DNA of 64,000 nt from Microbacterium murale (lineage in GTDB: Bacteria > Actinomycetota > Actinomycetes > Actinomycetales > Microbacteriaceae): contig NZ_JAUSXK010000001.1 of the NCBI RefSeq assembly GCF_030815955.1, positions 2,232,001-2,296,000 on the forward strand, written 5' to 3'. The position numbers and the translations under genes are program-made. The notes under the pieces are model-generated. The model made no database searches and was not told the origin of the DNA. It saw only the letters and a list, made by a program, of their open reading frames with translations. Shown piece by piece: positions 1 through 64,000 of the stretch; the stretch's first letter is position 1, and every line of letters begins with the position of its first letter.

Positions 1-450
1 GACGCCACGAACCGCACGGCGCTCATCTCCGACGCAGTACTCGGCGAGACGGTGCCGACCGCAGACGGCCGGGCGGCGTTCCCGCCCACCTATCGGGACA
101 CGGTCGCGTATGTCGACAGCATCCGTCGCCTGCACGCGCTCGAGGCCGATCTGCTGCTGACCGCGCACTACCCGGTGTACGACGGGGACGGAGTGGAGGC
201 CTTCCTGGATGAGTCGCTCGCCTACACAGAGCTCGTCGACCGTGTGATCGAAGAGGTGCTCGCCTCGGGGGAGGAGCTCGCCTCGCTCGAACTCATCCGA
301 CGAGCGGCACCCAGCCTCGGACCATGGCCGGATGCCGCCGTCGAGTACCTCATCTTCCCGATGACCGGGAACCTGGAACGCTTGGTCGACCAGGCGCGCG
401 TGATCGAGGGGGAGCGCGATGGCGTCCGTACCTGGAGGAGAGCCGCATGA
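1..450 (+). CDS. MBL-fold metallo-hydrolase, C-terminal part (5' end outside window)
   Basis: The frame is open from base 1 to a TGA at 448-450, so the N-terminus with the main HxHxDH metal motif lies upstream of the window. What remains reads as the C-terminal half of a metallo-beta-lactamase-fold hydrolase. It has a 'DLLLTAHYPVYDGD' segment (near bases 145-190), like the strand in this superfamily that carries a late metal-binding histidine, followed by a helical tail. The stop overlaps the start of the Gfo/Idh/MocA gene (ATGA), so it is probably the upstream member of the same catabolic operon. The substrate cannot be deduced; a lactonase or thioesterase role would fit the neighbours but is inference. 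Confidence 0.6.
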   Translation, partial: DATNRTALISDAVLGETVPTADGRAAFPPTYRDTVAYVDSIRRLHALEADLLLTAHYPVYDGDGVEAFLDESLAYTELVDRVIEEVLASGEELASLELIRRAAPSLGPWPDAAVEYLIFPMTGNLERLVDQARVIEGERDGVRTWRRAA

Positions 451-1511
451 CGACCGCGATCACGGATCGGCCAGTGCGCCTCGGCGCGATCGGCGCCGGG
501 TGGTGGGCCACCAGCAACCACTTCCCCTTGTTCGCCGCGCGGGACGACGTAGACCTCGTCGGCGTCTGCGGCAGAGGTCCGGGGCTGGATGCGGTGCGTG
601 AGAAGTTCGGATTCACGTTCGCCACGGAGGACGCGACCGCGCTGCTGGACGCCGACATCGACGCGGTGGTGATCTCCACCCCGCACGATCTGCACCACCC
701 GCTCGCCGCGCAGGCGCTCGAGCGCGGGTTGCACGTGCTGTGCGAGAAGCCGATGACGCTGCACGCCGACCAGGCTTGGGACCTCGCCGCTCGCGCAGAG
801 CAGGCGGACACGGTCTTCCTCGTCCCCTACGGGTGGAACTACAAACCGTTCACCGTGGCGGCGAAGCGGATGCTGGAGGCCGGCGACATCGGCGAGATCC
901 AGTACGCCCTGTGTCACATGGCCTCGCCCACCAGGGGGCTGTTCGGCACCGACCCGACGCACATGCTGGAGCGCTGGAACTCCGACACCGCGCCGGACCC
1001 GAGCACCTGGTCGAGCCCGGAGCACGGCGGAGGCTACGCGCACGGACAGCTCACGCATTCCTCCGCCTTGCTGTTCTGGCTGACCGGTCTGCGCGCTGCG
1101 TCTGTCGCCGGACGAGTCATCAACGCCGGCGCTCCCGTCGACCTGTTCGACGCCGGTGTTATACGTTTCGACAACGGTGCTGTCGGCTCGCTCTCTGGTG
1201 CGGCGACGCTCGCGGACGGCGACAAGTACCAGGTCGACATCCGGCTGTTCGGCACGGAAGGCGTGCTGATGATCGACGTGGAGCGGGAACGGGTGAGCCT
1301 CAGTCGTTACGACGGCCGCCGAGAAGAACGCGCCATCGCACCCGGCGAGGGAGACTACGAATGCCTCGTGCCGCCGGCCCGCTTCATCGAGCTGATCACC
1401 GGCGCCAGCCGCGAGAACAACTCGGACGTCACGGTGGCCGCCCGCTCCGTCGAGCTCATCGACGCCCTGCTGCGCTCGTCGGCAGCCGGCGGCGCCGACA
1501 CTGCCGTCTGA
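447..1511 (+). CDS. Gfo/Idh/MocA-family NAD(P)-dependent oxidoreductase
   Basis: 354 residues from an ATG at 447 that overlaps the preceding stop and has a GGAGGAGAG-type ribosome site just upstream. The N-terminal Rossmann fold shows LGAIGAGWWA (GxGxxA/G nucleotide loop), then the family signature CEKPMTLHADQA whose E-K-P lysine contacts cofactor and substrate. The C-terminal half has the expected beta-sheet domain with a conserved-looking HGQLTHSSALLFW segment. Members oxidise or reduce sugars, inositols or sugar-derived acids. In this operon it is the likely first oxidation step feeding the FAH/aldehyde dehydrogenase pair downstream, though the exact sugar or cyclitol is not visible. A 42-base gap separates it from the CoA-transferase. 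Confidence 0.88.
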   Translation: MTTAITDRPVRLGAIGAGWWATSNHFPLFAARDDVDLVGVCGRGPGLDAVREKFGFTFATEDATALLDADIDAVVISTPHDLHHPLAAQALERGLHVLCEKPMTLHADQAWDLAARAEQADTVFLVPYGWNYKPFTVAAKRMLEAGDIGEIQYALCHMASPTRGLFGTDPTHMLERWNSDTAPDPSTWSSPEHGGGYAHGQLTHSSALLFWLTGLRAASVAGRVINAGAPVDLFDAGVIRFDNGAVGSLSGAATLADGDKYQVDIRLFGTEGVLMIDVERERVSLSRYDGRREERAIAPGEGDYECLVPPARFIELITGASRENNSDVTVAARSVELIDALLRSSAAGGADTAV

Positions 1512-1553
1512 CGCATCCCGAACCGAACCTCACCGATCTGAAACCGAGAAACC

Positions 1554-2777
1554 ATGACTGACCCGTCCTCCCGCGGCATCCTCGACGGCTACCGCGTCAT
1601 CGACTGCTCGATCGCGATGGCCGGCCCGTTCGCGGCCCAGCGACTCGGCGACCTCGGCGCCGACGTCATCAAGGTCGAGCCGACCGCCGGCGAATGGCAG
1701 CGGTTCGCCGCAGCCGGAGGTGCCAAGGGCAATGAGATCAACGTCTCGTTCCTCTCCCTGAATCGCAACAAGCGCTCTCTCGCGGTCGATCTGAAGACAG
1801 ACGGTGGACGAGAGGTCGTGCGCGAACTCATCGTCGGCGCCGATGTGTTCCTGCAGAACTACCGTCCGGGCGTCGCGGCACGCCTCGGCCTCGACTACGA
1901 GACGCTGTCGGCGATCAATCCGTCGCTGGTCTACGTGTCGATGTCCGGGTACGGCGAAGACGGCCCGTACCGCGATCGGCCGGGCCAGGACCTCCTGCTG
2001 CAGGCGATGAGCGGAGCGATGCTCTCCGCCGGGCGTGAGGGCGAGCCGCCAACGCCCGCAGGCCAGTACCTCGCGGACGCTGTGACCGCGTCGACCGCCT
2101 TCGAAGGAGTGCTCGCCGCGCTCCTTCATCGAGAGCGCACCGGCGAAGGACAGCTCGTGACGGTCAACATGCTCGATGCGCTCACCACGCTTCAGATGCA
2201 GGAGCTGAGCGTCTACACGGTCGGCGGGGTTCAGCAGCAGCGCGGGAAGGAACCGAACGCGCACGTCTACATCCGTGCCCCGTACGGCATCTTCGCGACG
2301 GCGGACGGCTATCTCGCGCTCGGCTTCGCTGACCTCGAGAAGCTCGGGGAAGTGCTCGACGAGCCGAGTTTCGCGGGGATGGATCCCGAAGTGCACGGCT
2401 GGACGCACCGCGACGAGCTTTACGCCACGGTGGGGCGCCATCTGCGGGAGAAGTCGACGCAGCACTGGCTGGACACACTGCTGCCCGCGGGCATGTGGGT
2501 CGGACCCGTCTACGGCTACGCTGACCTCGTGAACGATCCGCAGATCATCCACAACGGCACATTCGTCGAGTACGACCACCCCACTGAAGGGCGCATCAAG
2601 ACTCCGGGGTTCCCGTACAAGTTCGCCAAGACTCCGGCGCGGATCGATCGGGGCGCACCGACGGTCGGCGAGCACACCAGCGAGATCCTCGCGGAGCTCG
2701 GCGTCGAAGCGGAGCGCGTTCGCGCGCTGCTGGACGCCGGCGTCATCGTCCAGGGCGGCGCCCCGGTGACGGCGTGA
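1554..2777 (+). CDS. CaiB/BaiF-type (family III) CoA-transferase
   Basis: 407 residues. The opening LDGYRVIDCSIAMAGPFAAQRLGDLGADVIKVE is the hallmark of family III CoA-transferases such as formyl-CoA transferase, CaiB and alpha-methylacyl-CoA racemase. NRNKRSLAVDLK and ENYRPG-like (QNYRPG) blocks follow. Asp146 in the RPGQD segment is the expected catalytic aspartate that forms the acyl anhydride. The enzyme would move CoA from an acyl-CoA donor to a carboxylic acid, activating it for the enoyl-CoA hydratase encoded two genes later. Its stop overlaps the GTG start of the next gene. The ribosome site before ATG 1554 is weak, but no better in-frame start lies nearby. Confidence 0.9.
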   Translation: MTDPSSRGILDGYRVIDCSIAMAGPFAAQRLGDLGADVIKVEPTAGEWQRFAAAGGAKGNEINVSFLSLNRNKRSLAVDLKTDGGREVVRELIVGADVFLQNYRPGVAARLGLDYETLSAINPSLVYVSMSGYGEDGPYRDRPGQDLLLQAMSGAMLSAGREGEPPTPAGQYLADAVTASTAFEGVLAALLHRERTGEGQLVTVNMLDALTTLQMQELSVYTVGGVQQQRGKEPNAHVYIRAPYGIFATADGYLALGFADLEKLGEVLDEPSFAGMDPEVHGWTHRDELYATVGRHLREKSTQHWLDTLLPAGMWVGPVYGYADLVNDPQIIHNGTFVEYDHPTEGRIKTPGFPYKFAKTPARIDRGAPTVGEHTSEILAELGVEAERVRALLDAGVIVQGGAPVTA

Positions 2778-3895
2778 CGGAATACGTCGGATTGACGTGG
2801 GATCATCCCCGCGGTCGGGCCGCACTGGAGGCCGCTGCCGGTGACCTCGGCTCGGGGGACAGCCTGCGCTGGGAGGTGCAGCCGCTGGAGGGATTCGAAT
2901 CCGCACCGATCGACGACCTCGCTCGCCGCTATGACCTGCTCGTGATGGACCATCCTCATCTCGGCGATGCGCGTCAGCACGACAGCATCCGGCCCATCGA
3001 CGAGCTGTTCGACGCCGACCAACTGCGCGAGTGGGAGAGCGCGGCGGTCGGACCGAGCATCACGTCGTATCGCATGGCGGATCGTCTGTGGGCGCTGCCG
3101 CTGGATGCGGCGACGCAGGTGTCGGCACGGCGGCGGGACCTCGTGCTCGATGCGCCGTCGACGTGGGATGAGGCCCTGGCTCTCGCAGACCGGGGTCTGG
3201 TCGCGACGAGTCTCGCCGGCCCCCACGCGTTCGTCTCGCTGTGCTCGATCGCGGTCTCGCTGGGCGACTCGCCCGGTGCCGGACACGACCTGTTCGACCG
3301 GGGGATCGCGCGACGGGCGCTCGACCTGCTCACGCGGCTCTCATCACGCGCGCCGAAAGGCACGGCAGCGTTAAATCCGATCGGGTTACTCGACCGGATG
3401 CGCGATCGCGGCGACATCGGCTGCATCCCCCTCGTGTACGGCTACGTCAACTACAGCTCTCCCGTGCTCGCGTTCGGCCCCGCGCCCGCGCACGACGGGC
3501 GCAGCGGATCGACGATCGGCGGCACCGGCATCGCGGTGACACGCCGTTCCGAGCCGTCGGCGGCGCTGCTCGCCCACCTGCGAATGCTCCTCTCCGAGGA
3601 GGCGCAGCGCGGATTCATCCCGACCCATTCCGGTCAGCCGAGTGCGCGCGCCGCGTGGACGGACCCCGGAGTGGATGCTGCAGCCCACGGCTTCTATTCT
3701 GCGACGCTGTCGACCATCGAGTCGTCCTGGGTGCGTCCACGCGTACCCGGATACATCCCCTTCCAGGCCGAGGCTTCGGCGCTCGTTCGATCCGCCGTCG
3801 ACGGCTCGCGCTCCCCCGAGGGTGTGCTCGATGACATCGAGGAGCGTTTCGCCGCCGTGATCGCGGCCGCAACCGAGATCGAGGAGAACGCATGA
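2774..3895 (+). CDS. Solute-binding-protein-fold protein without signal peptide
   Basis: 373 residues from a GTG that overlaps the CoA-transferase stop (GTGA). Sequence blocks resemble family 1 extracellular sugar-binding proteins of ABC importers: DLLVMDHPHLG, PIDELFD, a SYRMADRLWALPLDAATQV substrate-cleft segment, STWDEALALA, and a GGTGIAVTRRSE strand. However, the protein starts directly with MTEYVGLTWDHP, with no hydrophobic signal, lipobox or twin-arginine motif, and no permease or ATPase gene is nearby. It is therefore probably cytoplasmic. It could be a periplasmic-binding fold recruited as an enzyme, ligand sensor or carrier for the pathway; its role is unknown. The 3' end overlaps the enoyl-CoA hydratase start. 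Confidence 0.7.
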   Translation: MTEYVGLTWDHPRGRAALEAAAGDLGSGDSLRWEVQPLEGFESAPIDDLARRYDLLVMDHPHLGDARQHDSIRPIDELFDADQLREWESAAVGPSITSYRMADRLWALPLDAATQVSARRRDLVLDAPSTWDEALALADRGLVATSLAGPHAFVSLCSIAVSLGDSPGAGHDLFDRGIARRALDLLTRLSSRAPKGTAALNPIGLLDRMRDRGDIGCIPLVYGYVNYSSPVLAFGPAPAHDGRSGSTIGGTGIAVTRRSEPSAALLAHLRMLLSEEAQRGFIPTHSGQPSARAAWTDPGVDAAAHGFYSATLSTIESSWVRPRVPGYIPFQAEASALVRSAVDGSRSPEGVLDDIEERFAAVIAAATEIEENA

Positions 3896-4674
3896 CCGTC
3901 ACATCCGACACAGCGCAGATCGCCGTCGAGACGGAAGGGCATGTGGCGACCGTGCGATTGAACCGCCCGGAGAAGCTCAACGCCGTCACGCAGTCGATGA
4001 GCGATGCACTGGTGCGTATCGTCCGCGCGCTCAACGACGATGCCGAGATCCGCGCCGTCGTCTACACCGGCACCGGTCGTGCGTTCAGCGCAGGCAGTGA
4101 CATCTCCACCCTCGACCAGTACGCGACGCCGTGGGAGTTCCGCAATCGTCGTGATTACTGCGATGCGCTGCGCGAGCTGCGCAAGCCGGTGATCGCCGCG
4201 GTCAACGGTTACGCCTTCGGCGGCGGGTTGGAAGCGTCGCTCACCTGCGACATCCGTCTCGCTGCAGACAGCGCGAGTTTCGCGGCACCCGAGATCAAGC
4301 TCGGCTGGATCGGCGGCGGAGGCATGTCGGTGCTGCTGGCGAACTCCATCGGCGCGAGCAACGCGGCGCTCATGCTGATGAGCGGCGACGCGATAGATGC
4401 GCAGCGTGCGCTCGCATGGGGGCTCGTCAGCGAGGTCGTCCCCGCCGATGGGCTGCTCGCCCGCGCGCAGGAGCTCGCCGCGACCATCGCCTCGCGGCCA
4501 CCGATCGCCGCAGAGACGGCGAAGGCGAATCTGCGCGCCGCATGGAACCTGCCCCAGGACCAGGCGATCGCCTATGAGCGTGAGATGCAGGGCATCACGT
4601 TCGCCACCGCCGATGCCGCCGAAGGTCGGGCCGCCTTCGCGCAGAAGCGCCCCGGCCTCTTCCAGGGACGCTGA
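3892..4674 (+). CDS. Enoyl-CoA hydratase/isomerase family protein
   Basis: 260 residues, the normal length for a monofunctional crotonase. The oxyanion-hole segments are present (FSAGSDIS and NGYAFGGGLEASLTCDI). Both acidic residues expected of a true hydratase align: Glu114 in GGGLE and Glu134 in APEIKLG, corresponding to Glu144 and Glu164 of the rat mitochondrial enzyme. It should add water across, or shift, the double bond of an enoyl-CoA made by the neighbouring CoA-transferase. The ATG overlaps the stop of the solute-binding-like gene (ATGA), so translation is probably coupled. Substrate unknown. Confidence 0.9.
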   Translation: MTVTSDTAQIAVETEGHVATVRLNRPEKLNAVTQSMSDALVRIVRALNDDAEIRAVVYTGTGRAFSAGSDISTLDQYATPWEFRNRRDYCDALRELRKPVIAAVNGYAFGGGLEASLTCDIRLAADSASFAAPEIKLGWIGGGGMSVLLANSIGASNAALMLMSGDAIDAQRALAWGLVSEVVPADGLLARAQELAATIASRPPIAAETAKANLRAAWNLPQDQAIAYEREMQGITFATADAAEGRAAFAQKRPGLFQGR

Positions 4675-4696
4675 CCTTCACCCACCAAGGAGAGAC

Positions 4697-5887
4697 ATGA
4701 CCGAGAACTGGACCGGAGATGCCAGCGGCATCCTTCCCGATGACGCCGTCGGCGCTCTGCTGATCGGCCGCGTGCAGCTGCCCGAGGGACCAGCCGTCGC
4801 GGTGCTGCGCGATGGCGTGCTGTACGACGTGTCCGCGACATTCCCGACGATGCGCGACCTCACCGAGACCTCCCGGCCCGCATCGGCGATCCGCGACGCT
4901 ACGGGCTCGGTGATCGCCCCGCTGGCGGATGTCTGGGCGAACACCGCTCCCGACGCCCGCGACGCCGGGCAGCCCTGGCTGCTCTCGCCGATCGACCTGC
5001 AGGTGGTCAAGGCCTCCGGCGTCACCTTCCCGGTCTCGATGCTGGAGCGCATCATCGAGGAGCGCGCGCGCGGAGAGGCCGAGTCCGCCGACGGCATCCG
5101 AGCCACGATCCTCGATGCGCTGGGTGGCGACGTTCGCGATCTCGTTCCTGGGTCCGCCGAGGCGACCAGGCTCAAGGAGGTGCTCATCGAGGAGGGGCTG
5201 TGGAGCCAGTACCTCGAAGTCGGCATCGGCCCCGATGCCGAGATCTTCACCAAGGCACCAGTGCTCGCCACCGTCGGCGGGGGAGTCGACGTCGGTGTCC
5301 TCAAGGAATCGAAGTGGAACAATCCTGAGCCCGAGATCGTGCTCGTGGTGACCTCCGCCGGCGACATCATCGGTGCGACGCTCGGCAACGATGTGAACCT
5401 GCGTGACATCGAGGGCCGCTCGGCGCTGCTGCTCGGCCGCGCGAAGGACAACAATGCCTCGGCTGCCGTCGGTCCGTTCATCCGGCTCTTCGACGACGGG
5501 TTCACCCTCGATGACATCCGCACCGAGACGGTGACGCTCGCCGTCGAAGGGGCCGATGGCTTTCGCATGCAGGCCAGCTCGCACATGGAGCAGATCAGTC
5601 GTGACCCCGCCGACCTCGCACGTCAGGCGAGCGGTGCGCATCACGCTTACCCCGACGGCTTCGTGCTGTACCTGGGCACGATGTTCGCTCCGACCGAAGA
5701 CCGAGACGAGGCAGGGCACGGCTTCACGCATCACGTCGGCGATGTCGTGCGGATCTCGTCGCCTGCGCTGGGTTCCCTCGTCAACAGGGTCCAGCACAGC
5801 GAGGAACTGACACCATGGGAGTTCGGCATCGGCGCACTCATCAAGAACCTGGCCGCTCGAGGACTCATCGGAGGAGACCGCGCATGA
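4697..5887 (+). CDS. FAH-family protein, probable 2-keto-3-deoxy-sugar-acid dehydratase (XylX-like)
   Basis: 396 residues from ATG 4697, preceded by AAGGAGAG at good spacing. The C-terminal domain has the fumarylacetoacetate-hydrolase metal site: Glu211 and Glu213 in NNPEPEIVLVV and Asp232 in GNDVNLRD. The block from SKWNNPEPE through NDVNLRDIEGRSALLLGRAKDNNAS closely resembles the 2-keto-3-deoxyxylonate dehydratases of the Weimberg pathway (Caulobacter XylX type), which are also about 390 residues. It is followed with a 4-base overlap by an alpha-ketoglutarate-semialdehyde-type dehydrogenase, the next step of that pathway. This supports conversion of a 2-keto-3-deoxy-pentonate to 2-oxoglutarate semialdehyde. 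The exact sugar acid is inference. Confidence 0.82.
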   Translation: MTENWTGDASGILPDDAVGALLIGRVQLPEGPAVAVLRDGVLYDVSATFPTMRDLTETSRPASAIRDATGSVIAPLADVWANTAPDARDAGQPWLLSPIDLQVVKASGVTFPVSMLERIIEERARGEAESADGIRATILDALGGDVRDLVPGSAEATRLKEVLIEEGLWSQYLEVGIGPDAEIFTKAPVLATVGGGVDVGVLKESKWNNPEPEIVLVVTSAGDIIGATLGNDVNLRDIEGRSALLLGRAKDNNASAAVGPFIRLFDDGFTLDDIRTETVTLAVEGADGFRMQASSHMEQISRDPADLARQASGAHHAYPDGFVLYLGTMFAPTEDRDEAGHGFTHHVGDVVRISSPALGSLVNRVQHSEELTPWEFGIGALIKNLAARGLIGGDRA

Positions 5888-7401
5888 CAACTCTGAACAC
5901 CACCGACCCGCGTACCGCGACAACGAGCGCCACCGAACTCACTGCGACGAGTGCGGTCGAGGTCGCCGAGATCACTGCTCGTGCCGCGGACGCCTTCGGC
6001 TTCCTGCGGCGGCAATCGCGTGCGTGGCGAGCCGGGCTGCTGCGAGCGCTCGCCGACGGCCTGGAAGAGGATCGCGAGACGCTCGTGGATGCCGCGCTGA
6101 GCGAAACCGGGCTTGCGGCTGCACGACTGAACGGTGAACTCAGTCGCAGCGCGTTCCAGTTCCGCCTGTTCGCCGAGGCCGTCGACGACGGCGGCTATCT
6201 CGAGGCGATCATCGACCATGCCGGGGAGACACCCCTCGGCGCCGGACCGGACGTGCGACGGATGCTGGTGCCGATCGGGCCGGTCGCCGTCTTCGGCGCG
6301 AGCAACTTCCCGTTCGCGTTCTCGGTCGTCGGAGGTGACACGGCATCCGCCGTCGCGGCCGGGAACCCGGTGGTCGTGAAGGCTCACAGCTCGCACTTGC
6401 TCACGTCGCAGCGCTCCCACGAATCGCTCACCCGCGCGGCCGCAGCTTTCGGTGCGCCGGACGGGCTGTTCGGGATCGTCTACGGCCAGCAGGCAGGCGC
6501 CGCACTCGTCGCCGACCCGCGCATCACGGCCGTCGGCTTCACGGGTTCGCTCTCCACCGGGAAGATCCTTCAGAGCATCATCGATGAGCGTGAGACGCCG
6601 ATCCCGTTCTACGGCGAGCTGTCGAGCGTGAACCCTCTCATCGTGACCCCCGGCGCTGTATCCGCACGCACCGACGCGATCGGCGAAGGCCTGTTCGTGT
6701 CGGTGACCGGATCCGCCGGGCAGCTGTGCACCAAGCCGGGCATCGCCTTCGTGCCCACCGGAGAGCAGGGGGATCGGCTGGTCGCCGACATCGTCGCCAG
6801 GGCAGAGGCGGCCGCAGCGCAGACACTGCTGAACTCGCGCATCCACGGCGCATTCGACGAGATCCGTACGCGGCTCATCGCGCAGGGAGGAGCGCGCAGT
6901 CTCGTCGCGCCTGCCGCCGGTGAAGAGGGCTTCTCGCTCACACCGGCCGTGCTCGAGATCGACGCCGCCGACGTCACGGCCGAGGCGACGGAGGAAGCGT
7001 TCGGACCCCTTGTCCTGCTGGTGCGCTACGCGGAGCGCGACGAGGTGCGTCAGGCTCTGCAGGCGGTGCCGCACTCGCTGACCGCGACGATCCACAGCGA
7101 GCCGGAGGAGACCGAGCTGCGGGGTGCGTTCACCGAAGCGGTCGAGGACCTGGTCGGCCGTATCGTCTACAACGGCTATCCGACCGGCGTCCGGGTCTCA
7201 TGGTCGATGAACCATGGCGGCCCATGGCCGGCGACCAACACTCAGCACACCTCGGTGGGTGTGACGGCGATCCGCCGTTTCCTCCGTCCGCTGGCATGGC
7301 AGGATGCGCCGGTCGAGGTGCTGCCGGCGGAATTGCGCGACGGTCGGGTGGATGTTCCGCGCCGCGTCGACGGCGTGCTGGAGCTCGCGTCCGCAGACTG
7401 A
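5884..7401 (+). CDS. Aldehyde dehydrogenase, alpha-ketoglutarate semialdehyde type
   Basis: 505 residues from ATG 5884, overlapping the preceding stop by ATGA. Shows GASNFPFAFS (Asn141, oxyanion), GFTGSLSTG cofactor loop, ELSSVNP (Glu245, general base) and GSAGQLCTKPG with catalytic Cys282. The ELSSVNP/GQLCTKPG pair is typical of NADP-dependent alpha-ketoglutarate semialdehyde dehydrogenases rather than betaine-aldehyde or succinate-semialdehyde types. With the FAH-family dehydratase just upstream it would deliver 2-oxoglutarate to the TCA cycle. It is the last gene of the catabolic operon. The 176 bases that follow hold no clear terminator, only a short coding-like remnant on the other strand. 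Confidence 0.87.
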   Translation: MTTLNTTDPRTATTSATELTATSAVEVAEITARAADAFGFLRRQSRAWRAGLLRALADGLEEDRETLVDAALSETGLAAARLNGELSRSAFQFRLFAEAVDDGGYLEAIIDHAGETPLGAGPDVRRMLVPIGPVAVFGASNFPFAFSVVGGDTASAVAAGNPVVVKAHSSHLLTSQRSHESLTRAAAAFGAPDGLFGIVYGQQAGAALVADPRITAVGFTGSLSTGKILQSIIDERETPIPFYGELSSVNPLIVTPGAVSARTDAIGEGLFVSVTGSAGQLCTKPGIAFVPTGEQGDRLVADIVARAEAAAAQTLLNSRIHGAFDEIRTRLIAQGGARSLVAPAAGEEGFSLTPAVLEIDAADVTAEATEEAFGPLVLLVRYAERDEVRQALQAVPHSLTATIHSEPEETELRGAFTEAVEDLVGRIVYNGYPTGVRVSWSMNHGGPWPATNTQHTSVGVTAIRRFLRPLAWQDAPVEVLPAELRDGRVDVPRRVDGVLELASAD

Positions 7402-7575
7402 CGAATCCGGCGCACCGACGACCCCTCGATACAACACCGCGCCCAGGACGGTGATGTCAAGGTTCCGAGTCGAATCACCGACGCGGAAGAGGCCGTCATC
7501 GGCGGCGAAGAAGACCGGAGCGCCCGGGAACTCCAGTAACGAAATCGTCGGCCCGCGGTTCGAGGCAGAATGGAG
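7402..7575 (-). other. Possible remnant of a gene (open, coding-like fragment)
   Basis: Read on the minus strand, this gap carries an open frame with high G/C at third positions. It reads roughly TISLLEFPGAPVFFAADDG, then FRVGDSTRNLDITVLGAVLY. A stop lies immediately upstream at 7576-7578, there is no plausible start, and the frame continues as antisense of the aldehyde dehydrogenase. The end resembles the last strand of several small beta-rich proteins, but I cannot name a family. It may be a decayed gene end or chance. Confidence 0.25.
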
Positions 7576-7577
7576 TC

Positions 7578-8504
7578 ATGAGCGGCGCCCACCACCCCCG
7601 GCACGCGTCGCGCCCGTCGCGGGTGCTGACCATCGCGCTGCCTGTCGGCCTTGCGGTGACGGCCATCGGCGCATTGTGGGCGATCGCCGACCGGCCGGCA
7701 GAAGCGGACACCGCGCTTCCTCCGGTTCCGGTCGTGGCGATGCAACTTCCCGGCGTCGAGGTCGGCGGTGTCGTCGCGGCCGATCCGTGTGCAGATCCGG
7801 TCGTCACCGATGCGCTCGCGGCAGGCGACGATGAGGCGACGATCGTTGCGTTCGGCGGAGGCGTTGCCTTCCGCGACGCCGTCGTGGCCGGGAACGCTCC
7901 GTGCATCACGCTGAGCGATCCAGCCCGAACGTGGTTGGTCGTGAACAAGACCCGACCGCTGGCGCCTCTGGATTTCGAGCCGTCGGGCCTCGATACGGTC
8001 GATCTCGTGTCGACGACGTCATCCGATCGCCTGCGAACCGATGCGCGGAACGGGTTGAGCGCGCTCGCCCGAGCGGCCGATGTCTCCGGTGCCGGATCGA
8101 TCGGGATCAACAACGGCTATCGCTCCTACGACCTGCAGATCTCCACATACTCCGGCTTCGTCGCCGCTGAGGGCGTTCAGGGCGCGGATCAGGGCTCGGC
8201 GCGTGCGGGATTCAGTGAGCACCAGACCGGATTGGCCGTGGATGTCGTCGCGTGCGACGAATCCTGTGGTGACATCGACGCTTTCGGCGCCACAGCGCAG
8301 GCGGCCTGGGTGCAGGAGCATGCGTGGGAGTACGGATTCGTCGTCCGCTACGAGAATGGCGCGAGCGACAGGACCGGGTACATGCCGGAGCCGTGGCACC
8401 TGCGCTATGTGGGCCCGCAGCTCGCCGCCGCCTACCATGAGGGCGGCTATCACACGCTCGAGGAGTTCTTCGGGCTGCCGGCCGCACCCGACTACGCGCA
8501 CTGA
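7578..8504 (+). CDS. D-alanyl-D-alanine carboxypeptidase family protein (M15B, VanY-like)
   Basis: 308 residues. An N-terminal hydrophobic segment (residues 16-36) serves as signal anchor, followed by an extracytoplasmic region with a Cys-containing N-terminal part and a C-terminal peptidase domain. The zinc site is visible: His215 and Asp222 in SEHQTGLAVDV, His274 in EPWHLRYVG, with Glu271 as likely catalytic base. This is the VanY/M15B pattern, cleaving the terminal D-Ala from peptidoglycan stem peptides. It stands alone: 176 bases separate it from the upstream operon and 152 from the next gene. No vancomycin-resistance genes are near, so a housekeeping cell-wall trimming role is likely. 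Confidence 0.87.
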   Translation: MSGAHHPRHASRPSRVLTIALPVGLAVTAIGALWAIADRPAEADTALPPVPVVAMQLPGVEVGGVVAADPCADPVVTDALAAGDDEATIVAFGGGVAFRDAVVAGNAPCITLSDPARTWLVVNKTRPLAPLDFEPSGLDTVDLVSTTSSDRLRTDARNGLSALARAADVSGAGSIGINNGYRSYDLQISTYSGFVAAEGVQGADQGSARAGFSEHQTGLAVDVVACDESCGDIDAFGATAQAAWVQEHAWEYGFVVRYENGASDRTGYMPEPWHLRYVGPQLAAAYHEGGYHTLEEFFGLPAAPDYAH

Positions 8505-8527
8505 CCACGCATCCACCCCGTTCTGTG

Positions 8528-8571
8528 GCATCCCACAAACGCGGTACGCAGTCCCACGCGTGGTGGGATGC
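8528..8571. promoter_or_regulatory. Candidate operator with repeated TCCCAC half-sites upstream of acyl-CoA dehydrogenase
   Basis: GCATCCCAC (8528-8536) and GTGGGATGC (8563-8571) form a 9-base inverted repeat. A third half-site TCCCAC lies at 8552-8557, and an exact palindrome CCACGCGTGG spans 8554-8563. The cluster sits about 90 bases before the acyl-CoA dehydrogenase start, upstream of a TAGAAT (8611-8616) that could be a -10 box. This suits a TetR/FadR-type operator for fatty-acid genes, but it could also be a weak terminator of the carboxypeptidase gene. Confidence 0.35.
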
Positions 8572-8656
8572 ATTCTCACAACGCGCAGTCGTAGCATCCG
8601 CTCCGCGCCATAGAATCGCGGGAGCAACGACGCACTGACACGTTCGGGAGGACGGC

Positions 8657-9820
8657 ATGGAACGCGACATCTACGAAGAAGACCACGAGGCATTCCGCGA
8701 CCTGGTGAAGGACTTCGTCAAGCGCCACGTCAGCAACGAGAGCATCGAGAAGTGGGATGCCGCGGGCGAGATCGACCGCGAGACCATGCTCGCCGCAGGC
8801 GAGGCCGGCATCATCGGACTCTCCGTGCCGGAGGAGTTCGGTGGCGCGGGCATGCTGCAGGATTACCGTTTCCGCACGATCGTGATGGAAGAGGTCATCG
8901 CATCCGGAGCGGGCTCTCTGGCCGGTGCGTTCGGCATCCAGGACGACCTCGCCGTTCCCTACCTCGTGCACATGGGTACGCAGGAGCAGAAGGAGAAGTG
9001 GCTTCCCCGCATGGCCACGGGTGAAGTGCTCGGCGCGCTCGCGATGACCGACCCCGGCGCGGGCTCCGACCTCCGCGGCATCAAGACCAACGCCAAGAAG
9101 GTCGACGGCGGCTACGTCGTCAACGGCGCGAAGACGTTCATCTCCTCCGGAACGACGGCCGACATCGTCGTCACCTTCGTGAAGACCGGGGAGGGGAACC
9201 GCCCCGACGCGTTCAGCCTGCTCATCCTCGAGAAGGGGATGGACGGCTTCGACCAGGGCAAGAAGCTCAGCAAAATGGGCTTCCACGGGTGGGACACCGC
9301 CGAACTCAGCTTCACCGACGTGTTCGTCCCCGATGAGAACCTGATCAGCGGCAAGGAGGGCCAGGGCTTCATCCAGCTGATGATGAACCTGCCGCTCGAG
9401 CGCCTCTCGATCGGTGTCGCCGCCGCTGCCGCTGCGCAGGCCGCCACCGAATGGACGATCGCCTACACGAAGGACCGCGAGGCCTTCGGCGAGCGGATCG
9501 CCGACTTCCAGAACACGCGGTTCCGCCTCGCCGACATGGTCACCACGACCGAGGTGATGTGGGCGTACATCGACCAGGCGCTGCGGGCGTACAAGGACAG
9601 GAAGCTCACTGCCGAGGACGCTGCGAAGGTCAAGTTCTGGGCGACCGAGCGCGAGTGGGAGCTGCTCGACATCGGCGTGCAGCTGCACGGCGGTTACGGC
9701 TACATCATGGAGTACCCGATCGCCCGCGCCTTCACCGACGCCCGCGTGCACCGCATCTACGGCGGCACGAACGAGATCATGCGCGACCTCGTCGGCCGTC
9801 AGATCGTCGGCAAGCGCTGA
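8657..9820 (+). CDS. Acyl-CoA dehydrogenase, long-chain type
   Basis: 387 residues, ATG preceded by GGGAGGAC. FAD-binding blocks are evident (ALAMTDPGAGSDL, NGAKTFISSG, GFHGWDTAELSF). The C-terminal motif is IYGGTNEIMRDLVGRQI. The YGGT version, without the usual glutamate before GT, is the one seen in long-chain and isovaleryl-CoA dehydrogenases, where the catalytic base sits in helix G. Glu265 in AATEWTIAYTKDREAFG aligns with that position. It oxidises an acyl-CoA to the 2-enoyl-CoA using an electron-transfer flavoprotein. Monocistronic, with its own upstream inverted repeats and a strong terminator right after it. Confidence 0.9.
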   Translation: MERDIYEEDHEAFRDLVKDFVKRHVSNESIEKWDAAGEIDRETMLAAGEAGIIGLSVPEEFGGAGMLQDYRFRTIVMEEVIASGAGSLAGAFGIQDDLAVPYLVHMGTQEQKEKWLPRMATGEVLGALAMTDPGAGSDLRGIKTNAKKVDGGYVVNGAKTFISSGTTADIVVTFVKTGEGNRPDAFSLLILEKGMDGFDQGKKLSKMGFHGWDTAELSFTDVFVPDENLISGKEGQGFIQLMMNLPLERLSIGVAAAAAAQAATEWTIAYTKDREAFGERIADFQNTRFRLADMVTTTEVMWAYIDQALRAYKDRKLTAEDAAKVKFWATEREWELLDIGVQLHGGYGYIMEYPIARAFTDARVHRIYGGTNEIMRDLVGRQIVGKR

Positions 9821-9844
9821 GTCGCCTTCCCGCGGCTCGCGGAT

Positions 9845-9898
9845 GAAAGAAGGAAAGTGCTGGTTCTGAAGGTTCAGGACCAGCACTTTCCTTCTTTC
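9845..9898. terminator. Strong hairpin terminator after acyl-CoA dehydrogenase
   Basis: GAAAGAAGGAAAGTGCTGGT (9845-9864) pairs exactly with ACCAGCACTTTCCTTCTTTC (9879-9898), and the stem extends inward through TCTG/CAGG. The purine-rich 5' arm and pyrimidine-rich 3' arm give a CUUUC-rich end in the rightward transcript. It lies 25 bases after the stop. A relative with the same outer arm is at 35288-35339. Confidence 0.85.
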
Positions 9899-9953
9899 GT
9901 TCCCGGTGTGCACGTGCGATAGAAAGCGAACCTCATCGGGGATTTTGCAACTG

Positions 9954-9983
9954 TTTGTCCTCCGTCTGGGGGACAAAGTCCCC
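9954..9983 (+). promoter_or_regulatory. Two mutually exclusive hairpins in the leader of the polysaccharide synthase gene
   Basis: Hairpin A is TTTGTCCTCC (9954-9963), loop GTCT, GGGGGACAAA (9968-9977): ten pairs with one G-U. Hairpin B is GGGGAC (9969-9974), loop AAA, GTCCCC (9978-9983). They share bases 9969-9977 and cannot form together. They lie about 130 bases before the synthase start in an unusually A/T-rich leader. An attenuator or a protein operator are both possible. Confidence 0.45.
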
Positions 9984-10113
9984 ATATTACGGTCATGTGA
10001 AACCTGTCGAGAAGGCCTTGCGACAGCTTTGTGCTCACTCCCAGACTCGGACAATCGAAAGCACCCTCAGCGACGCGGGATCCACCAACCGTCTGTCTGT
10101 TGAGGGAGTGCAA

Positions 10114-11667
10114 TTGTTCATCTTTCTGCTGCAACTGAGGAACATGCTCGGCGGGTATCCCGAGCTGTATCTCTTCGTCGTCTACTCCGCATTGATCTGG
10201 GGTCTCTGGCTGACAAAGCTGCTCATCAGCCAGCGCTATCGCCCTTTCACCGCGCCGCATGAAGTCGGCACCAGCGTGATCATCCCCGTCGTGGACGAAC
10301 CGCTCGACTTGTTCCGGGACGTCCTCGGCAGGATCGTCGATCAGGGACCGGACGAGATCATCGTCGTCATCAACGGGGCGCGCAACCTCGGCCTCGAAGA
10401 GGTCTGCACGGAGTTCGCTCCCAAGGTGCGCTGGGTGCATACGACCATCGCCGGCAAACGAAACGCCGTGAAGGTCGGAGTGGAGATGTCGAGTTACGAG
10501 ATCTCGGTGCTCGTCGACTCCGACACCGTCTGGACGCCAGGCGCACTGGAAGAACTCGTCAAGCCCTTCGGCGACGAAAGAGTGGGCGGCGTCACGACGC
10601 GTCAGCGCATCCTCGAGCCGGAGCGCCGCTGGATGACGCGTTGGGCGGACTGGCTCGAGAACACCCGATCCCTGTACTCGATGCCGGCGCAGAGCGTGCT
10701 CGGACAGGTCGGGTGCCTTCCGGGTCGGACCATCGCCTTCCGCCGGGAGATCCTCGTTCGCGTCATGGATCGCTTCATGACGGAGAGGTTCATGGGTGTC
10801 TTCCTGGAGGTCTCGGACGATCGGACGCTCACGAACCTCACTCTCAAGGAGGGGTACCGCACCGTCTACCAGCACACCAGCCTGGTCTACACGGATGCTC
10901 CGACCGAGATGAAGAAGCTCTTCAAACAGCAACTGCGGTGGGCGCGGGGAAGTCAGTACAACACCCTGCGGATGCTTCCGTGGATGCTGGCGCACGCTCC
11001 CATGCTCGCCGTGTTCATGCTGATGGACATCGTGCTGCCGTTCCTGCTCGCCGGGGTCATGGCGGGATGGATCTACCGCGTCGCGGTCGGACAGGGTCAT
11101 AACTTCTACGAGGCGATTCTGGCCGAATTCGGGGTCGGCTCAGGATTGATCTGGGTGGTCGGACTCATCGTGGTCTCATCGGTGCTCAGCATGGCGATCC
11201 GGCAGCTGCGGCATCTCGCTGAGCGTCCTGGCGACTTCCTGCGTCTGCCGGTCTTCATCCTCGCCTCGACATTCTTCCTCATGCCGGTTCGACTCATCGG
11301 ATTCTTCCGGATGGGGCACGTCGCCGGCTGGGGGACCAGAGCGGGCGCTTATGTAGGAGGGCAGGACGAAGCCGATCCGCAGAAGGACACCGATCTGGAG
11401 AGCGAGCGGATGTTCCAGGAGCTCAGCGATCTCTCTGCCCCGGACGCGCCTCCCGGACCTCGGCGCGCGAGTCCTGATCAATCGGGTGCTCCCGCAGCAG
11501 TGCTGGTCGATCAGGTCGCCCCCGCTCCTCTGCGTCGTGCCACCGCACGCGCAGCAGCCCCGGCCGTCGAGCGCCGCCGGCTGAACCCCAAAGCAGCCTG
11601 GCCATACGTTCTGGGCTTCACGATCTTCGGAATGGAGGCGATGTTCATTGTCCTCGGCACCGCGTAG
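10114..11667 (+). CDS. Processive family 2 glycosyltransferase (polysaccharide synthase, hyaluronan-synthase-like)
   Basis: About 517 residues from a TTG at 10114, which has GAGGG seven bases upstream. A GTG at 10108 and an ATG at 10144 are alternatives, and the frame is open back to 9955, so the start is uncertain. A membrane segment near the N-terminus is followed by the GT2 core: TSVIIPVVDE, VDSDT (UDP/metal), EVSDDRTLTN and the processive QQLRWARGSQ (QxxRW) signature. Three to four C-terminal membrane helices follow, then a proline/alanine-rich cytoplasmic tail and a last hydrophobic stretch. This matches membrane synthases that polymerise and extrude a polysaccharide. The UDP-glucose dehydrogenase two genes later suggests a glucuronate-containing product. 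Confidence 0.85.
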   Translation: MFIFLLQLRNMLGGYPELYLFVVYSALIWGLWLTKLLISQRYRPFTAPHEVGTSVIIPVVDEPLDLFRDVLGRIVDQGPDEIIVVINGARNLGLEEVCTEFAPKVRWVHTTIAGKRNAVKVGVEMSSYEISVLVDSDTVWTPGALEELVKPFGDERVGGVTTRQRILEPERRWMTRWADWLENTRSLYSMPAQSVLGQVGCLPGRTIAFRREILVRVMDRFMTERFMGVFLEVSDDRTLTNLTLKEGYRTVYQHTSLVYTDAPTEMKKLFKQQLRWARGSQYNTLRMLPWMLAHAPMLAVFMLMDIVLPFLLAGVMAGWIYRVAVGQGHNFYEAILAEFGVGSGLIWVVGLIVVSSVLSMAIRQLRHLAERPGDFLRLPVFILASTFFLMPVRLIGFFRMGHVAGWGTRAGAYVGGQDEADPQKDTDLESERMFQELSDLSAPDAPPGPRRASPDQSGAPAAVLVDQVAPAPLRRATARAAAPAVERRRLNPKAAWPYVLGFTIFGMEAMFIVLGTA

Positions 11668-13072
11668 TCAGAACTGGTGGGCAGCCACCCCCGCAGCAGG
11701 TCGGCGCGGCATCATCGGCGGCGCTTTCCTCGTGATCGCGCTCCTCATCGTCAGTGCGTTCGTCTGGGCGAGCCCGGGCGGTGCGACCCCACCACCAGGG
11801 CTCGACGCGCAGCTTGCGGCGAGTCAAGACGAGAACGCGAGCCTCCAGGAGAAGCTGGACGCCGCAGAATCTCAACTCGAGGCGGCGAACCGGGCGACCC
11901 CGTCGCCCACACCCACGCCGACCCCTGTTCCCATGCCAACTCCGACGCCCACCGTCGTCCCGGAGGAGCCGGTGGCTCCTGAGTCGGAGACGATCATCGT
12001 CTATCGCGACGCGGACAGCGAGGCGCAGCCTCGTCCGCCTGCGCCCGCACCGCCGCCCGTGACCACCGTGCCGCCGCCGGAACCGGTCACCGCCCCTGAT
12101 ATCGCCAGCATTCTCTCCCCTGAGCAGCGCTACTTCGGCATGTACACCGCTCAGGCGCCGTTCAATTTCGCCACCTTTGACGAGGCTGCGCTGCAAGCGG
12201 GCAGTAGGCAGTCGCTCGTCGGATACTTCGGTGGCTGGGATCAGACCTTCCGGGGAGACGTCGTCACATCGGCCTGGGAGCGAGGACTCGTGCCGATGCT
12301 CACTTGGGAGTCGCGGCCAATCGACGCACCGAACGATCAATCGGAGCTCCCGGAGTACGCGCTCCCGCGGATCATCGAGGGAGACTTCGACGAGTACATC
12401 CGTCAGTACGCGCGTGACATCGTGGCGACGGGGCTTCCGCTCGCGATACGACTCGACCACGAGATGAACGGCACCTGGTATCCATGGTCGGAACAGCGCA
12501 CCGACGGCACCTCTCTCAACGGCAACGGACCCGGTGATTTCGTCACCATGTGGCAGCACGTCCACGACATCTTCGAGGCGGAGGGTGCCGGGGACCTTGT
12601 GATCTGGACCTGGGCCCCGAACATCGTCAACAACCTGCCATCGCGGCATCAGGACATCTCCTATCTGCAGTCGCTGTACCCGGGAGATGAGTATGTGGAC
12701 CTGGTCGGCGTCTCCGGGTATCTGCGCTCCCCGTTCAAGGAGGAGAACAACTTCACCTTCGACTACACGTTCGATGCGATCCTCGAACAGCTTCGGGCGA
12801 TCACCGACAAACCCCTCATCATCGCGGAGGCCGGTGCGACTGAGGTCGGCGGAAACAAGCCGCAGTGGGTGGCGTCCATGTTCGATGCCTTCGCACAGCC
12901 GAAGAACGATGACCTGATCGGCTTCGCCTGGTTCAACCTGGCGGTGACCACGATCAGCGGCGGGGAGCGCGTCACGAACGACTGGCGCATCAACTCTCGT
13001 GCCGACTCGTTGGCCGCGTTCCAGGAGGGTCTCGCCGATCCCGTCTCACGTTTCCAGATCATCCCGTATTGA
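11648..13072 (+). CDS. Membrane-anchored glycoside hydrolase, GH26-like (beta-mannanase/lichenase fold)
   Basis: 474 residues from a TTG at 11648 with GGAGG nine bases upstream; it overlaps the end of the synthase by 20 bases. Residues 21-41 form a signal anchor. Next come a short predicted coiled coil (QLAASQDENASLQEKLDAAE), a T-P repeat and proline-rich stalk (84-150), and a TIM-barrel domain. The family acid/base Glu272 (RLDHEMNG) and nucleophile Glu394 (IIAEAG) are present, plus WTWAPN. GH26 enzymes cut beta-1,4-mannan or mixed beta-glucans. Between a synthase and a UDP-sugar dehydrogenase it probably trims, releases or edits the exported polysaccharide, comparable to hydrolases encoded in alginate and cellulose operons. 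Substrate not determined. Confidence 0.83.
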   Translation: MSSAPRSQNWWAATPAAGRRGIIGGAFLVIALLIVSAFVWASPGGATPPPGLDAQLAASQDENASLQEKLDAAESQLEAANRATPSPTPTPTPVPMPTPTPTVVPEEPVAPESETIIVYRDADSEAQPRPPAPAPPPVTTVPPPEPVTAPDIASILSPEQRYFGMYTAQAPFNFATFDEAALQAGSRQSLVGYFGGWDQTFRGDVVTSAWERGLVPMLTWESRPIDAPNDQSELPEYALPRIIEGDFDEYIRQYARDIVATGLPLAIRLDHEMNGTWYPWSEQRTDGTSLNGNGPGDFVTMWQHVHDIFEAEGAGDLVIWTWAPNIVNNLPSRHQDISYLQSLYPGDEYVDLVGVSGYLRSPFKEENNFTFDYTFDAILEQLRAITDKPLIIAEAGATEVGGNKPQWVASMFDAFAQPKNDDLIGFAWFNLAVTTISGGERVTNDWRINSRADSLAAFQEGLADPVSRFQIIPY

Positions 13073-13127
13073 ACAATCTCGACCCCGAATCCGTACGACA
13101 ACCGCTTGAGACGAAGGGAGCACCATC

Positions 13128-14552
13128 ATGAAGACCAAGAACGCGCACCACATCCACATCGCACCGCCGCCGGCCGAGGAAGACGCAGCGCCGCTCCGCA
13201 TCAGCGTGATCGGAACGGGGTACCTGGGTGCGACCCACGCCGCGGCCATGGCAGAGCTCGGATTCGATGTGATCGGCGTGGACATGGACCCCTCGAAGAT
13301 CGCCGCTCTCGAACGGGGCGAGGTGCCCTTCTTCGAACCGGGGCTCCCCTCTCTGATCTCCCGGCATGTGGCGACGGGAAAGCTGTCGTTCACGACGGAT
13401 CTGAAGGCCGCGGTCCAGGCATCCGATGTGCATTTCATCTGCGTCGGCACGCCGCAGCACCCGTCCAGTCACGCCGCCGACCTCCGCTTCGTCGATACGG
13501 CGACGCGTGCTGTGGCGGCGAGCCTCGGTCATGACGGCCTGATCGTCGGCAAGTCGACTGTGCCCGTCGGCACGGCCGCGCGACTGAGGGAGATCGTCTC
13601 GGAGGCCGCACCGGCAGCAGTGCACGCCGAGCTCGTGTGGAACCCGGAGTTCCTCCGCGAGGGCATGGCGGTCGAGGACACTCTGCATCCGGACCGCGTC
13701 GTCATCGGCGGTGCGTCGCCGTGGGCAGAGGAAAGGCTGCGTCGCGTCTACGATGCGGCTCTGGCATCCGGAGTTCCGTTGATCTCCTGCGATCTGCCGA
13801 CAGCCGAGCTGGTCAAGGTGAGCGCCAACGCGTTCCTGGCGACGAAGATCTCGTTCATCAACGCGATCGCCGGGCTCTGCGAGAAGGCGGATGCCGACGT
13901 CGCCGTGCTCGCTGATGCGATCGGCTACGACCCGCGGATCGGGCGCCGTTTCCTCAACGCCGGTCTCGGTTTCGGTGGCGGCTGCCTCCCGAAGGACATC
14001 AGGGCGCTGATGCACCGCGCCGGTGAGCTCGGCGCCTACTCGGCGGTCAAGCTGATGCAGCAGGTGGACGAGATCAACATGGATCAACGGCAACGCGTCA
14101 TCGACCTCACACTGCGTGCATTGGGCGGTTCAGTGCTCAATGCCAGGGTGGCGGTGCTCGGCGCGGCGTTCAAGCCCGACACGGATGACGTACGCGACTC
14201 CCCGGCGCTGAACGTCGCGGCGGCGCTGCATCTGCGCGGGGCGATGGTGACGGTGTTCGATCCGGCCGCTGGTCCGACCGCGGGTCGGCTCTACCCGACG
14301 CTGAGCTACGCGGACGACCTTGAGTCTGCGGTCCGCAGCGCCGACATCGTTCTCGTTCTGACCGAGTGGGATGAGTTCAGGAATGCCGACCCGACTCGGC
14401 TCGGTGCACTCGTCGAGCGACGTCTGGTCGTCGACGGGCGCAACTGCCTGCCGGTGGAGACATGGCGGGATGCGGGATGGGAGTACTGGGGTCTCGGCCA
14501 CACCAGTGGCGCGCCGAGGGAGCTGGTCGCCTCCCGGGCGCGTGCTGCCTGA
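13128..14552 (+). CDS. UDP-glucose 6-dehydrogenase family protein
   Basis: 474 residues, ATG preceded by GAAGGGAGC. A His-rich leader (HHIHIAPPP) precedes the Rossmann motif ISVIGTGYLGATHAA. Further blocks: CVGTPQ, GKSTVPVGTA, WNPEFLREGMAVED (substrate Glu), NAFLATKISFINAIA (Lys240) and the catalytic Cys286 in GFGGGCLPKD. It oxidises UDP-glucose to UDP-glucuronate in two NAD-dependent steps; the related UDP-ManNAc or GDP-mannose dehydrogenases are less likely alternatives. As the third gene of the synthase/hydrolase cluster it would supply the uronic acid monomer. Its stop abuts the stop of the convergent ECF gene at 14553. Confidence 0.88.
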   Translation: MKTKNAHHIHIAPPPAEEDAAPLRISVIGTGYLGATHAAAMAELGFDVIGVDMDPSKIAALERGEVPFFEPGLPSLISRHVATGKLSFTTDLKAAVQASDVHFICVGTPQHPSSHAADLRFVDTATRAVAASLGHDGLIVGKSTVPVGTAARLREIVSEAAPAAVHAELVWNPEFLREGMAVEDTLHPDRVVIGGASPWAEERLRRVYDAALASGVPLISCDLPTAELVKVSANAFLATKISFINAIAGLCEKADADVAVLADAIGYDPRIGRRFLNAGLGFGGGCLPKDIRALMHRAGELGAYSAVKLMQQVDEINMDQRQRVIDLTLRALGGSVLNARVAVLGAAFKPDTDDVRDSPALNVAAALHLRGAMVTVFDPAAGPTAGRLYPTLSYADDLESAVRSADIVLVLTEWDEFRNADPTRLGALVERRLVVDGRNCLPVETWRDAGWEYWGLGHTSGAPRELVASRARAA

Positions 14553-15125
14553 TCAGCGCGAGCGGTACCGCCCGCCGACGCCGGCCCTGCGCAGCCTGTC
14601 GGCGATGAGGATGCCGAGTGCGGTCGCGCCGATGCAGCTCGCCAGCGTCGCGGCGAAGAAGAGGACCTGTGCCCACAGCGGCTGCGTTCCCATGTTGAAG
14701 AACGTCCAGGAGAACAGCGGGTACACCACGCCGAGCACTGCGGCGCCGGCGTAGTGCATCCAGGTCTTCCAGAAGCGCCAGAGCACGAGGAGGAACGGCA
14801 GCTCCGCGAAGAGCGCCCATGACGCGTTGGTGACGACGCTCGTGAAGCCGTACCCCGAGAACGGCACGATCACGAGGCCCGCGATGACCCCTACGAGGAT
14901 GCCGACGAGCGGAGTGCGCAGCAGGCGGAGGGCGATGACCGATGGAAGCACCCACAGCCCGGTGATCGCGACGGAGAGGATGGGCGACCCGAGTCCCAGC
15001 AGTACGGTCGACAACCAGTTGGCCGGTGCGAGCAGCAGGCCGCCGGCGACACCGAGCGCGGCGCAGGTCAGCAGCAGCGACGTCGAGATGCTCCTGCGTC
15101 GTCGAACGGCGTCTGCCGCGTTCAT
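14553..15125 (-). CDS. ECF transporter S component (YkoE-like), distal copy
   Basis: 190 residues with five to six hydrophobic helices, small-residue rich (SPILSVAITGLWVLPSVIALRLLRTP, TWMHYAGAAVLGVVYPLFSW). The C-terminus QPLWAQVLFFAATLASCIGA closely parallels that of the other S component at 18642-19184, so the two are paralogues. S components bind the micronutrient and dock on the shared EcfT/EcfA energising module. The ATG overlaps the stop of the siderophore-interacting protein gene (minus-strand ATGA), placing it last in the ECF operon. YkoE-family members are often annotated for hydroxymethylpyrimidine or thiamine; the iron-linked context here argues for an iron chelate or heme instead. 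Confidence 0.78.
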   Translation of the reverse strand: MNAADAVRRRRSISTSLLLTCAALGVAGGLLLAPANWLSTVLLGLGSPILSVAITGLWVLPSVIALRLLRTPLVGILVGVIAGLVIVPFSGYGFTSVVTNASWALFAELPFLLVLWRFWKTWMHYAGAAVLGVVYPLFSWTFFNMGTQPLWAQVLFFAATLASCIGATALGILIADRLRRAGVGGRYRSR

Positions 15126-15997
15126 GACGCCGGCTCCGCGGCGGCTTCGCGGGCGGCCTTTGATGCGGGTGATGAGGCCCCGATCTTCCAGTAGCCGCAG
15201 AAGCTGACATGGTTCTTGTCGACACCGCGCTCGCCGACCAACTGCTTGCGCACGCCGGATGCGAGTGCCTGCTCGCCGGCCGCATAGGCGTGGAACGGCT
15301 CATCGGGCAGCACGGAGTCGTGCAGCGAGGCGAGAGCGAGGATGCCGGGCACCGTCGAGTGCGGACGGACGATCCATTCGATCGAAACGCCGGAGGGGTG
15401 CTCGAATTCCAGTTCATCCTCCGCGGTGGGCACTTCGATGATCGCCACCCCCGTCGCGGCGGGGGGAAGCGAAGCGCAGATCGATGCGATCGCCGGAAGC
15501 GCCGTCTCGTCCCCCACGAGCACGACGCGATCCGTGCCGCGCTCCGGGTTGAATGTGAGTCCCTCGTCGATGATCAGCACGTGCTCGCCCGGCTGACAGG
15601 TCTCCGCCCAGCGGGATGCCGGTCCTGCTGTGCCATCGGCGGCAGAGCCGTGCAGCACGAAGTCCACGTCGATCTCCGCGCCCTGATCCGCGGTCGCCGC
15701 ACGGTACGCGCGCACCGAGTAGTTGCGCATCACGGGGCGCTCGCCGTCGGGGATGCGCAGGAACTTCAGATACCCGAACATCTTGTGCGCCTTCGCCGGC
15801 ACCCGTTCCAGGCCGGCCTCGCCGCCGACGGGGATGAACAGCCGGAACCATTGGTCGTAGCCCATCGGCCGGAACTTCGAGATCTCACCGCCGCCGAGTG
15901 TGATGCGCATCCAGTGCGGTGCGCGTCGTTCTGAGCGCAACACCTCGAGGTGCAGAAGATCGGTGGTTTCGGGCTTGACCAACTTGCTGAATGCCAT
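15122..15997 (-). CDS. Siderophore-interacting protein (FAD-dependent ferric-chelate reductase)
   Basis: 291 residues. The N-terminal FAD-binding barrel shows APHWMRITLGG and a RNYSVRAYR (R-x-Y-S/T) flavin motif. The C-terminal NAD(P)-binding lobe has VLVGDETALPAIASI and the typical terminal FCGYWKIG. This is the ViuB/SIP family, which reduces ferric siderophores in the cytoplasm and frees the iron. It is embedded between the T component and an S component of an ECF transporter with short gap and overlap, so the imported substrate is probably a ferric chelate. The iron box upstream of the ATPase gene supports this. It is the strongest functional clue for the whole operon. Confidence 0.9.
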   Translation of the reverse strand: MAFSKLVKPETTDLLHLEVLRSERRAPHWMRITLGGGEISKFRPMGYDQWFRLFIPVGGEAGLERVPAKAHKMFGYLKFLRIPDGERPVMRNYSVRAYRAATADQGAEIDVDFVLHGSAADGTAGPASRWAETCQPGEHVLIIDEGLTFNPERGTDRVVLVGDETALPAIASICASLPPAATGVAIIEVPTAEDELEFEHPSGVSIEWIVRPHSTVPGILALASLHDSVLPDEPFHAYAAGEQALASGVRKQLVGERGVDKNHVSFCGYWKIGASSPASKAAREAAAEPAS

Positions 15998-16007
15998 GGG
16001 ACGCCTT

Positions 16008-16826
16008 TCAGGCGGGTTGCCAGGGGAAGAGGACGATGAAGATCGCGGCGGATGCTGCGATCAGCAGAACGACGAACACGATGTCGCGCGTGCGGAAGGG
16101 CACGAGGTGACGCTCGGTGCGAGTCGGATGCGCGCCGAAGGCACGGGCATCCATCGCCAGGGCGACGCGCTCGGCATGCCGGATCGCGCCCGCCAGCAAC
16201 GGCACGATGTAGCCCCAGCCTCGCGCGATCCGTGCGAACGGACCGCGACCGCCGTGATGCCCTCGCACGCGATGCGCGGCGCGGATCACGCTGAGCTCGT
16301 AGCCGAACCGCGGCACGAATCGGAATGCGGCCAGCGCGGTGTAGCCGACTCGGTACGGCACGCGCAATTGCTGGATGCTGGCCCGCACCAGGTCAGGGCC
16401 GCTCGTCGTGAGGCCGCCTACCAGGGCGAGGGCCGTGATCGCGCCCAGCCGCAGCGCGGTGGCGAAACCGATCTCGAGTGCACCGCGGAACAGCGTCCAG
16501 CCGCCGACCTGCAGGAGGGGTGCGGTGTCATCGACGAGCGCGGCATCCACCCACAGTGAGAAGCCGAGCCCGATGACGATCATCGCGAGCGGCAACACGA
16601 CGAGCAGAAGGAGCAGGAGTCGCCATGTCAGCCGCGCGCCGATCAGGATCAGCGCATACCCGAGCACGAGGAAGGCGGACGGCGTGGCGAGATCGCGCAC
16701 GAAGACCAGCATGATCATGGCGGGAGCGACAGCTGCGACCTTGGCCAGCGGGTTCAACGCGTACAGGAACTCGCGGCGCGAGGAGCCGGCCATCGCCGCG
16801 TAGGGATCGAGGACGGTCGTGCTCAC
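16008..16826 (-). CDS. ECF transporter T component (EcfT/CbiQ family)
   Basis: 272 residues, with predicted helices at both ends and a cytoplasmic coupling region between. The CbiQ-family features are the RREFLYALNPLAKVAA opening and the two A-R-(A/G) type coupling segments, seen as RAAHRVRGHHGGRGP and LAMDARAFGAHPTR near the C-terminus. It couples ATP hydrolysis by the fused EcfA to S-component movement. It overlaps the ATPase gene by 4 bases on the minus strand and is followed after 10 bases by the siderophore-interacting protein gene. Confidence 0.87.
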   Translation of the reverse strand: MSTTVLDPYAAMAGSSRREFLYALNPLAKVAAVAPAMIMLVFVRDLATPSAFLVLGYALILIGARLTWRLLLLLLVVLPLAMIVIGLGFSLWVDAALVDDTAPLLQVGGWTLFRGALEIGFATALRLGAITALALVGGLTTSGPDLVRASIQQLRVPYRVGYTALAAFRFVPRFGYELSVIRAAHRVRGHHGGRGPFARIARGWGYIVPLLAGAIRHAERVALAMDARAFGAHPTRTERHLVPFRTRDIVFVVLLIAASAAIFIVLFPWQPA

Positions 16827-18550
16827 GACGGCACCGCCCCTGTGCGGGAGGCGAGGACTCGCTGCAGCGCAGGCAGCCGCAGCCCTGCGGTGGTGAAGGC
16901 GCGTTCGTCGCGGAACAGTGTTTCGGTGCGTCCCGTCGCGTGCACTCGTCCGTCTGCGAGCACCACGGTGTGCGTCGCGTGCTCGGCGACCAGCTGCAGA
17001 TCATGCGTGACGATGACGATGGTCGTGCCGTCGTCGCGCAGCGCCTCGAGCAGATCGAGGAGTTCGGCGGCACGGGCGCGATCCTGCCCGAACGTCGGCT
17101 CGTCGAGGGCGAGCACGCGCGGACCTGTGATGAGCGCCGTGCCGACCGAGAGTCGTCGCTTCTCGCCGCCCGACAGGAGGAAAGGATGCACCTCCGACTT
17201 GTGCTCCAGCCCGAACCGGGCGAGCATCGCCTGCACGCGCTCGCGGATCTCGGCATCGCCCACGCGGCGCAGACGCAGCCCGTGGGCCAACTCATCGAAG
17301 ACCGTCGGTGCGATGAACTGGTGTTCAGGATTCTGGAACACGAAGCCGATGCGGGCGGAAAGATCGCGTGGTGACGCCGTGGCCGGATCCAGCCCGTCGA
17401 CGTCGACCTGTCGTTTCGGCGGGGGAACGACACCGGCGATCGCCTGGATGAGCGTGGTCTTTCCCGCACCGTTCGCGCCGACGATGGCCGTCAGGCTGCC
17501 GGCTTCGATGTCGAGGTCGACGCGGTGCAGGATCTCTCGCCGACCGCGCGTGACGGTCAGCCCGCGGGCACGGATGAGGGGGTGCGCGTCGGCCGCCGGT
17601 TCGTACGGATGCATGGCCGATGCACGGATGGCTGGCGATTCCTCGGCGTTTCCCCCTGCAGGTGTGATTTCTCCCTGCAGGTGTGCGCCGCCGGCCGGAA
17701 GCACCGCCGCCAGTTCTTCGGGAGTCAGCGGAAGCGGCACGCCTTTCGAGAGGATGCCGCGCTCCCGCAGCATTCGCGCCGCCAGTGTCGCGGCGGGGAG
17801 CCAGACGCCCATCGAGACGAGTTCTTCCGTGTGCCCGCGAAGGATCTCATCGACCGGACCGTCGAACGCGACAGTGCCGGCCTGATCGAGCACGATCGTG
17901 CGCGTGACGAAGGTCATGGCGGCGTCGAGGTTGTGCTCGACGAGCAGGATCGCACGGTCACCCGTGGCGACGACATCGGCGAGTGCGGCATAGACGTCGT
18001 CGATGCCCTGCGGGTCGAGGTTGGCAGTGGGCTCGTCCAGAACCATGAGCGGCGAGCCCATCGCGAGGGCGCAGGCGATCGCGAGACGTTGGCGTCCGCC
18101 GCCGGAGAGACGGTCGGGGTTCTCATCGCGCCGCTCCCAGAGGCTGACACGACGCAGTGCGTCCTCCGTGCGCGTGCGCACCTCATCCACTGGGAGCAGC
18201 AGGTTCTCGGGGCCGAAGGCCACCTCGTCGTACACAGTGCCTGTGACGATCTGTGCGTCGGGGTCCTGGAACACCATTGCGACGTGCGTACTGAGCATGG
18301 CGGTGTCGGCGTGTGCGGTGTCGATGCCGCCGGCTTCGACCGTGCCGGTCATGGCTGCCGGCAGCGCATGCGGGATCAGTCCGTTCAGCGCGAGCGTGAG
18401 GGTCGACTTGCCTGAACCCGAAGGTCCGAGCAGCAGAACGACCTCGCCCTGTGCGATGTCGAAGGTCACGTCGCTGGGCGACGGGCGCGCAGCATCGGCG
18501 TGGGTGAGGGTGAGCTCACGCACGCGGAGAAGGGGCGCGGATGAGCGCAC
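16823..18550 (-). CDS. Fused double ATP-binding subunit of ECF transporter (EcfA1-EcfA2, YkoD-like)
   Basis: 575 residues from a GTG at 18550. There are two complete ABC cassettes in one chain: Walker A LLGPSGSGKST with LSGGGRQRLAIACAL signature and VLDEPTANLD, then Walker A IVGANGAGKTT with LSGGEKRRLSVGTAL and ALDEPTFGQD. Single-chain EcfA fusions are usual in actinobacterial ECF systems. The linker between cassettes (about residues 289-316) is unusual because its DNA holds short tandem repeats and a REP-like sequence shared with 28996-29021. An IdeR/DtxR-type box lies 38-56 bases upstream of the start, so transcription of this gene and the three after it is probably iron-repressed. Confidence 0.9.
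   Translation of the reverse strand: MRSSAPLLRVRELTLTHADAARPSPSDVTFDIAQGEVVLLLGPSGSGKSTLTLALNGLIPHALPAAMTGTVEAGGIDTAHADTAMLSTHVAMVFQDPDAQIVTGTVYDEVAFGPENLLLPVDEVRTRTEDALRRVSLWERRDENPDRLSGGGRQRLAIACALAMGSPLMVLDEPTANLDPQGIDDVYAALADVVATGDRAILLVEHNLDAAMTFVTRTIVLDQAGTVAFDGPVDEILRGHTEELVSMGVWLPAATLAARMLRERGILSKGVPLPLTPEELAAVLPAGGAHLQGEITPAGGNAEESPAIRASAMHPYEPAADAHPLIRARGLTVTRGRREILHRVDLDIEAGSLTAIVGANGAGKTTLIQAIAGVVPPPKRQVDVDGLDPATASPRDLSARIGFVFQNPEHQFIAPTVFDELAHGLRLRRVGDAEIRERVQAMLARFGLEHKSEVHPFLLSGGEKRRLSVGTALITGPRVLALDEPTFGQDRARAAELLDLLEALRDDGTTIVIVTHDLQLVAEHATHTVVLADGRVHATGRTETLFRDERAFTTAGLRLPALQRVLASRTGAVPS
17605..17685. repeat. REP-like repeat and 19-base tandem repeat inside the EcfA linker
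   Basis: Bases 17605-17630 match 28996-29021 in 25 of 26 positions (ACGGATGCA, one mismatch, then GGCCGATGCACGGATG). Bases 17654-17666 and 17673-17685 are identical copies of CCCTGCAGGTGTG, 19 bases apart. Both lie in the codons for the flexible linker between the two ABC cassettes, where inserted sequence would be tolerated. Confidence 0.6.
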
Positions 18551-18587
18551 GGCGGAACCCCGGGTCGGCGGATCGTACCGTTCTAAC

Positions 18588-18606
18588 TTAGCTGAGCCTT
18601 ACCTGA
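18588..18606 (-). promoter_or_regulatory. IdeR/DtxR-type iron box upstream of the ECF ATPase operon
   Basis: TTAGCTGAGCCTTACCTGA matches the 19-base IdeR/DtxR consensus TTAGGTTAGSCTAACCTAA at 15 positions. Read in the direction of the ATPase gene it begins TCAGGTAAGGCTCAG, with a perfect AGGTAAGGCT core. It lies 38 bases from the GTG start at 18550, overlapping an A/T-rich TAAGTT/TTAGAA segment that could be the -10 region. Binding of Fe-IdeR here would block the promoter under iron sufficiency. Confidence 0.75.
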
Positions 18607-18641
18607 ATTGCCATTGACGCATGGTGCTCGACGCGCCCGAA

Positions 18642-19184
18642 TCAGCGACGCGCGACGCCCGCTCGCCCCAGAGCCGCGCCGACCGCGAGCCCGAGCGCGG
18701 TCCAGGCGATCGGTCCGAGCAGCGACAGGGCGAGGTAGGCGATCTGCGCCCACGGCGGCAGAGATCCCAGATGCGCGACGAAGAACACCACGACTGCGAC
18801 GAGCACGCCGATCGCCGTCGCCGAGATGAAGAACCGCCATGCTCCCCAGGCCCGGTAGCGGGTGAGGGCCGCCACGCCTTCTTGGATCGCGCCGAACAGC
18901 AGCGCAGTCCCGATGAAGCGGAGCGCCCATGCCGGGTTGAAGGCACTGGACACCAGCGCGGCGATCACGTGGGTGATCAGCGCGACGAGCGGCATGCGCA
19001 GCACCTCCTGGGCGATGATGCCCGGCAGGACATGGGCGCCCAGCAGCAGACCGTATGCGTACGGAGCGGTGAACAGCACGAACGGCGTCAGCACTCCTGC
19101 GATCCCGCCGACGATGCCGGTCGCGACGCCGATGGCTGCGCATACCAGCAGGACTCTGGTCGACAGGAGAGGGGTTCGCGCCAC
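18642..19184 (-). CDS. ECF transporter S component (YkoE-like), proximal copy
   Basis: 180 residues from a GTG at 19184, six predicted helices. The opening LLSTRVLLVCAAIGVATGI and the end LPPWAQIAYLALSLLGPIAWTALGL align with the other S component (14553-15125), so this is its paralogue. A 91-base gap containing the iron box separates it from the ATPase gene, so it may be transcribed from its own promoter as well as read through into the operon. Two S components sharing one A-T module would allow two related ligands, for example two ferric chelates, or an iron chelate and a vitamin. The ligands are not known. Confidence 0.75.
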   Translation of the reverse strand: MARTPLLSTRVLLVCAAIGVATGIVGGIAGVLTPFVLFTAPYAYGLLLGAHVLPGIIAQEVLRMPLVALITHVIAALVSSAFNPAWALRFIGTALLFGAIQEGVAALTRYRAWGAWRFFISATAIGVLVAVVVFFVAHLGSLPPWAQIAYLALSLLGPIAWTALGLAVGAALGRAGVARR

Positions 19185-19261
19185 GTCCTCAGCCTACTTG
19201 CGCAGGGGCGGCACCGGCCGTCCCCGTATTCGCGAGACATGCCGCTCGTCGCCTGGTCCCC

Positions 19262-19300
19262 GCCGTTCGTCGCATCGGTGCGCAGAACGATCCGAACGGC
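19262..19300 (+). promoter_or_regulatory. Inverted repeat in the cstA upstream region
   Basis: GCCGTTCG (19262-19269) and CGAACGGC (19293-19300) form an 8-base inverted repeat with a 23-base spacer, starting about 95 bases before the cstA start. It lies in the only sizeable gap (171 bases) before the cstA-lytSR-symporter genes, so it could be a regulator site, but no known consensus was recognised. Confidence 0.3.
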
Positions 19301-19355
19301 GGATGCTGCGCCTCTAGCGTGAGAAAACGCAATGACGCGCACACAAGGAGCAGCC

Positions 19356-21653
19356 ATGTCATCACCTTCGTCGCGCCGCCCTGCGAACACCGCAGGCAGC
19401 GCCCTCGCCTCCGATGAGCCGGAGCTCGTCCAGGATCCAGACCTCCCGCCCGTGGCTCTCACGGATGAGCAGCACGCCGAGGCCGGCCGCTGGTCCTGGC
19501 CGAAGATCGTCCTGTGGGCGGCCATCGCCCTGCTCGGCGGTGTCGCCTGGACCATGCTCGCCATCGTCAGGGGCGAGACCGTCAACGCGATCTGGTTCGT
19601 GTTCGCAGCGGTCTGCACCTACCTGATCGGCTATCGGTTCTATTCCAAGGTCATCGAACGCCACCTCACGCGTCCGAACGACAAGCGTGCGACGCCGGCC
19701 GAGGTCAAGCAGGACGGCAAGGACTACGTTCCCACCGACCGCCGCGTGCTCTACGGTCACCACTTCGCCGCGATCGCCGGTGCAGGACCCCTGGTCGGCC
19801 CGGTGTTGGCAGCCCAGATGGGATACCTGCCCGGCACGATCTGGATCATCGTCGGCGTCGTGCTCGCCGGTGCAGTGCAGGACTATCTCGTCCTCTTCTT
19901 CTCGATGCGCCGCGGTGGTCGCACGATCGGCCAGATGGCGCGTCAGGAGCTCGGCAAGATCGGTGGAACGGCCGCGATCATCGCCGCCCTGCTCATCATG
20001 CTCATCATCGTCGCGATCCTCGCGCTCGTCGTGGTGAACGCCCTCGGCGAGAGCCCCTGGGGCGTGTTCTCGGTCGGGATGACGATCCCGATCGCCCTGT
20101 TCATGGGCGTCTATCTCCGCTTCCTTCGTCCGGGCAAGGTCACCGAGGTCTCGATCATCGGCTTCGTGCTGCTGATGGCAGCCATCATCGGTGGCGGCTG
20201 GGTCTCCGGCACCGGGTGGGGTCAGGCTCTGTTCCACCTCGACACGACGACGATCGCGTGGGGCATCATCATCTACGGCTTCATCGCCGCGATCCTTCCG
20301 GTCTGGCTGCTGCTCGCTCCGCGCGACTACCTGTCGACCTTCATGAAGATCGGCGTGATCGTCATGCTCGCCGGCGCCATCGTGCTGGTGCGTCCAGAGA
20401 TCACGGTCCCGGCTCTCACGGTGTTCGGCGAGAACGGCCTCGGTCCGGTGTTCTCCGGAGCGCTGTTCCCGTTCCTGTTCGTGACGATCGCATGCGGAGC
20501 GCTGTCCGGGTTCCATGCGCTGATCGCATCGGGCACGACGCCCAAGCTCATCGAGAAGGAGCGGCAGACCCGCTTCATCGGCTACGGCGGAATGCTCATG
20601 GAGTCGTTCGTCGCGATCATGGCGCTGGTCGCCGCGATCTCGATCGATCAGGGCATCTACTTCGCCATGAACTCTCCGGCCGCGCTCACCGGCGGCTCGG
20701 TCGAGGGCGCTGTCGCCTTCGTGAACTCGCTGGGCTTGACCGGCGTCAATCTCACTCCGGAGATGCTCACTCAGACCGCCGCGGATGTCGGTGAGGAATC
20801 GATCGTCTCGCGCACCGGTGGCGCCCCGACGCTCGCGCTGGGTCTCGCGCACATCATGCAGCAGGCACTCGGTGGCCAGGCCCTCATGGCGTTCTGGTAC
20901 CACTTCGCGATCATGTTCGAGGCGCTGTTCATCCTCACCGCGGTCGATGCCGGCACCCGCGTGGCCCGCTTCATGCTGCAGGACACGATCGGTGCCTGGG
21001 TTCCCAGGTTCCGCGACGTCTCCTGGCGCCCGGGTGTGTGGATCACGACGGCCATCATGGTCGCCGGTTGGGGATACATCCTCATCCTCGGCGTGACCGA
21101 TCCGCTCGGCGGCATCAACACGTTCTTCCCGCTGTTCGGCATCGCCAACCAGCTGCTGGCCGCGATCGCGCTCGCCGTGGTGCTGGCGATCGTCGCAAAG
21201 AAGGGCAAGAGCTACGTGAAATGGCTGTGGATCGTGGCCCTGCCTCTGGCGTTCACGGCAGTGATCACGATCAGCGCCTCGATGTACAAGATCTTCTCCC
21301 CGGTGCCGCAGATCGGCTATTGGGCGAATCACTTCAAGTACCGGGCGGCACAGGAATCCGGCGACACGAGCCTCGGCGACGCGGCGACGGTCGAGGCGGT
21401 CATCCGCAACACGGCCGTGCAGGGCACGCTGTCGATCGTCTTCGTCGTCCTTGCGATCGTCGTGATGGTCATGGCCGTCATCGTGGCCGTCAAGGCCGTG
21501 ATCAACGGTGGTGGTGAGAACACCGAGGATGCTGCGGTGGTGTCTCGGCGCTATGCCCCGGCCGGGTTCCTGCCGACGGCCGACGAACGAGAGCTCGAGA
21601 AGAAGTGGGAGCCGATCGTGAACGAAGAGCTTCGCACGCGGGCGCACCGCTGA
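19356..21653 (+). CDS. cstA: CstA-family carbon starvation/pyruvate transporter
   Basis: 765 residues from ATG 19356, preceded by AAGGAG with 5-base spacing (an ATG 24 bases earlier has no such site). Many membrane helices; the signature blocks LYGHHFAAIAGAGPLVGPVLAAQMGYLPG, GALSGFHALIASGTTPK and the RFMLQDTIGAW region are all present. CstA and BtsT carry pyruvate, and CstA was originally linked to peptide use in starvation. The gene is followed by ybdD and by a LytS/LytTR pair, the regulator type that controls btsT and yhjX in Escherichia coli. This supports uptake of pyruvate or a similar small carboxylate. It starts a run of six same-strand genes. Confidence 0.93.
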   Translation: MSSPSSRRPANTAGSALASDEPELVQDPDLPPVALTDEQHAEAGRWSWPKIVLWAAIALLGGVAWTMLAIVRGETVNAIWFVFAAVCTYLIGYRFYSKVIERHLTRPNDKRATPAEVKQDGKDYVPTDRRVLYGHHFAAIAGAGPLVGPVLAAQMGYLPGTIWIIVGVVLAGAVQDYLVLFFSMRRGGRTIGQMARQELGKIGGTAAIIAALLIMLIIVAILALVVVNALGESPWGVFSVGMTIPIALFMGVYLRFLRPGKVTEVSIIGFVLLMAAIIGGGWVSGTGWGQALFHLDTTTIAWGIIIYGFIAAILPVWLLLAPRDYLSTFMKIGVIVMLAGAIVLVRPEITVPALTVFGENGLGPVFSGALFPFLFVTIACGALSGFHALIASGTTPKLIEKERQTRFIGYGGMLMESFVAIMALVAAISIDQGIYFAMNSPAALTGGSVEGAVAFVNSLGLTGVNLTPEMLTQTAADVGEESIVSRTGGAPTLALGLAHIMQQALGGQALMAFWYHFAIMFEALFILTAVDAGTRVARFMLQDTIGAWVPRFRDVSWRPGVWITTAIMVAGWGYILILGVTDPLGGINTFFPLFGIANQLLAAIALAVVLAIVAKKGKSYVKWLWIVALPLAFTAVITISASMYKIFSPVPQIGYWANHFKYRAAQESGDTSLGDAATVEAVIRNTAVQGTLSIVFVVLAIVVMVMAVIVAVKAVINGGGENTEDAAVVSRRYAPAGFLPTADERELEKKWEPIVNEELRTRAHR

Positions 21654-21664
21654 GAGCCGATGTC

Positions 21665-21901
21665 ATGACACAACAGATGGATGCCGTGACCGGGCCGCTG
21701 CGGACGCTCGGAGCGTTCCTCGCGCGCGCCGGTCGCGGCATCCGCTGGTACATGAGGAACCTGATGGGCGACAGTGCCTATGAGACCTATCTCGCGCATC
21801 AGCGCCGCCAGCACACCGATGAGAAGCCCATGACGGAGCGCGAGTTCTGGCGCGATCGGATGGACGAGCAGGACCGCAACCCCGGTGCCCGCTGCTGCTG
21901 A
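21665..21901 (+). CDS. ybdD: YbdD/YjiX family small protein
   Basis: 78 residues starting MTQQMDAVTGPL, 11 bases after cstA. It contains the family core RWYMRNLMGDSAYETYLAHQRRQH followed by MTEREFWRDRMDEQDRNPGARCC. YbdD/YjiX proteins are almost always encoded next to cstA/btsT and are thought to form part of, or modulate, the transporter. The C-terminal Cys-Cys ending is characteristic. The start was chosen at the ATG inside ATGTCATGAC, matching the usual length of the family. Confidence 0.88.
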   Translation: MTQQMDAVTGPLRTLGAFLARAGRGIRWYMRNLMGDSAYETYLAHQRRQHTDEKPMTEREFWRDRMDEQDRNPGARCC

Positions 21902-21959
21902 GCGCGTTCGTCATGCTCTCCGCCGGTGACCTGCTCGTGCGCCGTCTTAGGCTGATGCC

Positions 21960-23141
21960 ATGACCGGATCCGTGGTGCTCGCCGCCGCACTCGGCGTGGT
22001 CGGCGGGATCGTGCTCACGGTGCTGCTCCTGCTCGCGCGGCGCCTGGCGCGCGGCAACGCCGATCTCGGCAGCGCGGCGGAGCAGGCGTCGTACGGCGCG
22101 ATGCACCAGGCGAGCCTGGCGGCCCGCCACCTGCGTGCCGGTCTGAGCTCGCCGGATGTCGTCCGTGCGGCACGGCACTTCCGCGCGCTGCTCGGCGGCA
22201 CCGCCGTGGCGATCGTGGGTGCCGACGGCGCGGTGGCGATAGACGGGGCCGACGACGCACTGGAGGCCTCGGCGACGCGTATCGCCGAGCGGGTGCGCGA
22301 GTCAGGACGCAGGCAGGTGTTCCCGCATCCGGAAGGGGAGGAGCTCGAGGCCGTCGGCGCGCCGATCGTGATCGACGGTCAGGTGGCCGGTGTCGTGGTG
22401 GCGTTCGCCGCCCCTGTGCGTGCCGCCCTCGTGCGGGCCGCCGGCGAGGTCGCCGACTGGTGCGCGGCGCAGGTCGAGCTGGGCGAACTGGATGCTTCTC
22501 GCACAGCGCTCGCGGAAGCCGAGCTGCGTTCGCTGCGCGCACAGATCTCGCCGCATTTCATCTACAACGCGCTCACGGCGATCGCATCCTTCATCCACGC
22601 CGATCCGGAGCGCGCGCGTGACCTCGTGCTCGAGTTCGCGGACTTCACCCGGTACTCCTTCCGCAGGCAGGGGGAATTCACCACGCTCGCGGAGGAACTG
22701 CAGAGCATCCACTCGTACCTGACACTGGAGCGCGCTCGATTCGGCGATCGTCTCGAAGTGACACTGCGCATCGCGCCGGAGACGCTCGCGACCGTGATTC
22801 CGTTCCTGTCGGTCCAGCCGCTCGTCGAGAACGGCGTGCGGCACGGGCTCGAGCCGGGAGAGGGAGGCGGCACGATTCGGATCGAAGCACGGGATGACGG
22901 CACCCACACCGAGATCACGGTGGAGGACGACGGCGTCGGCATGGATCCGGAGTCGCTGCGCACACTGCTGACATCGAACGATGACGGCGCGCACGTCGGC
23001 CTGCGCAACGTCGACACCCGGCTGCGGCAGATGTACGGCAGCGAAGGAGGGCTGGCCGTCGAGACGAACAGCGGCGCCGGTACGCTGGTGCGGATGCGGA
23101 TCCCCAAGTCGCAGCCGCTGCATGATCCCGAACGCGATTGA
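21960..23141 (+). CDS. LytS-type sensor histidine kinase
   Basis: 393 residues. One N-terminal membrane segment (residues 4-26) is followed by a GAF-like cytoplasmic region. The His_kinase domain has phospho-acceptor His199 in AQISPHFIYNALTAI, and an HATPase domain follows with QPLVENGVRHGLE, EDDGVGMD and HVGLRNVDTRL. This is the LytS/YpdA/BtsS class, but it lacks the multi-helix LYT receptor domain those proteins carry. The signal may thus be cytoplasmic or passed on by the neighbouring transporters. It partners the LytTR regulator 51 bases downstream. Confidence 0.9.
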   Translation: MTGSVVLAAALGVVGGIVLTVLLLLARRLARGNADLGSAAEQASYGAMHQASLAARHLRAGLSSPDVVRAARHFRALLGGTAVAIVGADGAVAIDGADDALEASATRIAERVRESGRRQVFPHPEGEELEAVGAPIVIDGQVAGVVVAFAAPVRAALVRAAGEVADWCAAQVELGELDASRTALAEAELRSLRAQISPHFIYNALTAIASFIHADPERARDLVLEFADFTRYSFRRQGEFTTLAEELQSIHSYLTLERARFGDRLEVTLRIAPETLATVIPFLSVQPLVENGVRHGLEPGEGGGTIRIEARDDGTHTEITVEDDGVGMDPESLRTLLTSNDDGAHVGLRNVDTRLRQMYGSEGGLAVETNSGAGTLVRMRIPKSQPLHDPERD

Positions 23142-23192
23142 GGCGAAGGGCGTGCGTGCGTGCGTGCGGGCGTGTCGGACAGGAGGAGTGCG

Positions 23193-23912
23193 ATGATCGA
23201 CGTCCTCATCGCAGATGACGAGCAGCCGGCCCGCGACGAGCTCGCACACCTGCTGCGGCGTGATGCGCGCATCGGCGAGATCCTCGTGGCCGGCTCGGGC
23301 GCAGAGGCATTGCGGATGCTCTCGGAACGTGCCGTCTCGATCGCCTTCCTCGACATCCACATGCCCGGCCTCAACGGTGTCGAGCTCGCACGATCGATGG
23401 TCGCTCTCGCAGAGCCGCCGGCTGTGGTGTTCGTCACTGCCGATGACCAGCGTGCGGTCGATGCGTTCGACCTGCGCGCCGTCGACTACCTGCTCAAGCC
23501 TGTGCGCACCGATCGGCTGCGCCGTGCCGTCGACCGGGTCGTCGAGCTCGACGGGCAGGGATCGGCGTCGGCTGACGAGGTGCTGAGCGTCACGGTCGGC
23601 TCCAGCGTGCGGTTCGTGCAGCGCGGCGACGTGAGATGGGTGCACGCGCAAGGCGACTACTCCCGACTGCACACGAACGACGACGTGGGTCATCTGGTGC
23701 GCATTCCGATCTCCGAACTCGAGCAGCGCTGGGCCGATGCCGGATTCGTCCGGGTGCACCGCTCGTATCTCGCGGCTGTGGCATCGATCGACGAGGCTCG
23801 GCTCTCCGGCAGCGAGCCGTCGGTCTCCGTCGGCGCCGTGGAGCTGCCGGTGAGCCGGAGGCTGCTGCCGGCGGTCCGCGAGGCGCTCGTGCGACGTGGG
23901 AATGCGCGATGA
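23193..23912 (+). CDS. LytTR-family response regulator
   Basis: 239 residues from ATG 23193, preceded by AGGAGGAG. The receiver domain has Asp8/Asp9 (IADDE), phospho-acceptor Asp54 (FLDIHMPG) and DYLLKPV. The C-terminal LytTR DNA-binding domain shows VRFVQRGDVRWVHAQGDYSRLHT and FVRVHRSYLAAVASI. It is the partner of the LytS-type kinase just upstream and probably controls cstA and/or the symporter on either side, as BtsR and YpdB control carboxylate transporters in enterobacteria. Its end overlaps the DUF485 gene by 4 bases. Confidence 0.92.
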   Translation: MIDVLIADDEQPARDELAHLLRRDARIGEILVAGSGAEALRMLSERAVSIAFLDIHMPGLNGVELARSMVALAEPPAVVFVTADDQRAVDAFDLRAVDYLLKPVRTDRLRRAVDRVVELDGQGSASADEVLSVTVGSSVRFVQRGDVRWVHAQGDYSRLHTNDDVGHLVRIPISELEQRWADAGFVRVHRSYLAAVASIDEARLSGSEPSVSVGAVELPVSRRLLPAVREALVRRGNAR

Positions 23913-24304
23913 GCGAGCAGCATCCACCGCGCCGAGTGCGGGTGACTGCCGATCTGCCGCCGAGCACTCGGCTGTCCCCGCCGAAGGGCGCGGCAACGCG
24001 CGGCATCGCATTGCCCGGTTCGCCCGTCGCCGATGCGGATGCCGTCTACGCGCGCGCACTGCGACGAAGCCAGTTGCGGCTCGCATTGGGCACCGTGGCC
24101 GGGTTCGTGGTCATCGCAGCGGTACTGACCCTGGTGATCGCGCTGATCCCCGAGATCGATCAGGTGGTGATCATCGGGCTGCCGCTGTCATGGATCCTGC
24201 ACGCCTTCGCGTTCTATCCGATCATCGTCGTCTTCGCGCTGCTGTATCTGCGAGGAGCCGGGCGCAATGAACGCGCGTACCGCATGCTCAGGGATCGCGA
24301 ATGA
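23909..24304 (+). CDS. DUF485-like membrane protein accompanying the symporter
   Basis: 131 residues with a polar, proline-containing N-terminal part (1-60) and two membrane helices (about 70-93 and 98-124). Small two-helix proteins of the DUF485/YjcH type are commonly encoded directly before ActP/MctP-like sodium-solute symporters and are considered accessory subunits. Both ends overlap neighbours by ATGA, which implies translational coupling with the regulator and the symporter. The N-terminal extension is longer than in YjcH. Confidence 0.72.
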   Translation: MSEQHPPRRVRVTADLPPSTRLSPPKGAATRGIALPGSPVADADAVYARALRRSQLRLALGTVAGFVVIAAVLTLVIALIPEIDQVVIIGLPLSWILHAFAFYPIIVVFALLYLRGAGRNERAYRMLRDRE

Positions 24305-25758
24305 ACGTCGTGCTCGACCTCGTCGGCATCGGCTTCGTCGTGACCGCCACGCTGCTCATCGGCGTGTACGGGCTGCGGATCTCACGCACCACGAGCGACT
24401 TCTTCGTCGCGTCGCGCACGGTGCGTCCGGTCTGGAACGCGTCGGCGATCAGCGGCGAGTACCTCTCGGCCGGCACGTTCCTCGGCCTCTCCGGCCTGGT
24501 GCTGCTCGAAGGTGCACGGGGCTTCTGGTTTCCGATCGGCTACGCGGCCGGTTACCTGCTGGTGCTCGTGTTCGTCGCGGCTCCCCTGCGGCGAAGCGGG
24601 GCGTACACGATCCCCGATTTCATCGAAGCGAGACTCGAGTCGGTGCGGGCGCGGCGGGTGACGAGCCTCGCGGTGCTCGTGATCGGATGGCTGTACATCG
24701 TGCCTCAGCTGCATGGCGCCGGTCTCACACTCACGGTCGTCGCGGGGCTTCCGCAATGGATCGGTGAGGCGGCGATCGCGGTGCTGGTGGCAGCATCCGT
24801 CGCCGCCGGCGGTATGCGCGCCATCACGTACGTGCAGGCGTTCCAGTACTGGCTCAAGCTGTTCGCACTACTGGTGCCGTTGATCTGCATCGCGTTCGCG
24901 CTGACCGGCGGACCGCACGACATCGATCCGGCTGCGGTCTTCCCTCCCTCCGCTGGGCCGGCGGGATTCGGTGCCTACGAGACGGCGTCGCTCATGATGG
25001 CGCTGCTTCTCGGGACGATGGGTCTGCCGCACGTACTGGTGCGGTTCTACACGAGTCCGACAGGGGTGTCGGCGCGCAACACCACGGTGCTGGTGATCGT
25101 GATGGTGAGTGCGTTCTACGCCGTCTCGAGCGGGATGGGACTGGTGGCGCGCATCGTCGCACCGGATCTCGCCGTACCCGAGGTCGCCGACACCGTCGCG
25201 CTCGTGCTTCCCTCTCGGCTGTTCCCCGGGCTGTTCGGCGAACTGCTGACCGCGCTGATCGTCGCCGGCGCGTTCGCCGCTTTTCTTGCGACCTCGGCCG
25301 GGCTCGTCGTGTCGTTGGCAGGCGTGGTCAGTCAGGATGTCTTCTCGGGGTCGGTGCGCTCGTTCCGCGTTTCCGCGGTGCTGTGCACTGCGGTGCCGCT
25401 CGTGGTGGCGCTGCTCACGGCACCGGCCGGACTCGGGTCGAGCGTCGGAATGGTGTTCGTGTTCGCGGCGTCGATACTCTCACCCGTCGTGCTGCTCGGG
25501 GTGTGGTGGCGGGGTCTGACCGCTCGAGGGGCGGTGGCCGGGATGATCACCGGCGGAGTGGCGTGCGCGTTGTCGTTGCTCGTCCACGCTGCGATCGACG
25601 GCGTGGGGGCGGCGGCACCATTCCTCGCACAGCCGGCGGCCTGGACGATTCCTCTGGCCGCCGCGACCACTGTGGTCGTCTCGATCATGGATGCCCGCGG
25701 AGCTCCCCCTCGCACGGACCGATATCTCGGGCGGCTGCACACGCCTGAGCGCGCGTGA
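24301..25758 (+). CDS. Sodium:solute symporter, acetate/monocarboxylate type (ActP/MctP-like)
   Basis: 485 residues, about thirteen membrane helices. SSSF hallmarks are seen: RTTSDFFVASRTVRP, WNASAISGEYLSAGTFLGLSG, YTIPDFIEARL, and GLPHVLVRFYTSPTGVSARNT, which is typical of acetate permeases. The usual family length is about 500-550, so this one is slightly short at the C-terminus. It completes a module of two carboxylate transporters (CstA and this one) with one LytS/LytTR pair, so likely substrates are acetate, pyruvate, lactate or propionate. A 27-base hairpin follows the stop. Confidence 0.88.
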   Translation: MNVVLDLVGIGFVVTATLLIGVYGLRISRTTSDFFVASRTVRPVWNASAISGEYLSAGTFLGLSGLVLLEGARGFWFPIGYAAGYLLVLVFVAAPLRRSGAYTIPDFIEARLESVRARRVTSLAVLVIGWLYIVPQLHGAGLTLTVVAGLPQWIGEAAIAVLVAASVAAGGMRAITYVQAFQYWLKLFALLVPLICIAFALTGGPHDIDPAAVFPPSAGPAGFGAYETASLMMALLLGTMGLPHVLVRFYTSPTGVSARNTTVLVIVMVSAFYAVSSGMGLVARIVAPDLAVPEVADTVALVLPSRLFPGLFGELLTALIVAGAFAAFLATSAGLVVSLAGVVSQDVFSGSVRSFRVSAVLCTAVPLVVALLTAPAGLGSSVGMVFVFAASILSPVVLLGVWWRGLTARGAVAGMITGGVACALSLLVHAAIDGVGAAAPFLAQPAAWTIPLAAATTVVVSIMDARGAPPRTDRYLGRLHTPERA

Positions 25759-25789
25759 GCGTCGACCAAACGTCTCGATCTCGCATTCC

Positions 25790-25816
25790 AAAGGTCTGCA
25801 TTCGTCGCAGATCTTT
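25790..25816. terminator. Inverted repeat after the symporter gene, probable terminator
   Basis: AAAGGTCTGC (25790-25799) and GCAGATCTTT (25807-25816) pair with one mismatch around a 7-base loop, 31 bases after the symporter stop. The A-rich outer left arm and TCTTT on the right give a modest terminator for the cstA operon. It could instead be an operator for the subtilase gene that starts about 97 bases downstream. Confidence 0.5.
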
Positions 25817-25912
25817 CGCCATTTCGACGTCTGGTGCGGTCCTCGCCGGCGCGTTACGGTGATCGATTGTGCGGCATTGCAGCCGCAGTTCGCAGACCAT
25901 CGGAGAGAACAC

Positions 25913-28900
25913 ATGGGTCGATCACCCTTCCGAATGGCGATGGCCGTCACAGTGGCCGCAGTCGTCATCGGATCCTCGGCAACCGCCAGTTTCGCCAGCG
26001 TCGAGGGGGTGACACATCCCGTCCCCGTCGACGGCACGCCAGGGCACTACATCGTCATGATGAAGGCAGATCCGCTCGCCACCTACGAAGGAGACACGAA
26101 GGGTCTGCGCGGCACCAAGCCGGCCCCCGGTGACCAGCTCGACGCCCATTCATCCGACTCGCAGAAGTACATCGCACATCTCGCGAACGAGCAGCGCAAG
26201 CTCGCACAGGCGGGAGGGATCACACCCGATGCCACGTATCAGGTGACGGTCAACGGCTTCAGCGCCGACCTCACCGGAGAGCAGGTCGATGCGCTGCGCG
26301 CTTCGAAGGACGTGCTCGGGGTGTTCCCGGACGAGGTCCGGCATCCTGATGCGCAGACCTCCACCGACTTCCTCGGCCTCGGCGATGACGCCGCAGGCGC
26401 GGGCGGAGTCTGGGAGGAGACCGGCGGCGTCGAGCACGCCGGCGAGGGCGTCGTGGTCGGTGTGATCGACACCGGGATCGCGCCGGAGCATCCGTCATTC
26501 GCGGGCAGCAAGCTCAAGAAGCAGAAGCAGAGCGGCGCCGAGGCATACAGCGATGGCTCGTACGTGTACTTCGACAAGTCGGACGGCGGTCAGTACCGCG
26601 GCGCCATCGTCCAGGGCCAGGACTGGGACAAGCACGACTACTCCACCAAGCTGATCGGCGGACAGTACTTCTCGACGGGCGCCACGGCGGCCGGATTCGA
26701 CTTCCAGTACGACTACCTCTCACCGCGCGACGGCGACGGCCACGGCTCGCACACCGCCAGCACGGCGGCCGGGGCCTTCGGGGTCGACGCTGCGGTCAGC
26801 GGTGTCGGTCTCGGCACGATCTCGGGTGTGGCGCCGGCGGCCAAGGTCGCGGCGTACAAGGCCTGCTACGTCGGTCCGGACCCGGCGGTCACCGACGATG
26901 ACATCTGCGCGCTCAGCGACCTCATCTCCGCGATCGATCAGGCCGTCGCCGACGGCGTCGACGTGATCAACTACTCGATCGGCGGCGGAGCGGCGACCAC
27001 CGTGCTCGCGCCGGACGACGTCGCGTTCCTGAACGCGGCTGCCGCAGGAGTGTTCGTCGCGGTCAGCGCCGGCAACGACGGTCCGGACCCCGTCACCACC
27101 GACCACGCGTCGCCCTGGTACACGTCTGTCGCGGCATCCACGATCCCGACTTGGGAGGGCACGGTCGTCTTCGACAGCTTCGCTCAGGCCGGAGCATCCG
27201 TCTCGGTCCCGTTCGGGGAGACGGTGACCGGCCCGTCGATCTACGCCGCTGATGCAGCGCTCGCGGGTGCGGTGGATCCTCGACTGTGCCTGCCCGGCAC
27301 GCTCGACCCCGCGAAGGTCACCGGACACATCGTCGTCTGCGATCGCGGCAGCAACGCGCGTGCCGAGAAGTCGCAGGTCGTCAAGGACGCCGGCGGCATC
27401 GGCATGGTGCTGGTGAACGTCCCCGGTGAAGCGGACTCGCTCGACAACGACTTCCACGTCGTCCCGACGGTGCACCTCGCTGCCGCGCATCGCGAAGCTG
27501 TTCTCGCATACGTCCAGGGCGGCGTCGATCGACCGATCTCGCTGGTCGGCGAGAACACGACGGACCAGGTGACTCCCGTGCCGCAGATCGCCGGGTTCTC
27601 CAGCCGTGGCCCCGTGCACGCTGATGGCAGCGACGTCATGAAGCCGGATGTCGCGGCCCCTGGCGTGGCGATCCTCGCTGCGACGAACAACGGCAGCAAG
27701 GATGCGCCGACCTTCGGCATCCTGTCCGGAACGTCCATGGCGTCGCCGCACATCGCCGGTCTGGGCGCGCTGTATCTCGGCGAGCGTCCGAACGCGACTC
27801 CGGCCGAGGTGAAGTCGGCGATGATGACCACCGCCTACGACACGGTCAACGCCGATGGAACACCGAGTACCGACCCGTTCGCACAGGGTGCGGGGCAGGT
27901 CGATCCGACCCGCTTCTTCGAACCGGGGTTGCTGTATCTGAACGGCGTCGCGGATTGGGCGGCGTTCATCGAGGGCAAGGGGTTGGCGGAGTTCGGCGGC
28001 GTCGAGCCGATCGACGGCAGCGACCTCAACCTCGCGTCGATCTCGATCGGCACGCTCGCCAGCGCGCAGACGATCACCCGCACGGTGACGTCGACCGAGG
28101 CGGGCACGTTCACCGCGAGCGTCGACGTGCCCGGTGTGAACGTGAGTGTCGAACCGTCGACGCTCAGCTTCGGTGCGCCCGGCGAGACGGCGACGTACAC
28201 CGTCACCTTCGACAACGCGAGCGCTCCGGTCGAGCAGTGGGCGACCGGCTCGCTCACCTGGGCGAGCGAGGCGAACACGGTTCGCACGCCGATCGCGGTG
28301 TTCCCGGTGACAGCGGACGCGCCGGCCGAGGTGACAGGAACCGGCGTCGACGGCAGCACGGTCGTCGAGATCACGCCCGGGTTGAATGGCGATCTGCCGC
28401 TCAACCTCGCTGGTCTCACACCGTTCCAGCTGCTCACCGACCCCGCCCATCCTGTGGACGGGCATTCGGGCGACGAGGGCTCGGGAGACGCGAACAAGGA
28501 CGTCTCGTGGGTGATCGACGTTCCGGAGGGCACCACGCTGTCGAGGTTCGATCTCGATTCGTCGGATGACGAGGGCAGCGACCTCGATCTGACGGTGTAC
28601 CGCGTGGTCGCACCGGACGATCTGCGCTACTACGAGCGGTGGCAGTCGGCGACCGCCTCGGCTGATGAGCAGGTGACGCTTCCGACGCCGACGGCCGGCA
28701 CGTACCTGATCGTGGCGAATGTCTACTCGACGACGGCGCCGATGACGTGGGATATGACCTACGCCAACGTGTCGCCGGGCGGCGAGGGGGCGCTCGCGGC
28801 GACGCCGAACCCGCTCGCTGTGACGCAGGGCGAGGCGACGAGCTACGAGCTCAGCTGGGCCGGCCTGACGGCGGGCACGGAGTACCTCGGCGTCGTGCAG

Positions 28901-28948
28901 TACGGCGACTCCGACGTGCGGACGATCGTCTCGGTCGACACGAAGTAA
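25913..28948 (+). CDS. Secreted subtilisin-like serine protease (S8) with PA insert
   Basis: 1011 residues from ATG 25913 (GGAGAG upstream). A signal peptide (1-29, ...SATASFA) is followed by an I9-type inhibitory prodomain (about 40-145). The catalytic domain has Asp186 (GVIDTGI), His277 (DGHGSHTAS), oxyanion Asn388 (SAGND) and Ser608 (SGTSMASPHIAG). A protease-associated domain is inserted around residues 440-540 (HIVVCDRG, KDAGGIGMVLVN). The C-terminal part has an FN3-like domain as in plant and actinobacterial subtilases, then a beta-rich pre-peptidase-type domain. There is no LPxTG or membrane anchor, so it is probably released. It is expressed alone, between two hairpins, and likely degrades extracellular protein for nutrition. 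Confidence 0.92.
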   Translation: MGRSPFRMAMAVTVAAVVIGSSATASFASVEGVTHPVPVDGTPGHYIVMMKADPLATYEGDTKGLRGTKPAPGDQLDAHSSDSQKYIAHLANEQRKLAQAGGITPDATYQVTVNGFSADLTGEQVDALRASKDVLGVFPDEVRHPDAQTSTDFLGLGDDAAGAGGVWEETGGVEHAGEGVVVGVIDTGIAPEHPSFAGSKLKKQKQSGAEAYSDGSYVYFDKSDGGQYRGAIVQGQDWDKHDYSTKLIGGQYFSTGATAAGFDFQYDYLSPRDGDGHGSHTASTAAGAFGVDAAVSGVGLGTISGVAPAAKVAAYKACYVGPDPAVTDDDICALSDLISAIDQAVADGVDVINYSIGGGAATTVLAPDDVAFLNAAAAGVFVAVSAGNDGPDPVTTDHASPWYTSVAASTIPTWEGTVVFDSFAQAGASVSVPFGETVTGPSIYAADAALAGAVDPRLCLPGTLDPAKVTGHIVVCDRGSNARAEKSQVVKDAGGIGMVLVNVPGEADSLDNDFHVVPTVHLAAAHREAVLAYVQGGVDRPISLVGENTTDQVTPVPQIAGFSSRGPVHADGSDVMKPDVAAPGVAILAATNNGSKDAPTFGILSGTSMASPHIAGLGALYLGERPNATPAEVKSAMMTTAYDTVNADGTPSTDPFAQGAGQVDPTRFFEPGLLYLNGVADWAAFIEGKGLAEFGGVEPIDGSDLNLASISIGTLASAQTITRTVTSTEAGTFTASVDVPGVNVSVEPSTLSFGAPGETATYTVTFDNASAPVEQWATGSLTWASEANTVRTPIAVFPVTADAPAEVTGTGVDGSTVVEITPGLNGDLPLNLAGLTPFQLLTDPAHPVDGHSGDEGSGDANKDVSWVIDVPEGTTLSRFDLDSSDDEGSDLDLTVYRVVAPDDLRYYERWQSATASADEQVTLPTPTAGTYLIVANVYSTTAPMTWDMTYANVSPGGEGALAATPNPLAVTQGEATSYELSWAGLTAGTEYLGVVQYGDSDVRTIVSVDTK

Positions 28949-28950
28949 AC

Positions 28951-28990
28951 GGATGAGGCGCCGCGCGCTCAGGTGCGCGGCGCCTCATCC
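28951..28990. terminator. Perfect 16-bp stem terminator after the subtilase gene
   Basis: GGATGAGGCGCCGCGC (28951-28966) pairs exactly with GCGCGGCGCCTCATCC (28975-28990) around an 8-base loop. It begins two bases after the stop codon. It probably acts on the rightward transcript and may also serve the leftward pirin transcript. Confidence 0.85.
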
Positions 28991-28993
28991 CGC

Positions 28994-29069
28994 GCACGGA
29001 TGCAGGGCCGATGCACGGATGCAGGGCGAAACCACGGTGTGTCGCGCTGCATCCGTGAAATCGCCCTGC
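28994..29069. repeat. REP-like element with tandem and inverted copies
   Basis: GCACGGATGCAGGGC occurs at 28994-29008 and 29013-29027, a 19-base period. Its inverse follows as CTGCATCCGTG (29047-29057) and TCGCCCTGC (29061-29069), so two alternative hairpins can form. Bases 28996-29021 match 17605-17630, inside the ECF ATPase gene, in 25 of 26 positions. It lies between the convergent subtilase and pirin genes, a common site for repetitive extragenic palindromes. Confidence 0.65.
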
Positions 29070-29083
29070 GTCTGTACGAGACG

Positions 29084-30013
29084 TCAGATGTGCCGTCGCC
29101 GCGGTTTCAGTCTCACGTTCGGCAGCTCGGGCGCCGGGATCCGCTCAGCGCCATGGGACACGACGTGACCGAAACGAGCGGTCGCAGCATCCGGAGTCTC
29201 CCAGTCGGCACGCGCCTGCGCGATCTCGTCGTGCGTGCGGCCGGCGAAGTTCCACCACATGACCAGGTCTTCCTCGAACGGTTCGCCGCCGAGAACGAAT
29301 ATCAGCGCGCCTTCGGTGCTCGACACCGACACCTGCGCGCGGGAGTCCCCGAGGTAGAGCATCTCGTTGCGCACCAGAGAGAGATCGTCGACCGCCACAT
29401 CGCCCTCGACCAGCACGATCGCATGCTCCCACGCCTGATCGAGCGGCAGCGCGACGCGGCTCCCGGCGGGCAGTGCGATCTCGGCCCCGACGATCGGTGT
29501 GTGCACGGTCGCCGGCGAGCGGGTGCCGGCGAACTCGCCGAGTACGACGGTCGCCGTGGCATCAGGACCCGAGGATGCCGGAAGTGCGACGGTGGGAAGC
29601 GACGTGTGCTGCTCGAACCCGCCCGCACCGTCGCGCGCGGACTCCGGCAGCACGACCCAGAGCTGGAGGGCGTCCAGTGGAATCTCCTCTTCGCCGAGGG
29701 AGTACTCGGAGTGCGAGATACCGTGTCCGGCCGTCATGAGGTTCAGCTGCCCGCGTGTCAGCGTCACGTCGCTGTCGAGGGAGTCGCGGTGTCGCACATC
29801 GCCGACGAGCGGCCAGGTGACAGTCTGCAGACCGATGTGCGGGTGCGGCTCGACGCGCATCTTGACCGGCCCGGGTCCGAAGCGGTCGAGGAAGCACCAG
29901 GCGCCGACCGTCGGCAGGTCCTTGTTCGGCAGAGTCCGCAGCACGTTCATCGCGCGCACTCCGCCGAGTGGCACCTCGCGCGGCTCGAGCGAGATGCTGC
30001 GCCGGCCGATCAT
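29084..30013 (-). CDS. Pirin family protein
   Basis: 309 residues. The cupin metal ligands of pirin are all visible: His57 and His59 (EPHPHIGLQTVTW), His101 and Glu103 (GHGISHSEYS), matching His56, His58, His101 and Glu103 of human pirin. The C-terminal pirin_C domain contains GGEPFEEDLVMWWNFAGRTHDEIAQAR. Bacterial pirins act as quercetinase-like dioxygenases or redox-responsive modulators; which applies here is not evident. The stop of the GNAT gene upstream overlaps its start by 4 bases on the minus strand, so the two are co-transcribed. Confidence 0.92.
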   Translation of the reverse strand: MIGRRSISLEPREVPLGGVRAMNVLRTLPNKDLPTVGAWCFLDRFGPGPVKMRVEPHPHIGLQTVTWPLVGDVRHRDSLDSDVTLTRGQLNLMTAGHGISHSEYSLGEEEIPLDALQLWVVLPESARDGAGGFEQHTSLPTVALPASSGPDATATVVLGEFAGTRSPATVHTPIVGAEIALPAGSRVALPLDQAWEHAIVLVEGDVAVDDLSLVRNEMLYLGDSRAQVSVSSTEGALIFVLGGEPFEEDLVMWWNFAGRTHDEIAQARADWETPDAATARFGHVVSHGAERIPAPELPNVRLKPRRRHI

Positions 30014-30336
30014 GAGCCTGTGGCATCCGTCGGGTCGGTGGGAAGCTGCGGCCAGCGGATCTCCGCGCCGTCCACCTCATGCGTCTTCAGGTACTTCGCG
30101 ATGTACGGGCAGTACGGCACGATCGTGTCGCCGGATGCTGCGACATCTGCCAGCGCGTCGGCAGCGAGGATGCTCGCCAGACCCTTGCCCTGGAACGCCG
30201 GGTCGACCTCGGTGTGGATGAAGCGGATCTCGCCCGGCCGCTGATCGAACTTCGCGAAACCGGCGAGGGTGTCCCCGATGCGGATCTCGTAGCGAGAGGC
30301 GTCGTCGTTGCGGGTGACTGTGGTGTCGTCTGTCAT
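30010..30336 (-). CDS. Small GNAT-family N-acetyltransferase (YjdJ/GCN5-related)
   Basis: 108 residues. The core reads IRFIHTEVDPAFQGKGLASILAADAL, in which the QGKGLA segment is the acetyl-CoA pyrophosphate loop, and it ends with VPYCPYIAKYLKTH. This is the short single-domain GNAT subfamily (human NATD1/bacterial YjdJ-like). The substrate is unknown. It overlaps the pirin gene by 4 bases and is separated by 92 bases from the divergent recQ-like gene. Confidence 0.87.
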   Translation of the reverse strand: MTDDTTVTRNDDASRYEIRIGDTLAGFAKFDQRPGEIRFIHTEVDPAFQGKGLASILAADALADVAASGDTIVPYCPYIAKYLKTHEVDGAEIRWPQLPTDPTDATGS

Positions 30337-30428
30337 GGCTGCTCCTTCGCTCGTCGCCCCACGTCAGGCGCGTTCGTTATCCCCACCCTAGGACGACGGG
30401 CGTCTGCAGGGGTCGTTACGCTGGAGGG

Positions 30429-32444
30429 ATGCCGCAGACATCCCGTGACCCGTACGAGGATCTGCCGTGGGATCCGACCGAGCCCGAGCCCTGGGACGAT
30501 GCTCCTCCGCCCGAAGAGATGGACTGGGAGCCCAAGGGTGCCGGCTACGAGCCGCCGCTCGACTGGGGCCAGGGTCCGACGACGCCGGTCGCACCGGCAT
30601 CCGCTCCGGTCGCCCGTCAGGCGACGCCGGCGCGCTACGCGACGGCGCGCGAGGCGCTGCACACCGTCTTCGGCTACGACGCGTTCCGCGGTGACCAGGA
30701 GGCGATCGTCGATCACGTGATCGGCGGTGGGGATGCTGTCGTGCTGATGCCGACCGGTGGCGGAAAGAGCGTCACCTACCAGGTGCCGGCGCTCGTACGC
30801 GAGGGCACCGGACTCGTGATCAGCCCGCTGATCGCACTCATGCACGATCAGGTCGACGCGCTCCGTGCGAACGGCGTGAACGCGGCGTACCTGAACTCGA
30901 CGCAGTCGGCATCAGAGCGCTCCGAAGTGGAGCGGGCGTACGTCGCCGGCGAGCTCGACCTCATCTACGTCGCCCCCGAGCGGCTGTCGAGTCGGCAGAC
31001 GACTGCGCTGCTGCAGCGCGGTGTGATCAGTGTCATCGCGATCGATGAGGCGCACTGCGTGTCGCAGTGGGGCCATGACTTCCGGCCTGACTACCTCGCG
31101 CTCGGTGACCTGGGTGAGCGCTTCCCCGGGGTGCCGCGCATGGCGCTCACCGCGACCGCGACCCGCGCCACCCACAAGGAGCTCACCGAGCGCCTGCAAC
31201 TGGCCACAGCCAAGCACTTCGTCGCGAGCTTCGACCGTCCGAACATCCAGTACCGGATCGTCCCCAAGGTCGACCCTCGCAAGCAGCTGGTGTCGTTCAT
31301 CCGCTCGATGCCAGACGGCGCGGCGGGCATCGTCTACGCACTGAGTCGGAAGTCGGTCGAGCAGACCGCGACGTATCTCTCGGCCCAGGGGCTCGATGCG
31401 CTGCCGTATCACGCGGGCCTTCCCGCCGAGGTGCGGGCGGCGAACCAGTCGCGGTTCCTGCGCGAGGACGGCGTCGTGATGGTCGCGACGATCGCGTTCG
31501 GCATGGGGATCGACAAGCCGGACGTGCGATTCGTCGCCCACATCGACCTGCCGAAGTCGGTCGAGGGCTACTACCAGGAGACCGGTCGCGCAGGCCGTGA
31601 CGGCGAGCCGGCCGTCGGGTGGATGGCGTACGGCCTCGGTGACGTCGTGCAGCAGCGTCGAATGATCGACCAGAGCCCGGGCGACCGCACGTTCAAGATG
31701 CGGATGGGCCAGCACCTCGACGCCATGCTCGCGCTGTGCGAGACGGTCGAGTGCCGGCGGCAGAATCTGCTGAACTACTTCGGCCAGGAATCGGGTCCCT
31801 GCGGCAACTGCGACACCTGCCTCGAGAAGCCCGAGACGTTCGACGGCCTCGTGCCGGCGCAGAAGCTGCTGTCGACGATCGTGCGTCTGAAGCGCGAGCG
31901 CAACCAGGCCTTCGGCGCCGGCCACCTCATCGACATCCTGCGCGGATCCTCGAACGACCGCATCCGCCAGCAGAAGCACGACGGTCTCGCGACCTACGGC
32001 ATCGGCGCCGAGCTGTCCGATCAGGACTGGCGCAGTGTCGTGCGGCAGCTGCTCGCGCGCGGCATCCTCGTCGCGCAGGGCGACTACGGCACGCTCGCGC
32101 CCGGCGACGTGGCCGCGGGGGTGCTGAGCGGTGAGACATCGGTTCCGCTCCGCAAGGACACCATGGGCCGGGTCAGCGCGAGTCGCACGCGCAAGACGTC
32201 GGCTGCGTCGGATGCCGTGGCCGAGGGCGACCGTTCGCTGTTCGAAGCCCTGCGGGCGTGGCGTGCCGAGACCGCACGTGAGATCGGGAAGCCGGCCTAC
32301 ATCGTGTTCGGCGATGCGACCCTTCGAGCGCTCGCCGAGATCCGCCCGGGCTCCATGGGCGACCTCGACGGCATCACCGGCATCGGCGAGAAGAAGCGCG
32401 AGGCGTACGGCGACGCTGTGCTCGCGGTGGTCGCCGCGAACTGA
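30429..32444 (+). CDS. recQ: RecQ-family ATP-dependent DNA helicase
   Basis: 671 residues. Helicase motifs: FRGDQEAIVDHV (motif 0), MPTGGGKSVTYQVP with Lys113 (Walker A), DEAHCVSQWGHDFRPDY (motif II and aromatic loop), TATATRATHKE, and YYQETGRAGRDG (motif VI). The RecQ-C zinc site is CRRQNLLNYFGQ followed by CGNCDTC. An HRDC domain occupies the last 80 residues (LRAWRAETAREIGKPAYIVFGDATLRALAE). The first 70 residues form an unusual acidic, Trp- and Pro-rich leader (LPWDP, EPWDD, MDWEP, LDWGQ) not found in Escherichia coli RecQ, perhaps a protein-docking tail. It is convergent with the OsmC gene, with four bases between them. Confidence 0.95.
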   Translation: MPQTSRDPYEDLPWDPTEPEPWDDAPPPEEMDWEPKGAGYEPPLDWGQGPTTPVAPASAPVARQATPARYATAREALHTVFGYDAFRGDQEAIVDHVIGGGDAVVLMPTGGGKSVTYQVPALVREGTGLVISPLIALMHDQVDALRANGVNAAYLNSTQSASERSEVERAYVAGELDLIYVAPERLSSRQTTALLQRGVISVIAIDEAHCVSQWGHDFRPDYLALGDLGERFPGVPRMALTATATRATHKELTERLQLATAKHFVASFDRPNIQYRIVPKVDPRKQLVSFIRSMPDGAAGIVYALSRKSVEQTATYLSAQGLDALPYHAGLPAEVRAANQSRFLREDGVVMVATIAFGMGIDKPDVRFVAHIDLPKSVEGYYQETGRAGRDGEPAVGWMAYGLGDVVQQRRMIDQSPGDRTFKMRMGQHLDAMLALCETVECRRQNLLNYFGQESGPCGNCDTCLEKPETFDGLVPAQKLLSTIVRLKRERNQAFGAGHLIDILRGSSNDRIRQQKHDGLATYGIGAELSDQDWRSVVRQLLARGILVAQGDYGTLAPGDVAAGVLSGETSVPLRKDTMGRVSASRTRKTSAASDAVAEGDRSLFEALRAWRAETAREIGKPAYIVFGDATLRALAEIRPGSMGDLDGITGIGEKKREAYGDAVLAVVAAN

Positions 32445-32448
32445 GGCG

Positions 32449-32880
32449 TCAGCGAGTCGAAGTCTGCTCGTGCGCGAATTCCTCGGCATGCACGTGCGCG
32501 GTGGCGGCCGCTCCGAGCAGCTTCGACACCGGGCAGCGCGCATGCGCGGCGGCGAGCACTCGCTCGGTCTCCGCGGCGTCGGCGCCCTCAGCCGACAGGT
32601 ATGCGTCGACGTGGAACTCATACCCGGTACCCGTCGACGCATCGTGCAGCTCCACCTCGACGCGCACGGCGGTGCGGGTGCGACGCGCCACGACCGCCTG
32701 CGCCGTCGCGTTCAGGCACGTCGCCCAGGCGAGAGCCAGCAGCTGCTCGGGGTTCGTCCCGGAGGGATCGCGGTCAGGATTCAACGGCGATGAGACGGTC
32801 ACACTCAAGCCATCGGGAACCCCGGCGATGCCGTCTCCGCCGTCGCGATTGATCGCCTCTGTCCGGTACCTCATGCTCAT
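32449..32880 (-). CDS. OsmC/Ohr-family peroxiredoxin
   Basis: 143 residues, the usual Ohr size. The two reactive cysteines are Cys55 (AWATCLNATAQ) and Cys116 (ARCPVSKLL), and the family block GTNPEQLLALAWATC is intact. Ohr/OsmC proteins reduce organic hydroperoxides using lipoylated proteins or low-molecular thiols. It is divergent from the methionine importer genes, with 74 bases between them including a perfect palindrome, so the two may share control. No ohrR-type MarR gene is in view. Confidence 0.9.
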   Translation of the reverse strand: MSMRYRTEAINRDGGDGIAGVPDGLSVTVSSPLNPDRDPSGTNPEQLLALAWATCLNATAQAVVARRTRTAVRVEVELHDASTGTGYEFHVDAYLSAEGADAAETERVLAAAHARCPVSKLLGAAATAHVHAEEFAHEQTSTR

Positions 32881-32884
32881 ACCT

Positions 32885-32913
32885 CAACTATAGTTGGACT
32901 CAGTACACCAACT
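32885..32913. promoter_or_regulatory. Palindrome and inverted repeat between osmC and metN genes
   Basis: CAACTATAGTTG (32885-32896) is a perfect 12-base palindrome five bases from the OsmC start. AGTTGG (32892-32897) also pairs with CCAACT (32908-32913). The TATAGT inside can act as a -10 box in either direction. Position and symmetry fit a dimeric repressor site for the OsmC gene, the met genes, or both. Confidence 0.5.
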
Positions 32914-32954
32914 CCGGGCGATGAAGCCGCGAGCGAAGAGAGCGGCACGCATCA

Positions 32955-33728
32955 ATGGAAACCACGGGCACGACGATCGTCGAGTTCAGCGACGTCAGCA
33001 AGTACTACGGCGACCGCTCCGACCAGCCGCCGGCGCTCGACGGCATCGACCTGAGCATCGAACGCGGCGAGATCTTCGGTGTCATCGGCGAGAGCGGTGC
33101 GGGCAAGACGACCCTCCTCGAGCTCGTCAACGGACTCACCACCGCAGACGCAGGCGAAGTGCGCGTCGATGGCACGACGGTTGCCGGGCGCAGTCGCCGA
33201 GAGATGCGGATGCTGCGACGCGGCATCGGCGTGGTGTTCCAGGGCATCCACCTGCTCAGCGGCCGAACCGTGCGTCAGAATGTCGCGCTCGGACTTCAGA
33301 TCAGCCGTCGCGGCGGCGTCAGGCGAACGCATGCCGAAGAGCGCGCGGCAGTGGATGAGATGCTCGCCTTCGTCGGGCTCGCGCATCGGGCCGACCATCA
33401 CCCCGCCGAACTCAGCGGGGGAGAGAAGCAGCGCGTGGGTCTCGCTCGTGCGCTGGTCACCCGGCCACCCCTGCTTCTCTGCGACGAGCCGACTTCGTCA
33501 CTGGATGCGAGCACCACCGCCGAGGTGCTCCGCGTGCTGCTGGACGCCCGGGACAAGTTCGGCACCACGATCGTCGTGATCTCCCACGACCTCGAGGTCG
33601 TGAAGGCGATCTGCGATCGGGCCCTGCTGCTCGAGAAGGGGCGCATGCGCGAGCTCTTCGCCGTGAAGAAGACCGACCTGCGAACGATCCCCAGCTATCA
33701 CGAGCAGGTCAAGCGGGAGCTGATGTGA
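32955..33728 (+). CDS. metN: Methionine ABC importer ATP-binding protein, short form (MetN)
   Basis: 257 residues. ABC motifs: GESGAGKTTLLELVN (Walker A), Q-loop FQGIHLLSG, signature LSGGEKQRVGLARAL, Walker B LLLCDEPTSSLD and VISHDLEVVKAICDRALLLEKGR. It is clearly MetN-like from its MetI and MetQ partners, but it stops about 90 residues earlier than Escherichia coli MetN and lacks the C-terminal NIL domain that binds methionine for trans-inhibition. Feedback control by internal methionine is therefore probably absent or supplied otherwise. It overlaps the permease start. Confidence 0.88.
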   Translation: METTGTTIVEFSDVSKYYGDRSDQPPALDGIDLSIERGEIFGVIGESGAGKTTLLELVNGLTTADAGEVRVDGTTVAGRSRREMRMLRRGIGVVFQGIHLLSGRTVRQNVALGLQISRRGGVRRTHAEERAAVDEMLAFVGLAHRADHHPAELSGGEKQRVGLARALVTRPPLLLCDEPTSSLDASTTAEVLRVLLDARDKFGTTIVVISHDLEVVKAICDRALLLEKGRMRELFAVKKTDLRTIPSYHEQVKRELM

Positions 33729-34399
33729 TGAGCTGGCTCACCGATCTTCTCGCCGAGTACGGCGAAGACATCGCGGAGGCGCTCGCCGAGACCGGATACA
33801 TGATGCTCGTGTCCCTGGCGGCAGCCGTGCTGATCGGTCTCCCGCTCGGGATGATCGTGTTCCTCACGCAGCGCGGCGGCATCTCCGAGAACCGACCGAT
33901 CTGGACGATCGCGAACCTGTACATCAACATCGTCCGCTCCTTCCCGTTCCTGCTGCTCGTGGTCTTCCTCATCCCGTTCACCCGCGCCGTGGTGGGCACG
34001 AGCTTCGGCACGCAGGCATCGACGCTGCCGCTGTGCTTCGTCGCAGTGGCCATCTACGCCCGGCTGGTCGAGCAGATCCTCCGGGAGATCCCTCCTGGCA
34101 TCTCCCGTGTCGCAATGGCCATGGGGGCCACGGTTCCGCAGTCCGTGTTCCGCGTGCTGCTGCCCGAGGCGCGCTCCGGACTCGTCTATGCCCTCACCTC
34201 CGCTGCGATCAGCCTGCTGTCGTACTCGACCGTGCTCGGCGTCGTAGGCGGCGGCGGCATCGGCGACTTCGCGATGCGCTACGGCTACCAGGAGTACAAC
34301 GACGCACTCATGTACATCACGATCGCCATCATCGTCGTCTGCGTGCTGGTGATCCAGGCGGTCGGTCATCGCGCCTCCGAGCGGCTCGACCATCGCTGA
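33728..34399 (+). CDS. metI: Methionine ABC importer permease (MetI)
   Basis: 223 residues from ATG 33728 (GTG 33725 is an equivalent alternative), right at the metN stop. Five membrane helices with the MetI blocks NIVRSFPFLLLVVFLIPFTRAVVG, YARLVEQILREIPPGISRVAMAMGA (the EAA coupling loop) and YSTVLGVVGGGGIGDFAMRYGYQEYN. It forms the homodimeric channel for methionine and related sulfur compounds with MetN and MetQ. A 49-base gap with an AAGAAAGAAGGA ribosome site separates it from metQ. Confidence 0.92.
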   Translation: MSWLTDLLAEYGEDIAEALAETGYMMLVSLAAAVLIGLPLGMIVFLTQRGGISENRPIWTIANLYINIVRSFPFLLLVVFLIPFTRAVVGTSFGTQASTLPLCFVAVAIYARLVEQILREIPPGISRVAMAMGATVPQSVFRVLLPEARSGLVYALTSAAISLLSYSTVLGVVGGGGIGDFAMRYGYQEYNDALMYITIAIIVVCVLVIQAVGHRASERLDHR

Positions 34400-34448
34400 G
34401 CGCCGAATCCGCGTCAGCGAGAACGTTCCACATAAGAAAGAAGGACCC

Positions 34449-35270
34449 ATGAGAACCGCACGTATAGGCATCCTCGCCGTCGGCATCGGAGCCACCCTGG
34501 TGCTGGCCGGATGCGCGTCGGGTGAGTCGTCCGGAGGTTCGGATGCCGCAGCATCCGAACCAGTCGTCCTGAAGATCGCCGCCGTCACGGCACCCATGAC
34601 GGATGTCGTGGAGGCGGCCGGCGAGGCCATCGAAGACGGCTACGAGATCGAGCTCGTCGAGGTCTCGGACTACATCACGGCCAACACGATCGTGAACGAC
34701 GGCGACGCCTACGCGAACTTCTCACAGCACGAGCCGTACATGCAGGAGTTCAACGCCGCGAACGACGCCGCCCTGGTGGCAGTGCAGCCGGTCTACAACT
34801 TCGTGATCGCGTTCTACTCGAAGACGCTCGACGACATCGCGGATCTGCCCGACGGCGCCACGATCGCAGTCCCGAATGACTCGTCCAACCTCGCCCGTGC
34901 TCTCAAGCTCCTCGACGCGGAGGGCGTCATCACCCTCGACCCTGATGTCGACCCCTACGCATCCAGTCTTGACGACATCGAAGGGAACCCGAAGAACGTC
35001 GAGTTCCTCGAGGTGCCGATCGCGTCGCTGAACTCGGCGTACGAGGAGGCCGACCTCGTCTTCCAGTGGCCTTCGCACATCGCAGCCCTCGGCCTCAATC
35101 CCGAGGATGACGGCCTCATCACCGAGCTCGACGGTCGGTTCGCGCTGCACGTCGCGGTCCGTGAAGAGGATGCCGACAGCAAGGCGACCGAGGCGCTCAA
35201 GGCCGCGTTCTCCAGCGACGAGGTGCGCGAGGTCATCGAGTCGAACGGCACGATCGAGACCGCGTTCTGA
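34449..35270 (+). CDS. metQ: Methionine-binding lipoprotein (MetQ/NLPA family)
   Basis: 273 residues. A lipoprotein signal ends in LVLAGC, so Cys22 is the likely lipidated residue, followed by a Ser/Gly linker. The NLPA-family segments are VEVSDYITANTIVNDGDAYANFSQHEPYMQEFN and ATIAVPNDSSNLARALKLL. It delivers methionine to MetI/MetN at the outer face of the membrane. It is the last gene of the metNIQ operon and is followed 17 bases later by a strong hairpin terminator. Confidence 0.93.
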   Translation: MRTARIGILAVGIGATLVLAGCASGESSGGSDAAASEPVVLKIAAVTAPMTDVVEAAGEAIEDGYEIELVEVSDYITANTIVNDGDAYANFSQHEPYMQEFNAANDAALVAVQPVYNFVIAFYSKTLDDIADLPDGATIAVPNDSSNLARALKLLDAEGVITLDPDVDPYASSLDDIEGNPKNVEFLEVPIASLNSAYEEADLVFQWPSHIAALGLNPEDDGLITELDGRFALHVAVREEDADSKATEALKAAFSSDEVREVIESNGTIETAF

Positions 35271-35287
35271 GCGGAGCGTGTGAGATG

Positions 35288-35339
35288 AAAGGAGGAAAGC
35301 GTCGGCGAGGCTCGATCGAGGCCGACACTTTCCTCCTTT
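35288..35339. terminator. Hairpin terminator after metQ, relative of the one at 9845
   Basis: AAAGGAGGAAAGCGTCGGC (35288-35306) pairs with GCCGACACTTTCCTCCTTT (35321-35339) with one C·A mismatch. The outer 12 bases AAAGGAGGAAAG differ at one position from those of the 9845-9898 terminator (AAAGAAGGAAAG). The left arm contains a perfect Shine-Dalgarno sequence locked in the stem. Confidence 0.82.
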
Positions 35340-35508
35340 GACGCCGGACGTTCTCCTCGACGCGGGAAGTCGCGGGGCTGTGGCCTCGCGACAACTCGAC
35401 CCGACCGCATGGCGCCGGCGCGTTGGAGGTTGCGTACACAGCGCTTGGTCACCCGTTGGAGGACTCCTACGGTTGAAGCATCCTTACTTCTCTCTGAGGG
35501 GAACCCCA

Positions 35509-37569
35509 ATGGTCGACGCCGCCGTCCGTCCCGCAACGACATCCCGTGATGGCGATGCTCCTCGCATCGACGTCGAGCGGGTGAACGATCTTCTGCTCGG
35601 CACCTGGGCCGACACGCGCCGCACCGCGCGCGAGATGATCAAGGATCCTGCGTTCTGGCGGATCGACGAACTCGGCAAGGACGAGCACCGAGAGCGGGTT
35701 CTCAGTCAGCTGCACCTGCTGGTCGAGAACAAGGCAGTGCACCGTGCCTTCCCGAAGGAGTTCGGCGGTGAGGACAACAACGGCGCCAACATCTCCGGAT
35801 TCGAAGAGCTCGTCGCAGCCGACCCGAGCCTGCAGATCAAGGCCGGCGTGCAGTGGGGACTGTTCGGCTCGGCGATCCTGCAGCTGGGCACCGAGGACCA
35901 CCACAGGAAGTGGCTGCCCGGTGTCATGGACCTGAGCATCCCAGGAGCCTTCGCGATGACCGAGATCGGGCACGGCTCCGACGTCGCAGCCGCGGGGACG
36001 ACAGCGACGTACGACCCTGAGACCGAGGAGTTCGTGATCAACACGCCGTTCCGCGGCGCGACGAAGGAGTACCTCGGCAACGCCGCTCTGCACGGCGTCG
36101 CGGCAACTGTGTTCGCACAGCTGATCACGAACGGCGTCAGCCACGGTGTGCACTGCTTCTACGTGCCGCTCCGCGGGGAGGACGGCAAGGACCTGCCCGG
36201 GATCGGCCGCGAGGACGACGGCCTGAAGGGCGGGCTGAACGGAATCGACAACGGCCGCCTCTCTTTCGATCACGTGCGCGTCCCTCGTGCGAACCTGCTG
36301 AACAAGTACGGCGACGTCGCACCGGACGGCACGTACACGAGCCCGATCGACAGCCCCGGTCGCCGCTTCTTCACGATGCTCGGCACGCTGGTGCAGGGCC
36401 GTGTGTCACTTGACGGCGCGGCATCCTGGGGCTCAGCCCTCGGCCTGTACATCGCGATCACCTACGCCACCCAGCGCCGCCAGTTCGACGGAGCCGACGG
36501 GCAGGAGGTCGTGCTGCTCGACTACGGCAAGCACCAGCGCCGCCTGCTGCCGCGCCTGGCCACCACGTATGCGCAGATCTTCGCGCACGACGAGTTCCTG
36601 CAGAAGTTCGACGGAGTGTTCTCGGGCCGCACCGACACACCGGACGACCGCGAAGACCTCGAGACCCTCGCGGCGGCGCTCAAGCCGCTGTCGACATGGC
36701 ACGCCCTCGACACGCTGCAGGAGGCGCGCGAGGCCTGCGGCGGCGCCGGCTACATGTTCGAGAACCGTCTGGTCGGCCTTCGTCAGGACCTCGACATCTA
36801 CGTCACCTTCGAGGGCGACAACAACATCCTGCTGCAGCTGGTGGGCAAGCGCCTGCTGACGGATTTCGCGGGGCAGTTCAAGGACAAGGATGCCGCGGCT
36901 CTCGCGAAGTACGCGGTCGGACAGACCGCCGGCAAGGTGTTCCACGGCGCCGGCCTTCGTCGCTTCGGACAGAACATCGCCGACTTCGGCTCGACGGCGC
37001 GCTCGGTCGAGAACGGTCTTCGTGCCGAGCAGCAGCACGAGCTGCTGGCTGATCGTGTGCAGCAGATGGTCGCCGACATCGCCGGTCGCCTGCGCCCGGC
37101 CGGCAAGGACAAGGTGCTCGGCGAGAAGCTCTTCAACGAGAACCAGGCCGATCTCATCGAGGCGGCCCGCGCGCATGGCGAACTGCTGCAGTGGGAAGCG
37201 TTCACGGATGCCGTCAACAGCATTCCGGATGCCGACACGAAGCAGGTGCTCACCTGGCTGCGCGATCTGTTCGGGCTGCAGCTCATCGAGAAGCACCTCG
37301 CATGGCACATCATCAACGGCCGCCTGTCGACGCAGCGCGCCGCCGCAGTGTCGAGCTACATCGATCGGCTCTGCCTTCGGCTGCGTCCGCACGCGCTCGA
37401 CCTGGTGAACGCCTTCGGCTACGAGCCGGAGCACGTGCGCGCTCCTATCGCCAGCGGTGCGGAGAAAGATCGTCAGGACGAGGCGCGGGCGTACTACGCC
37501 GACCTCGCCGCATCCGGTCAGGCGCCCATCTCGGAGAAGCTTCTGAAGAAGGCCGCCAAGAAGGACTGA
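35509..37569 (+). CDS. Acyl-CoA oxidase-like / acyl-CoA dehydrogenase family protein
   Basis: 686 residues from ATG 35509, preceded by GAGGGGAA. The length and blocks are those of the acyl-CoA oxidase branch: AFAMTEIGHGSDVAAAGTTATYD (FAD), FRGATKEYLGNAALHG, LGTLVQGRVSLDGAA, and the catalytic Glu435 in YVTFEGDNNILLQLVGKRLL. An ACOX-type C-terminal helical domain covers residues 480-670. Actinobacterial members are annotated as acyl-CoA dehydrogenase or oxidase; the sequence alone does not decide whether oxygen or ETF is the acceptor. It has a 238-base upstream gap holding the metQ terminator and its own promoter region. No beta-oxidation partners are adjacent. Confidence 0.88.
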   Translation: MVDAAVRPATTSRDGDAPRIDVERVNDLLLGTWADTRRTAREMIKDPAFWRIDELGKDEHRERVLSQLHLLVENKAVHRAFPKEFGGEDNNGANISGFEELVAADPSLQIKAGVQWGLFGSAILQLGTEDHHRKWLPGVMDLSIPGAFAMTEIGHGSDVAAAGTTATYDPETEEFVINTPFRGATKEYLGNAALHGVAATVFAQLITNGVSHGVHCFYVPLRGEDGKDLPGIGREDDGLKGGLNGIDNGRLSFDHVRVPRANLLNKYGDVAPDGTYTSPIDSPGRRFFTMLGTLVQGRVSLDGAASWGSALGLYIAITYATQRRQFDGADGQEVVLLDYGKHQRRLLPRLATTYAQIFAHDEFLQKFDGVFSGRTDTPDDREDLETLAAALKPLSTWHALDTLQEAREACGGAGYMFENRLVGLRQDLDIYVTFEGDNNILLQLVGKRLLTDFAGQFKDKDAAALAKYAVGQTAGKVFHGAGLRRFGQNIADFGSTARSVENGLRAEQQHELLADRVQQMVADIAGRLRPAGKDKVLGEKLFNENQADLIEAARAHGELLQWEAFTDAVNSIPDADTKQVLTWLRDLFGLQLIEKHLAWHIINGRLSTQRAAAVSSYIDRLCLRLRPHALDLVNAFGYEPEHVRAPIASGAEKDRQDEARAYYADLAASGQAPISEKLLKKAAKKD

Positions 37570-37669
37570 CTTCAGCACACCTGCACGACGCGGGTGCAGA
37601 TGCGCGACGACCGAGCCGAACACGTCGTGCATTCGTGCCCCGGTCGTGCAACTCGTCCTTGGCCCGTAG

Positions 37670-38674
37670 TCAGGGGGCAGGCGGTGCCGGCGGCGCGGCA
37701 GGAGGCGCCGGCGGCGCTGCGATCGGTGGAGCCGGCGGATAGGTCCACTGAGGCGGAACAGGGTGCTGCCCGACCGGATAGGCGCCGTGATCGGCAACGG
37801 GAAAGGCTGCCGGGTTCCGGCGCCCACGACGCGAGATGATCAGCAGCACCGCGGTGAAAGCGAGCTGCGCCACGGCGACCGCGGTCGCGACTCCCACCAT
37901 GACCATCGGTGTCCCGGACCGGAGCAGAGCCATTGGCACGATGCCGTGGAAGAGGGGTGTGCCCATCGTGGTGACGAACAGCAGCGAGATCAGAAGCAGG
38001 AAGAGCGCCGGGATCACGAGCGCCCAAGGCGACCACCCGCTGGCACCGATCCCGGCGACGGTGAATGCGACACCGACGATCAGTGCGAGTACGACCATGG
38101 GATTGATCGAGGTGTCGAAGGTCCTCACCGCGCTCATCTGACCCTCGCCGTTGCCCCAGACCAGCAGCCATCCCCCGACCGCCAGCAGCACGGGGGCCGC
38201 GACGAACCCTCCGACGACGAAGCCTGCGCTGACGCGGCGTGTGCTCCGGCGGATCAGCATGAGCGTCAGGCCCATGGCCCCGAGAACCGTGCACACGAGG
38301 AGGGGGAGTCCGTAGTAGAGCCCGTCGACCCACGCCCGAGGAAGGAACGGCGGCGCGCTGACGAGCACTTCGAGCATGAGCCCCGGCACGACGGCGAGCA
38401 CCAGCGCCGCGAGTCCGAGTACACCGGCGGCGATGAGGCCGGCAGAGCTCCACAGCCCGGTCGCGACGACGCCGACGAGGAGCAGGAGCCCGAGAATCTG
38501 GAGCGCGATCGGACCCGCGAACTCCGTGAGGTCGACACCCGTGTAGCCGAACATCGTGAAGAGCCGGTATGCCTCGATGCCCCCGGCCGAGATGATGCCC
38601 AGAGCGATCGGCGTGACGATCACGCCGATCAGAGCAGTGATGATCCTGGCCGTCCACGATGATCGTTGCACCAC
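37670..38674 (-). CDS. Multi-pass membrane protein with Pro/Ala-rich tail, unknown function
   Basis: 334 residues from a GTG at 38674 preceded by a G-rich ribosome site; the frame is open further upstream but runs antisense to the Tag gene. Eight or so hydrophobic helices, beginning with ITALIGVIVTPIALGIISAGG. The C-terminal tail is low-complexity (PPAPPIAAPPAPPAAPPAPPAP-like, given here in part) after a QPVPPQWTYPP-type segment, as in many actinobacterial envelope proteins. I recognise no family. It is convergent with the acyl-CoA oxidase-like gene (100 bases) and divergent from tag (87 bases). Confidence 0.7.
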   Translation of the reverse strand: MVQRSSWTARIITALIGVIVTPIALGIISAGGIEAYRLFTMFGYTGVDLTEFAGPIALQILGLLLLVGVVATGLWSSAGLIAAGVLGLAALVLAVVPGLMLEVLVSAPPFLPRAWVDGLYYGLPLLVCTVLGAMGLTLMLIRRSTRRVSAGFVVGGFVAAPVLLAVGGWLLVWGNGEGQMSAVRTFDTSINPMVVLALIVGVAFTVAGIGASGWSPWALVIPALFLLLISLLFVTTMGTPLFHGIVPMALLRSGTPMVMVGVATAVAVAQLAFTAVLLIISRRGRRNPAAFPVADHGAYPVGQHPVPPQWTYPPAPPIAAPPAPPAAPPAPPAP

Positions 38675-38761
38675 GGCATCCCCCCGATTGTCGAGTGCCC
38701 AGGCTATCGGCGACGCGCTCGTCGCGAAACCCATGTCGCAGGCATTGCCTACGCTGGTGCC

Positions 38762-39331
38762 ATGACCTCCCTCCTCACCGGTGCTGACGGGCGCGCTCGC
38801 TGCGCATGGATCGGAACGGATGCTGAATACGCCAGATATCACGACGAGGAGTGGGGCGTGCCGCTTCACGGCGACCGCGCGCTCTTCGAGAAGATGGCGC
38901 TCGAAGGTTTCCAAGCGGGGCTCAGCTGGATCACCATCCTGCGCAAGCGACCGCGGTTCCGGGAGGTCTTCGCCGGGTTCGCCCCCGAGACGGTCGCCGC
39001 CTTCGACGACGACGACGTCGAGCGTCTGATGGCGGATGCCGGGATCATCCGCAATCGTGCCAAGATCCTTGCCACGATCGGCAACGCGCGTCTTGTGACC
39101 GAGATGACGCCGGGCGAGCTCGATGAGCTGATGTGGTCGTTCGCGCCGGCGGCGGGTATCCGCCCGCGCTCCTTCGCCGACGTGCCCGCGGTGACGGACG
39201 AATCGACGGCGATGAGCAAGGCGCTCCGCAAGCGAGGGTTCCGGTTCGTCGGCGCCACGACGATGTACGCGCTCATGCAGTCGGCCGGCATGGTCGACGA
39301 TCACATCGAGGGGTGCTGGCGCGTCACCTGA
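38762..39331 (+). CDS. tag: DNA-3-methyladenine glycosylase I
   Basis: 189 residues from ATG 38762. The Tag zinc site is complete: Cys14 (RCAWIG), His27 (YHDEEWG), and His181 and Cys185 (DDHIEGCW). The DEEWGVPLHGDRALFEKMALEGFQAGLSW block and GIIRNRAKI are characteristic. It removes 3-methyladenine from alkylated DNA in base-excision repair. It stands alone, upstream of the Ig/FN3 giant gene but separated from it by 118 bases with a probable promoter. Confidence 0.95.
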   Translation: MTSLLTGADGRARCAWIGTDAEYARYHDEEWGVPLHGDRALFEKMALEGFQAGLSWITILRKRPRFREVFAGFAPETVAAFDDDDVERLMADAGIIRNRAKILATIGNARLVTEMTPGELDELMWSFAPAAGIRPRSFADVPAVTDESTAMSKALRKRGFRFVGATTMYALMQSAGMVDDHIEGCWRVT

Positions 39332-39376
39332 TCAGATGGGTATTCCTGCCCGTGGGGCAATTCGCGTGTGGCGGTT

Positions 39377-39440
39377 AGGATGTACCGGTGCGTCCTGGGT
39401 CAGTCGGCTCGTCGCACGGTTGTGACGTCCACCCGGGGGG
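39377..39440 (+). promoter_or_regulatory. Probable promoter and ribosome site of the surface-protein/signalling operon
   Basis: Between tag and the giant gene, TAGGAT (39377-39382) is a reasonable -10 box. A GGGGGGAAA ribosome site lies at 39435-39443 before ATG 39450. The next eleven genes run on the same strand with almost no gaps, so this is the best candidate promoter for the whole block to 57246. Confidence 0.4.
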
Positions 39441-39449
39441 AAACTGACG

Positions 39450-42400
39450 ATGAAGGCGCTGTCATGGTTGCGCGCGAAACCGAAGACGGCCGCATCTGTT
39501 GCGGGCGTCACTGCGGCGGTCGTCGCGATCGGCACCCTCGCCTTCGCGTATGAGGGCAATCCCACCACGAAAGTCGACCTGAACGACGGCGGCGTCTGGA
39601 TCACGAAGTCGTCGGCGCTGATGGTCGGCCACTTCAACAATGAGTCCACTCTTCTCGATGGCGGACTGCGCACGACCGGCGAGGGGTTCGACATCCTGCA
39701 GGATGCGTCGACCGTGCTCGTCACCGATCGCAGCAACGCGACCCTCACCGCCGTCGACTCCGCCCGCGTCTCGCTGGGCGACAGCACCACCATCCCCGGA
39801 TCGGCGAAGGTCGCGCTCGGCGCGCAGACTGCGGCGATCCTCGACACCGAGTCCGGCGACCTCTGGGTCGTGCCGGTCAAGGGCATCTCGGGATTCGAGC
39901 TGCAGGGAACCGACCCGCTCGTCGAACTGGGCAAGAACTCCGACGTGACCGTGGGGCAGGACGGCACGGTGTACGCCGTCTCCGGTGAGAACGCCGAAGT
40001 GGTCACCATCCCCGTCGACAACGAGGGTGAGGCCCTCGAGCCGCAGTCCGCCGCTCTGGGTGAGTTGGACGCCTCGATCGCTCCTTCCATCACGGCGGTC
40101 GGCGCGACCCCGGTCGTGCTGTCACCGTCCGACAGCGCCGTGATGACTCCTGGTGGGTTCCGCACCGAGATCCCCGAGGCCGACTCCGCCGTGCTGCAGT
40201 ACTCGTCTGCGGCGACGGACGCGGTGACCGTCGCGACGGCGTCCCAGCTGATCGATGTGCCGCTCGACGGCGGCGAGCCCCAGGCGACGAGCACGGGCGG
40301 CGACGGCACCCCGGCCGCCCCGGTGTCCCTGCTCGGCTGCAGCTACGGCGCGTGGTCCGGCACCGGCACTTTCGTTCGCGAATGCCCCGGTGACGGCGAC
40401 GACATCAATGAAGAGGTTCCCGGTGCCGAATCCTCGGCGTCGCTGACCTTCCGTGTGAATCGCGACGTCATCATCCTCAACGACTCCGTCGGCGGTGCAG
40501 CGTGGCTCACCGACGAGAGTCTTCAGCAGGTCGACAACTGGGATGACCTGACACCGCCCGAGGGTGAGACCGAGAACGAAGAGGACACCACGCAGGAGAC
40601 CGTGGAGACCACGCTTCCCGTGCGCACGGACGTGAACACGCCCCCCGTCGCGGAGGACGACGAGTTCGGCGTGCGTCCAGGTCAGACCACGGCTCTGCCC
40701 GTGCTCGACAACGACAACGACCCCGACGGCGACGTGCTGGTCGCCGCGATCGCCGAGCAGCAGCCGTCGATCGGAACGGTGCAGCCGATCTACGACGGCG
40801 GCTCGCTCCAGATCGCGGTCGGAGAAGATGCCTCGGGCGCAGCGTCCTTCTCATACGAGGTGAACGACGGTCGCGGCGGTACGGACACCGCGAATGCGAA
40901 TCTCACGGTCAAGGACTGGGACACCAACACCGCCCCCAAGCCGAAGCGCACGACGGCACTGGCCATCGAGACCGGCGGAACGATCTCCTACAACATCCTC
41001 CCGGACTGGATCGACCCCGAAGGCGACGACATCTACCTGCGCGGCGTCGTCGCCGCACCGGGTGACGAGGTCGAGTTCACGACGGACGGTCAGATCACCT
41101 ACCGCGCCACGGCGAGCCTGCAGGGGCGCAAGGAAGTGGAGATCTCGGTCGCCGACGCCCTCGGCGAGGTCGCGACGGGCACGCTCGTGCTCGACGTTCG
41201 TCAAGCCGGGTCGACGCTGCCGAAGACGAACGCCGATCACGTGATGACCCGCGTCGGCGAGCAGGTGACGGTCTCACCGCTCGCGAACGACTCGAGCTCG
41301 GGCCAAGAGCAACTGCGCCTGACCAGGGTGAACGGCGACGAGACCCCCGGTGCGACGATCCAGCCCGACTATCCGAACAAGACCTTCACCTTCAGCGCCC
41401 CGGCGCCCGGTGTCTACTACGTCCTGTACGAGGTCGCGGCGGGTCCGAACGGAGTGCCGGGAATCGTCCGCATCGACGTCGCCGATGCGAGCGAACAGGA
41501 TCTGCCGCCGGTCGCCGTACGCGACGTGGCGCTGCTGCCCACAGGCGGCGAGGTGCTTCTGGGCGTGCTGAACAATGACACCGACCCGTCGGGCGGCATC
41601 CTCGTGGTCCAGTCGGTGACCGTGGAACCGGGCAGCGGCATCTCGGTCTCGGTGCTCAACCACGAGTCGCTGCGCATCGGCGATCAGGGCGCGCTCGACG
41701 AGCCGGTGAAGATCAGCTACCGCATCTCGAACGGCTCCAAGACGGCCGAGGGCGAGGTGGTCGTCATCCCGATCCCCGCGCCGGAAAAGATCCTCCCGCC
41801 GGTCACAACGCCGGATCAAGCGGTCGTACGCGTCGGCGATGTCGTGACCATCCCCGTGCTCGAGAACGACACGAGTCCGGTCGGCGACGCCTTGAGCCTC
41901 GAGCCAGAGCTGGTCGAGCCGTTCGTCGATCCGGAGGACGGCGAGATCTTCGTCTCGCAGGATACGGTGCGCTTCAAGGCCGGTGATGAGGCGAAGACCG
42001 TCTACGCCACGTATGAGGTCTCAGACACTCGCGGGAACAAGGTCGGCGGGTACATCACGATCCAGATCGTGCCCGTCCAGGATGAGAACGCGGCTCCCCG
42101 CCCGCAGGACATCACGACACGTGTGCTGAGCGGCAATGTCGCGAACATCGCGGTGCCCTTGGATGGCATCGATGAAGACGGTGACTCCGTCGAGCTGATC
42201 GGCCTCGCGTCGAACCCGAAGAAGGGTCGCATCACCGAGGTCGCGCAGAACTACTTCGTGTACGAGGCGTACGCCGCCTCCTCGGGCGTCGACACGTTCT
42301 CGTATCGCGTGCGCGACCGTCTCGGACAGGAGGGCACGGCGACGATCCGTGTCGGCGTCGCGCCAGCCGAGGAGATGAACCAGGCACCGTATGCGGTGAA

Positions 42401-45400
42401 GGATGCCGTCGTTGTGCGGCCGGGGCGCGAGATCGCCGTACCGGTGACTCTGAACGACTCTGATCCCGAGGGCGACGAGATCGCACTCGTCAAGGACGGG
42501 CTCGTGCTGCCGGAGGATTCGGGCCTCGAGGCCCGCGTCTCAGGCGACCGCGTGCTCGTGCAGGCGCCCGACAACGCGGTCGAGACATCTCTGCAGTACA
42601 CGATCAGCGACTCGCGCGGTGCGACGGCGCAGGCCGTGCTGCAGATCACCGTGGACGATGACGTGCCGCTGATCGCCCCTATCGCCCGAGATGACCGCGT
42701 GCTGCCATCGGACCTCACCGACGGTGAGCTCACCAGCGACGTCGACATCGTCGGCAACGACGAGGACCCGGATGGTACGACTGAGGCGCTGGACGTCGAA
42801 GTCGGTGCGGGTGGCACCCTGCTCGAAGACGGAAAGGTGCGCGTCACGGTCGGCGACGAGATGCAGCTGATCCGGTATACGCTCACCGATCGCGACGAAC
42901 TGTCGACGTCGGCGTTCATCTTCGTGCCGGCCGTGAAGGACCTGCGGCCGTCACTCACCTCGACCAAGCCCGTCGAGGTGGTCAGCGGTGAGACCAAAGA
43001 GCTGCCACTGGACGAGTACGTGATGGTCGCCGGCGGCGGAACGGTCAAGATCACCGAGCACGCGAAGGTGAGCGCATCGAACGCCGATGGAGCCGACCTG
43101 GTCAAGGACGCCAGCACCCTCGTCTACACCTCGAAGGCCGGCTTCTACGGCGAGGACGGGATCACGTTCGAGGTCACCGACGGCACCGGTCCTGATGACC
43201 CGGAAGGGCGCAAGGCCACGCTGACGATCCCGATCACCGTCCTGCCGCCGGAGAACCAGCAGCCGACGTTCACCCGCGCCGAGATCAACGTCGCGCCCGG
43301 CGAAGCGGCTTCGGAGCTCGATCTGGCGGCATTGACGACCGACCCCGATCCGGAGGACGCCGGCGAGCACGACTTCTCGCTCGAGGGCGACGCCGGCAAC
43401 GGCCTCACCGCCCGCGTAGACGGCGACAAGCTCACCGTCGAGGCGGCGTCGAACGCGAAGAAGGGCACCAGTCAGACTTTGACCCTCACGGTCACCGACG
43501 GAGAGACCAAGCCGGTCGAAGGCACCGTGATCGTGAACATCACGGCATCCACGCGATCGCCGGCGACGGCCAACACCGACACGATCGACGAGGCCGATCA
43601 GGGCGAGACGATCTCCGTGCCGGTCCTGGCCAACGACTTCAATCCGTTCCCCGAGACCCCGCTGAAGCTCGTCTCGGTCGCGCCCGAGTCCGGGAGCGGG
43701 AGTGCCGAGGTCGACGGCGATGAGGTGCGGGTCACTCCAGGAAAGGAGTTCGTCGGCACGCTCGTGGTCAGGTACACGATCGAGGATGCCACCGAGGATC
43801 CAGATCGTCATGTCGACGGCCGCATCGTGCTGACCGTGCAGGGAGTGCCGGAGGCGCCGGGAAGTCCGCAGGTGACCAGCGTGCAGGACCGCACGGTGGT
43901 GGTGTCGTTCTCGGCTCCATCCAACAACGGCGCCGAGATCACCAAGTACACGGTCTCCAGCACCTCGGGAAGCGCGTACAGCAAGGAGTGCGCCTCGACG
44001 ACGTGCACGCTGGACGGGCTCACGAACAACGTCGAATACACGTTCCAGGTCATCGCGACCAACCGCGTCGGCGACTCGGAGCCGTCGGGCGCCTCGGCCA
44101 TCGCGCGCCCCGACGCGCGGCCAGACACCCCCGTCGCGCCGACGCTCGTCTTCGGGGACAAGTCGCTCAAGGTCTCGTGGACGACACCGACGACACCGGG
44201 GTCGCCGGTCGATTCGTACACGCTGCAGATCTCGCCCGCACCGCCTTCCGGCATCACCGAGAAGGCCGGGGTGACGGGCAACTCGCTGACGTGGGAGGGT
44301 CTGGAGAACGGCACGTCTTACCAGGTGCGGGTGCAGGCCCATAATCGTGCCCCCGAGCCCTCGACGTTCAGCGGCTGGTCGTTGTCCGAGGTACCCGCAG
44401 GGCCCCCGTTCCAGCCCTCTGCCCCGACGACGGCTGAGCTCGCACCGGTCGGAGACCAGGCGCAGATGCAGGTGTCGTGGGTGGCGCCGAACAACAACGG
44501 TGACGCGATCTCGCGCTATCAGGTGCAGGTGCTCGAAGGCGGCTCGACCGTGCGCACGGTGGACGTGCCCGCCGGCCAGACCAGCCAGGCCATCACCGTG
44601 CCCACCTCCGAGCGGGGGTACACCTACATCGTCCACGCCGAGAACAAGGCGGGCTGGGGTCCGTGGAGCCCACCGTCGGCCGAGCGCCGTGGTGCGATCC
44701 GCCCGGATGCCCCGAACACCCCGACGATCGAGGCGGGCGACCGATCGATCAGGATCACGTCGGCATACGTGCTGTCGGCTGAGCAGCGAAACGGCGCCAG
44801 GGACTCGGAGATCAGTTATCAGTTCCGGCTGAACGGCGGCGGCTGGCAGGCTCTCACCAACACCACGATCGGCGGGCTGGACAACGGCGTCGGTTACTCG
44901 TTGCAGATCCGGGCGCTGTCGAATACCGGCACGGGGAGCTACACCGGTGTCGAGTCGGCTTCGTCGAACAACGCGACGCCGTACGGCTTGCCGCCGCAGC
45001 CGAACGCGGGTGCCCAGAACAACGGCGGCAACATCACGCTCAGTTGGAGCAACAACGGAAACAACGGCGCCGCACTCGACGACACGCAGATCCGCATCCG
45101 AGACCACAACGGCAACTGGAGCGGCTGGGAGAGCGTCGCCAGCAGCAACAGTCGCACGGTCGGCGGTCAGTACTCGCAGACCTGGGTGATCGAGGTGCGG
45201 GTGCACAACAAGGCCGGCTGGTCGAGCGTCGCTTCCGCTTCCGCGACGACCGACAGGAAGCCCGACCCGAAGGCTTGGGTCACTCGCGGCACACCCGAGA
45301 AGGTCGACACATGCCGTCACGACTCCTGCAGTCACTTCCGTATCAACACGAACGAGCATTTTCCGTCCGGCACGTACTCCGTGAGATGCATGACGAGCCA

Positions 45401-45542
45401 GTTGGGGCAGGTCGGCAGCACGTATCCGAGCGTCTCGCTGGGTCCGAATGTGAGTAAGGATCTGCCCTGTATCTTCGGGTACCCCGGTTCGAGCGTATGG
45501 GTCGAGATCAACGGCACCGCGTACGAGAAGAGCTCCTGGTAG
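39450..45542 (+). CDS. Giant membrane-anchored protein with Ig-like and FN3 repeats
   Basis: 2030 residues. One N-terminal membrane segment (about 15-34) leaves the rest outside. Residues 35-345 look like a beta-propeller (repeated VLVTDRSNATLTAV, AAILDTESGDLWVVPV, TVYAVSGENAEVVTI). After an acidic linker, about eleven Ig/cadherin-like units run from residue 395 to 1464; unit starts read PPVAEDDEF, PPVAVRDVA, PPVTTPDQA, APRPQDITT, APYAVKDAV, with typical 'LxNDxDPxGD' turns. Five FN3 domains follow (1465-1940: VSWTTPTTPGSPVDSYTL, AHNRAPEP, AENKAGWGPWS). The last 90 residues carry five cysteines (CRHDSCSH, RCMTS, LPCIFG). It heads a cluster resembling bifidobacterial PFNA, where the Fn3 protein is a surface ligand-binder. 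Role here: surface fibre, adhesin or envelope scaffold (inference). Confidence 0.85.
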   Translation: MKALSWLRAKPKTAASVAGVTAAVVAIGTLAFAYEGNPTTKVDLNDGGVWITKSSALMVGHFNNESTLLDGGLRTTGEGFDILQDASTVLVTDRSNATLTAVDSARVSLGDSTTIPGSAKVALGAQTAAILDTESGDLWVVPVKGISGFELQGTDPLVELGKNSDVTVGQDGTVYAVSGENAEVVTIPVDNEGEALEPQSAALGELDASIAPSITAVGATPVVLSPSDSAVMTPGGFRTEIPEADSAVLQYSSAATDAVTVATASQLIDVPLDGGEPQATSTGGDGTPAAPVSLLGCSYGAWSGTGTFVRECPGDGDDINEEVPGAESSASLTFRVNRDVIILNDSVGGAAWLTDESLQQVDNWDDLTPPEGETENEEDTTQETVETTLPVRTDVNTPPVAEDDEFGVRPGQTTALPVLDNDNDPDGDVLVAAIAEQQPSIGTVQPIYDGGSLQIAVGEDASGAASFSYEVNDGRGGTDTANANLTVKDWDTNTAPKPKRTTALAIETGGTISYNILPDWIDPEGDDIYLRGVVAAPGDEVEFTTDGQITYRATASLQGRKEVEISVADALGEVATGTLVLDVRQAGSTLPKTNADHVMTRVGEQVTVSPLANDSSSGQEQLRLTRVNGDETPGATIQPDYPNKTFTFSAPAPGVYYVLYEVAAGPNGVPGIVRIDVADASEQDLPPVAVRDVALLPTGGEVLLGVLNNDTDPSGGILVVQSVTVEPGSGISVSVLNHESLRIGDQGALDEPVKISYRISNGSKTAEGEVVVIPIPAPEKILPPVTTPDQAVVRVGDVVTIPVLENDTSPVGDALSLEPELVEPFVDPEDGEIFVSQDTVRFKAGDEAKTVYATYEVSDTRGNKVGGYITIQIVPVQDENAAPRPQDITTRVLSGNVANIAVPLDGIDEDGDSVELIGLASNPKKGRITEVAQNYFVYEAYAASSGVDTFSYRVRDRLGQEGTATIRVGVAPAEEMNQAPYAVKDAVVVRPGREIAVPVTLNDSDPEGDEIALVKDGLVLPEDSGLEARVSGDRVLVQAPDNAVETSLQYTISDSRGATAQAVLQITVDDDVPLIAPIARDDRVLPSDLTDGELTSDVDIVGNDEDPDGTTEALDVEVGAGGTLLEDGKVRVTVGDEMQLIRYTLTDRDELSTSAFIFVPAVKDLRPSLTSTKPVEVVSGETKELPLDEYVMVAGGGTVKITEHAKVSASNADGADLVKDASTLVYTSKAGFYGEDGITFEVTDGTGPDDPEGRKATLTIPITVLPPENQQPTFTRAEINVAPGEAASELDLAALTTDPDPEDAGEHDFSLEGDAGNGLTARVDGDKLTVEAASNAKKGTSQTLTLTVTDGETKPVEGTVIVNITASTRSPATANTDTIDEADQGETISVPVLANDFNPFPETPLKLVSVAPESGSGSAEVDGDEVRVTPGKEFVGTLVVRYTIEDATEDPDRHVDGRIVLTVQGVPEAPGSPQVTSVQDRTVVVSFSAPSNNGAEITKYTVSSTSGSAYSKECASTTCTLDGLTNNVEYTFQVIATNRVGDSEPSGASAIARPDARPDTPVAPTLVFGDKSLKVSWTTPTTPGSPVDSYTLQISPAPPSGITEKAGVTGNSLTWEGLENGTSYQVRVQAHNRAPEPSTFSGWSLSEVPAGPPFQPSAPTTAELAPVGDQAQMQVSWVAPNNNGDAISRYQVQVLEGGSTVRTVDVPAGQTSQAITVPTSERGYTYIVHAENKAGWGPWSPPSAERRGAIRPDAPNTPTIEAGDRSIRITSAYVLSAEQRNGARDSEISYQFRLNGGGWQALTNTTIGGLDNGVGYSLQIRALSNTGTGSYTGVESASSNNATPYGLPPQPNAGAQNNGGNITLSWSNNGNNGAALDDTQIRIRDHNGNWSGWESVASSNSRTVGGQYSQTWVIEVRVHNKAGWSSVASASATTDRKPDPKAWVTRGTPEKVDTCRHDSCSHFRINTNEHFPSGTYSVRCMTSQLGQVGSTYPSVSLGPNVSKDLPCIFGYPGSSVWVEINGTAYEKSSW

Positions 45543-45587
45543 AGCCGCGCCAGCGGAATTCAACAGAACACAGAGGAACGAACTGAA

Positions 45588-46559
45588 ATGACCATGACCC
45601 CCGAACAGGCCTCCTGGTTCCAGGGCACCTTCACCCGCCTGGTCGACAACATCGACAAGGCGGTGCAGGGCAAGCGTGAGATCGTCAGCCTGGTGCTGGC
45701 ATCCATGCTGGCCGAGGGCCACGTGCTCCTGGAAGACGCACCGGGCACGGGAAAGACGAGCCTCGCAAAGGCGCTGGCCGCGACGGTGCAGGGCACGAGC
45801 TCGCGCATCCAGTTCACGCCCGACCTACTGCCCTCCGACGTCACGGGCGTCACGATCTACGACCAGCAGGCGCACAAGTTCGAGTTCCACAAGGGCCCGA
45901 TCTTCTCGTCGATCGTGCTCGCGGACGAGATCAACCGTGCCTCACCGAAGACGCAGTCGGCACTGCTCGAGGTCATGGAGGAGTCGAAGGTCACGGTCGA
46001 CGGCGTCACGCACGAAGCCGGCCGCCCGTTCCTCGTGATCGCGACGCAGAACCCCATCGAGCAGGCGGGAACGTACAAGCTCCCCGAGGCGCAGCTCGAC
46101 CGCTTCCTCATCAAGACGTCCATCGGATACCCCGACCTCGCGGTGACCGAGAGCATCCTCGCCGGAGCATCCGACCGCAACCCCTCATCGAGCCTGTCCG
46201 CGATGATCACCACCGGGGCCGTCGCCGACATGGCCGACCTCGCGGCGACCGCGCATGTCGAACCGGCCGTCCTGCGCTACGTCGCCGAGCTCGCCGAGGC
46301 GACTCGCCACGACAGCGGTGTGAGGCTCGGAGTGTCGGTGCGCGGTGCGATCGCGATCATCCGCCTCGCGAAGGTGTGGGCAGCCGTCCACGGGCGCCAC
46401 TACGTTCTGCCCGATGACATCAAGGCGCTCGTCGCTCCGGCGTGGCAGCACCGCCTGCTGCTCGACGCCGAGGCGGAGTTCGCCGGCACCACCGCGGACG
46501 TCGTCCTCAACCGTGTGCTCGAGACGATCGCGGCACCTCAGGCGCGAACGGCGGCTTGA
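45588..46559 (+). CDS. MoxR-family AAA+ ATPase
   Basis: 323 residues, AGAGGA ribosome site. Walker A is [15 protein letters not shown] (Lys56), Walker B/sensor block [23 protein letters not shown], then [22 protein letters not shown], the MoxR signature. MoxR ATPases act as chaperones that assemble or activate partner complexes, usually with a DUF58 protein encoded next door, as here. It starts 45 bases after the giant gene and overlaps the DUF58 start (TGATGA). Confidence 0.95.
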
Positions 46560-47818
46560 TGACCGCAGAGACGCTGAGCGCAGCGCCCACGACCGCTCGT
46601 GACGCCGGATGGCGAGACATCCTGGCGGTCATCGGCGCGCGCATCGGCGCTCGTCTGCAGAAGATCGCGAGTGTCGTCCGACCGATGGCCTGGGTGCTCA
46701 TGGGCATGGCGATCGTGTTCTGGATATTCGGCGCGAGCCTGGGCTGGAGCGAACTGAGCCTCACCGCCGTCATCGTCGCGCTCACCCTGATGCTGTGCGC
46801 ATTGTTCCTGATCGGACGCACCGAGTACGACGTCACCCTCGACCTCGCCCGCACGCGGGTCGTCGTCGGCGAACGCGCCGTCGGAGCGCTCACGCTGTCC
46901 AACCCCGGCAACCGCGCCATCCTGCCGTCCCGCGTCGTGCTGCCCGTCGGCAGCGGGCGCGGCGAGTTCGGCATTCAGCGTCTCGCGCCTGGCGACAAGG
47001 CCGAGGAGCTCTTCGCCATCCCCACACAACGCCGTGGCGTCGTCAAAGTGGGGCCGGTCAGCGTCGTGCGCGGCGACCCGTTCGGTCTGTTCGAGCGCGC
47101 ACATCGGCGCGATGACCCCGTCGATCTCTTCGTCCACCCTCAGACCGTGCTGTTCGACGGCCAGTCCCTCGGATTCCTCCGCGATCTCGAGGGACTTCCC
47201 GCCGCCGATCTCTCGCGCGACGACGTCTCCTTCCACGCGCTCAACGAGTACCAGCCCGGCGACGACCTGCGTCACGTGCACTGGCGCTCCACGGCCCGAA
47301 CCGGGGTCATGATGGTGCGGCAGTACGAGGAGACCCGTCGTTCGCACTTCGTCATCGGGCTCTCCCGCTCGAGCGGCGACTATGCGAGCTCCGAGGACTT
47401 CGAACTCGGGATCTCGGTGGCAGGCTCGGTCGGTCTGCGTGCGATCCGCGACTCTCAGCGTGTCGACGTGCGTGTGCAGGGGCGTGAGCTGCGTGCGGGC
47501 ACCGGCAAGCAGCTGCTCGATTCGCTCGCCGCCGTGGAGGCCAGCAAACCGCGCGAGGGCGGCATCTCCGAGCTCAGCGGAGTGATCGCCGCCACGATGC
47601 CGTTGGCGAGCGTCGTGGTGCTCGTATGCGGCACGAAGGTGCCGAACGAAGACCTTCGACTCGCCTGTGCACGGCTCCCGTTCGGTGCGCGTGTGATCGC
47701 CATCATCGCCGATGCCACCGCCGAGGCCCCCGCCCTTCGCCGCATCGGAGACGCCGATGTCGTCAGCGTCGGCGCCCTGAAACAGATTCCCCTGGCACTT
47801 CAGAAGGTTCTCGCATGA
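46559..47818 (+). CDS. DUF58 domain-containing protein
   Basis: 419 residues. Two N-terminal membrane helices (about 40-85), a beta-rich segment, and the DUF58 core FHALNEYQPGDDLRHVHWRSTARTGVMMVRQYEETRR, followed by a vWA-like domain. DUF58 proteins work with MoxR ATPases and transglutaminase-like membrane proteins. The conserved order MoxR-DUF58-TGase is known across many bacteria, but the biochemical role is still unclear. Start chosen at the ATG overlapping the MoxR stop; the end overlaps the TGase gene by 4 bases. Confidence 0.92.
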   Translation: MTAETLSAAPTTARDAGWRDILAVIGARIGARLQKIASVVRPMAWVLMGMAIVFWIFGASLGWSELSLTAVIVALTLMLCALFLIGRTEYDVTLDLARTRVVVGERAVGALTLSNPGNRAILPSRVVLPVGSGRGEFGIQRLAPGDKAEELFAIPTQRRGVVKVGPVSVVRGDPFGLFERAHRRDDPVDLFVHPQTVLFDGQSLGFLRDLEGLPAADLSRDDVSFHALNEYQPGDDLRHVHWRSTARTGVMMVRQYEETRRSHFVIGLSRSSGDYASSEDFELGISVAGSVGLRAIRDSQRVDVRVQGRELRAGTGKQLLDSLAAVEASKPREGGISELSGVIAATMPLASVVVLVCGTKVPNEDLRLACARLPFGARVIAIIADATAEAPALRRIGDADVVSVGALKQIPLALQKVLA

Positions 47819-50220
47819 GCGCGTCTGCCGCGTCGGCGTTCCCCGCATCGTCGACCATTCCTGTGCGCCGCTGGATCCTCGACATCGCAGCCGTCATCGT
47901 GCTGCTGGGGGTCTCGGCGGCCGGGTTCTGGCCCACCTTCGCAGGCCCGAGCTATCTCCCCGCGGCCATCGGCGGTGGCCTCCTCGGCATCGCGATCGCT
48001 GCAGTCGCCGCATGGCGACGGTGGGGGATCCTCATCATCGCCGGGCTCACCGTGCTGGCGTACTTCGTCTTCGGTGGCGCGTTCGCACTGCCGCATACCG
48101 CGATCGTCGGCGTCATCCCGTCGCTCGACACGTTGCAGCAGCTCGCGGTCGGGGTCATCACCTCCTGGAAGCAGCTGCTCACGACCGTGGCACCGGTCTC
48201 CGGCGCTGACGGCTTCCTCATCGTGCCGTTCCTGCTCATGCTGATCGTGGCGGTGATCACGGCATCCCTCGCCCTTCGCCTCGCTCATCCCGCATGGGCG
48301 TTGATCCCGGCTGCGCTGCTGCTCGCGGTCGTCATCGCCCTCGGCACTCCAGAGCCGGCGGTCCCCGTCATCCAGGGCACGGTCTTCGCGCTGGCGAGCA
48401 TCTCCTGGTTGGCGGTGCGCCAGATCTGGGCCCCGCAGAATGCTGCCGTGTCGGTGGGCGAGATCGACCCGGCCCGTGCGAACCACATGCGGATGAGGAG
48501 ACTGCTCTCCGGGGCGGTCGTGCTCGCCGTCGCTGCAGGAGTGGGCGTGTCGACGAGCGCGTTCACCGCGCCCACCCAAGTGCGTCACGTGCTGCGCGAC
48601 ACGATCATCCCACCGTTCAACGTGCGCGATTATCCCAGCGCCCTGCAGTCGTTCCGCGGTCACGTGCGCGACGACGGTGAGAGCACGTTGTTCACGGTGC
48701 GCGGACTTCCGGAGGGTGCCCGCATCCGCCTCGCCGCCATGGATGAGTTCGACGGTCAGGTCATCAATGTCGTCGACGGCGGGCCTGGATCATCCAGTGC
48801 GTTCACTCCGATCCGCTCGAACATGTCCCCCGACGTCGAGGGCCTGCCGGTGACCCTGAAGGTCGACATCGACGCCTACTCGGGTGTCTGGGTGCCGCAG
48901 GCGGGTCTCGTCTCCGAGTTCCAGTTCTCGGGGGACGACGCCGATGCGCTGCGCCGAGACACCTTCTACAGCACGGGATCCGGCACCGCGGTCGCCACAT
49001 CCGGCCTCCGCAAGGGCGACAGCTACACCGTGCAGACGACGCTGCCTGCCGAGTACAGCGACGAACAGCTCGCCGAGGCGGAGTTCGGCACTGTGCGGCT
49101 GCCGAAGAACGACAACGTGCCGGAGGAGTTCACCGCCCTCGCCGCCGAGATCGTGTCGGAGGCGGAGACGCCCATCGAGCACGTGCAGGCGCTGGCGACC
49201 TTCCTCTCCGAAGACGGGTTCTTCAGCCACGGACTCCAGGGCGAGGTCATCTCACGATCCGGCCACACCTCGGAGCGCATCTCCACCCTCATCGGCGGCG
49301 ATCAGATGATCGGCGATGACGAGCAGTACGCCGTCACGATGGCACTGCTCGCCGGTGAGCTCGGCATCCCTGCGCGCGTCGTGATGGGCTTCTACCCCGA
49401 TGAGGAGCAGGACGGCGCGGCCGCCTTCACGGCGACCGGCGACAACATCCACGCCTGGGTCGAGGTCAACTTCGACGGTTTCGGCTGGGTGCCGTTCGAC
49501 CCGACACCCCCTGAGGACCAGGTCCCCAACGACCAGAACACCAAACCGCGCGCCGATCCCAAGCCACAGGTGCTGCAACCGCCGCCTCCTCCGCAGGAAC
49601 CGGTCGACCTTCCTCCGACGCTGCCCGACGACCGTGAGGCCGAGGACGAGTCGCTCAACATCGGCGGCATCATCCTCGCGATCCTCGCCATCGGCGGACT
49701 GTCCCTGGCCATCATCGCCCTGCTCGCCTCGCCGTTCATCGTCATCGGTGCGTGGAAGGCCTCCAGGCGCCGGTCGCGTCGAACAGCCGAACGGACGGCG
49801 GACCGGATCGCCGGCGGATGGGACGAGCTCACGGACCGTGCGATCGACTACGGAGCGCGACTCGCACCGGGTGCGACTCGTGGTGAAGAGGCAGTGCTCG
49901 TCGCCGATTCACTCGCCGTGCCGACCGTGACGGCACTCGCCGATCGGGCCGACGCCGAGGTCTTCGGCCCTCGCGACCCGAGCGCAGAAGACGTCGACGC
50001 CTTCTGGAAGGAGGTCGACGAGATCGTCGTCGGACTCGGCAGCGAAGCGGGGTTCTGGAAGAGGACCAGGGCGCGACTGAGCCTGCGTTCGCTGCTCGTC
50101 GGCTCCGCCCTTTCGACAGGATTCCAGGGACTCAAGACCGCGGCAGCCGCGCGCGTCCGGCGAGAACCTGGCACCATCAAGAACAGCACTTCCGATGCAC
50201 CCGAGAGTGAGACCCCATGA
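47815..50220 (+). CDS. TgpA-like membrane protein with transglutaminase fold lacking the catalytic cysteine
   Basis: 801 residues. About seven N-terminal helices (to residue 250), an extracytoplasmic region, a further helix near 620-645 and a cytoplasmic tail. The transglutaminase-like core is recognisable: ALLAGELGIPARVVMGF, His546 in NIHAWVEVNFDGFGWVPFD and Asp562 in FDPTPP. The nucleophile position, normally G-x-C-E-(Q/H)-(F/Y)-A, reads GDDEQYA, so Cys is replaced by Asp502 while His and Asp remain. The replacement needs more than one base change, so a sequencing slip is unlikely. It may be a binding rather than cross-linking or peptidase domain. Downstream KPQVLQPPPPPQEP forms a proline linker. 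Confidence 0.88.
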   Translation: MSASAASAFPASSTIPVRRWILDIAAVIVLLGVSAAGFWPTFAGPSYLPAAIGGGLLGIAIAAVAAWRRWGILIIAGLTVLAYFVFGGAFALPHTAIVGVIPSLDTLQQLAVGVITSWKQLLTTVAPVSGADGFLIVPFLLMLIVAVITASLALRLAHPAWALIPAALLLAVVIALGTPEPAVPVIQGTVFALASISWLAVRQIWAPQNAAVSVGEIDPARANHMRMRRLLSGAVVLAVAAGVGVSTSAFTAPTQVRHVLRDTIIPPFNVRDYPSALQSFRGHVRDDGESTLFTVRGLPEGARIRLAAMDEFDGQVINVVDGGPGSSSAFTPIRSNMSPDVEGLPVTLKVDIDAYSGVWVPQAGLVSEFQFSGDDADALRRDTFYSTGSGTAVATSGLRKGDSYTVQTTLPAEYSDEQLAEAEFGTVRLPKNDNVPEEFTALAAEIVSEAETPIEHVQALATFLSEDGFFSHGLQGEVISRSGHTSERISTLIGGDQMIGDDEQYAVTMALLAGELGIPARVVMGFYPDEEQDGAAAFTATGDNIHAWVEVNFDGFGWVPFDPTPPEDQVPNDQNTKPRADPKPQVLQPPPPPQEPVDLPPTLPDDREAEDESLNIGGIILAILAIGGLSLAIIALLASPFIVIGAWKASRRRSRRTAERTADRIAGGWDELTDRAIDYGARLAPGATRGEEAVLVADSLAVPTVTALADRADAEVFGPRDPSAEDVDAFWKEVDEIVVGLGSEAGFWKRTRARLSLRSLLVGSALSTGFQGLKTAAAARVRREPGTIKNSTSDAPESETP

Positions 50221-51590
50221 CACAACTGGCGTTCGGCACGGTCGCCCCGACGTCGCGGCGTGCCGTGGCATATCTCATAGACGCCGCGATCGCAGCCGGA
50301 ATCGGCCTCGTTCTCGGAATCCTGCTCATCGTCTTCGCGACCATCGCCGGCCCGGAAGGGATGCTGGGTGTGCTCGCCATCGGAGGTCCGGTGGTCTGGC
50401 TCATGCTGGTCGGCTGGCTCGTCTTCTACACCTTCATGCAGACCCGTAACGGTTCCATCGGCATGCGTGCACAGGGGTTGCGTCTCGTCAGCGAGACCGA
50501 TGGTGCTCCGCTGGGTTTCGGGCGGGCACTGCTGCGCAATGTCATCTTCTGGCTCGCAGCATCCATCGTCGTCGGCTACTTCACACCGCTGTTCGACGGC
50601 TCAGGGCGTTTTCAAGGCTGGCATGACAAGGTCGCGCGCTCACTGATGCTGGATGCCCGCACCGGCTCTGCATCTGTCGCCGCCCCCGTCACCCAGGCGA
50701 TGCACATCCCGCCGCGCCCGGTGATTCCGAACGCGGTACCGCCGCTGCCGGGCAGAGGAGCATCCGAGCCCGCCTACTTCTCGCAGACGGCCGCTGCATC
50801 GGCCGCCGGCGTGCCACCCGTGCCCGGTCTCACGCCGGCCCCCAGCTACTCATCGCCGGAGTCGATCGCCTATGACGCCCTCGTCGGGCCGAATGCGACC
50901 CAGGGCGAACCCGCCCCCGCACTCGATGAGACGATTCCCGCGCCGCGTCTGCCTCAGCCCGCACCGTATGTGCCCCAGACCGCTCCGCACCCCCCGCAGC
51001 AGCCTGCCGGCCAGCAGCCTGCCGGCCAGCCGCCGATCGCACAGCCACCGGTGGCGGCGACCGGGGAGGACTCGTTGATCGCCTTCGTGCCCGGCATCAC
51101 GCAGGACGGTCCGCCCGAGCGAAGCCCCGAAGCCCCTGCTGCACCCCCGATCCCGGTTGCTGCACCGGCGCACGCGCCTGCCGCGCCTCCTGCGCAGCCC
51201 GCGTCTCCTGTTCGGACCCCGTCCGACGAGATCGGCGACATCGAGGACACCCGGATCAGCATCCCCGGCCACCGTCTCGTCTTCACCTGGGACGACGGAA
51301 CCAGAGTGACGGTCTCGCAGCGCACCCTGTTCGGCCGCAACCCTGCGCCCGAGGAGGGCGCCGTGGCGGTGATCGTGCGCGACGAGACGCTCTCGCTGTC
51401 GAAGACGCACTTCGAGGCGGCCGCCGAGGCATCGGGCGGCTGGGTGAAGGATCGGCATTCAACGAACGGCACGGTCATCGTCCGCGACGGTGAGCGCATC
51501 CCGTGCTCGCCCGGTGAGGCGGTGCGCATCCGCCTCGGCGATGCGATCGAGATCGGTGACCGCATCGTGACGATCGGGGGGTACGCATGA
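50217..51590 (+). CDS. RDD-family membrane protein with C-terminal FHA domain
   Basis: 457 residues. The N-terminal RDD domain (residues 1-145) opens APTSRRAVAYLIDAAIAAGIG and has three helices and NGSIGMRAQGLRLV. Next comes a long Pro/Ala/Gln-rich linker with short repeats (PAGQQPAGQPP). The C-terminal FHA domain (about 350-457) shows LFGRNP, LSLSKTHFEA and KDRHSTNGTVIV, which are the conserved Gly-Arg, Ser-x-x-His and Asn phosphothreonine contacts. EDTRISIP with Thr345 just before the FHA domain is a likely kinase target. It should anchor phosphothreonine binding at the membrane. It overlaps both neighbours by 4 bases. Confidence 0.9.
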   Translation: MTQLAFGTVAPTSRRAVAYLIDAAIAAGIGLVLGILLIVFATIAGPEGMLGVLAIGGPVVWLMLVGWLVFYTFMQTRNGSIGMRAQGLRLVSETDGAPLGFGRALLRNVIFWLAASIVVGYFTPLFDGSGRFQGWHDKVARSLMLDARTGSASVAAPVTQAMHIPPRPVIPNAVPPLPGRGASEPAYFSQTAAASAAGVPPVPGLTPAPSYSSPESIAYDALVGPNATQGEPAPALDETIPAPRLPQPAPYVPQTAPHPPQQPAGQQPAGQPPIAQPPVAATGEDSLIAFVPGITQDGPPERSPEAPAAPPIPVAAPAHAPAAPPAQPASPVRTPSDEIGDIEDTRISIPGHRLVFTWDDGTRVTVSQRTLFGRNPAPEEGAVAVIVRDETLSLSKTHFEAAAEASGGWVKDRHSTNGTVIVRDGERIPCSPGEAVRIRLGDAIEIGDRIVTIGGYA

Positions 51591-52402
51591 CGGCTCCACT
51601 GATCGTGTCGGCCGGGTCGTCGACGCACACCGGCATGCGCCGCTCCCTGAACGAGGATGCGATGCTCGCGAGCGCGCCGATCTTCATCGTCGCCGACGGA
51701 ATGGGGGGACACGAGGCGGGCGAGCGCGCAAGCGCTGCGGTGGTCGAGGAGTTCGCGCGATTCGCCGGGCGAGAGAGCCTGGAGCTCGACGATGTGCTCG
51801 ATGCTCTCAGCCGCTCGCGCCTGGCCGTCGATGCGCTGTCCGTCATGGCCACCGGGCGTGCGGGAACGACGCTCAGCGGTGTCGTTCTCGCGGATGTCGA
51901 TGGCACCGGCTATTGGCTCAGCTTCAACATCGGCGACTCGCGCACGTATCGGCTGTCGCGTGGTGAGCTCGAGCAGATCAGCGTCGATCACTCCGTCGTT
52001 CAGGAGCTCATAGAGACCGGGGAACTCAGCCTCGCCGATGCGGCCTCCGATCACCGACGCAACATCATCACCCGCGCCATCGGTGCCGGCAGCACCGGCG
52101 ATGCCGATTTCTGGATGTTCCCGGCAGAGCTGGGCGACCGCATCCTGATCTGCTCGGACGGGCTCTCCTCCGAGGTACCGGATGCACAGATCCAGGAGAT
52201 ACTGACGGTCGAGTCCGACCCCCAGACGGCTGCTGCGACGCTGGTCGGCGAAGCCGTCACCGCCGGAGGCAGGGACAACATCACGGTCGTGGTCGTCGAC
52301 GCGGTGTTCGTCGCGTCGCGCCCTGGCATGCAGGTACAGGCAGACGACGACTTCGATGAGAACACCCGGCCTCGAGAGGCCGCCGCAGGAGGGATCCGCT
52401 GA
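51587..52402 (+). CDS. PP2C-family Ser/Thr protein phosphatase (PstP/PrpC-like)
   Basis: 271 residues. Metal-binding motifs are intact: RRSLNEDAMLA (Asp24), VADGMGGHEAGERAS (Asp37, Gly38), ICSDGLSSEV and GGRDNITVVVVD. The catalytic domain is the whole protein; unlike PstP of mycobacteria there is no transmembrane or extracellular part. It should reverse phosphorylation by the kinase encoded two genes downstream, as with the PrpC/PrkC and PstP/PknB pairs. It overlaps RDD-FHA by 4 bases and the next FHA gene by one base. Confidence 0.94.
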   Translation: MTAPLIVSAGSSTHTGMRRSLNEDAMLASAPIFIVADGMGGHEAGERASAAVVEEFARFAGRESLELDDVLDALSRSRLAVDALSVMATGRAGTTLSGVVLADVDGTGYWLSFNIGDSRTYRLSRGELEQISVDHSVVQELIETGELSLADAASDHRRNIITRAIGAGSTGDADFWMFPAELGDRILICSDGLSSEVPDAQIQEILTVESDPQTAAATLVGEAVTAGGRDNITVVVVDAVFVASRPGMQVQADDDFDENTRPREAAAGGIR

Positions 52403-53763
52403 TGCAGACGACCTACCGACCCGGGGACTGGTACGTGCTCGTGGCACCCGGAGCGCTCATCGCACTCTCGCCGGATGCGCCTGAGGACCTCGTCGCGACA
52501 CTGTGGGAGCGGCAGCAGGCAGGTGGCGACCTCGCGGCTGTGATCGACGCGCTCACCGAACAGGCTTCAGGATCATTCGCGGCGATGCTGCCCTTCGCGG
52601 CCGTCGTGCTGGAAGGGGCGAATGCGAGGATCGCCGTGCGCGGCGACGTGGAAGTCCAGATCACGGGTCCTCACGGCAGCGAGAGTTTCACCGGCACGAA
52701 CGTCACCACGTGGAGCGAGCGGTTCGCACCGAATGCGAATCGGATCGCCGTGAGCGCGGCCGCTGACGACTCCGCGCCCCTGCCGATCACGGGCGGCATC
52801 GTGCGTGCCGCGAACGTCAGCGCCGAGATCGAGCCGGCCGATGTGGCAGAGCCGGATGCTGCACTGAAGACGGACTCCGTCGTCGAAGGCGCGGCCGGGC
52901 CGTTCACGTCTGCGCCTCTCGTGACGCCTCCTGCGGTGCCCGTCGTCGCGCCGGCCCCGGAGCCTGAGGCAGAGCCCCCGGCTCCGCAGCCTGCAGCCGA
53001 AGAGTCGCCGGCCTCGGAACCTTCCGAGGTCGAGGAGCCGACCGCGGAAGAGGCTGTCGGGGCATCTGCGACCGAGCCTCCGACAGAGCAGATCCCAGAG
53101 GTCCCCGCTCCCGTCGATGGTGCGGTCGACGACTCGGTCGACGGGGCGACACTGCTGCCGGCCGAGATGTCGGATTCGACAGACATCGACGAGTTCGAGC
53201 AGCTGTTCGGAGCGACGATCGCTTCACCCAGCGCGATCGCGCAGCCTGCCCCCGCTCCACCGGCGCCCCCTGCTCCTTTCGGTATCGTGACGCCGGCCGA
53301 CGGGGGCGACGGCGACCACGACGGGGCGACGATCTCGGTGGCCGAGGCGCGTGCGCTCCGCAAGCAGGCACCGACCGCTGCCCCGGACGCCCCGACCGCT
53401 GTCCTTCCCGTGGTCGCCGGCGGGACCGGCAGGGTGCGGGTGTCGACGGGTCAGGTCGTGACTCTCGACCGCACGGTGATCATCGGCCGCCGCCCGCGTT
53501 CCACGCGCGCCAGCGGCGCTGATCTGCCGCATCTGATCGCTGTGGAGAGCCCGCAGCAGGACATCTCACGCAGTCACCTCGAGATCCGGCCGGAAGGCGA
53601 CACGGTCGTCGTCGTCGACCTGCACACCACGAACGGGTCGACGCTGCTGCGGCCTGGCGCCGATCCGATGCGCCTGCACCCCGGAGAGCAGACCCTCGTA
53701 CTCTCGGCGGACGTCGTCGACCTCGGTGACGGAGTGACCGTCACGTTCGAGGATCTTCCGTGA
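52402..53763 (+). CDS. FHA-domain protein with long acidic linker
   Basis: 453 residues. The N-terminal 130 residues (YRPGDWYVLVAPGALIALSPDAPEDLVATLWE) form a domain I do not recognise. Residues 140-360 are an acidic Pro/Ala/Glu-rich linker. The C-terminal FHA domain has IIGRRPRS, ISRSHLEIRPEG and DLHTTNGSTLL. The linker carries two copies of a D-G-A-T-hydrophobic motif, DGATLLPAE (Thr250) and DGATISVAE (Thr310), plus LFGATIAS, reminiscent of the threonines phosphorylated in GarA/FhaA-type proteins. It could bind its own phosphorylated linker or that of its neighbours. There is no membrane segment. Confidence 0.88.
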   Translation: MQTTYRPGDWYVLVAPGALIALSPDAPEDLVATLWERQQAGGDLAAVIDALTEQASGSFAAMLPFAAVVLEGANARIAVRGDVEVQITGPHGSESFTGTNVTTWSERFAPNANRIAVSAAADDSAPLPITGGIVRAANVSAEIEPADVAEPDAALKTDSVVEGAAGPFTSAPLVTPPAVPVVAPAPEPEAEPPAPQPAAEESPASEPSEVEEPTAEEAVGASATEPPTEQIPEVPAPVDGAVDDSVDGATLLPAEMSDSTDIDEFEQLFGATIASPSAIAQPAPAPPAPPAPFGIVTPADGGDGDHDGATISVAEARALRKQAPTAAPDAPTAVLPVVAGGTGRVRVSTGQVVTLDRTVIIGRRPRSTRASGADLPHLIAVESPQQDISRSHLEIRPEGDTVVVVDLHTTNGSTLLRPGADPMRLHPGEQTLVLSADVVDLGDGVTVTFEDLP

Positions 53764-55409
53764 GCAGACCCCCTTCGCCGCCTCCGGAGCTCCCCGGGTT
53801 CACCTACGTCGGGCCATTGGGCACCGGCGGCTTCGCCGATGTCTTCATCTACGAGCAGCAGATGCCCAAGCGCAAGGTGGCGGTGAAGGTGCTGCTCGCG
53901 GAGAGGATCTCCAGCAGCGCGGCCCAGGAGTTCACAGACGAGGCCAACGTCATGGCCATGCTGTCGACGCATCCGGCCATCGTCACGATCTATCACGCCG
54001 GTGTCGCAGCCGACGGTCGTCCGTATCTGGTGATGGAGTACTGCCCGAGGCCCAACCTCCAGGTCCGCGCCCGCAAAGAGCCGTTCTCGGTCGCAGAGGC
54101 ATTGCGCGTCGGCATCCAGGTCGCAGGCGCGGTCGAGACCGCGCATCGCGCCGGCGTGCTGCACCGCGACATCAAGCCGGCGAACATCCTGGTCACCGAG
54201 TACAACAGGCCGGCGCTCACCGACTTCGGCATCGCGTCGACGACGGGTGCGGTGACGGAGGCGACCGGGATGTCCATCCCTTGGTCGCCGCCGGAGTTCT
54301 TCGCCGATCCGCCGCAGAGCGGACCGCGCTCCGATGTCTTCGCACTCGGCGCAACGCTCTACACCCTGCTCGCCGGTCGCTCGCCGTTCGAACGCCCTGG
54401 CGAACGCAACTCCGGAGCCGACCTGATCGAGCGCATCGAGCGTGCACCGCTGCAGCCGCTGGCGCGACCGGATTCGCCTGCGAGCCTGCAACGGGCGCTC
54501 GAACGGGCGATGTCGAAGAACCCGGATGCGCGCTACCCCAGCGCGGTGGCGTTCGCGCGGGCGCTGCAGAAGGTGCAGATCGAGTTGACCCACTCGGTCA
54601 CGCCGATCGACATCATCGACGACCATCCGATCGCGGAGGATCTCGAGGACGAGGCCGACGGTCTCACCCGGGTGCGCGACATCGTCAGCATAGAACCGGA
54701 TGCCGGCGCCACGCGCCCGTCCGCGACGACCAGGCCGTTCAGCAACCCGGAGCCGGCGCCCGAGTCGACGTCCGGCCCGCGTTTCTCCCCGAGTCGACCG
54801 ATCGAGCCCTCCGCCGTGGAGGACACAGTCCTCCGGGTGGCGCCGGCCGCAGCTGCCCCCGCACCTGTCGACGACGATCGAACCCTGCTGCGAGCGCCGC
54901 GAACTCTCTCTCCCGACGCGGCGGCCGCGTCGCCGGTGCTGCATGCGCGAGCCGAGCCCACCGCCGAGAGCACGGAGGCACCGGGGGACAAGCGCCGATC
55001 CAGAGTGGGACTGTGGGTGACGGTGGCAGCGATCGCCGCGGTGCTTATCGGGGGCACGGTCGTCGGAATCAACGTCGTCTCCGGCGGCGAAGCCGACCCT
55101 GATCCGATCGTGACTCAGGACGTGGTCGATCCGAAGGATCCGGTCTCCGACGCCGTGCCGCGGGTGGAAGAACTCACCGGCACGCGCGCCGGTACGGCGA
55201 TCACGTTCAGCTGGAGCAACCCCGCGCCCGAGGATGGCGACCTGTACCTGTGGAACACCGTCGATCTCGCCGGACCCGGAGCCACCGAGACCACCGAGAC
55301 GACGACCATGACGTTCCAGGGGTCGGCGACGGGGCAGGTGTGCGTGGACGTGATGCTGCGTCGCGGCGACGGAAGGGCATCCGAACCCGTGCGGGGGTGC
55401 GTCGAATGA
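53760..55409 (+). CDS. Transmembrane Ser/Thr protein kinase with extracellular FN3-like domain
   Basis: 549 residues from a GTG overlapping the previous stop. Kinase domain 10-275: glycine loop GPLGTGGFADVFIYEQQ, Lys43 (VAVKVL), catalytic HRDIKPANILV (Asp137) and TDFGIAS (Asp155). A long juxtamembrane linker follows with threonine motifs VEDTVLRV (Thr356) and DDDRTLLRA (Thr375). One membrane helix spans about 416-441, and the outer domain of 100 residues looks like a single FN3 fold (AGTAITFSWSNPAPEDGDLYLW) with Cys528 and Cys547 placed to form a disulfide. It differs from PknB, which has PASTA repeats outside, so it probably senses something other than peptidoglycan fragments. This is the counterpart of Pkb2 in the PFNA cluster. 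Confidence 0.93.
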   Translation: MSRPPSPPPELPGFTYVGPLGTGGFADVFIYEQQMPKRKVAVKVLLAERISSSAAQEFTDEANVMAMLSTHPAIVTIYHAGVAADGRPYLVMEYCPRPNLQVRARKEPFSVAEALRVGIQVAGAVETAHRAGVLHRDIKPANILVTEYNRPALTDFGIASTTGAVTEATGMSIPWSPPEFFADPPQSGPRSDVFALGATLYTLLAGRSPFERPGERNSGADLIERIERAPLQPLARPDSPASLQRALERAMSKNPDARYPSAVAFARALQKVQIELTHSVTPIDIIDDHPIAEDLEDEADGLTRVRDIVSIEPDAGATRPSATTRPFSNPEPAPESTSGPRFSPSRPIEPSAVEDTVLRVAPAAAAPAPVDDDRTLLRAPRTLSPDAAAASPVLHARAEPTAESTEAPGDKRRSRVGLWVTVAAIAAVLIGGTVVGINVVSGGEADPDPIVTQDVVDPKDPVSDAVPRVEELTGTRAGTAITFSWSNPAPEDGDLYLWNTVDLAGPGATETTETTTMTFQGSATGQVCVDVMLRRGDGRASEPVRGCVE

Positions 55410-56134
55410 GCACCGACCAGGTCACGGTCGAGTTCGCGGGCGAGTACTTCCCGGTCGAAGGAGAGGGACGCTTCACCGTCGGTCGCGAAGGCGATCTCGC
55501 AATCGACGAGAACCTCTTCCTGCACCGCCACTTCCTCGAGATCAGCCATGATTCCGGATTGTGGTGGCTGTCGAACATCGGCAGCAGGCTCACAGCGACG
55601 GTCACCGATTCCGCCGGCGGAGTGCAGGCCTGGCTCGCCCCCGGCGCGCGCCTGCCGTTGGTGTTCCAACGCACGACGGTCGTGTTCACCGCCGGACCGA
55701 CCACGTATGAGCTCGTCGTGCACGCGGCCGAGCCGACATTCCGCCCCACCCGCCCCGAGAGCGCCGACGGCGACTCCACGATCGGCGACGTCCCGCTTAC
55801 GGTGAGCCAACGCCAGCTGATCCTCGCGCTGGCCGAGCCTCAACTGCTGCGAGACGGCACAGGCATGAGCGAGATCCCCACTTCCGTGAGCGCGGCGAAG
55901 CGATTGGGCTGGACGATCACCCGGTTCAACCGGAAGCTCGACAACGTCTGCGACAAGCTCGACCGCATCGGCGTGCCCGGTATGCGTGGCGGACAGCGCA
56001 GCTTCGCGACCAATCGACGGGGGCGGCTCGTGGAATACGCCATCGCGTCGCGACTGGTGACCAGAACCGATCTCGCGCTGCTGGACCTGCGCACGGAAGA
56101 GGAACGCACGGATGGATCGAGCGCCGATGACTGA
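55406..56134 (+). CDS. FHA-domain protein with C-terminal winged-helix-like region
   Basis: 242 residues from ATG overlapping the kinase stop. Residues 1-105 form an FHA-like fold (GRFTVGREGDLAID, LHRHFLEIS, WWLSNIGSRL). A DGDSTIGDV segment (Thr125) follows, with the same acidic-Thr-hydrophobic pattern seen in the neighbours. Residues 130-240 are helical and resemble a winged helix: LTVSQRQLILALAEPQLL, TSVSAAKRLGWTITRFNRKLDNVCDKL, then a basic QRSFATNRRGRLVEYAIASRL wing. This would link phosphothreonine signalling to DNA or protein binding; no DNA target is evident. The 3' end overlaps the next gene. Confidence 0.75.
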   Translation: MSTDQVTVEFAGEYFPVEGEGRFTVGREGDLAIDENLFLHRHFLEISHDSGLWWLSNIGSRLTATVTDSAGGVQAWLAPGARLPLVFQRTTVVFTAGPTTYELVVHAAEPTFRPTRPESADGDSTIGDVPLTVSQRQLILALAEPQLLRDGTGMSEIPTSVSAAKRLGWTITRFNRKLDNVCDKLDRIGVPGMRGGQRSFATNRRGRLVEYAIASRLVTRTDLALLDLRTEEERTDGSSADD

Positions 56135-56921
56135 CGATCAGAACGAAGGGCCGCAGCTCGTCCCGCGCCCCGTCGACGCCGCGGTCGCGGCGGAGTGGCG
56201 GACGTTCTTCAGCGGCGGCGGTGTCTTCTCGCTGCCGGCGGCGACCGAGGTCAACCGGCGAAAGCGCGCCAGGAACACGGTCTTCCTGACAGTGCTGCTC
56301 CTGCTGGCTGTCGCGGCCGTCGCCGTGGCCGGTGTGCTTCTCGCCACGGGATCGGGACGCGCCCTGACGTATGCCCTCCTCGCCGTGCTGCTCATCGTGA
56401 CCGTCGTGGCCACCGCGAGGATCGCCGGCATCCGTCGCGCGCTGAACGCGGTGCGCGACTCTCCACAGGAGTACATCGCGGTGTCCCGCGACGGCATGCG
56501 CTTCGCCGGGATCGAGTTCCCGTGGACGGCGATCGTCGGCGGGCTCATCATCGACGAGCGGGGTGCCCAGTACTCCGGGCTCAAGCGGCTCACCGCCAAG
56601 ATCATGCTCTCGGCCGGTCACCCGCAGGTCGAGATGCTTCTCGGCGTCCGCGAGGGCACGGTGCGCGATCACCGTGCGCACGCGCCCGGTGCGGTTGGTC
56701 GCGTCTTCTTCGTCTCGATGGGTTCGGGTGGACCGCGGATCCCGCTGCAGCACGCGATCGACGACGACAGCATCAACGCACTCGCCACGGCAGCCAGGGT
56801 GAGCGCGGCGGATGCCGATGTGCCGATCATCGTCTCGCGCGATCCGGCCGTCATCCACCCGACGATCATGGCGATCTGGCGGGGGAAGCGCCCCACGGCA
56901 GGAAAGGAATCGAATGAGTGA
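56112..56921 (+). CDS. Two-helix membrane protein, unknown function
   Basis: 269 residues from ATG 56112, which has AGAGGAA seven bases upstream (ATG 56127 is a weaker alternative). Two adjacent membrane helices (about 55-80 and 84-106) follow a cytoplasmic N-terminus. The remainder starts SPQEYIAVSRDGMRFAGIEFPWTAIVGGLIID, a beta-rich pattern like a small PH or bPH domain, and ends cytoplasmic. I know no family. It lies inside the signalling operon, overlapping both neighbours. Confidence 0.72.
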   Translation: MDRAPMTDDQNEGPQLVPRPVDAAVAAEWRTFFSGGGVFSLPAATEVNRRKRARNTVFLTVLLLLAVAAVAVAGVLLATGSGRALTYALLAVLLIVTVVATARIAGIRRALNAVRDSPQEYIAVSRDGMRFAGIEFPWTAIVGGLIIDERGAQYSGLKRLTAKIMLSAGHPQVEMLLGVREGTVRDHRAHAPGAVGRVFFVSMGSGGPRIPLQHAIDDDSINALATAARVSAADADVPIIVSRDPAVIHPTIMAIWRGKRPTAGKESNE

Positions 56922-57246
56922 CCTTCGGGCAGAGCGCTGCGACCGTATGGTGCAGCCGATCGTCGATCTGACGGCATCGGTGCTGGCATCGCAGATCGGC
57001 AACCTCGACGACTTCGACGATGTGATCAGAGCCGCAGAGTCGGTGCTCGCGGTCGCGGAGCTCGGCTCCTACGGCATCGACGACGATGCGTACATCGACT
57101 GGGCAGGTGCTGCTCCTGCCACCTTCAAGCGCATCATCGAGGCGGCTGAGCGCAAGGACAAGAAGGCCGTATGGCTCGCGTTCGCCGACCCGCAGACCGG
57201 CGTGTACCGGGTCTCCGCCGCGTGCCAGGGTCTGCCGCGCTGGTGA
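56914..57246 (+). CDS. Small helical protein, unknown function
   Basis: 110 residues starting MSDLRAERCDRMVQPIVDLT, overlapping the membrane-protein gene by 8 bases. Mostly helical with a DDFDDVIRAAESVLAVAEL segment and a C-terminal YRVSAACQGLPRW. No signal peptide or membrane helix. It is the size of a WXG100/ESX protein and sits near an EssC-like gene, but it has no W-x-G hairpin and contains three strands' worth of polar residues at its end, so I do not assign it to that family. It is the last plus-strand gene before the convergent lipoprotein gene. Confidence 0.72.
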   Translation: MSDLRAERCDRMVQPIVDLTASVLASQIGNLDDFDDVIRAAESVLAVAELGSYGIDDDAYIDWAGAAPATFKRIIEAAERKDKKAVWLAFADPQTGVYRVSAACQGLPRW

Positions 57247-57266
57247 TGCGGCACTGCCGAATCTCG

Positions 57267-57971
57267 TCAGCAGTCGTCGGCGAGCGGTGACGGCGGGGCG
57301 ACTTCTGTCTCGCCCCAGTCGCTGAACTCGACTTCCATAGTGCCGGCGGCATCCGCACGCACCAGAGCGGTGGGCAACGGGGGACCATCCCTGGAGACGG
57401 TCAGCGCTCCGAGGGTGCCCTCCGCGCCGAGGACGATGTTCGCCGTGCCCTCTCCGGCGGCGGCGATCGCACTCGCGTCCGCGCTGAATTCGGCGACGGT
57501 CCGCACCGGGTCGAGCAGCGTGCGCCATCGGGCCACCGCGGGGTCGTCCACGCCCATGCAGGCGTAGGCACCGTCCGCCGCCTCACCCGTAGGAGAGGGC
57601 AGTACGTAGGCGACGTCATCGGTCAGCACGATTCGGGTGCTCACTCCGTTGACGGTGAACTCGGCCTCCACCGAACCGCCACGTCCGGACACCACGAACG
57701 TCATCATCCGGTCCGCCGTGTCCACGAACACGCCGGTCATGGTCCCCCCGTGTTCTGCGCGCATGGCGGCGATGACAGCGGCCAGAGCGTCCTCCGTGCC
57801 CAGCAGGGTCACCCCGTTGCCGACGTCGTCGCCCCAGTCCTCACCCAGATCGAGGTGGGTCGGTGTGGCGACGGGTGAGACGGGTGCTCCCGAGCATCCC
57901 GGCACGAGCAGGAGCGCGAGCGTCAACGGGATGATGACGCGTCGAAGCGCGTCACTCCTCGTCTTCGGCAT
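57267..57971 (-). CDS. Putative lipoprotein
   Basis: 234 residues. Signal with lipobox LLVPGC (Cys26), then a beta-rich domain (GVFVDTADRMMTFVVSGRGGSVEAEFTVNGVSTRIVLTDDVAYVLP), vaguely like LppX/LprG-type lipoproteins, and a final Cys. The function is unknown. Its start overlaps the end of the upstream minus-strand gene by 20 bases, so the two are co-transcribed. It is convergent with the small helical protein gene (20-base gap), and no terminator hairpin is apparent between them. Confidence 0.75.
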   Translation of the reverse strand: MPKTRSDALRRVIIPLTLALLLVPGCSGAPVSPVATPTHLDLGEDWGDDVGNGVTLLGTEDALAAVIAAMRAEHGGTMTGVFVDTADRMMTFVVSGRGGSVEAEFTVNGVSTRIVLTDDVAYVLPSPTGEAADGAYACMGVDDPAVARWRTLLDPVRTVAEFSADASAIAAAGEGTANIVLGAEGTLGALTVSRDGPPLPTALVRADAAGTMEVEFSDWGETEVAPPSPLADDC

Positions 57972-58623
57972 CCGTCACGCACCCCGCTACGGCTCCCTGC
58001 TGGTCGAGCGCCGTTCGGTCGAGCGAGGTCGAGGCCTTCTCATTCCCCTCGGCAGGCCGCACCAGAAGACATGACCGCTCGTCGATCAGTCCGGCGGCGA
58101 GCGGAAGCCACAGCTCGGTTCCCGTCACGCGCTGCGACACGTCCACTGCATCGCCGGCCGGGCCATCGATCACGATCACCTGGTACGGCACATCCGGGCC
58201 GCTCCAGCTCGCACGCACCACGTTCTCGGTGGATTCGATCTGCAGATCTGCGGCGACATCCTTTCCGCCGAAGACCCCCAGGACCACGAAGACGGCGAGG
58301 GCGATCAGTGCGATCAACGTGGTGCCGGCCGACACGAGGAACGCGGGATGCAGCCAGAGCGGACGGCGCTTCGCTGCAGAAGACTCCTCTTCCAGCTCCG
58401 GCAGCACGCTGCCGGAGATCTCCAGCGGACGGATCGGTCCGGACATCGCGTCCAGGCTCGGCCGGGCCGAAGACCATCCGATCTGCCCTGCCATCGCCGC
58501 TGGGGCTGCTGAGGGGGCCGCGGATGACCATGACACTGGAGTGGTCGTGATCATCGAGGGTTGCCCGGCGACCACGTCCGTCGCGCTGCTGCGCTCTCGG
58601 CGGGTGCGGGGGACATCGCTCAT
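57952..58623 (-). CDS. Single-pass membrane protein with extracellular FN3-like domain
   Basis: 223 residues. The cytoplasmic N-terminal part (1-90) is rich in Ser, Thr, Pro and Ala and includes a LEISGSVLPELEEESSAAKRR acidic stretch. One membrane helix (about 95-117, LVSAGTTLIALIALAVFVVLG) precedes a 100-residue outer domain. The outer domain has the same plan as that of the kinase: a VVRASWSGPDVPYQVIVI FN3-like strand pair and two cysteines, the second in a closing AGCV (kinase: RGCV). It is kinase-like in topology but has no kinase domain, so it may be a co-receptor or decoy. It is divergent from the frameshifted gene at 58699. Confidence 0.75.
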   Translation of the reverse strand: MSDVPRTRRERSSATDVVAGQPSMITTTPVSWSSAAPSAAPAAMAGQIGWSSARPSLDAMSGPIRPLEISGSVLPELEEESSAAKRRPLWLHPAFLVSAGTTLIALIALAVFVVLGVFGGKDVAADLQIESTENVVRASWSGPDVPYQVIVIDGPAGDAVDVSQRVTGTELWLPLAAGLIDERSCLLVRPAEGNEKASTSLDRTALDQQGAVAGCVTDAEDEE

Positions 58624-58698
58624 CGAAGGACTGCGGATTCTCTCTGGTGATCGGTCACGTCTATCCTAGTCGTGATCCGACCGGAGACTTGGAGTCGA

Positions 58699-59764
58699 AT
58701 GCGTTCGTCGTTGCCCTGGCGTCGCGGCGCAGCCGCGGTACTCGCACTGGTGCTGCCAGTCGCTTCCGCCATGCTCGCCGCGCAGGCCGAGGAGGAAGAC
58801 GAAGGACCGCCACCCGACGGCGCCGTCATGATCCCCTACCAGGAGGCCGGTGAGATCCGCCCCGGTGAGGGCTGGTTGATCGACTGCGCCGCGCTGGGAG
58901 TCGTCGAAGGCGTGACAATCACGTGCGATGCTGAGTCCATCACTCTCTCCGCCGCATACGACCCGGACTGGGGAGAGCATCCGCTGTCCGTACGGATGGT
59001 CTCGAAGCACACCGATCTCCAGGTCGGGTACGCGTTGCGCATGGAGCCTCCGCCGGCACCGGAGATCACCATGGATCGGCTGGACATGCCCATCGAGGTC
59101 GGAGAGCAGGCGATGCTGCCGCTGTCCGCACTCGGCATAGAGTGCGAGATGTGCTCCGACGACGGCGGCGCGATCATCGAGGTCGGCAAGCTGCCGCACG
59201 GCGTCGATGCGGGCGTGAGCGCCACGCACCTCTCCGTCAGAGGGTCTGTCGTCGGAGACGCCGAGATTCCGCTGCGGGTGACCGACGATGCCGGTCAGAC
59301 CGGCGACGTGAAACTGACGGTGTCGTTCGTGAAGGCCGCGGCGCTCGCGACGGCCGATGCGTCAGCGGACGAAGAGCAGCCGGTCGGCGCACTGCACGTC
59401 GTCAGCAGCGCATCGGAGTGGGATCTCGCCGCACTGTCATGGGGTGAGGACAGGACGATCGTATGCGCCGAGCCCCGACCGGCCGGACTCACCTGTGCTC
59501 CGGACGGGCGCCGCGGTGCTCGCCGCCGACAGCCCGCCGCCCTCGCAGTTCATGTTCCGCGTGGTCACCGCAGACGGATCGCAGTCCTGGGGCAGCGTGA
59601 CGATCGGTGAGTCACCCGATGACGACGGCCTCGCGGCCCCCGAATGGGCCCGCAAGGCGCCACTGCACATGGTCTATCCGCCTTCGGGCGATGACGCACC
59701 GGGTGAAGGCGGATCCCTTCTGGGACCACTGACACTCCTGTTGGAAGGGATACCCGGATCATGA
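58699..59764 (+). pseudogene. Secreted Ig-like/beta-rich protein gene interrupted by a +1 frameshift
   Basis: From ATG 58699 (GGAG upstream) a signal peptide (MRSSLPWRRGAAAVLALVLP to about residue 30) is followed by a beta-rich protein with several Cys (LIDCAAL, ITCDAES, IECEMCSDD). The frame runs to a stop at 59610, but from about 59510 the coding sense lies in the next frame: AAVLAADSPPPSQFMFRVVTADGS to a stop at 59762-59764. That stop overlaps the EssC-like start by ATGA, as expected of the intact gene. Removing one G from GGG at 59506-59508 restores a single frame of about 354 residues (CAPDGAAVLAAD). The break could be real decay, a sequencing error, or programmed shifting. Confidence 0.78.
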
Positions 59765-62700
59765 GCCTCCGGCTGACAGTCGCCGATCGTCCCGGCGGCT
59801 CGCACACCGAATCCTGGCTGGTGAAGGTCGATGAAGCGACCACCGTGTCGGAGATCGGTGAGGCGCTGAGCGTTCCCGTCGAGATCGTCGCTCCCGGCGC
59901 TGATCCGGTCGCACCGTTCGCGAAGTCGATGCTGCGCAGCGGCGTGGTCATCCCGAGTCGCTCATCCACGGTGCATCCTGCCGGAACGACCAGGCTCGAC
60001 TTCGTCGCAGGCCCCTTCGCCGGGGAATCCGTGGCGGTCGTACCGGGGGAGCGGCTGCTGATCGGGCGGGGGCCGAGCGCCACGATACGCGTGGCCGACC
60101 CGCATCTGGCCGAAGAGCACGCGCACATCACCGTGACTGGCGGAACGTCTCCCGAGGGCATCCCCTTGCCGCTGTCGGCACGCATCGAGCTCGTCGCCTC
60201 GGACGGCAAGCTGCTCGTGAACGGGGAGGCCGACTCCTCCTCGGCCGATGTGGTTCCGGCTGATCTGGTGCAGTTGGGCAGCAGCGTGCTACGGGTCGGC
60301 TCTGCACCGGCATCCGATGCCGACATCACCGTCGACGAACTCGGTGCGCGTGCGTTCAACCGCCCCTCCCGCATCCGTCCTTCTCAGACCCCGCCATCCG
60401 TCACTCTGCCGGGGGACGAGCCGGAGGAGGCTGACGCCTCTCCGCTCCCGTGGCTGTCGGCCATCGTGCCCGTCGTTCTCGGTGTCACGCTCGCCATCGT
60501 CTTCCAGCGACCCGTGATGCTGCTGATGGCCGCGGCCTCGCCGATCATGGTCGTCGGGTCGTTCATCGCCAACAAGAAGATCGCCAGGCGCAAGGGCGAG
60601 CGCACGCAGGTCGAGTGGATCGCTGAGATCGAGTCCGCAAGGGAGCGCATCGCGGCCACGGTGAGGCAGCAGCGACTGACGAGCTGGTACCACCACCTCG
60701 ACCCGGTGTACATCCGCGATGTCGTCACCCGTCCGCTCTCGCGGCTCTGGGAGCGCCGCAGGTCGGAATCCGACGCGCTGAAAGTGCGAGTGGGCGTCGC
60801 CGATGTCCGGCTCGATGTCCGGTTCGAAGGCGGGCCGCAGAAGGAGCGACGAGAAGAGCGGCACGTGGGTGTGTCGCCATCGCCGGTGGCCGTCGACCTC
60901 GCCGACGGACCCGTGGGCGTCGCAGGTCCGGCCGACGTGGCCGAGGGCGTCGTGCGCTCGATGCTCACCGCGTTGACCGCGCTGCGCTCGCCGAGAGACC
61001 TCCAGGTGGCCGTGCTGTGCGATCGCGAGCAGGAGCACGCCTGGTCGTGGGTGCAGTGGCTGCCGCATGCTCAGCCAGGGGTGGGGCCGGTCGCGCTCGT
61101 CGGCAACACCGACCTCACGCGCCGCGAACGGGTGCGCGAGCTGGGTGCCCTTCTCGACGTGCGCATGCGCATCGGCCGCGATCGACGCATCGAGACCGAA
61201 TCGCACGTCGTGCTGGTCGTGGACGGCGCTCGCCGCTACCGGATGCTGCCGGGGATGGTCGCACTGCTCGAGCACGGCTCGGCATACGGCATCCATGTCA
61301 TCGCGATCGACAGTGATCGCTCCCGTCTGCCGGAGGAGGCCACGACAGTCGTCGTCGCCGACCCGGGGGATCCGTTGCTGGGACGAGTCGAGTCCGGCGA
61401 CGCCTACCACTCGCCGGTGCTGCTCGATCAGGTCACGGTGAACTACGCCGAGGAGCTCGCCAGGGCGTTGAGCTCCATAGAGCACGTCCGCGGCGTCGGC
61501 GATGACGCGACGGTGCCGACCAGCGTGCGCTACACCGAGTTGCTGGGCATCGATCTGAACGATCCGCAGCCGATCATCGACCAGTGGCGGGTCGCACCTC
61601 GACAATCGTTCGTCGTGATCGGCGCCGGCTCCGAGGGCGAGTGCGCCGTGGACATCGCCACCGATGGGCCGCATGCCCTGGTGGCGGGGACCACCGGATC
61701 GGGTAAATCGGAGTTCCTGCAGGCGCTGGTCATCTCGCTCGCGCTCGCGAACCGACCCGATGCCTTGAACTTCGTGCTGATCGATTACAAGGGCGGATCG
61801 GCGTTCGCCGACTGCGCGCGGCTGCCGCACACCGTCGGGATGGTCACCAACCTCGACGCGCGCGAGACCGAGCGCGCGCTCGCGTCCCTCGATGCCGAGC
61901 TCAAACGCCGCGAGCGGGTGCTGAGGGATGACATCGGGGCGAAGGATGTCGACGCCGCGTGGGACAAGGACGCGGATGCCGCGGCACGGCTGGGCCTCGC
62001 CAGGCTGATGATCGTCGTGGATGAGTTCGCCGAGCTGAAGACCGAGTTGCCGGACTTCATCAACGGACTGGTCCGCATCGCGCGCGTCGGGCGCTCCCTC
62101 GGAGTCAACCTGGTGCTCGCGACGCAGCGGCCGTCCGGCGTCATCACGCCGGAGATGCAGTCGAACATCAACCTGCGCATCGCGCTGCGTGTGACCGACC
62201 GCGCGGACTCGACCGACGTCATCGGCACACCGGACGCCGCTCTGATCTCCGCAGCCACCCCCGGCCGCGGGTACATGCGTGCCGGGCTCGATGCCGCTCC
62301 CGTCGTGTTCCAGACGGCGCGCGTGGCAGGGCTGCGGATCGGGCACCAGCGTACGACGCGGGTGCTGCCTCCTGCCGCGAAGTTCGAATGGCAGACCGTT
62401 GGCCTGCCGCCCCGGTTCCCCGCAGTGGAGAAGGCGGTGCACCGTCCGGATCAGGACGACACCGACCTGCGCGGGCTCGTGCAGCTGGCGACACGGGCTG
62501 CAGCCGAGCTCGGCGTGGAGCGCAGCCCGTCACCGTGGCTGCTGCCGTTGCCGGAGCTGCTTCCCCTCGATCGGTTCGACGAGGATTCCGCGCCGGAGGG
62601 CGCGGTGGTGCTCGGACTCGTCGATGTGCCTTCGCGTCAGACGCAGCGTCCGCTGCTGTGGCACACGCACACCGATTCGCACCTGCTGTTCTTCGGCGGC

Positions 62701-64000
62701 AGCCGGTCCGGGCGCACGACCGCCGTGCGCACACTGCTCGCGCAGGCGGTGCAGCGCTTCACGCCGGCCGATCTGCACGTGTACGCGGTCGACTACGGCA
62801 CCGGTGCACTGCTGCCCTTCGTGGCTGCTCCGCACACCGGCGCGGTCATCACGCCACAGGATTCCGGACGCCTTCCGCGCCTGCTCGCGCGGATGAGCGA
62901 GGAGCTCTCTCGTCGGCAGTCGGTGATCGCCGCGGCAGGCGTCGGCAGCATCGGAGAGCAGAGGGCACAGGCCGACGCGCGTGACGCCCTCTCGTACGCG
63001 CTGTTCGTGATCGACGGATGGGAGCGGTTGTCCGCATCGTTGAGCGCGGATGACATGGTGACGGTTCGCGATCATGTGCTGCGGTTGCTGCGTGAAGGCC
63101 CGTCGTCCGGTATTCGCGTGATCATCACCGCCGATCGATCGGTTCCCAGCGACAAGGTGGCCAGCTTCATCGACACCCGGTACGCGCTGCCGATGCGCGA
63201 CGTCAACGACTACCGTGGCGCGGGGATCATGATCCGGGAGGTGCCGGCGTCGATTCCGCCCGGACGCGTGATGTTCGGCTCATCAGGAACCGAGGCGCAG
63301 CTCGCGGTGCTCTCCACCGACGTCACCGGCGAAGGGCAGACCGCGGCGGTGCGGGCGATCGTGGAGTATGTGTCGGCGCACTACGCGCAGTTCCCGCAGT
63401 TGGCCGAGTTGCCGCAGGCGTTCCGGGTCGATCCGCTGCCGCAGCGGATCGGACTCAGCGAGACGGCGCAGCTTCCGCTTCACGAGGGCGCTTCCGCGGA
63501 GTTCCCGGTGGTCGCCGTCGGAGGCGATCGCCTGTCGCGGATCACAGTCGCCTGGCCGGAGGTCGGCGGCTTCGTCGTCACCGGTGATCGCCGCAGCGGC
63601 AAGACCCACGCCCTTGCGGTCATCGCGCATCAGCTCGCGTGGCACGGCACCCGCATCGTCGTGGCCGTCGCACGCGACGGCTCGGTGCTCTCTGACGTCG
63701 CCCGCAGCCACGGGATGCCGGTGCTGACCCCGCAATCCGCCGATGAAGAACTGAGCGCGGCGCTCGCCGAAGGCGATGCACCGATCACGATCGTCGTCGA
63801 TGACAGCGAGGGCATCCGTGATTCGAAGCTCGACCGAGCTCTCGGCGCGGCGCGCGCGCATGCGCGTTTCGTGGTGGGAGTCGGATCGGAGTCGGCCGGG
63901 TCGTCGATCACGGTCGCACTCACAGAAGCGAAGAAGGGCAGAGCGGGACTCCTCCTCTCGCCCACATCGACCATCATCGGCACACAGGTGTTCGGCGTGC
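59761..64000 (+). CDS. EssC/EccC-like FtsK/SpoIIIE-type secretion ATPase with FHA domain (3' end outside window)
   Basis: At least 1413 residues, open to the window end. N-terminal ubiquitin-like segment (1-75), FHA domain (about 80-175; LLIGRGPSATIRVADPHLAEEHAHITV), two membrane helices (about 231-252 and 254-275), a cytoplasmic linker and three ATPase domains. D1 is canonical: GTTGSGKS with Lys649, Walker B LMIVVDEF with Asp754/Glu755, and NFVLIDYKGGSAF plus VLATQRPS. D2 has GGSRSGRT (979-986), with Arg for the Walker lysine. D3 has GDRRSGKT (Lys1281). This order matches Firmicute EssC/YukBA rather than mycobacterial EccC, which lacks FHA. It is the motor of a type VII-like secretion system. 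No WXG100 substrate gene is in the window. Confidence 0.9.
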   Translation, partial: MSLRLTVADRPGGSHTESWLVKVDEATTVSEIGEALSVPVEIVAPGADPVAPFAKSMLRSGVVIPSRSSTVHPAGTTRLDFVAGPFAGESVAVVPGERLLIGRGPSATIRVADPHLAEEHAHITVTGGTSPEGIPLPLSARIELVASDGKLLVNGEADSSSADVVPADLVQLGSSVLRVGSAPASDADITVDELGARAFNRPSRIRPSQTPPSVTLPGDEPEEADASPLPWLSAIVPVVLGVTLAIVFQRPVMLLMAAASPIMVVGSFIANKKIARRKGERTQVEWIAEIESARERIAATVRQQRLTSWYHHLDPVYIRDVVTRPLSRLWERRRSESDALKVRVGVADVRLDVRFEGGPQKERREERHVGVSPSPVAVDLADGPVGVAGPADVAEGVVRSMLTALTALRSPRDLQVAVLCDREQEHAWSWVQWLPHAQPGVGPVALVGNTDLTRRERVRELGALLDVRMRIGRDRRIETESHVVLVVDGARRYRMLPGMVALLEHGSAYGIHVIAIDSDRSRLPEEATTVVVADPGDPLLGRVESGDAYHSPVLLDQVTVNYAEELARALSSIEHVRGVGDDATVPTSVRYTELLGIDLNDPQPIIDQWRVAPRQSFVVIGAGSEGECAVDIATDGPHALVAGTTGSGKSEFLQALVISLALANRPDALNFVLIDYKGGSAFADCARLPHTVGMVTNLDARETERALASLDAELKRRERVLRDDIGAKDVDAAWDKDADAAARLGLARLMIVVDEFAELKTELPDFINGLVRIARVGRSLGVNLVLATQRPSGVITPEMQSNINLRIALRVTDRADSTDVIGTPDAALISAATPGRGYMRAGLDAAPVVFQTARVAGLRIGHQRTTRVLPPAAKFEWQTVGLPPRFPAVEKAVHRPDQDDTDLRGLVQLATRAAAELGVERSPSPWLLPLPELLPLDRFDEDSAPEGAVVLGLVDVPSRQTQRPLLWHTHTDSHLLFFGGSRSGRTTAVRTLLAQAVQRFTPADLHVYAVDYGTGALLPFVAAPHTGAVITPQDSGRLPRLLARMSEELSRRQSVIAAAGVGSIGEQRAQADARDALSYALFVIDGWERLSASLSADDMVTVRDHVLRLLREGPSSGIRVIITADRSVPSDKVASFIDTRYALPMRDVNDYRGAGIMIREVPASIPPGRVMFGSSGTEAQLAVLSTDVTGEGQTAAVRAIVEYVSAHYAQFPQLAELPQAFRVDPLPQRIGLSETAQLPLHEGASAEFPVVAVGGDRLSRITVAWPEVGGFVVTGDRRSGKTHALAVIAHQLAWHGTRIVVAVARDGSVLSDVARSHGMPVLTPQSADEELSAALAEGDAPITIVVDDSEGIRDSKLDRALGAARAHARFVVGVGSESAGSSITVALTEAKKGRAGLLLSPTSTIIGTQVFGV

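Follow-up and report, generated by a model that had tools for sequence, protein, structure and literature searches.

The question raised by this locus is whether two neighbouring sets of genes, one for a giant surface protein with its envelope proteins and threonine-phosphorylation circuit, the other for an EccC/EssC-type ATPase and its companions, make up a single machine. The window (the whole stretch of 64,000 nucleotides that was analysed) comes from a Microbacterium murale genome of 4.11 Mb in one contig.

Gene content of the locus

Between positions 39450 and 57246, eleven plus-strand genes each overlap the next or lie at most about 50 bases from it (Table 1). All genes named in an earlier, sequence-only reading of this DNA are present in the ORF listing and by Pfam, overlap and near-contact included. 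The giant has its closest named relatives in Microbacterium and is related by sequence comparison to the bifidobacterial FN3 protein. Kinase motifs are kept in 74 to 75 of 76 ORFs, and the S..H core of the FHA phosphothreonine site in 78/80 RDD-FHA and 76/76 FHA ORFs; in x1, which served as the marker gene for surveying loci, the usual FHA serine is kept in only 16 of 86 ORFs, and the C-terminal region is, judged by eye, perhaps a winged helix. The secreted-protein gene described earlier is there, but not as one intact frame: it is split over two frames in the window genome as opposed to a single frame in three relatives.

Table 1. Features of the locus in window coordinates
Feature	Coordinates	Strand	Basis or remark
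Giant surface protein, 2030 aa	39450..45542	+	Pfam Big_9 x7, fn3 x3; N-terminal hydrophobic segment by eye
MoxR AAA+ ATPase	45588..46559	+	Pfam AAA_3 1.2e-62
DUF58 protein	46559..47818	+	Pfam DUF58 7.6e-11
TgpA-like membrane transglutaminase	47815..50220	+	Pfam Transglut_core 3.2e-18, TgpA_N 1.5e-10
RDD membrane protein, C-terminal FHA, S..H core kept	50217..51590	+	Pfam RDD 2.2e-16; FHA 20.1 bits, just below cut-off 20.7
PP2C protein phosphatase	51587..52402	+	Pfam PP2C_2 6.5e-12
FHA protein, S..H core kept	52402..53763	+	Pfam FHA 24.5 bits
Hanks-type Ser/Thr kinase, catalytic motifs kept	53760..55409	+	Pfam Pkinase 1.6e-38; one hydrophobic segment by eye
x1, 242 aa: FHA-like part (non-canonical core), conserved C-terminal region	55406..56134	+	By eye and alignment; no Pfam match
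x2, two hydrophobic stretches (by eye)	56112..56921	+	No family above cut-off
x3, 110 aa	56914..57246	+	Relatives; also near the same T7 module in other genera
m1, lipoprotein-like (by eye)	57267..57971	-	In 14/17 genomes with the window's EccC lineage
m2, membrane protein, one hydrophobic segment (by eye)	57952..58623	-	In 17/17 genomes with the window's EccC lineage
s, secreted-protein gene	58672..59764	+	In 13/17 genomes with the window's EccC lineage
EccC/EssC-type ATPase: N-terminal domain, degenerate FHA, FtsK domains	59761..64000, ends ~64101 past window	+	

The ATPase (Pfam FtsK_SpoIIIE, 4.9e-50) was aptly called EssC-like, as EssC is its best-scoring NCBIfam family (547.8 bits, below the cut-off of 778.4; EccCa follows at 390.1, also below its cut-off) and YukB its best relative in the PDB (2.3e-79). 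Its FHA domain reaches 18 bits in Pfam (cut-off 20.7) and is also recognised by fold. The usual serine of the S..H site is missing in the ATPases of the window and of two other loci (L093 and L106), but 43 of the 46 related EccC ORFs keep the core, and the third ORF without it is incomplete. The argument that shared FHA domains join the two halves is therefore weak for the window ATPase, whose FHA lacks this serine, even though most related ORFs retain the site. With this degenerate FHA, the window ATPase is a divergent form, probably one brought in by exchange of the translocase module.

The N-terminus of the ATPase (about residues 1-86) might be a fused ubiquitin-like domain. It is modelled as strand-strand-helix-strand in the protein of locus L128 (mean pLDDT 79), the window ATPase's own model being poorer (mean pLDDT 67). 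Its weak Pfam matches, all below cut-off, include OTU1_UBXL (0.024) and TmoB (0.069), the latter presumably of ubiquitin-like fold, along with others of different fold; a profile gave a single match, to a designed miniprotein (E 0.62), and FHA domains took up the results of the fold searches. Pfam named no separate ubiquitin-like gene among the locus proteins scanned, with small ORFs scanned in part.

T7SS components had been expected behind the ATPase, and WXG100 genes are indeed found just beyond the window edge. The order there is a zinc-ribbon/FHA gene, two WXG100 genes (Pfam, 70.6 and 43.2 bits; cut-off 27.3), a third WXG100-like gene (17.2 bits, below cut-off), a gene for a 1220-aa WXG100_2 effector, and immunity genes. 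As WXG100 genes follow the ATPase, the T7SS half is real, and gene content identifies the locus as one for type VII secretion. The effector possibly carries a PoNe-type nuclease part, as suggested by PoNi immunity domains nearby (4.9e-19 and 1.6e-10), a weak match to chain 9waq VP14465 (E 0.077), which we take to be PoNe, and motif likeness by eye; in NCBIfam it has low-complexity-like matches only. Surface proteins in general had been put forward as cargo, but the WXG100 proteins and the polymorphic toxin are the likelier candidates.

Linkage of the block to EccC-type ATPases

Chance neighbourhood of the giant and an EccC-type ATPase is ruled out because the linkage counts exceed expectation: in Microbacteriaceae at least 60 of 150 listed giants have a listed EccC-type ATPase no more than 30 kb away (9.6 expected), and in the order at least 43 of 139 typed giants lie near one (5.9 expected), by a rough binomial estimate that assumes a genome of 3.3 Mb with 3 or 2 ATPase loci each and treats relatives as independent. 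These are lower bounds among the matches listed, with few candidates scored per genome, and absences there weigh little; two second-piece EccC entries (family) and eleven partial giants (order) were left out of the counts. EccC-type ATPases in general carry the linkage, which rules out that only the window's EccC lineage matters.

Eight further families of the order show the block continuing into an EccC-type ATPase, with WXG100 genes behind EccC in 5/8 loci. The arrangement giant-moxR-duf58-tgpA-RDD-FHA-PP2C-FHA-kinase-x1-EccC, all on one strand, is found in loci from families f12, f6, f9 and f18, with one swap in the f10 locus; the f8 locus has the genes rearranged, and those from f3 and f5 show the arrangement in part. 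The combination of giant, envelope trio, phosphorylation circuit and type VII machine thus recurs in many actinobacteria. Among the 64 named loci with enough sequence, EccC lies downstream of x1 in 41, accompanied by WXG100 in 34; EccC is absent within about 10 kb of the block in 23, so that the block may also have an independent function. Whether the two halves co-occur or move independently, as the sequence-only reading had asked, thus has a divided answer: they form one operon-like run in several families, but part company in those 23 loci and in a good number of genomes considered below.

The most serious alternative, which we nevertheless consider unlikely, is that two separate systems lie side by side. 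One would be an envelope or adhesion operon of PFNA type, equipped with a kinase circuit; the other would be a T7 module (m1, m2, s, EccC, Zn-FHA, WXG100, toxin) that came to lie behind this operon, is complete in itself and works without the block. Such independence is what one would expect from the window's EccC lineage in 9/17 genomes, where the same module is present and the block is outside the fetched stretches, and from the single bifidobacterial locus read, where no EccC occurs within 40 kb. (Nor does one occur within 40 kb in a locus from family f14; among the matches listed, 0/18 giants of f14 and 0/9 of f20 are near a listed EccC.) It is harder to reconcile with the other 8/17 genomes, in which the block adjoins this lineage in four different layouts (upstream or downstream on the same strand, and to one side or the other on the opposite strand), a variety that points to selection for proximity, or with the x1 and EccC genes that touch or overlap on one strand in loci other than the window's. 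The nine unlinked genomes, moreover, all carry at least one giant somewhere, although so do 125/150 genomes.

Two separate systems would also account for 14 named loci (11 from Microbacterium, 2 from Microbacteriaceae and 1 from an Actinomycetota MAG) in which a flanking dehydrogenase gene lies at most 2.8 kb behind the block with no EccC between.

One Microbacterium site either lacks the translocase module or has a divergent one (28-34% identity), while the next gene is 67-84% identical. The module appears to have been exchanged at this site, exchange being the probable source of its divergence. Species of a single genus that carry this block without a translocase, with one or with a different one amount to a natural experiment.

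That the EccC-type ATPase instead serves the block, exporting or placing the giant and other wall proteins, with toxin cargo a later addition in some lineages, is improbable: in 8 of 20 fetched Microbacteriaceae giant loci, giant, MoxR, DUF58 and transglutaminase are indeed followed by a short EccC, and no WXG100 gene lies in any of the 20 fetched stretches, but the giant's ordinary N-terminal hydrophobic segment (by eye) fits Sec, and the order-level loci more often than not have WXG100 genes behind EccC. This related Microbacteriaceae operon with its shorter EccC also counts against the reading preferred below.

A proposed phosphorylation-switched type VII machine

The reading that we favour, at a probability of about 0.68, is that block and EccC translocase constitute one phosphorylation-switched type VII machine with a giant conduit, the translocase being exchangeable behind the block in Microbacterium. 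The ATPase would move the WXG100 proteins and the WXG100_2-type toxin, perhaps DNA-cutting and antibacterial, across the membrane, with immunity supplied by genes behind it. The giant Ig/FN3 protein, anchored N-terminally, would form or tether the wall-crossing part, the role put forward for TsdI. MoxR, DUF58 and the TgpA-like transglutaminase may mature or install this envelope part, and the membrane kinase and PP2C phosphatase would set a threonine phosphorylation that the FHA proteins read, switching assembly or export. The Microbacterium block would act as a chassis behind which translocase-and-cargo modules are swapped or missing at one site.

More tentatively, and at somewhat less than even odds, the PFNA block, which in bifidobacteria has been investigated as an operon for host sensing, may be the envelope chassis of a phosphorylation-switched T7SS widespread in Actinomycetota, with the FN3 giant as wall conduit, MoxR-DUF58-transglutaminase as assembly factor and the translocase as plug-in. 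FN3 in bifidobacteria would, on this view, belong to a secretion apparatus, and would either cooperate with an ATPase encoded far away or have been put to new use once the ATPase was lost. The shared gene combination would link the PFNA operon of gut bifidobacteria with a secretion machine, and offers a common, testable reading both for the function of that operon and for the component with which type VII systems outside mycobacteria cross the wall.

Comparison with known systems

The locus resembles T7SSb (EssA, EssB, EssC, EsaA) in its ATPase, which scores highest with the EssC family and has YukB as its best relative of solved structure, and T7SSa / ESX-4 in its EccC with neighbouring WXG100 genes. 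It is nevertheless neither a plain T7SSb nor a plain T7SSa. EssB/YukC was found in 0/22 genomes (the Bacillus subtilis control matched), and the kinase keeps its motifs, in contrast to the pseudokinase of T7SSb. The EccB- and EccD-like genes looked for downstream did not turn up: EccB has no match in the window genome (2/22 genomes match, as do 0/14 control genomes, which leaves this search without a positive control), and EccD occurs only at contig position 282620, beside another EccC.

To our knowledge, MoxR-DUF58-transglutaminase triads elsewhere are not tied to a secretion ATPase. The window block has the same three genes in the same order as the triad called frequent in PMC6803598.

The joining of such a block to a type VII-like ATPase had been thought undescribed. 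It is not wholly new, because T7SSd, with its kinase, FHA ATPase, WXG100 and Ig giant, has already been described (Garrett, Higginson and Palmer 2024, PMC11217815). T7SSd and the window locus have in common an FHA-bearing EccC/EssC-type ATPase, a membrane Ser/Thr kinase (in the window by Pfam and motifs, its membrane segment by eye only), WXG100, an Ig-rich giant and their occurrence in Actinomycetota; a separate ubiquitin-like gene, which T7SSd lacks, is not named among the window-locus proteins scanned. The large envelope protein of T7SSd has Ig-like domains, a signal peptide and a C-terminal TM (PMC11217815); the window's giant has Ig-like domains by Pfam and, both by eye only, an N-terminal hydrophobic segment and no C-terminal TM seen. 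The ATPase FHA site is kept in T7SSd, whereas that of the window EccC is degenerate. The text of PMC11217815 contains neither MoxR, DUF58, transglutaminase, PFNA nor Microbacteri-, and it is in the recurrent MoxR, DUF58 and transglutaminase genes, with PP2C, RDD-FHA, FHA and x1, that the window block differs. To a system known from gene lists, the present analysis thus adds a recurrent trio and a complete kinase/phosphatase/FHA set.

The parallel drawn earlier with the bifidobacterial PFNA cluster is borne out by Pfam, as kinase, FN3 giant, AAA-ATPase, DUF58 and transglutaminase stand together in the window. These are the genes of the PFNA operon, to which prpC and fha are added in some species (PMC8430577, PMC6803598); 'secretion' and 'FtsK' are absent from PMC8430577, as is 'WXG', and the first two also from PMC6803598. 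In a genome whose giant has its named relatives in Bifidobacterium, relatives of kinase, giant, MoxR, DUF58 and transglutaminase lie in one run. Unlike the PFNA operon, the window block has its kinase behind the trio and is joined to an EccC translocase and WXG100 genes.

Gene content of the locus within and beyond the window

We read the locus, with a probability of roughly two in three, as an export machine that would work like T7SSd (the kind described by Garrett 2024, PMC11217815), possess an enlarged envelope chassis and be switched by threonine phosphorylation. It lies in a genome of 4.11 Mb on a single contig. The gene list of the sequence-only reading was borne out by ORF listing and Pfam: a plus-strand run of 11 genes extends from a giant Ig/FN3 surface protein (start 39450) to a 110-aa gene (end 57246), followed by two minus-strand envelope genes (m1, m2), a secreted-protein gene (s) and the EccC-type ATPase. 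We call "block" the giant, MoxR, DUF58, TgpA-like transglutaminase, RDD-FHA, PP2C, FHA, kinase and x1, a 242-aa FHA-like protein. Residues 1-480 of the giant share 93% identity with a M. murale protein, 92% with one from M. profundi and 94% with two others. The s gene (58672-59764) occupies two frames in the window and a single frame in G106 (Microbacteriaceae) and in loci L093 and L106, the split being either a frameshift or a sequencing error. AT skew is strong (-0.265) at 24001-26000 in the composition table.

The same reading had pointed to the DNA past the window edge as the place to look for T7SS parts, and WXG100 genes do come after the ATPase there. A resolvase-like minus-strand gene stands between the T7 module and a dehydrogenase gene; a similar minus-strand frame is present in five module-less loci read.

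Features in the 11 kb past the window edge (stretch L004), in coordinates extending the window numbering
Feature	Position	Strand	Remark
EccC-type ATPase, end	~64101	+	1446 aa in total
Zinc-ribbon + FHA gene	64187-64852		
WXG100	64963-65274		70.6 bits (cut-off 27.3)
WXG100	65330-65788		43.2 bits (cut-off 27.3)
Third WXG100-like gene	65785-66078		17.2 bits, under cut-off 27.3
1220-aa protein with WXG100_2 domain	66082-69744		8.4e-12
Two genes	between 1220-aa protein and PoNi-type gene		no family above its cut-off
PoNi-type immunity gene	71132-71893		4.9e-19 and 1.6e-10
One gene	between PoNi-type and DUF6630 genes		no family above cut-off
DUF6630 gene	after family-less gene, before resolvase-like gene
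Resolvase N-domain-like gene	73372-74025 (L004:17372-18025)	-	weak match, 22.2 bits (cut-off 23.3)
Lactate/malate dehydrogenase	beyond resolvase-like gene		far side of T7 module

Linkage of the block and the ATPase

Among 150 Microbacteriaceae genomes searched at E <= 1e-40, 129 have an EccC-type match and 125 the giant; among the matches listed, at least 60 of 150 giants have an EccC-type match no more than 30 kb away (56 of 107 genomes), against 9.6 expected. The window's own ATPase lineage is found in 17 genomes (best rows 46-100% identity; one genome has it in two pieces). In the DNA fetched around these ATPases (at most 20 kb ahead of each and 15 kb after it), m2 is present in 17/17, a WXG100 gene in 16/17 (all save G087), m1 in 14/17, s in 13/17 and an effector N-terminus in 12/17. 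The proposed co-occurrence of block and ATPase holds in part: the block adjoins the lineage ATPase in eight genomes (G000, the window's own, G106, G056, G049, G004, G087, G050 and G017), with side and strand combining in four ways; in the other nine it is not within the fetched stretches, which contig ends shorten in two of them (G072, G111). Three more of the nine, G079, G080 and G135, have giant and lineage ATPase on one contig, the nearest listed giant being 0.57 to 0.69 Mb off. The main rival explanation, a self-sufficient T7 module adjoining an independent operon, would accommodate these nine genomes more readily than the eight, and we consider it unlikely.

Of the family's giants, 90 have no EccC neighbour among the listed matches, and we fetched 20 of these (L053-L072, from few-contig genomes): an EccC-type ATPase lies behind the block in eight, x1 without an ATPase in eight and neither in four, and no WXG100 gene was found in the 20 stretches. 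This shorter ATPase (852 to 1054 aa in the five read) closes a giant/MoxR/DUF58/transglutaminase/Zn-FHA run, followed in several of the loci read by what is by eye an alanine dehydrogenase-like gene.

In the order (248 genomes), 231 have an EccC-type match (E <= 1e-30) and 139 the first 500 residues of the giant (E <= 1e-8). Among the matches listed, at least 43 of 139 typed giant rows have EccC no more than 30 kb away (38 of 115 genomes), against 5.9 rows expected; by family of the order, genomes with a giant near a listed EccC number 11/13 (f12), 9/11 (f6), 4/14 (f9), 4/15 (f1), 3/10 (f18), 2/8 (f3), 2/14 (f4), 1/3 (f10), 1/1 (f5), 1/1 (f8), 0/17 (f14), 0/7 (f20) and 0/1 (f13). Ten loci were read, eight picked because both matches were near and two (f14, f4) as unlinked. 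In those of f12, f6, f9 and f18 a single strand carries giant, moxR, duf58, tgpA, RDD-FHA, PP2C, FHA, kinase, x1 and EccC in this order; f10 keeps this order save one swap, f8 is rearranged, and f3 and f5 have x1, giant, moxR, duf58, tgpA and EccC in fetched stretches that exclude the upstream side. WXG100 genes stand behind EccC in five of the eight linked loci (f12, f8, f18, f10, f5), and no EccC was found in 40 kb of the f14 and f4 loci. Relatives of the f4 giant are from Bifidobacterium, B. saguini among them, and by these names the f4 genome is a Bifidobacterium. PFNA is the bifidobacterial kinase/FN3/AAA-ATPase/DUF58/transglutaminase operon (PMC8430577, PMC6803598), and B. saguini is one of the species reported to have its full set of eight genes (PMC8430577).

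One site and several translocase modules

With x1 as marker, which selects named loci by the block, we worked with the best 80 of 553 relatives, mainly from Microbacterium and also from Oerskovia, Cryobacterium, Subtercola, Herbiconiux, Arthrobacter, Brachybacterium, Promicromonospora and others. Every one of the 50 loci that have 8.5 kb of upstream sequence has kinase, FHA, PP2C and transglutaminase; 48 have DUF58, 47 RDD-FHA and 45 MoxR. Of the 64 that have 8.5 kb of downstream sequence, 41 have EccC, with WXG100 in 34. Across the phylum, x1 occurs in 12 of 296 genomes, five with EccC within 11 kb by listed coordinates; of these five, G522 (EccC on the opposite strand) and G595 belong to other classes.

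In 23 of the 80 loci the far side of the site can be recognised by the dehydrogenase gene. Fourteen of them (11 Microbacterium, 2 Microbacteriaceae, 1 Actinomycetota MAG) have no EccC and a distance of 0.5 to 2.8 kb from x1 to this gene; in eight, all Microbacterium, EccC intervenes and the distance is 7 to 10 kb; in L126 an effector-like frame without EccC accompanies a spacing of 5.7 kb. The corresponding distance in the window is 17.8 kb. L126 and L127 (a short contig) have an effector N-terminus behind x1 and no EccC in the stretch, and are cargo without a nearby translocase.

While x1 is 67-84% identical in the named Microbacterium, the EccC behind it shares 28-34% with the window's (best local match), except in L093 and L106 (80%) and an L094 fragment (70%). 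A tree of 63 EccC rows places the window, L093 and L106 in a clade of their own, fully supported and on a long stem; we use only this split, because the method was quick and many branches are long. The simplest reading of these sequences is that the translocase module would have been exchanged behind a fixed block.

Comparison with known secretion systems

In the 22 genomes having the window's ATPase lineage or operon, EccB occurs in two, with no match in G000, and EccD exceeds its cut-off in three, in G000 only at 282620, far from the window locus; EssB/YukC occurs in 0/22 (the Bacillus subtilis control was positive). Because these components are missing from the locus, T7SSa and T7SSb as defined are ruled out. 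The G000 EccD gene immediately precedes a second EccC-like gene (1344-aa frame); this region (G000:C1:282620-287804) is a separate ESX-type locus. G000 has an additional WXG100 gene at 519083.

Among titles and abstract openings of literature outside subscription, we found no paper joining the PFNA operon to a T7SS, and the main text of the T7SSd paper has no MoxR, DUF58, transglutaminase, PFNA or Microbacteri- (PMC11217815). That paper places T7SSd in Olsenella and Bifidobacterium, with toxin genes nearby, and describes a kinase, an Ig giant, WXG100, TsdH and an FHA ATPase whose phosphothreonine site is kept (PMC11217815). In the Microbacterium locus, export of the T7SSd type would pass through a putative conduit, and threonine phosphorylation may act as the switch of the machine.
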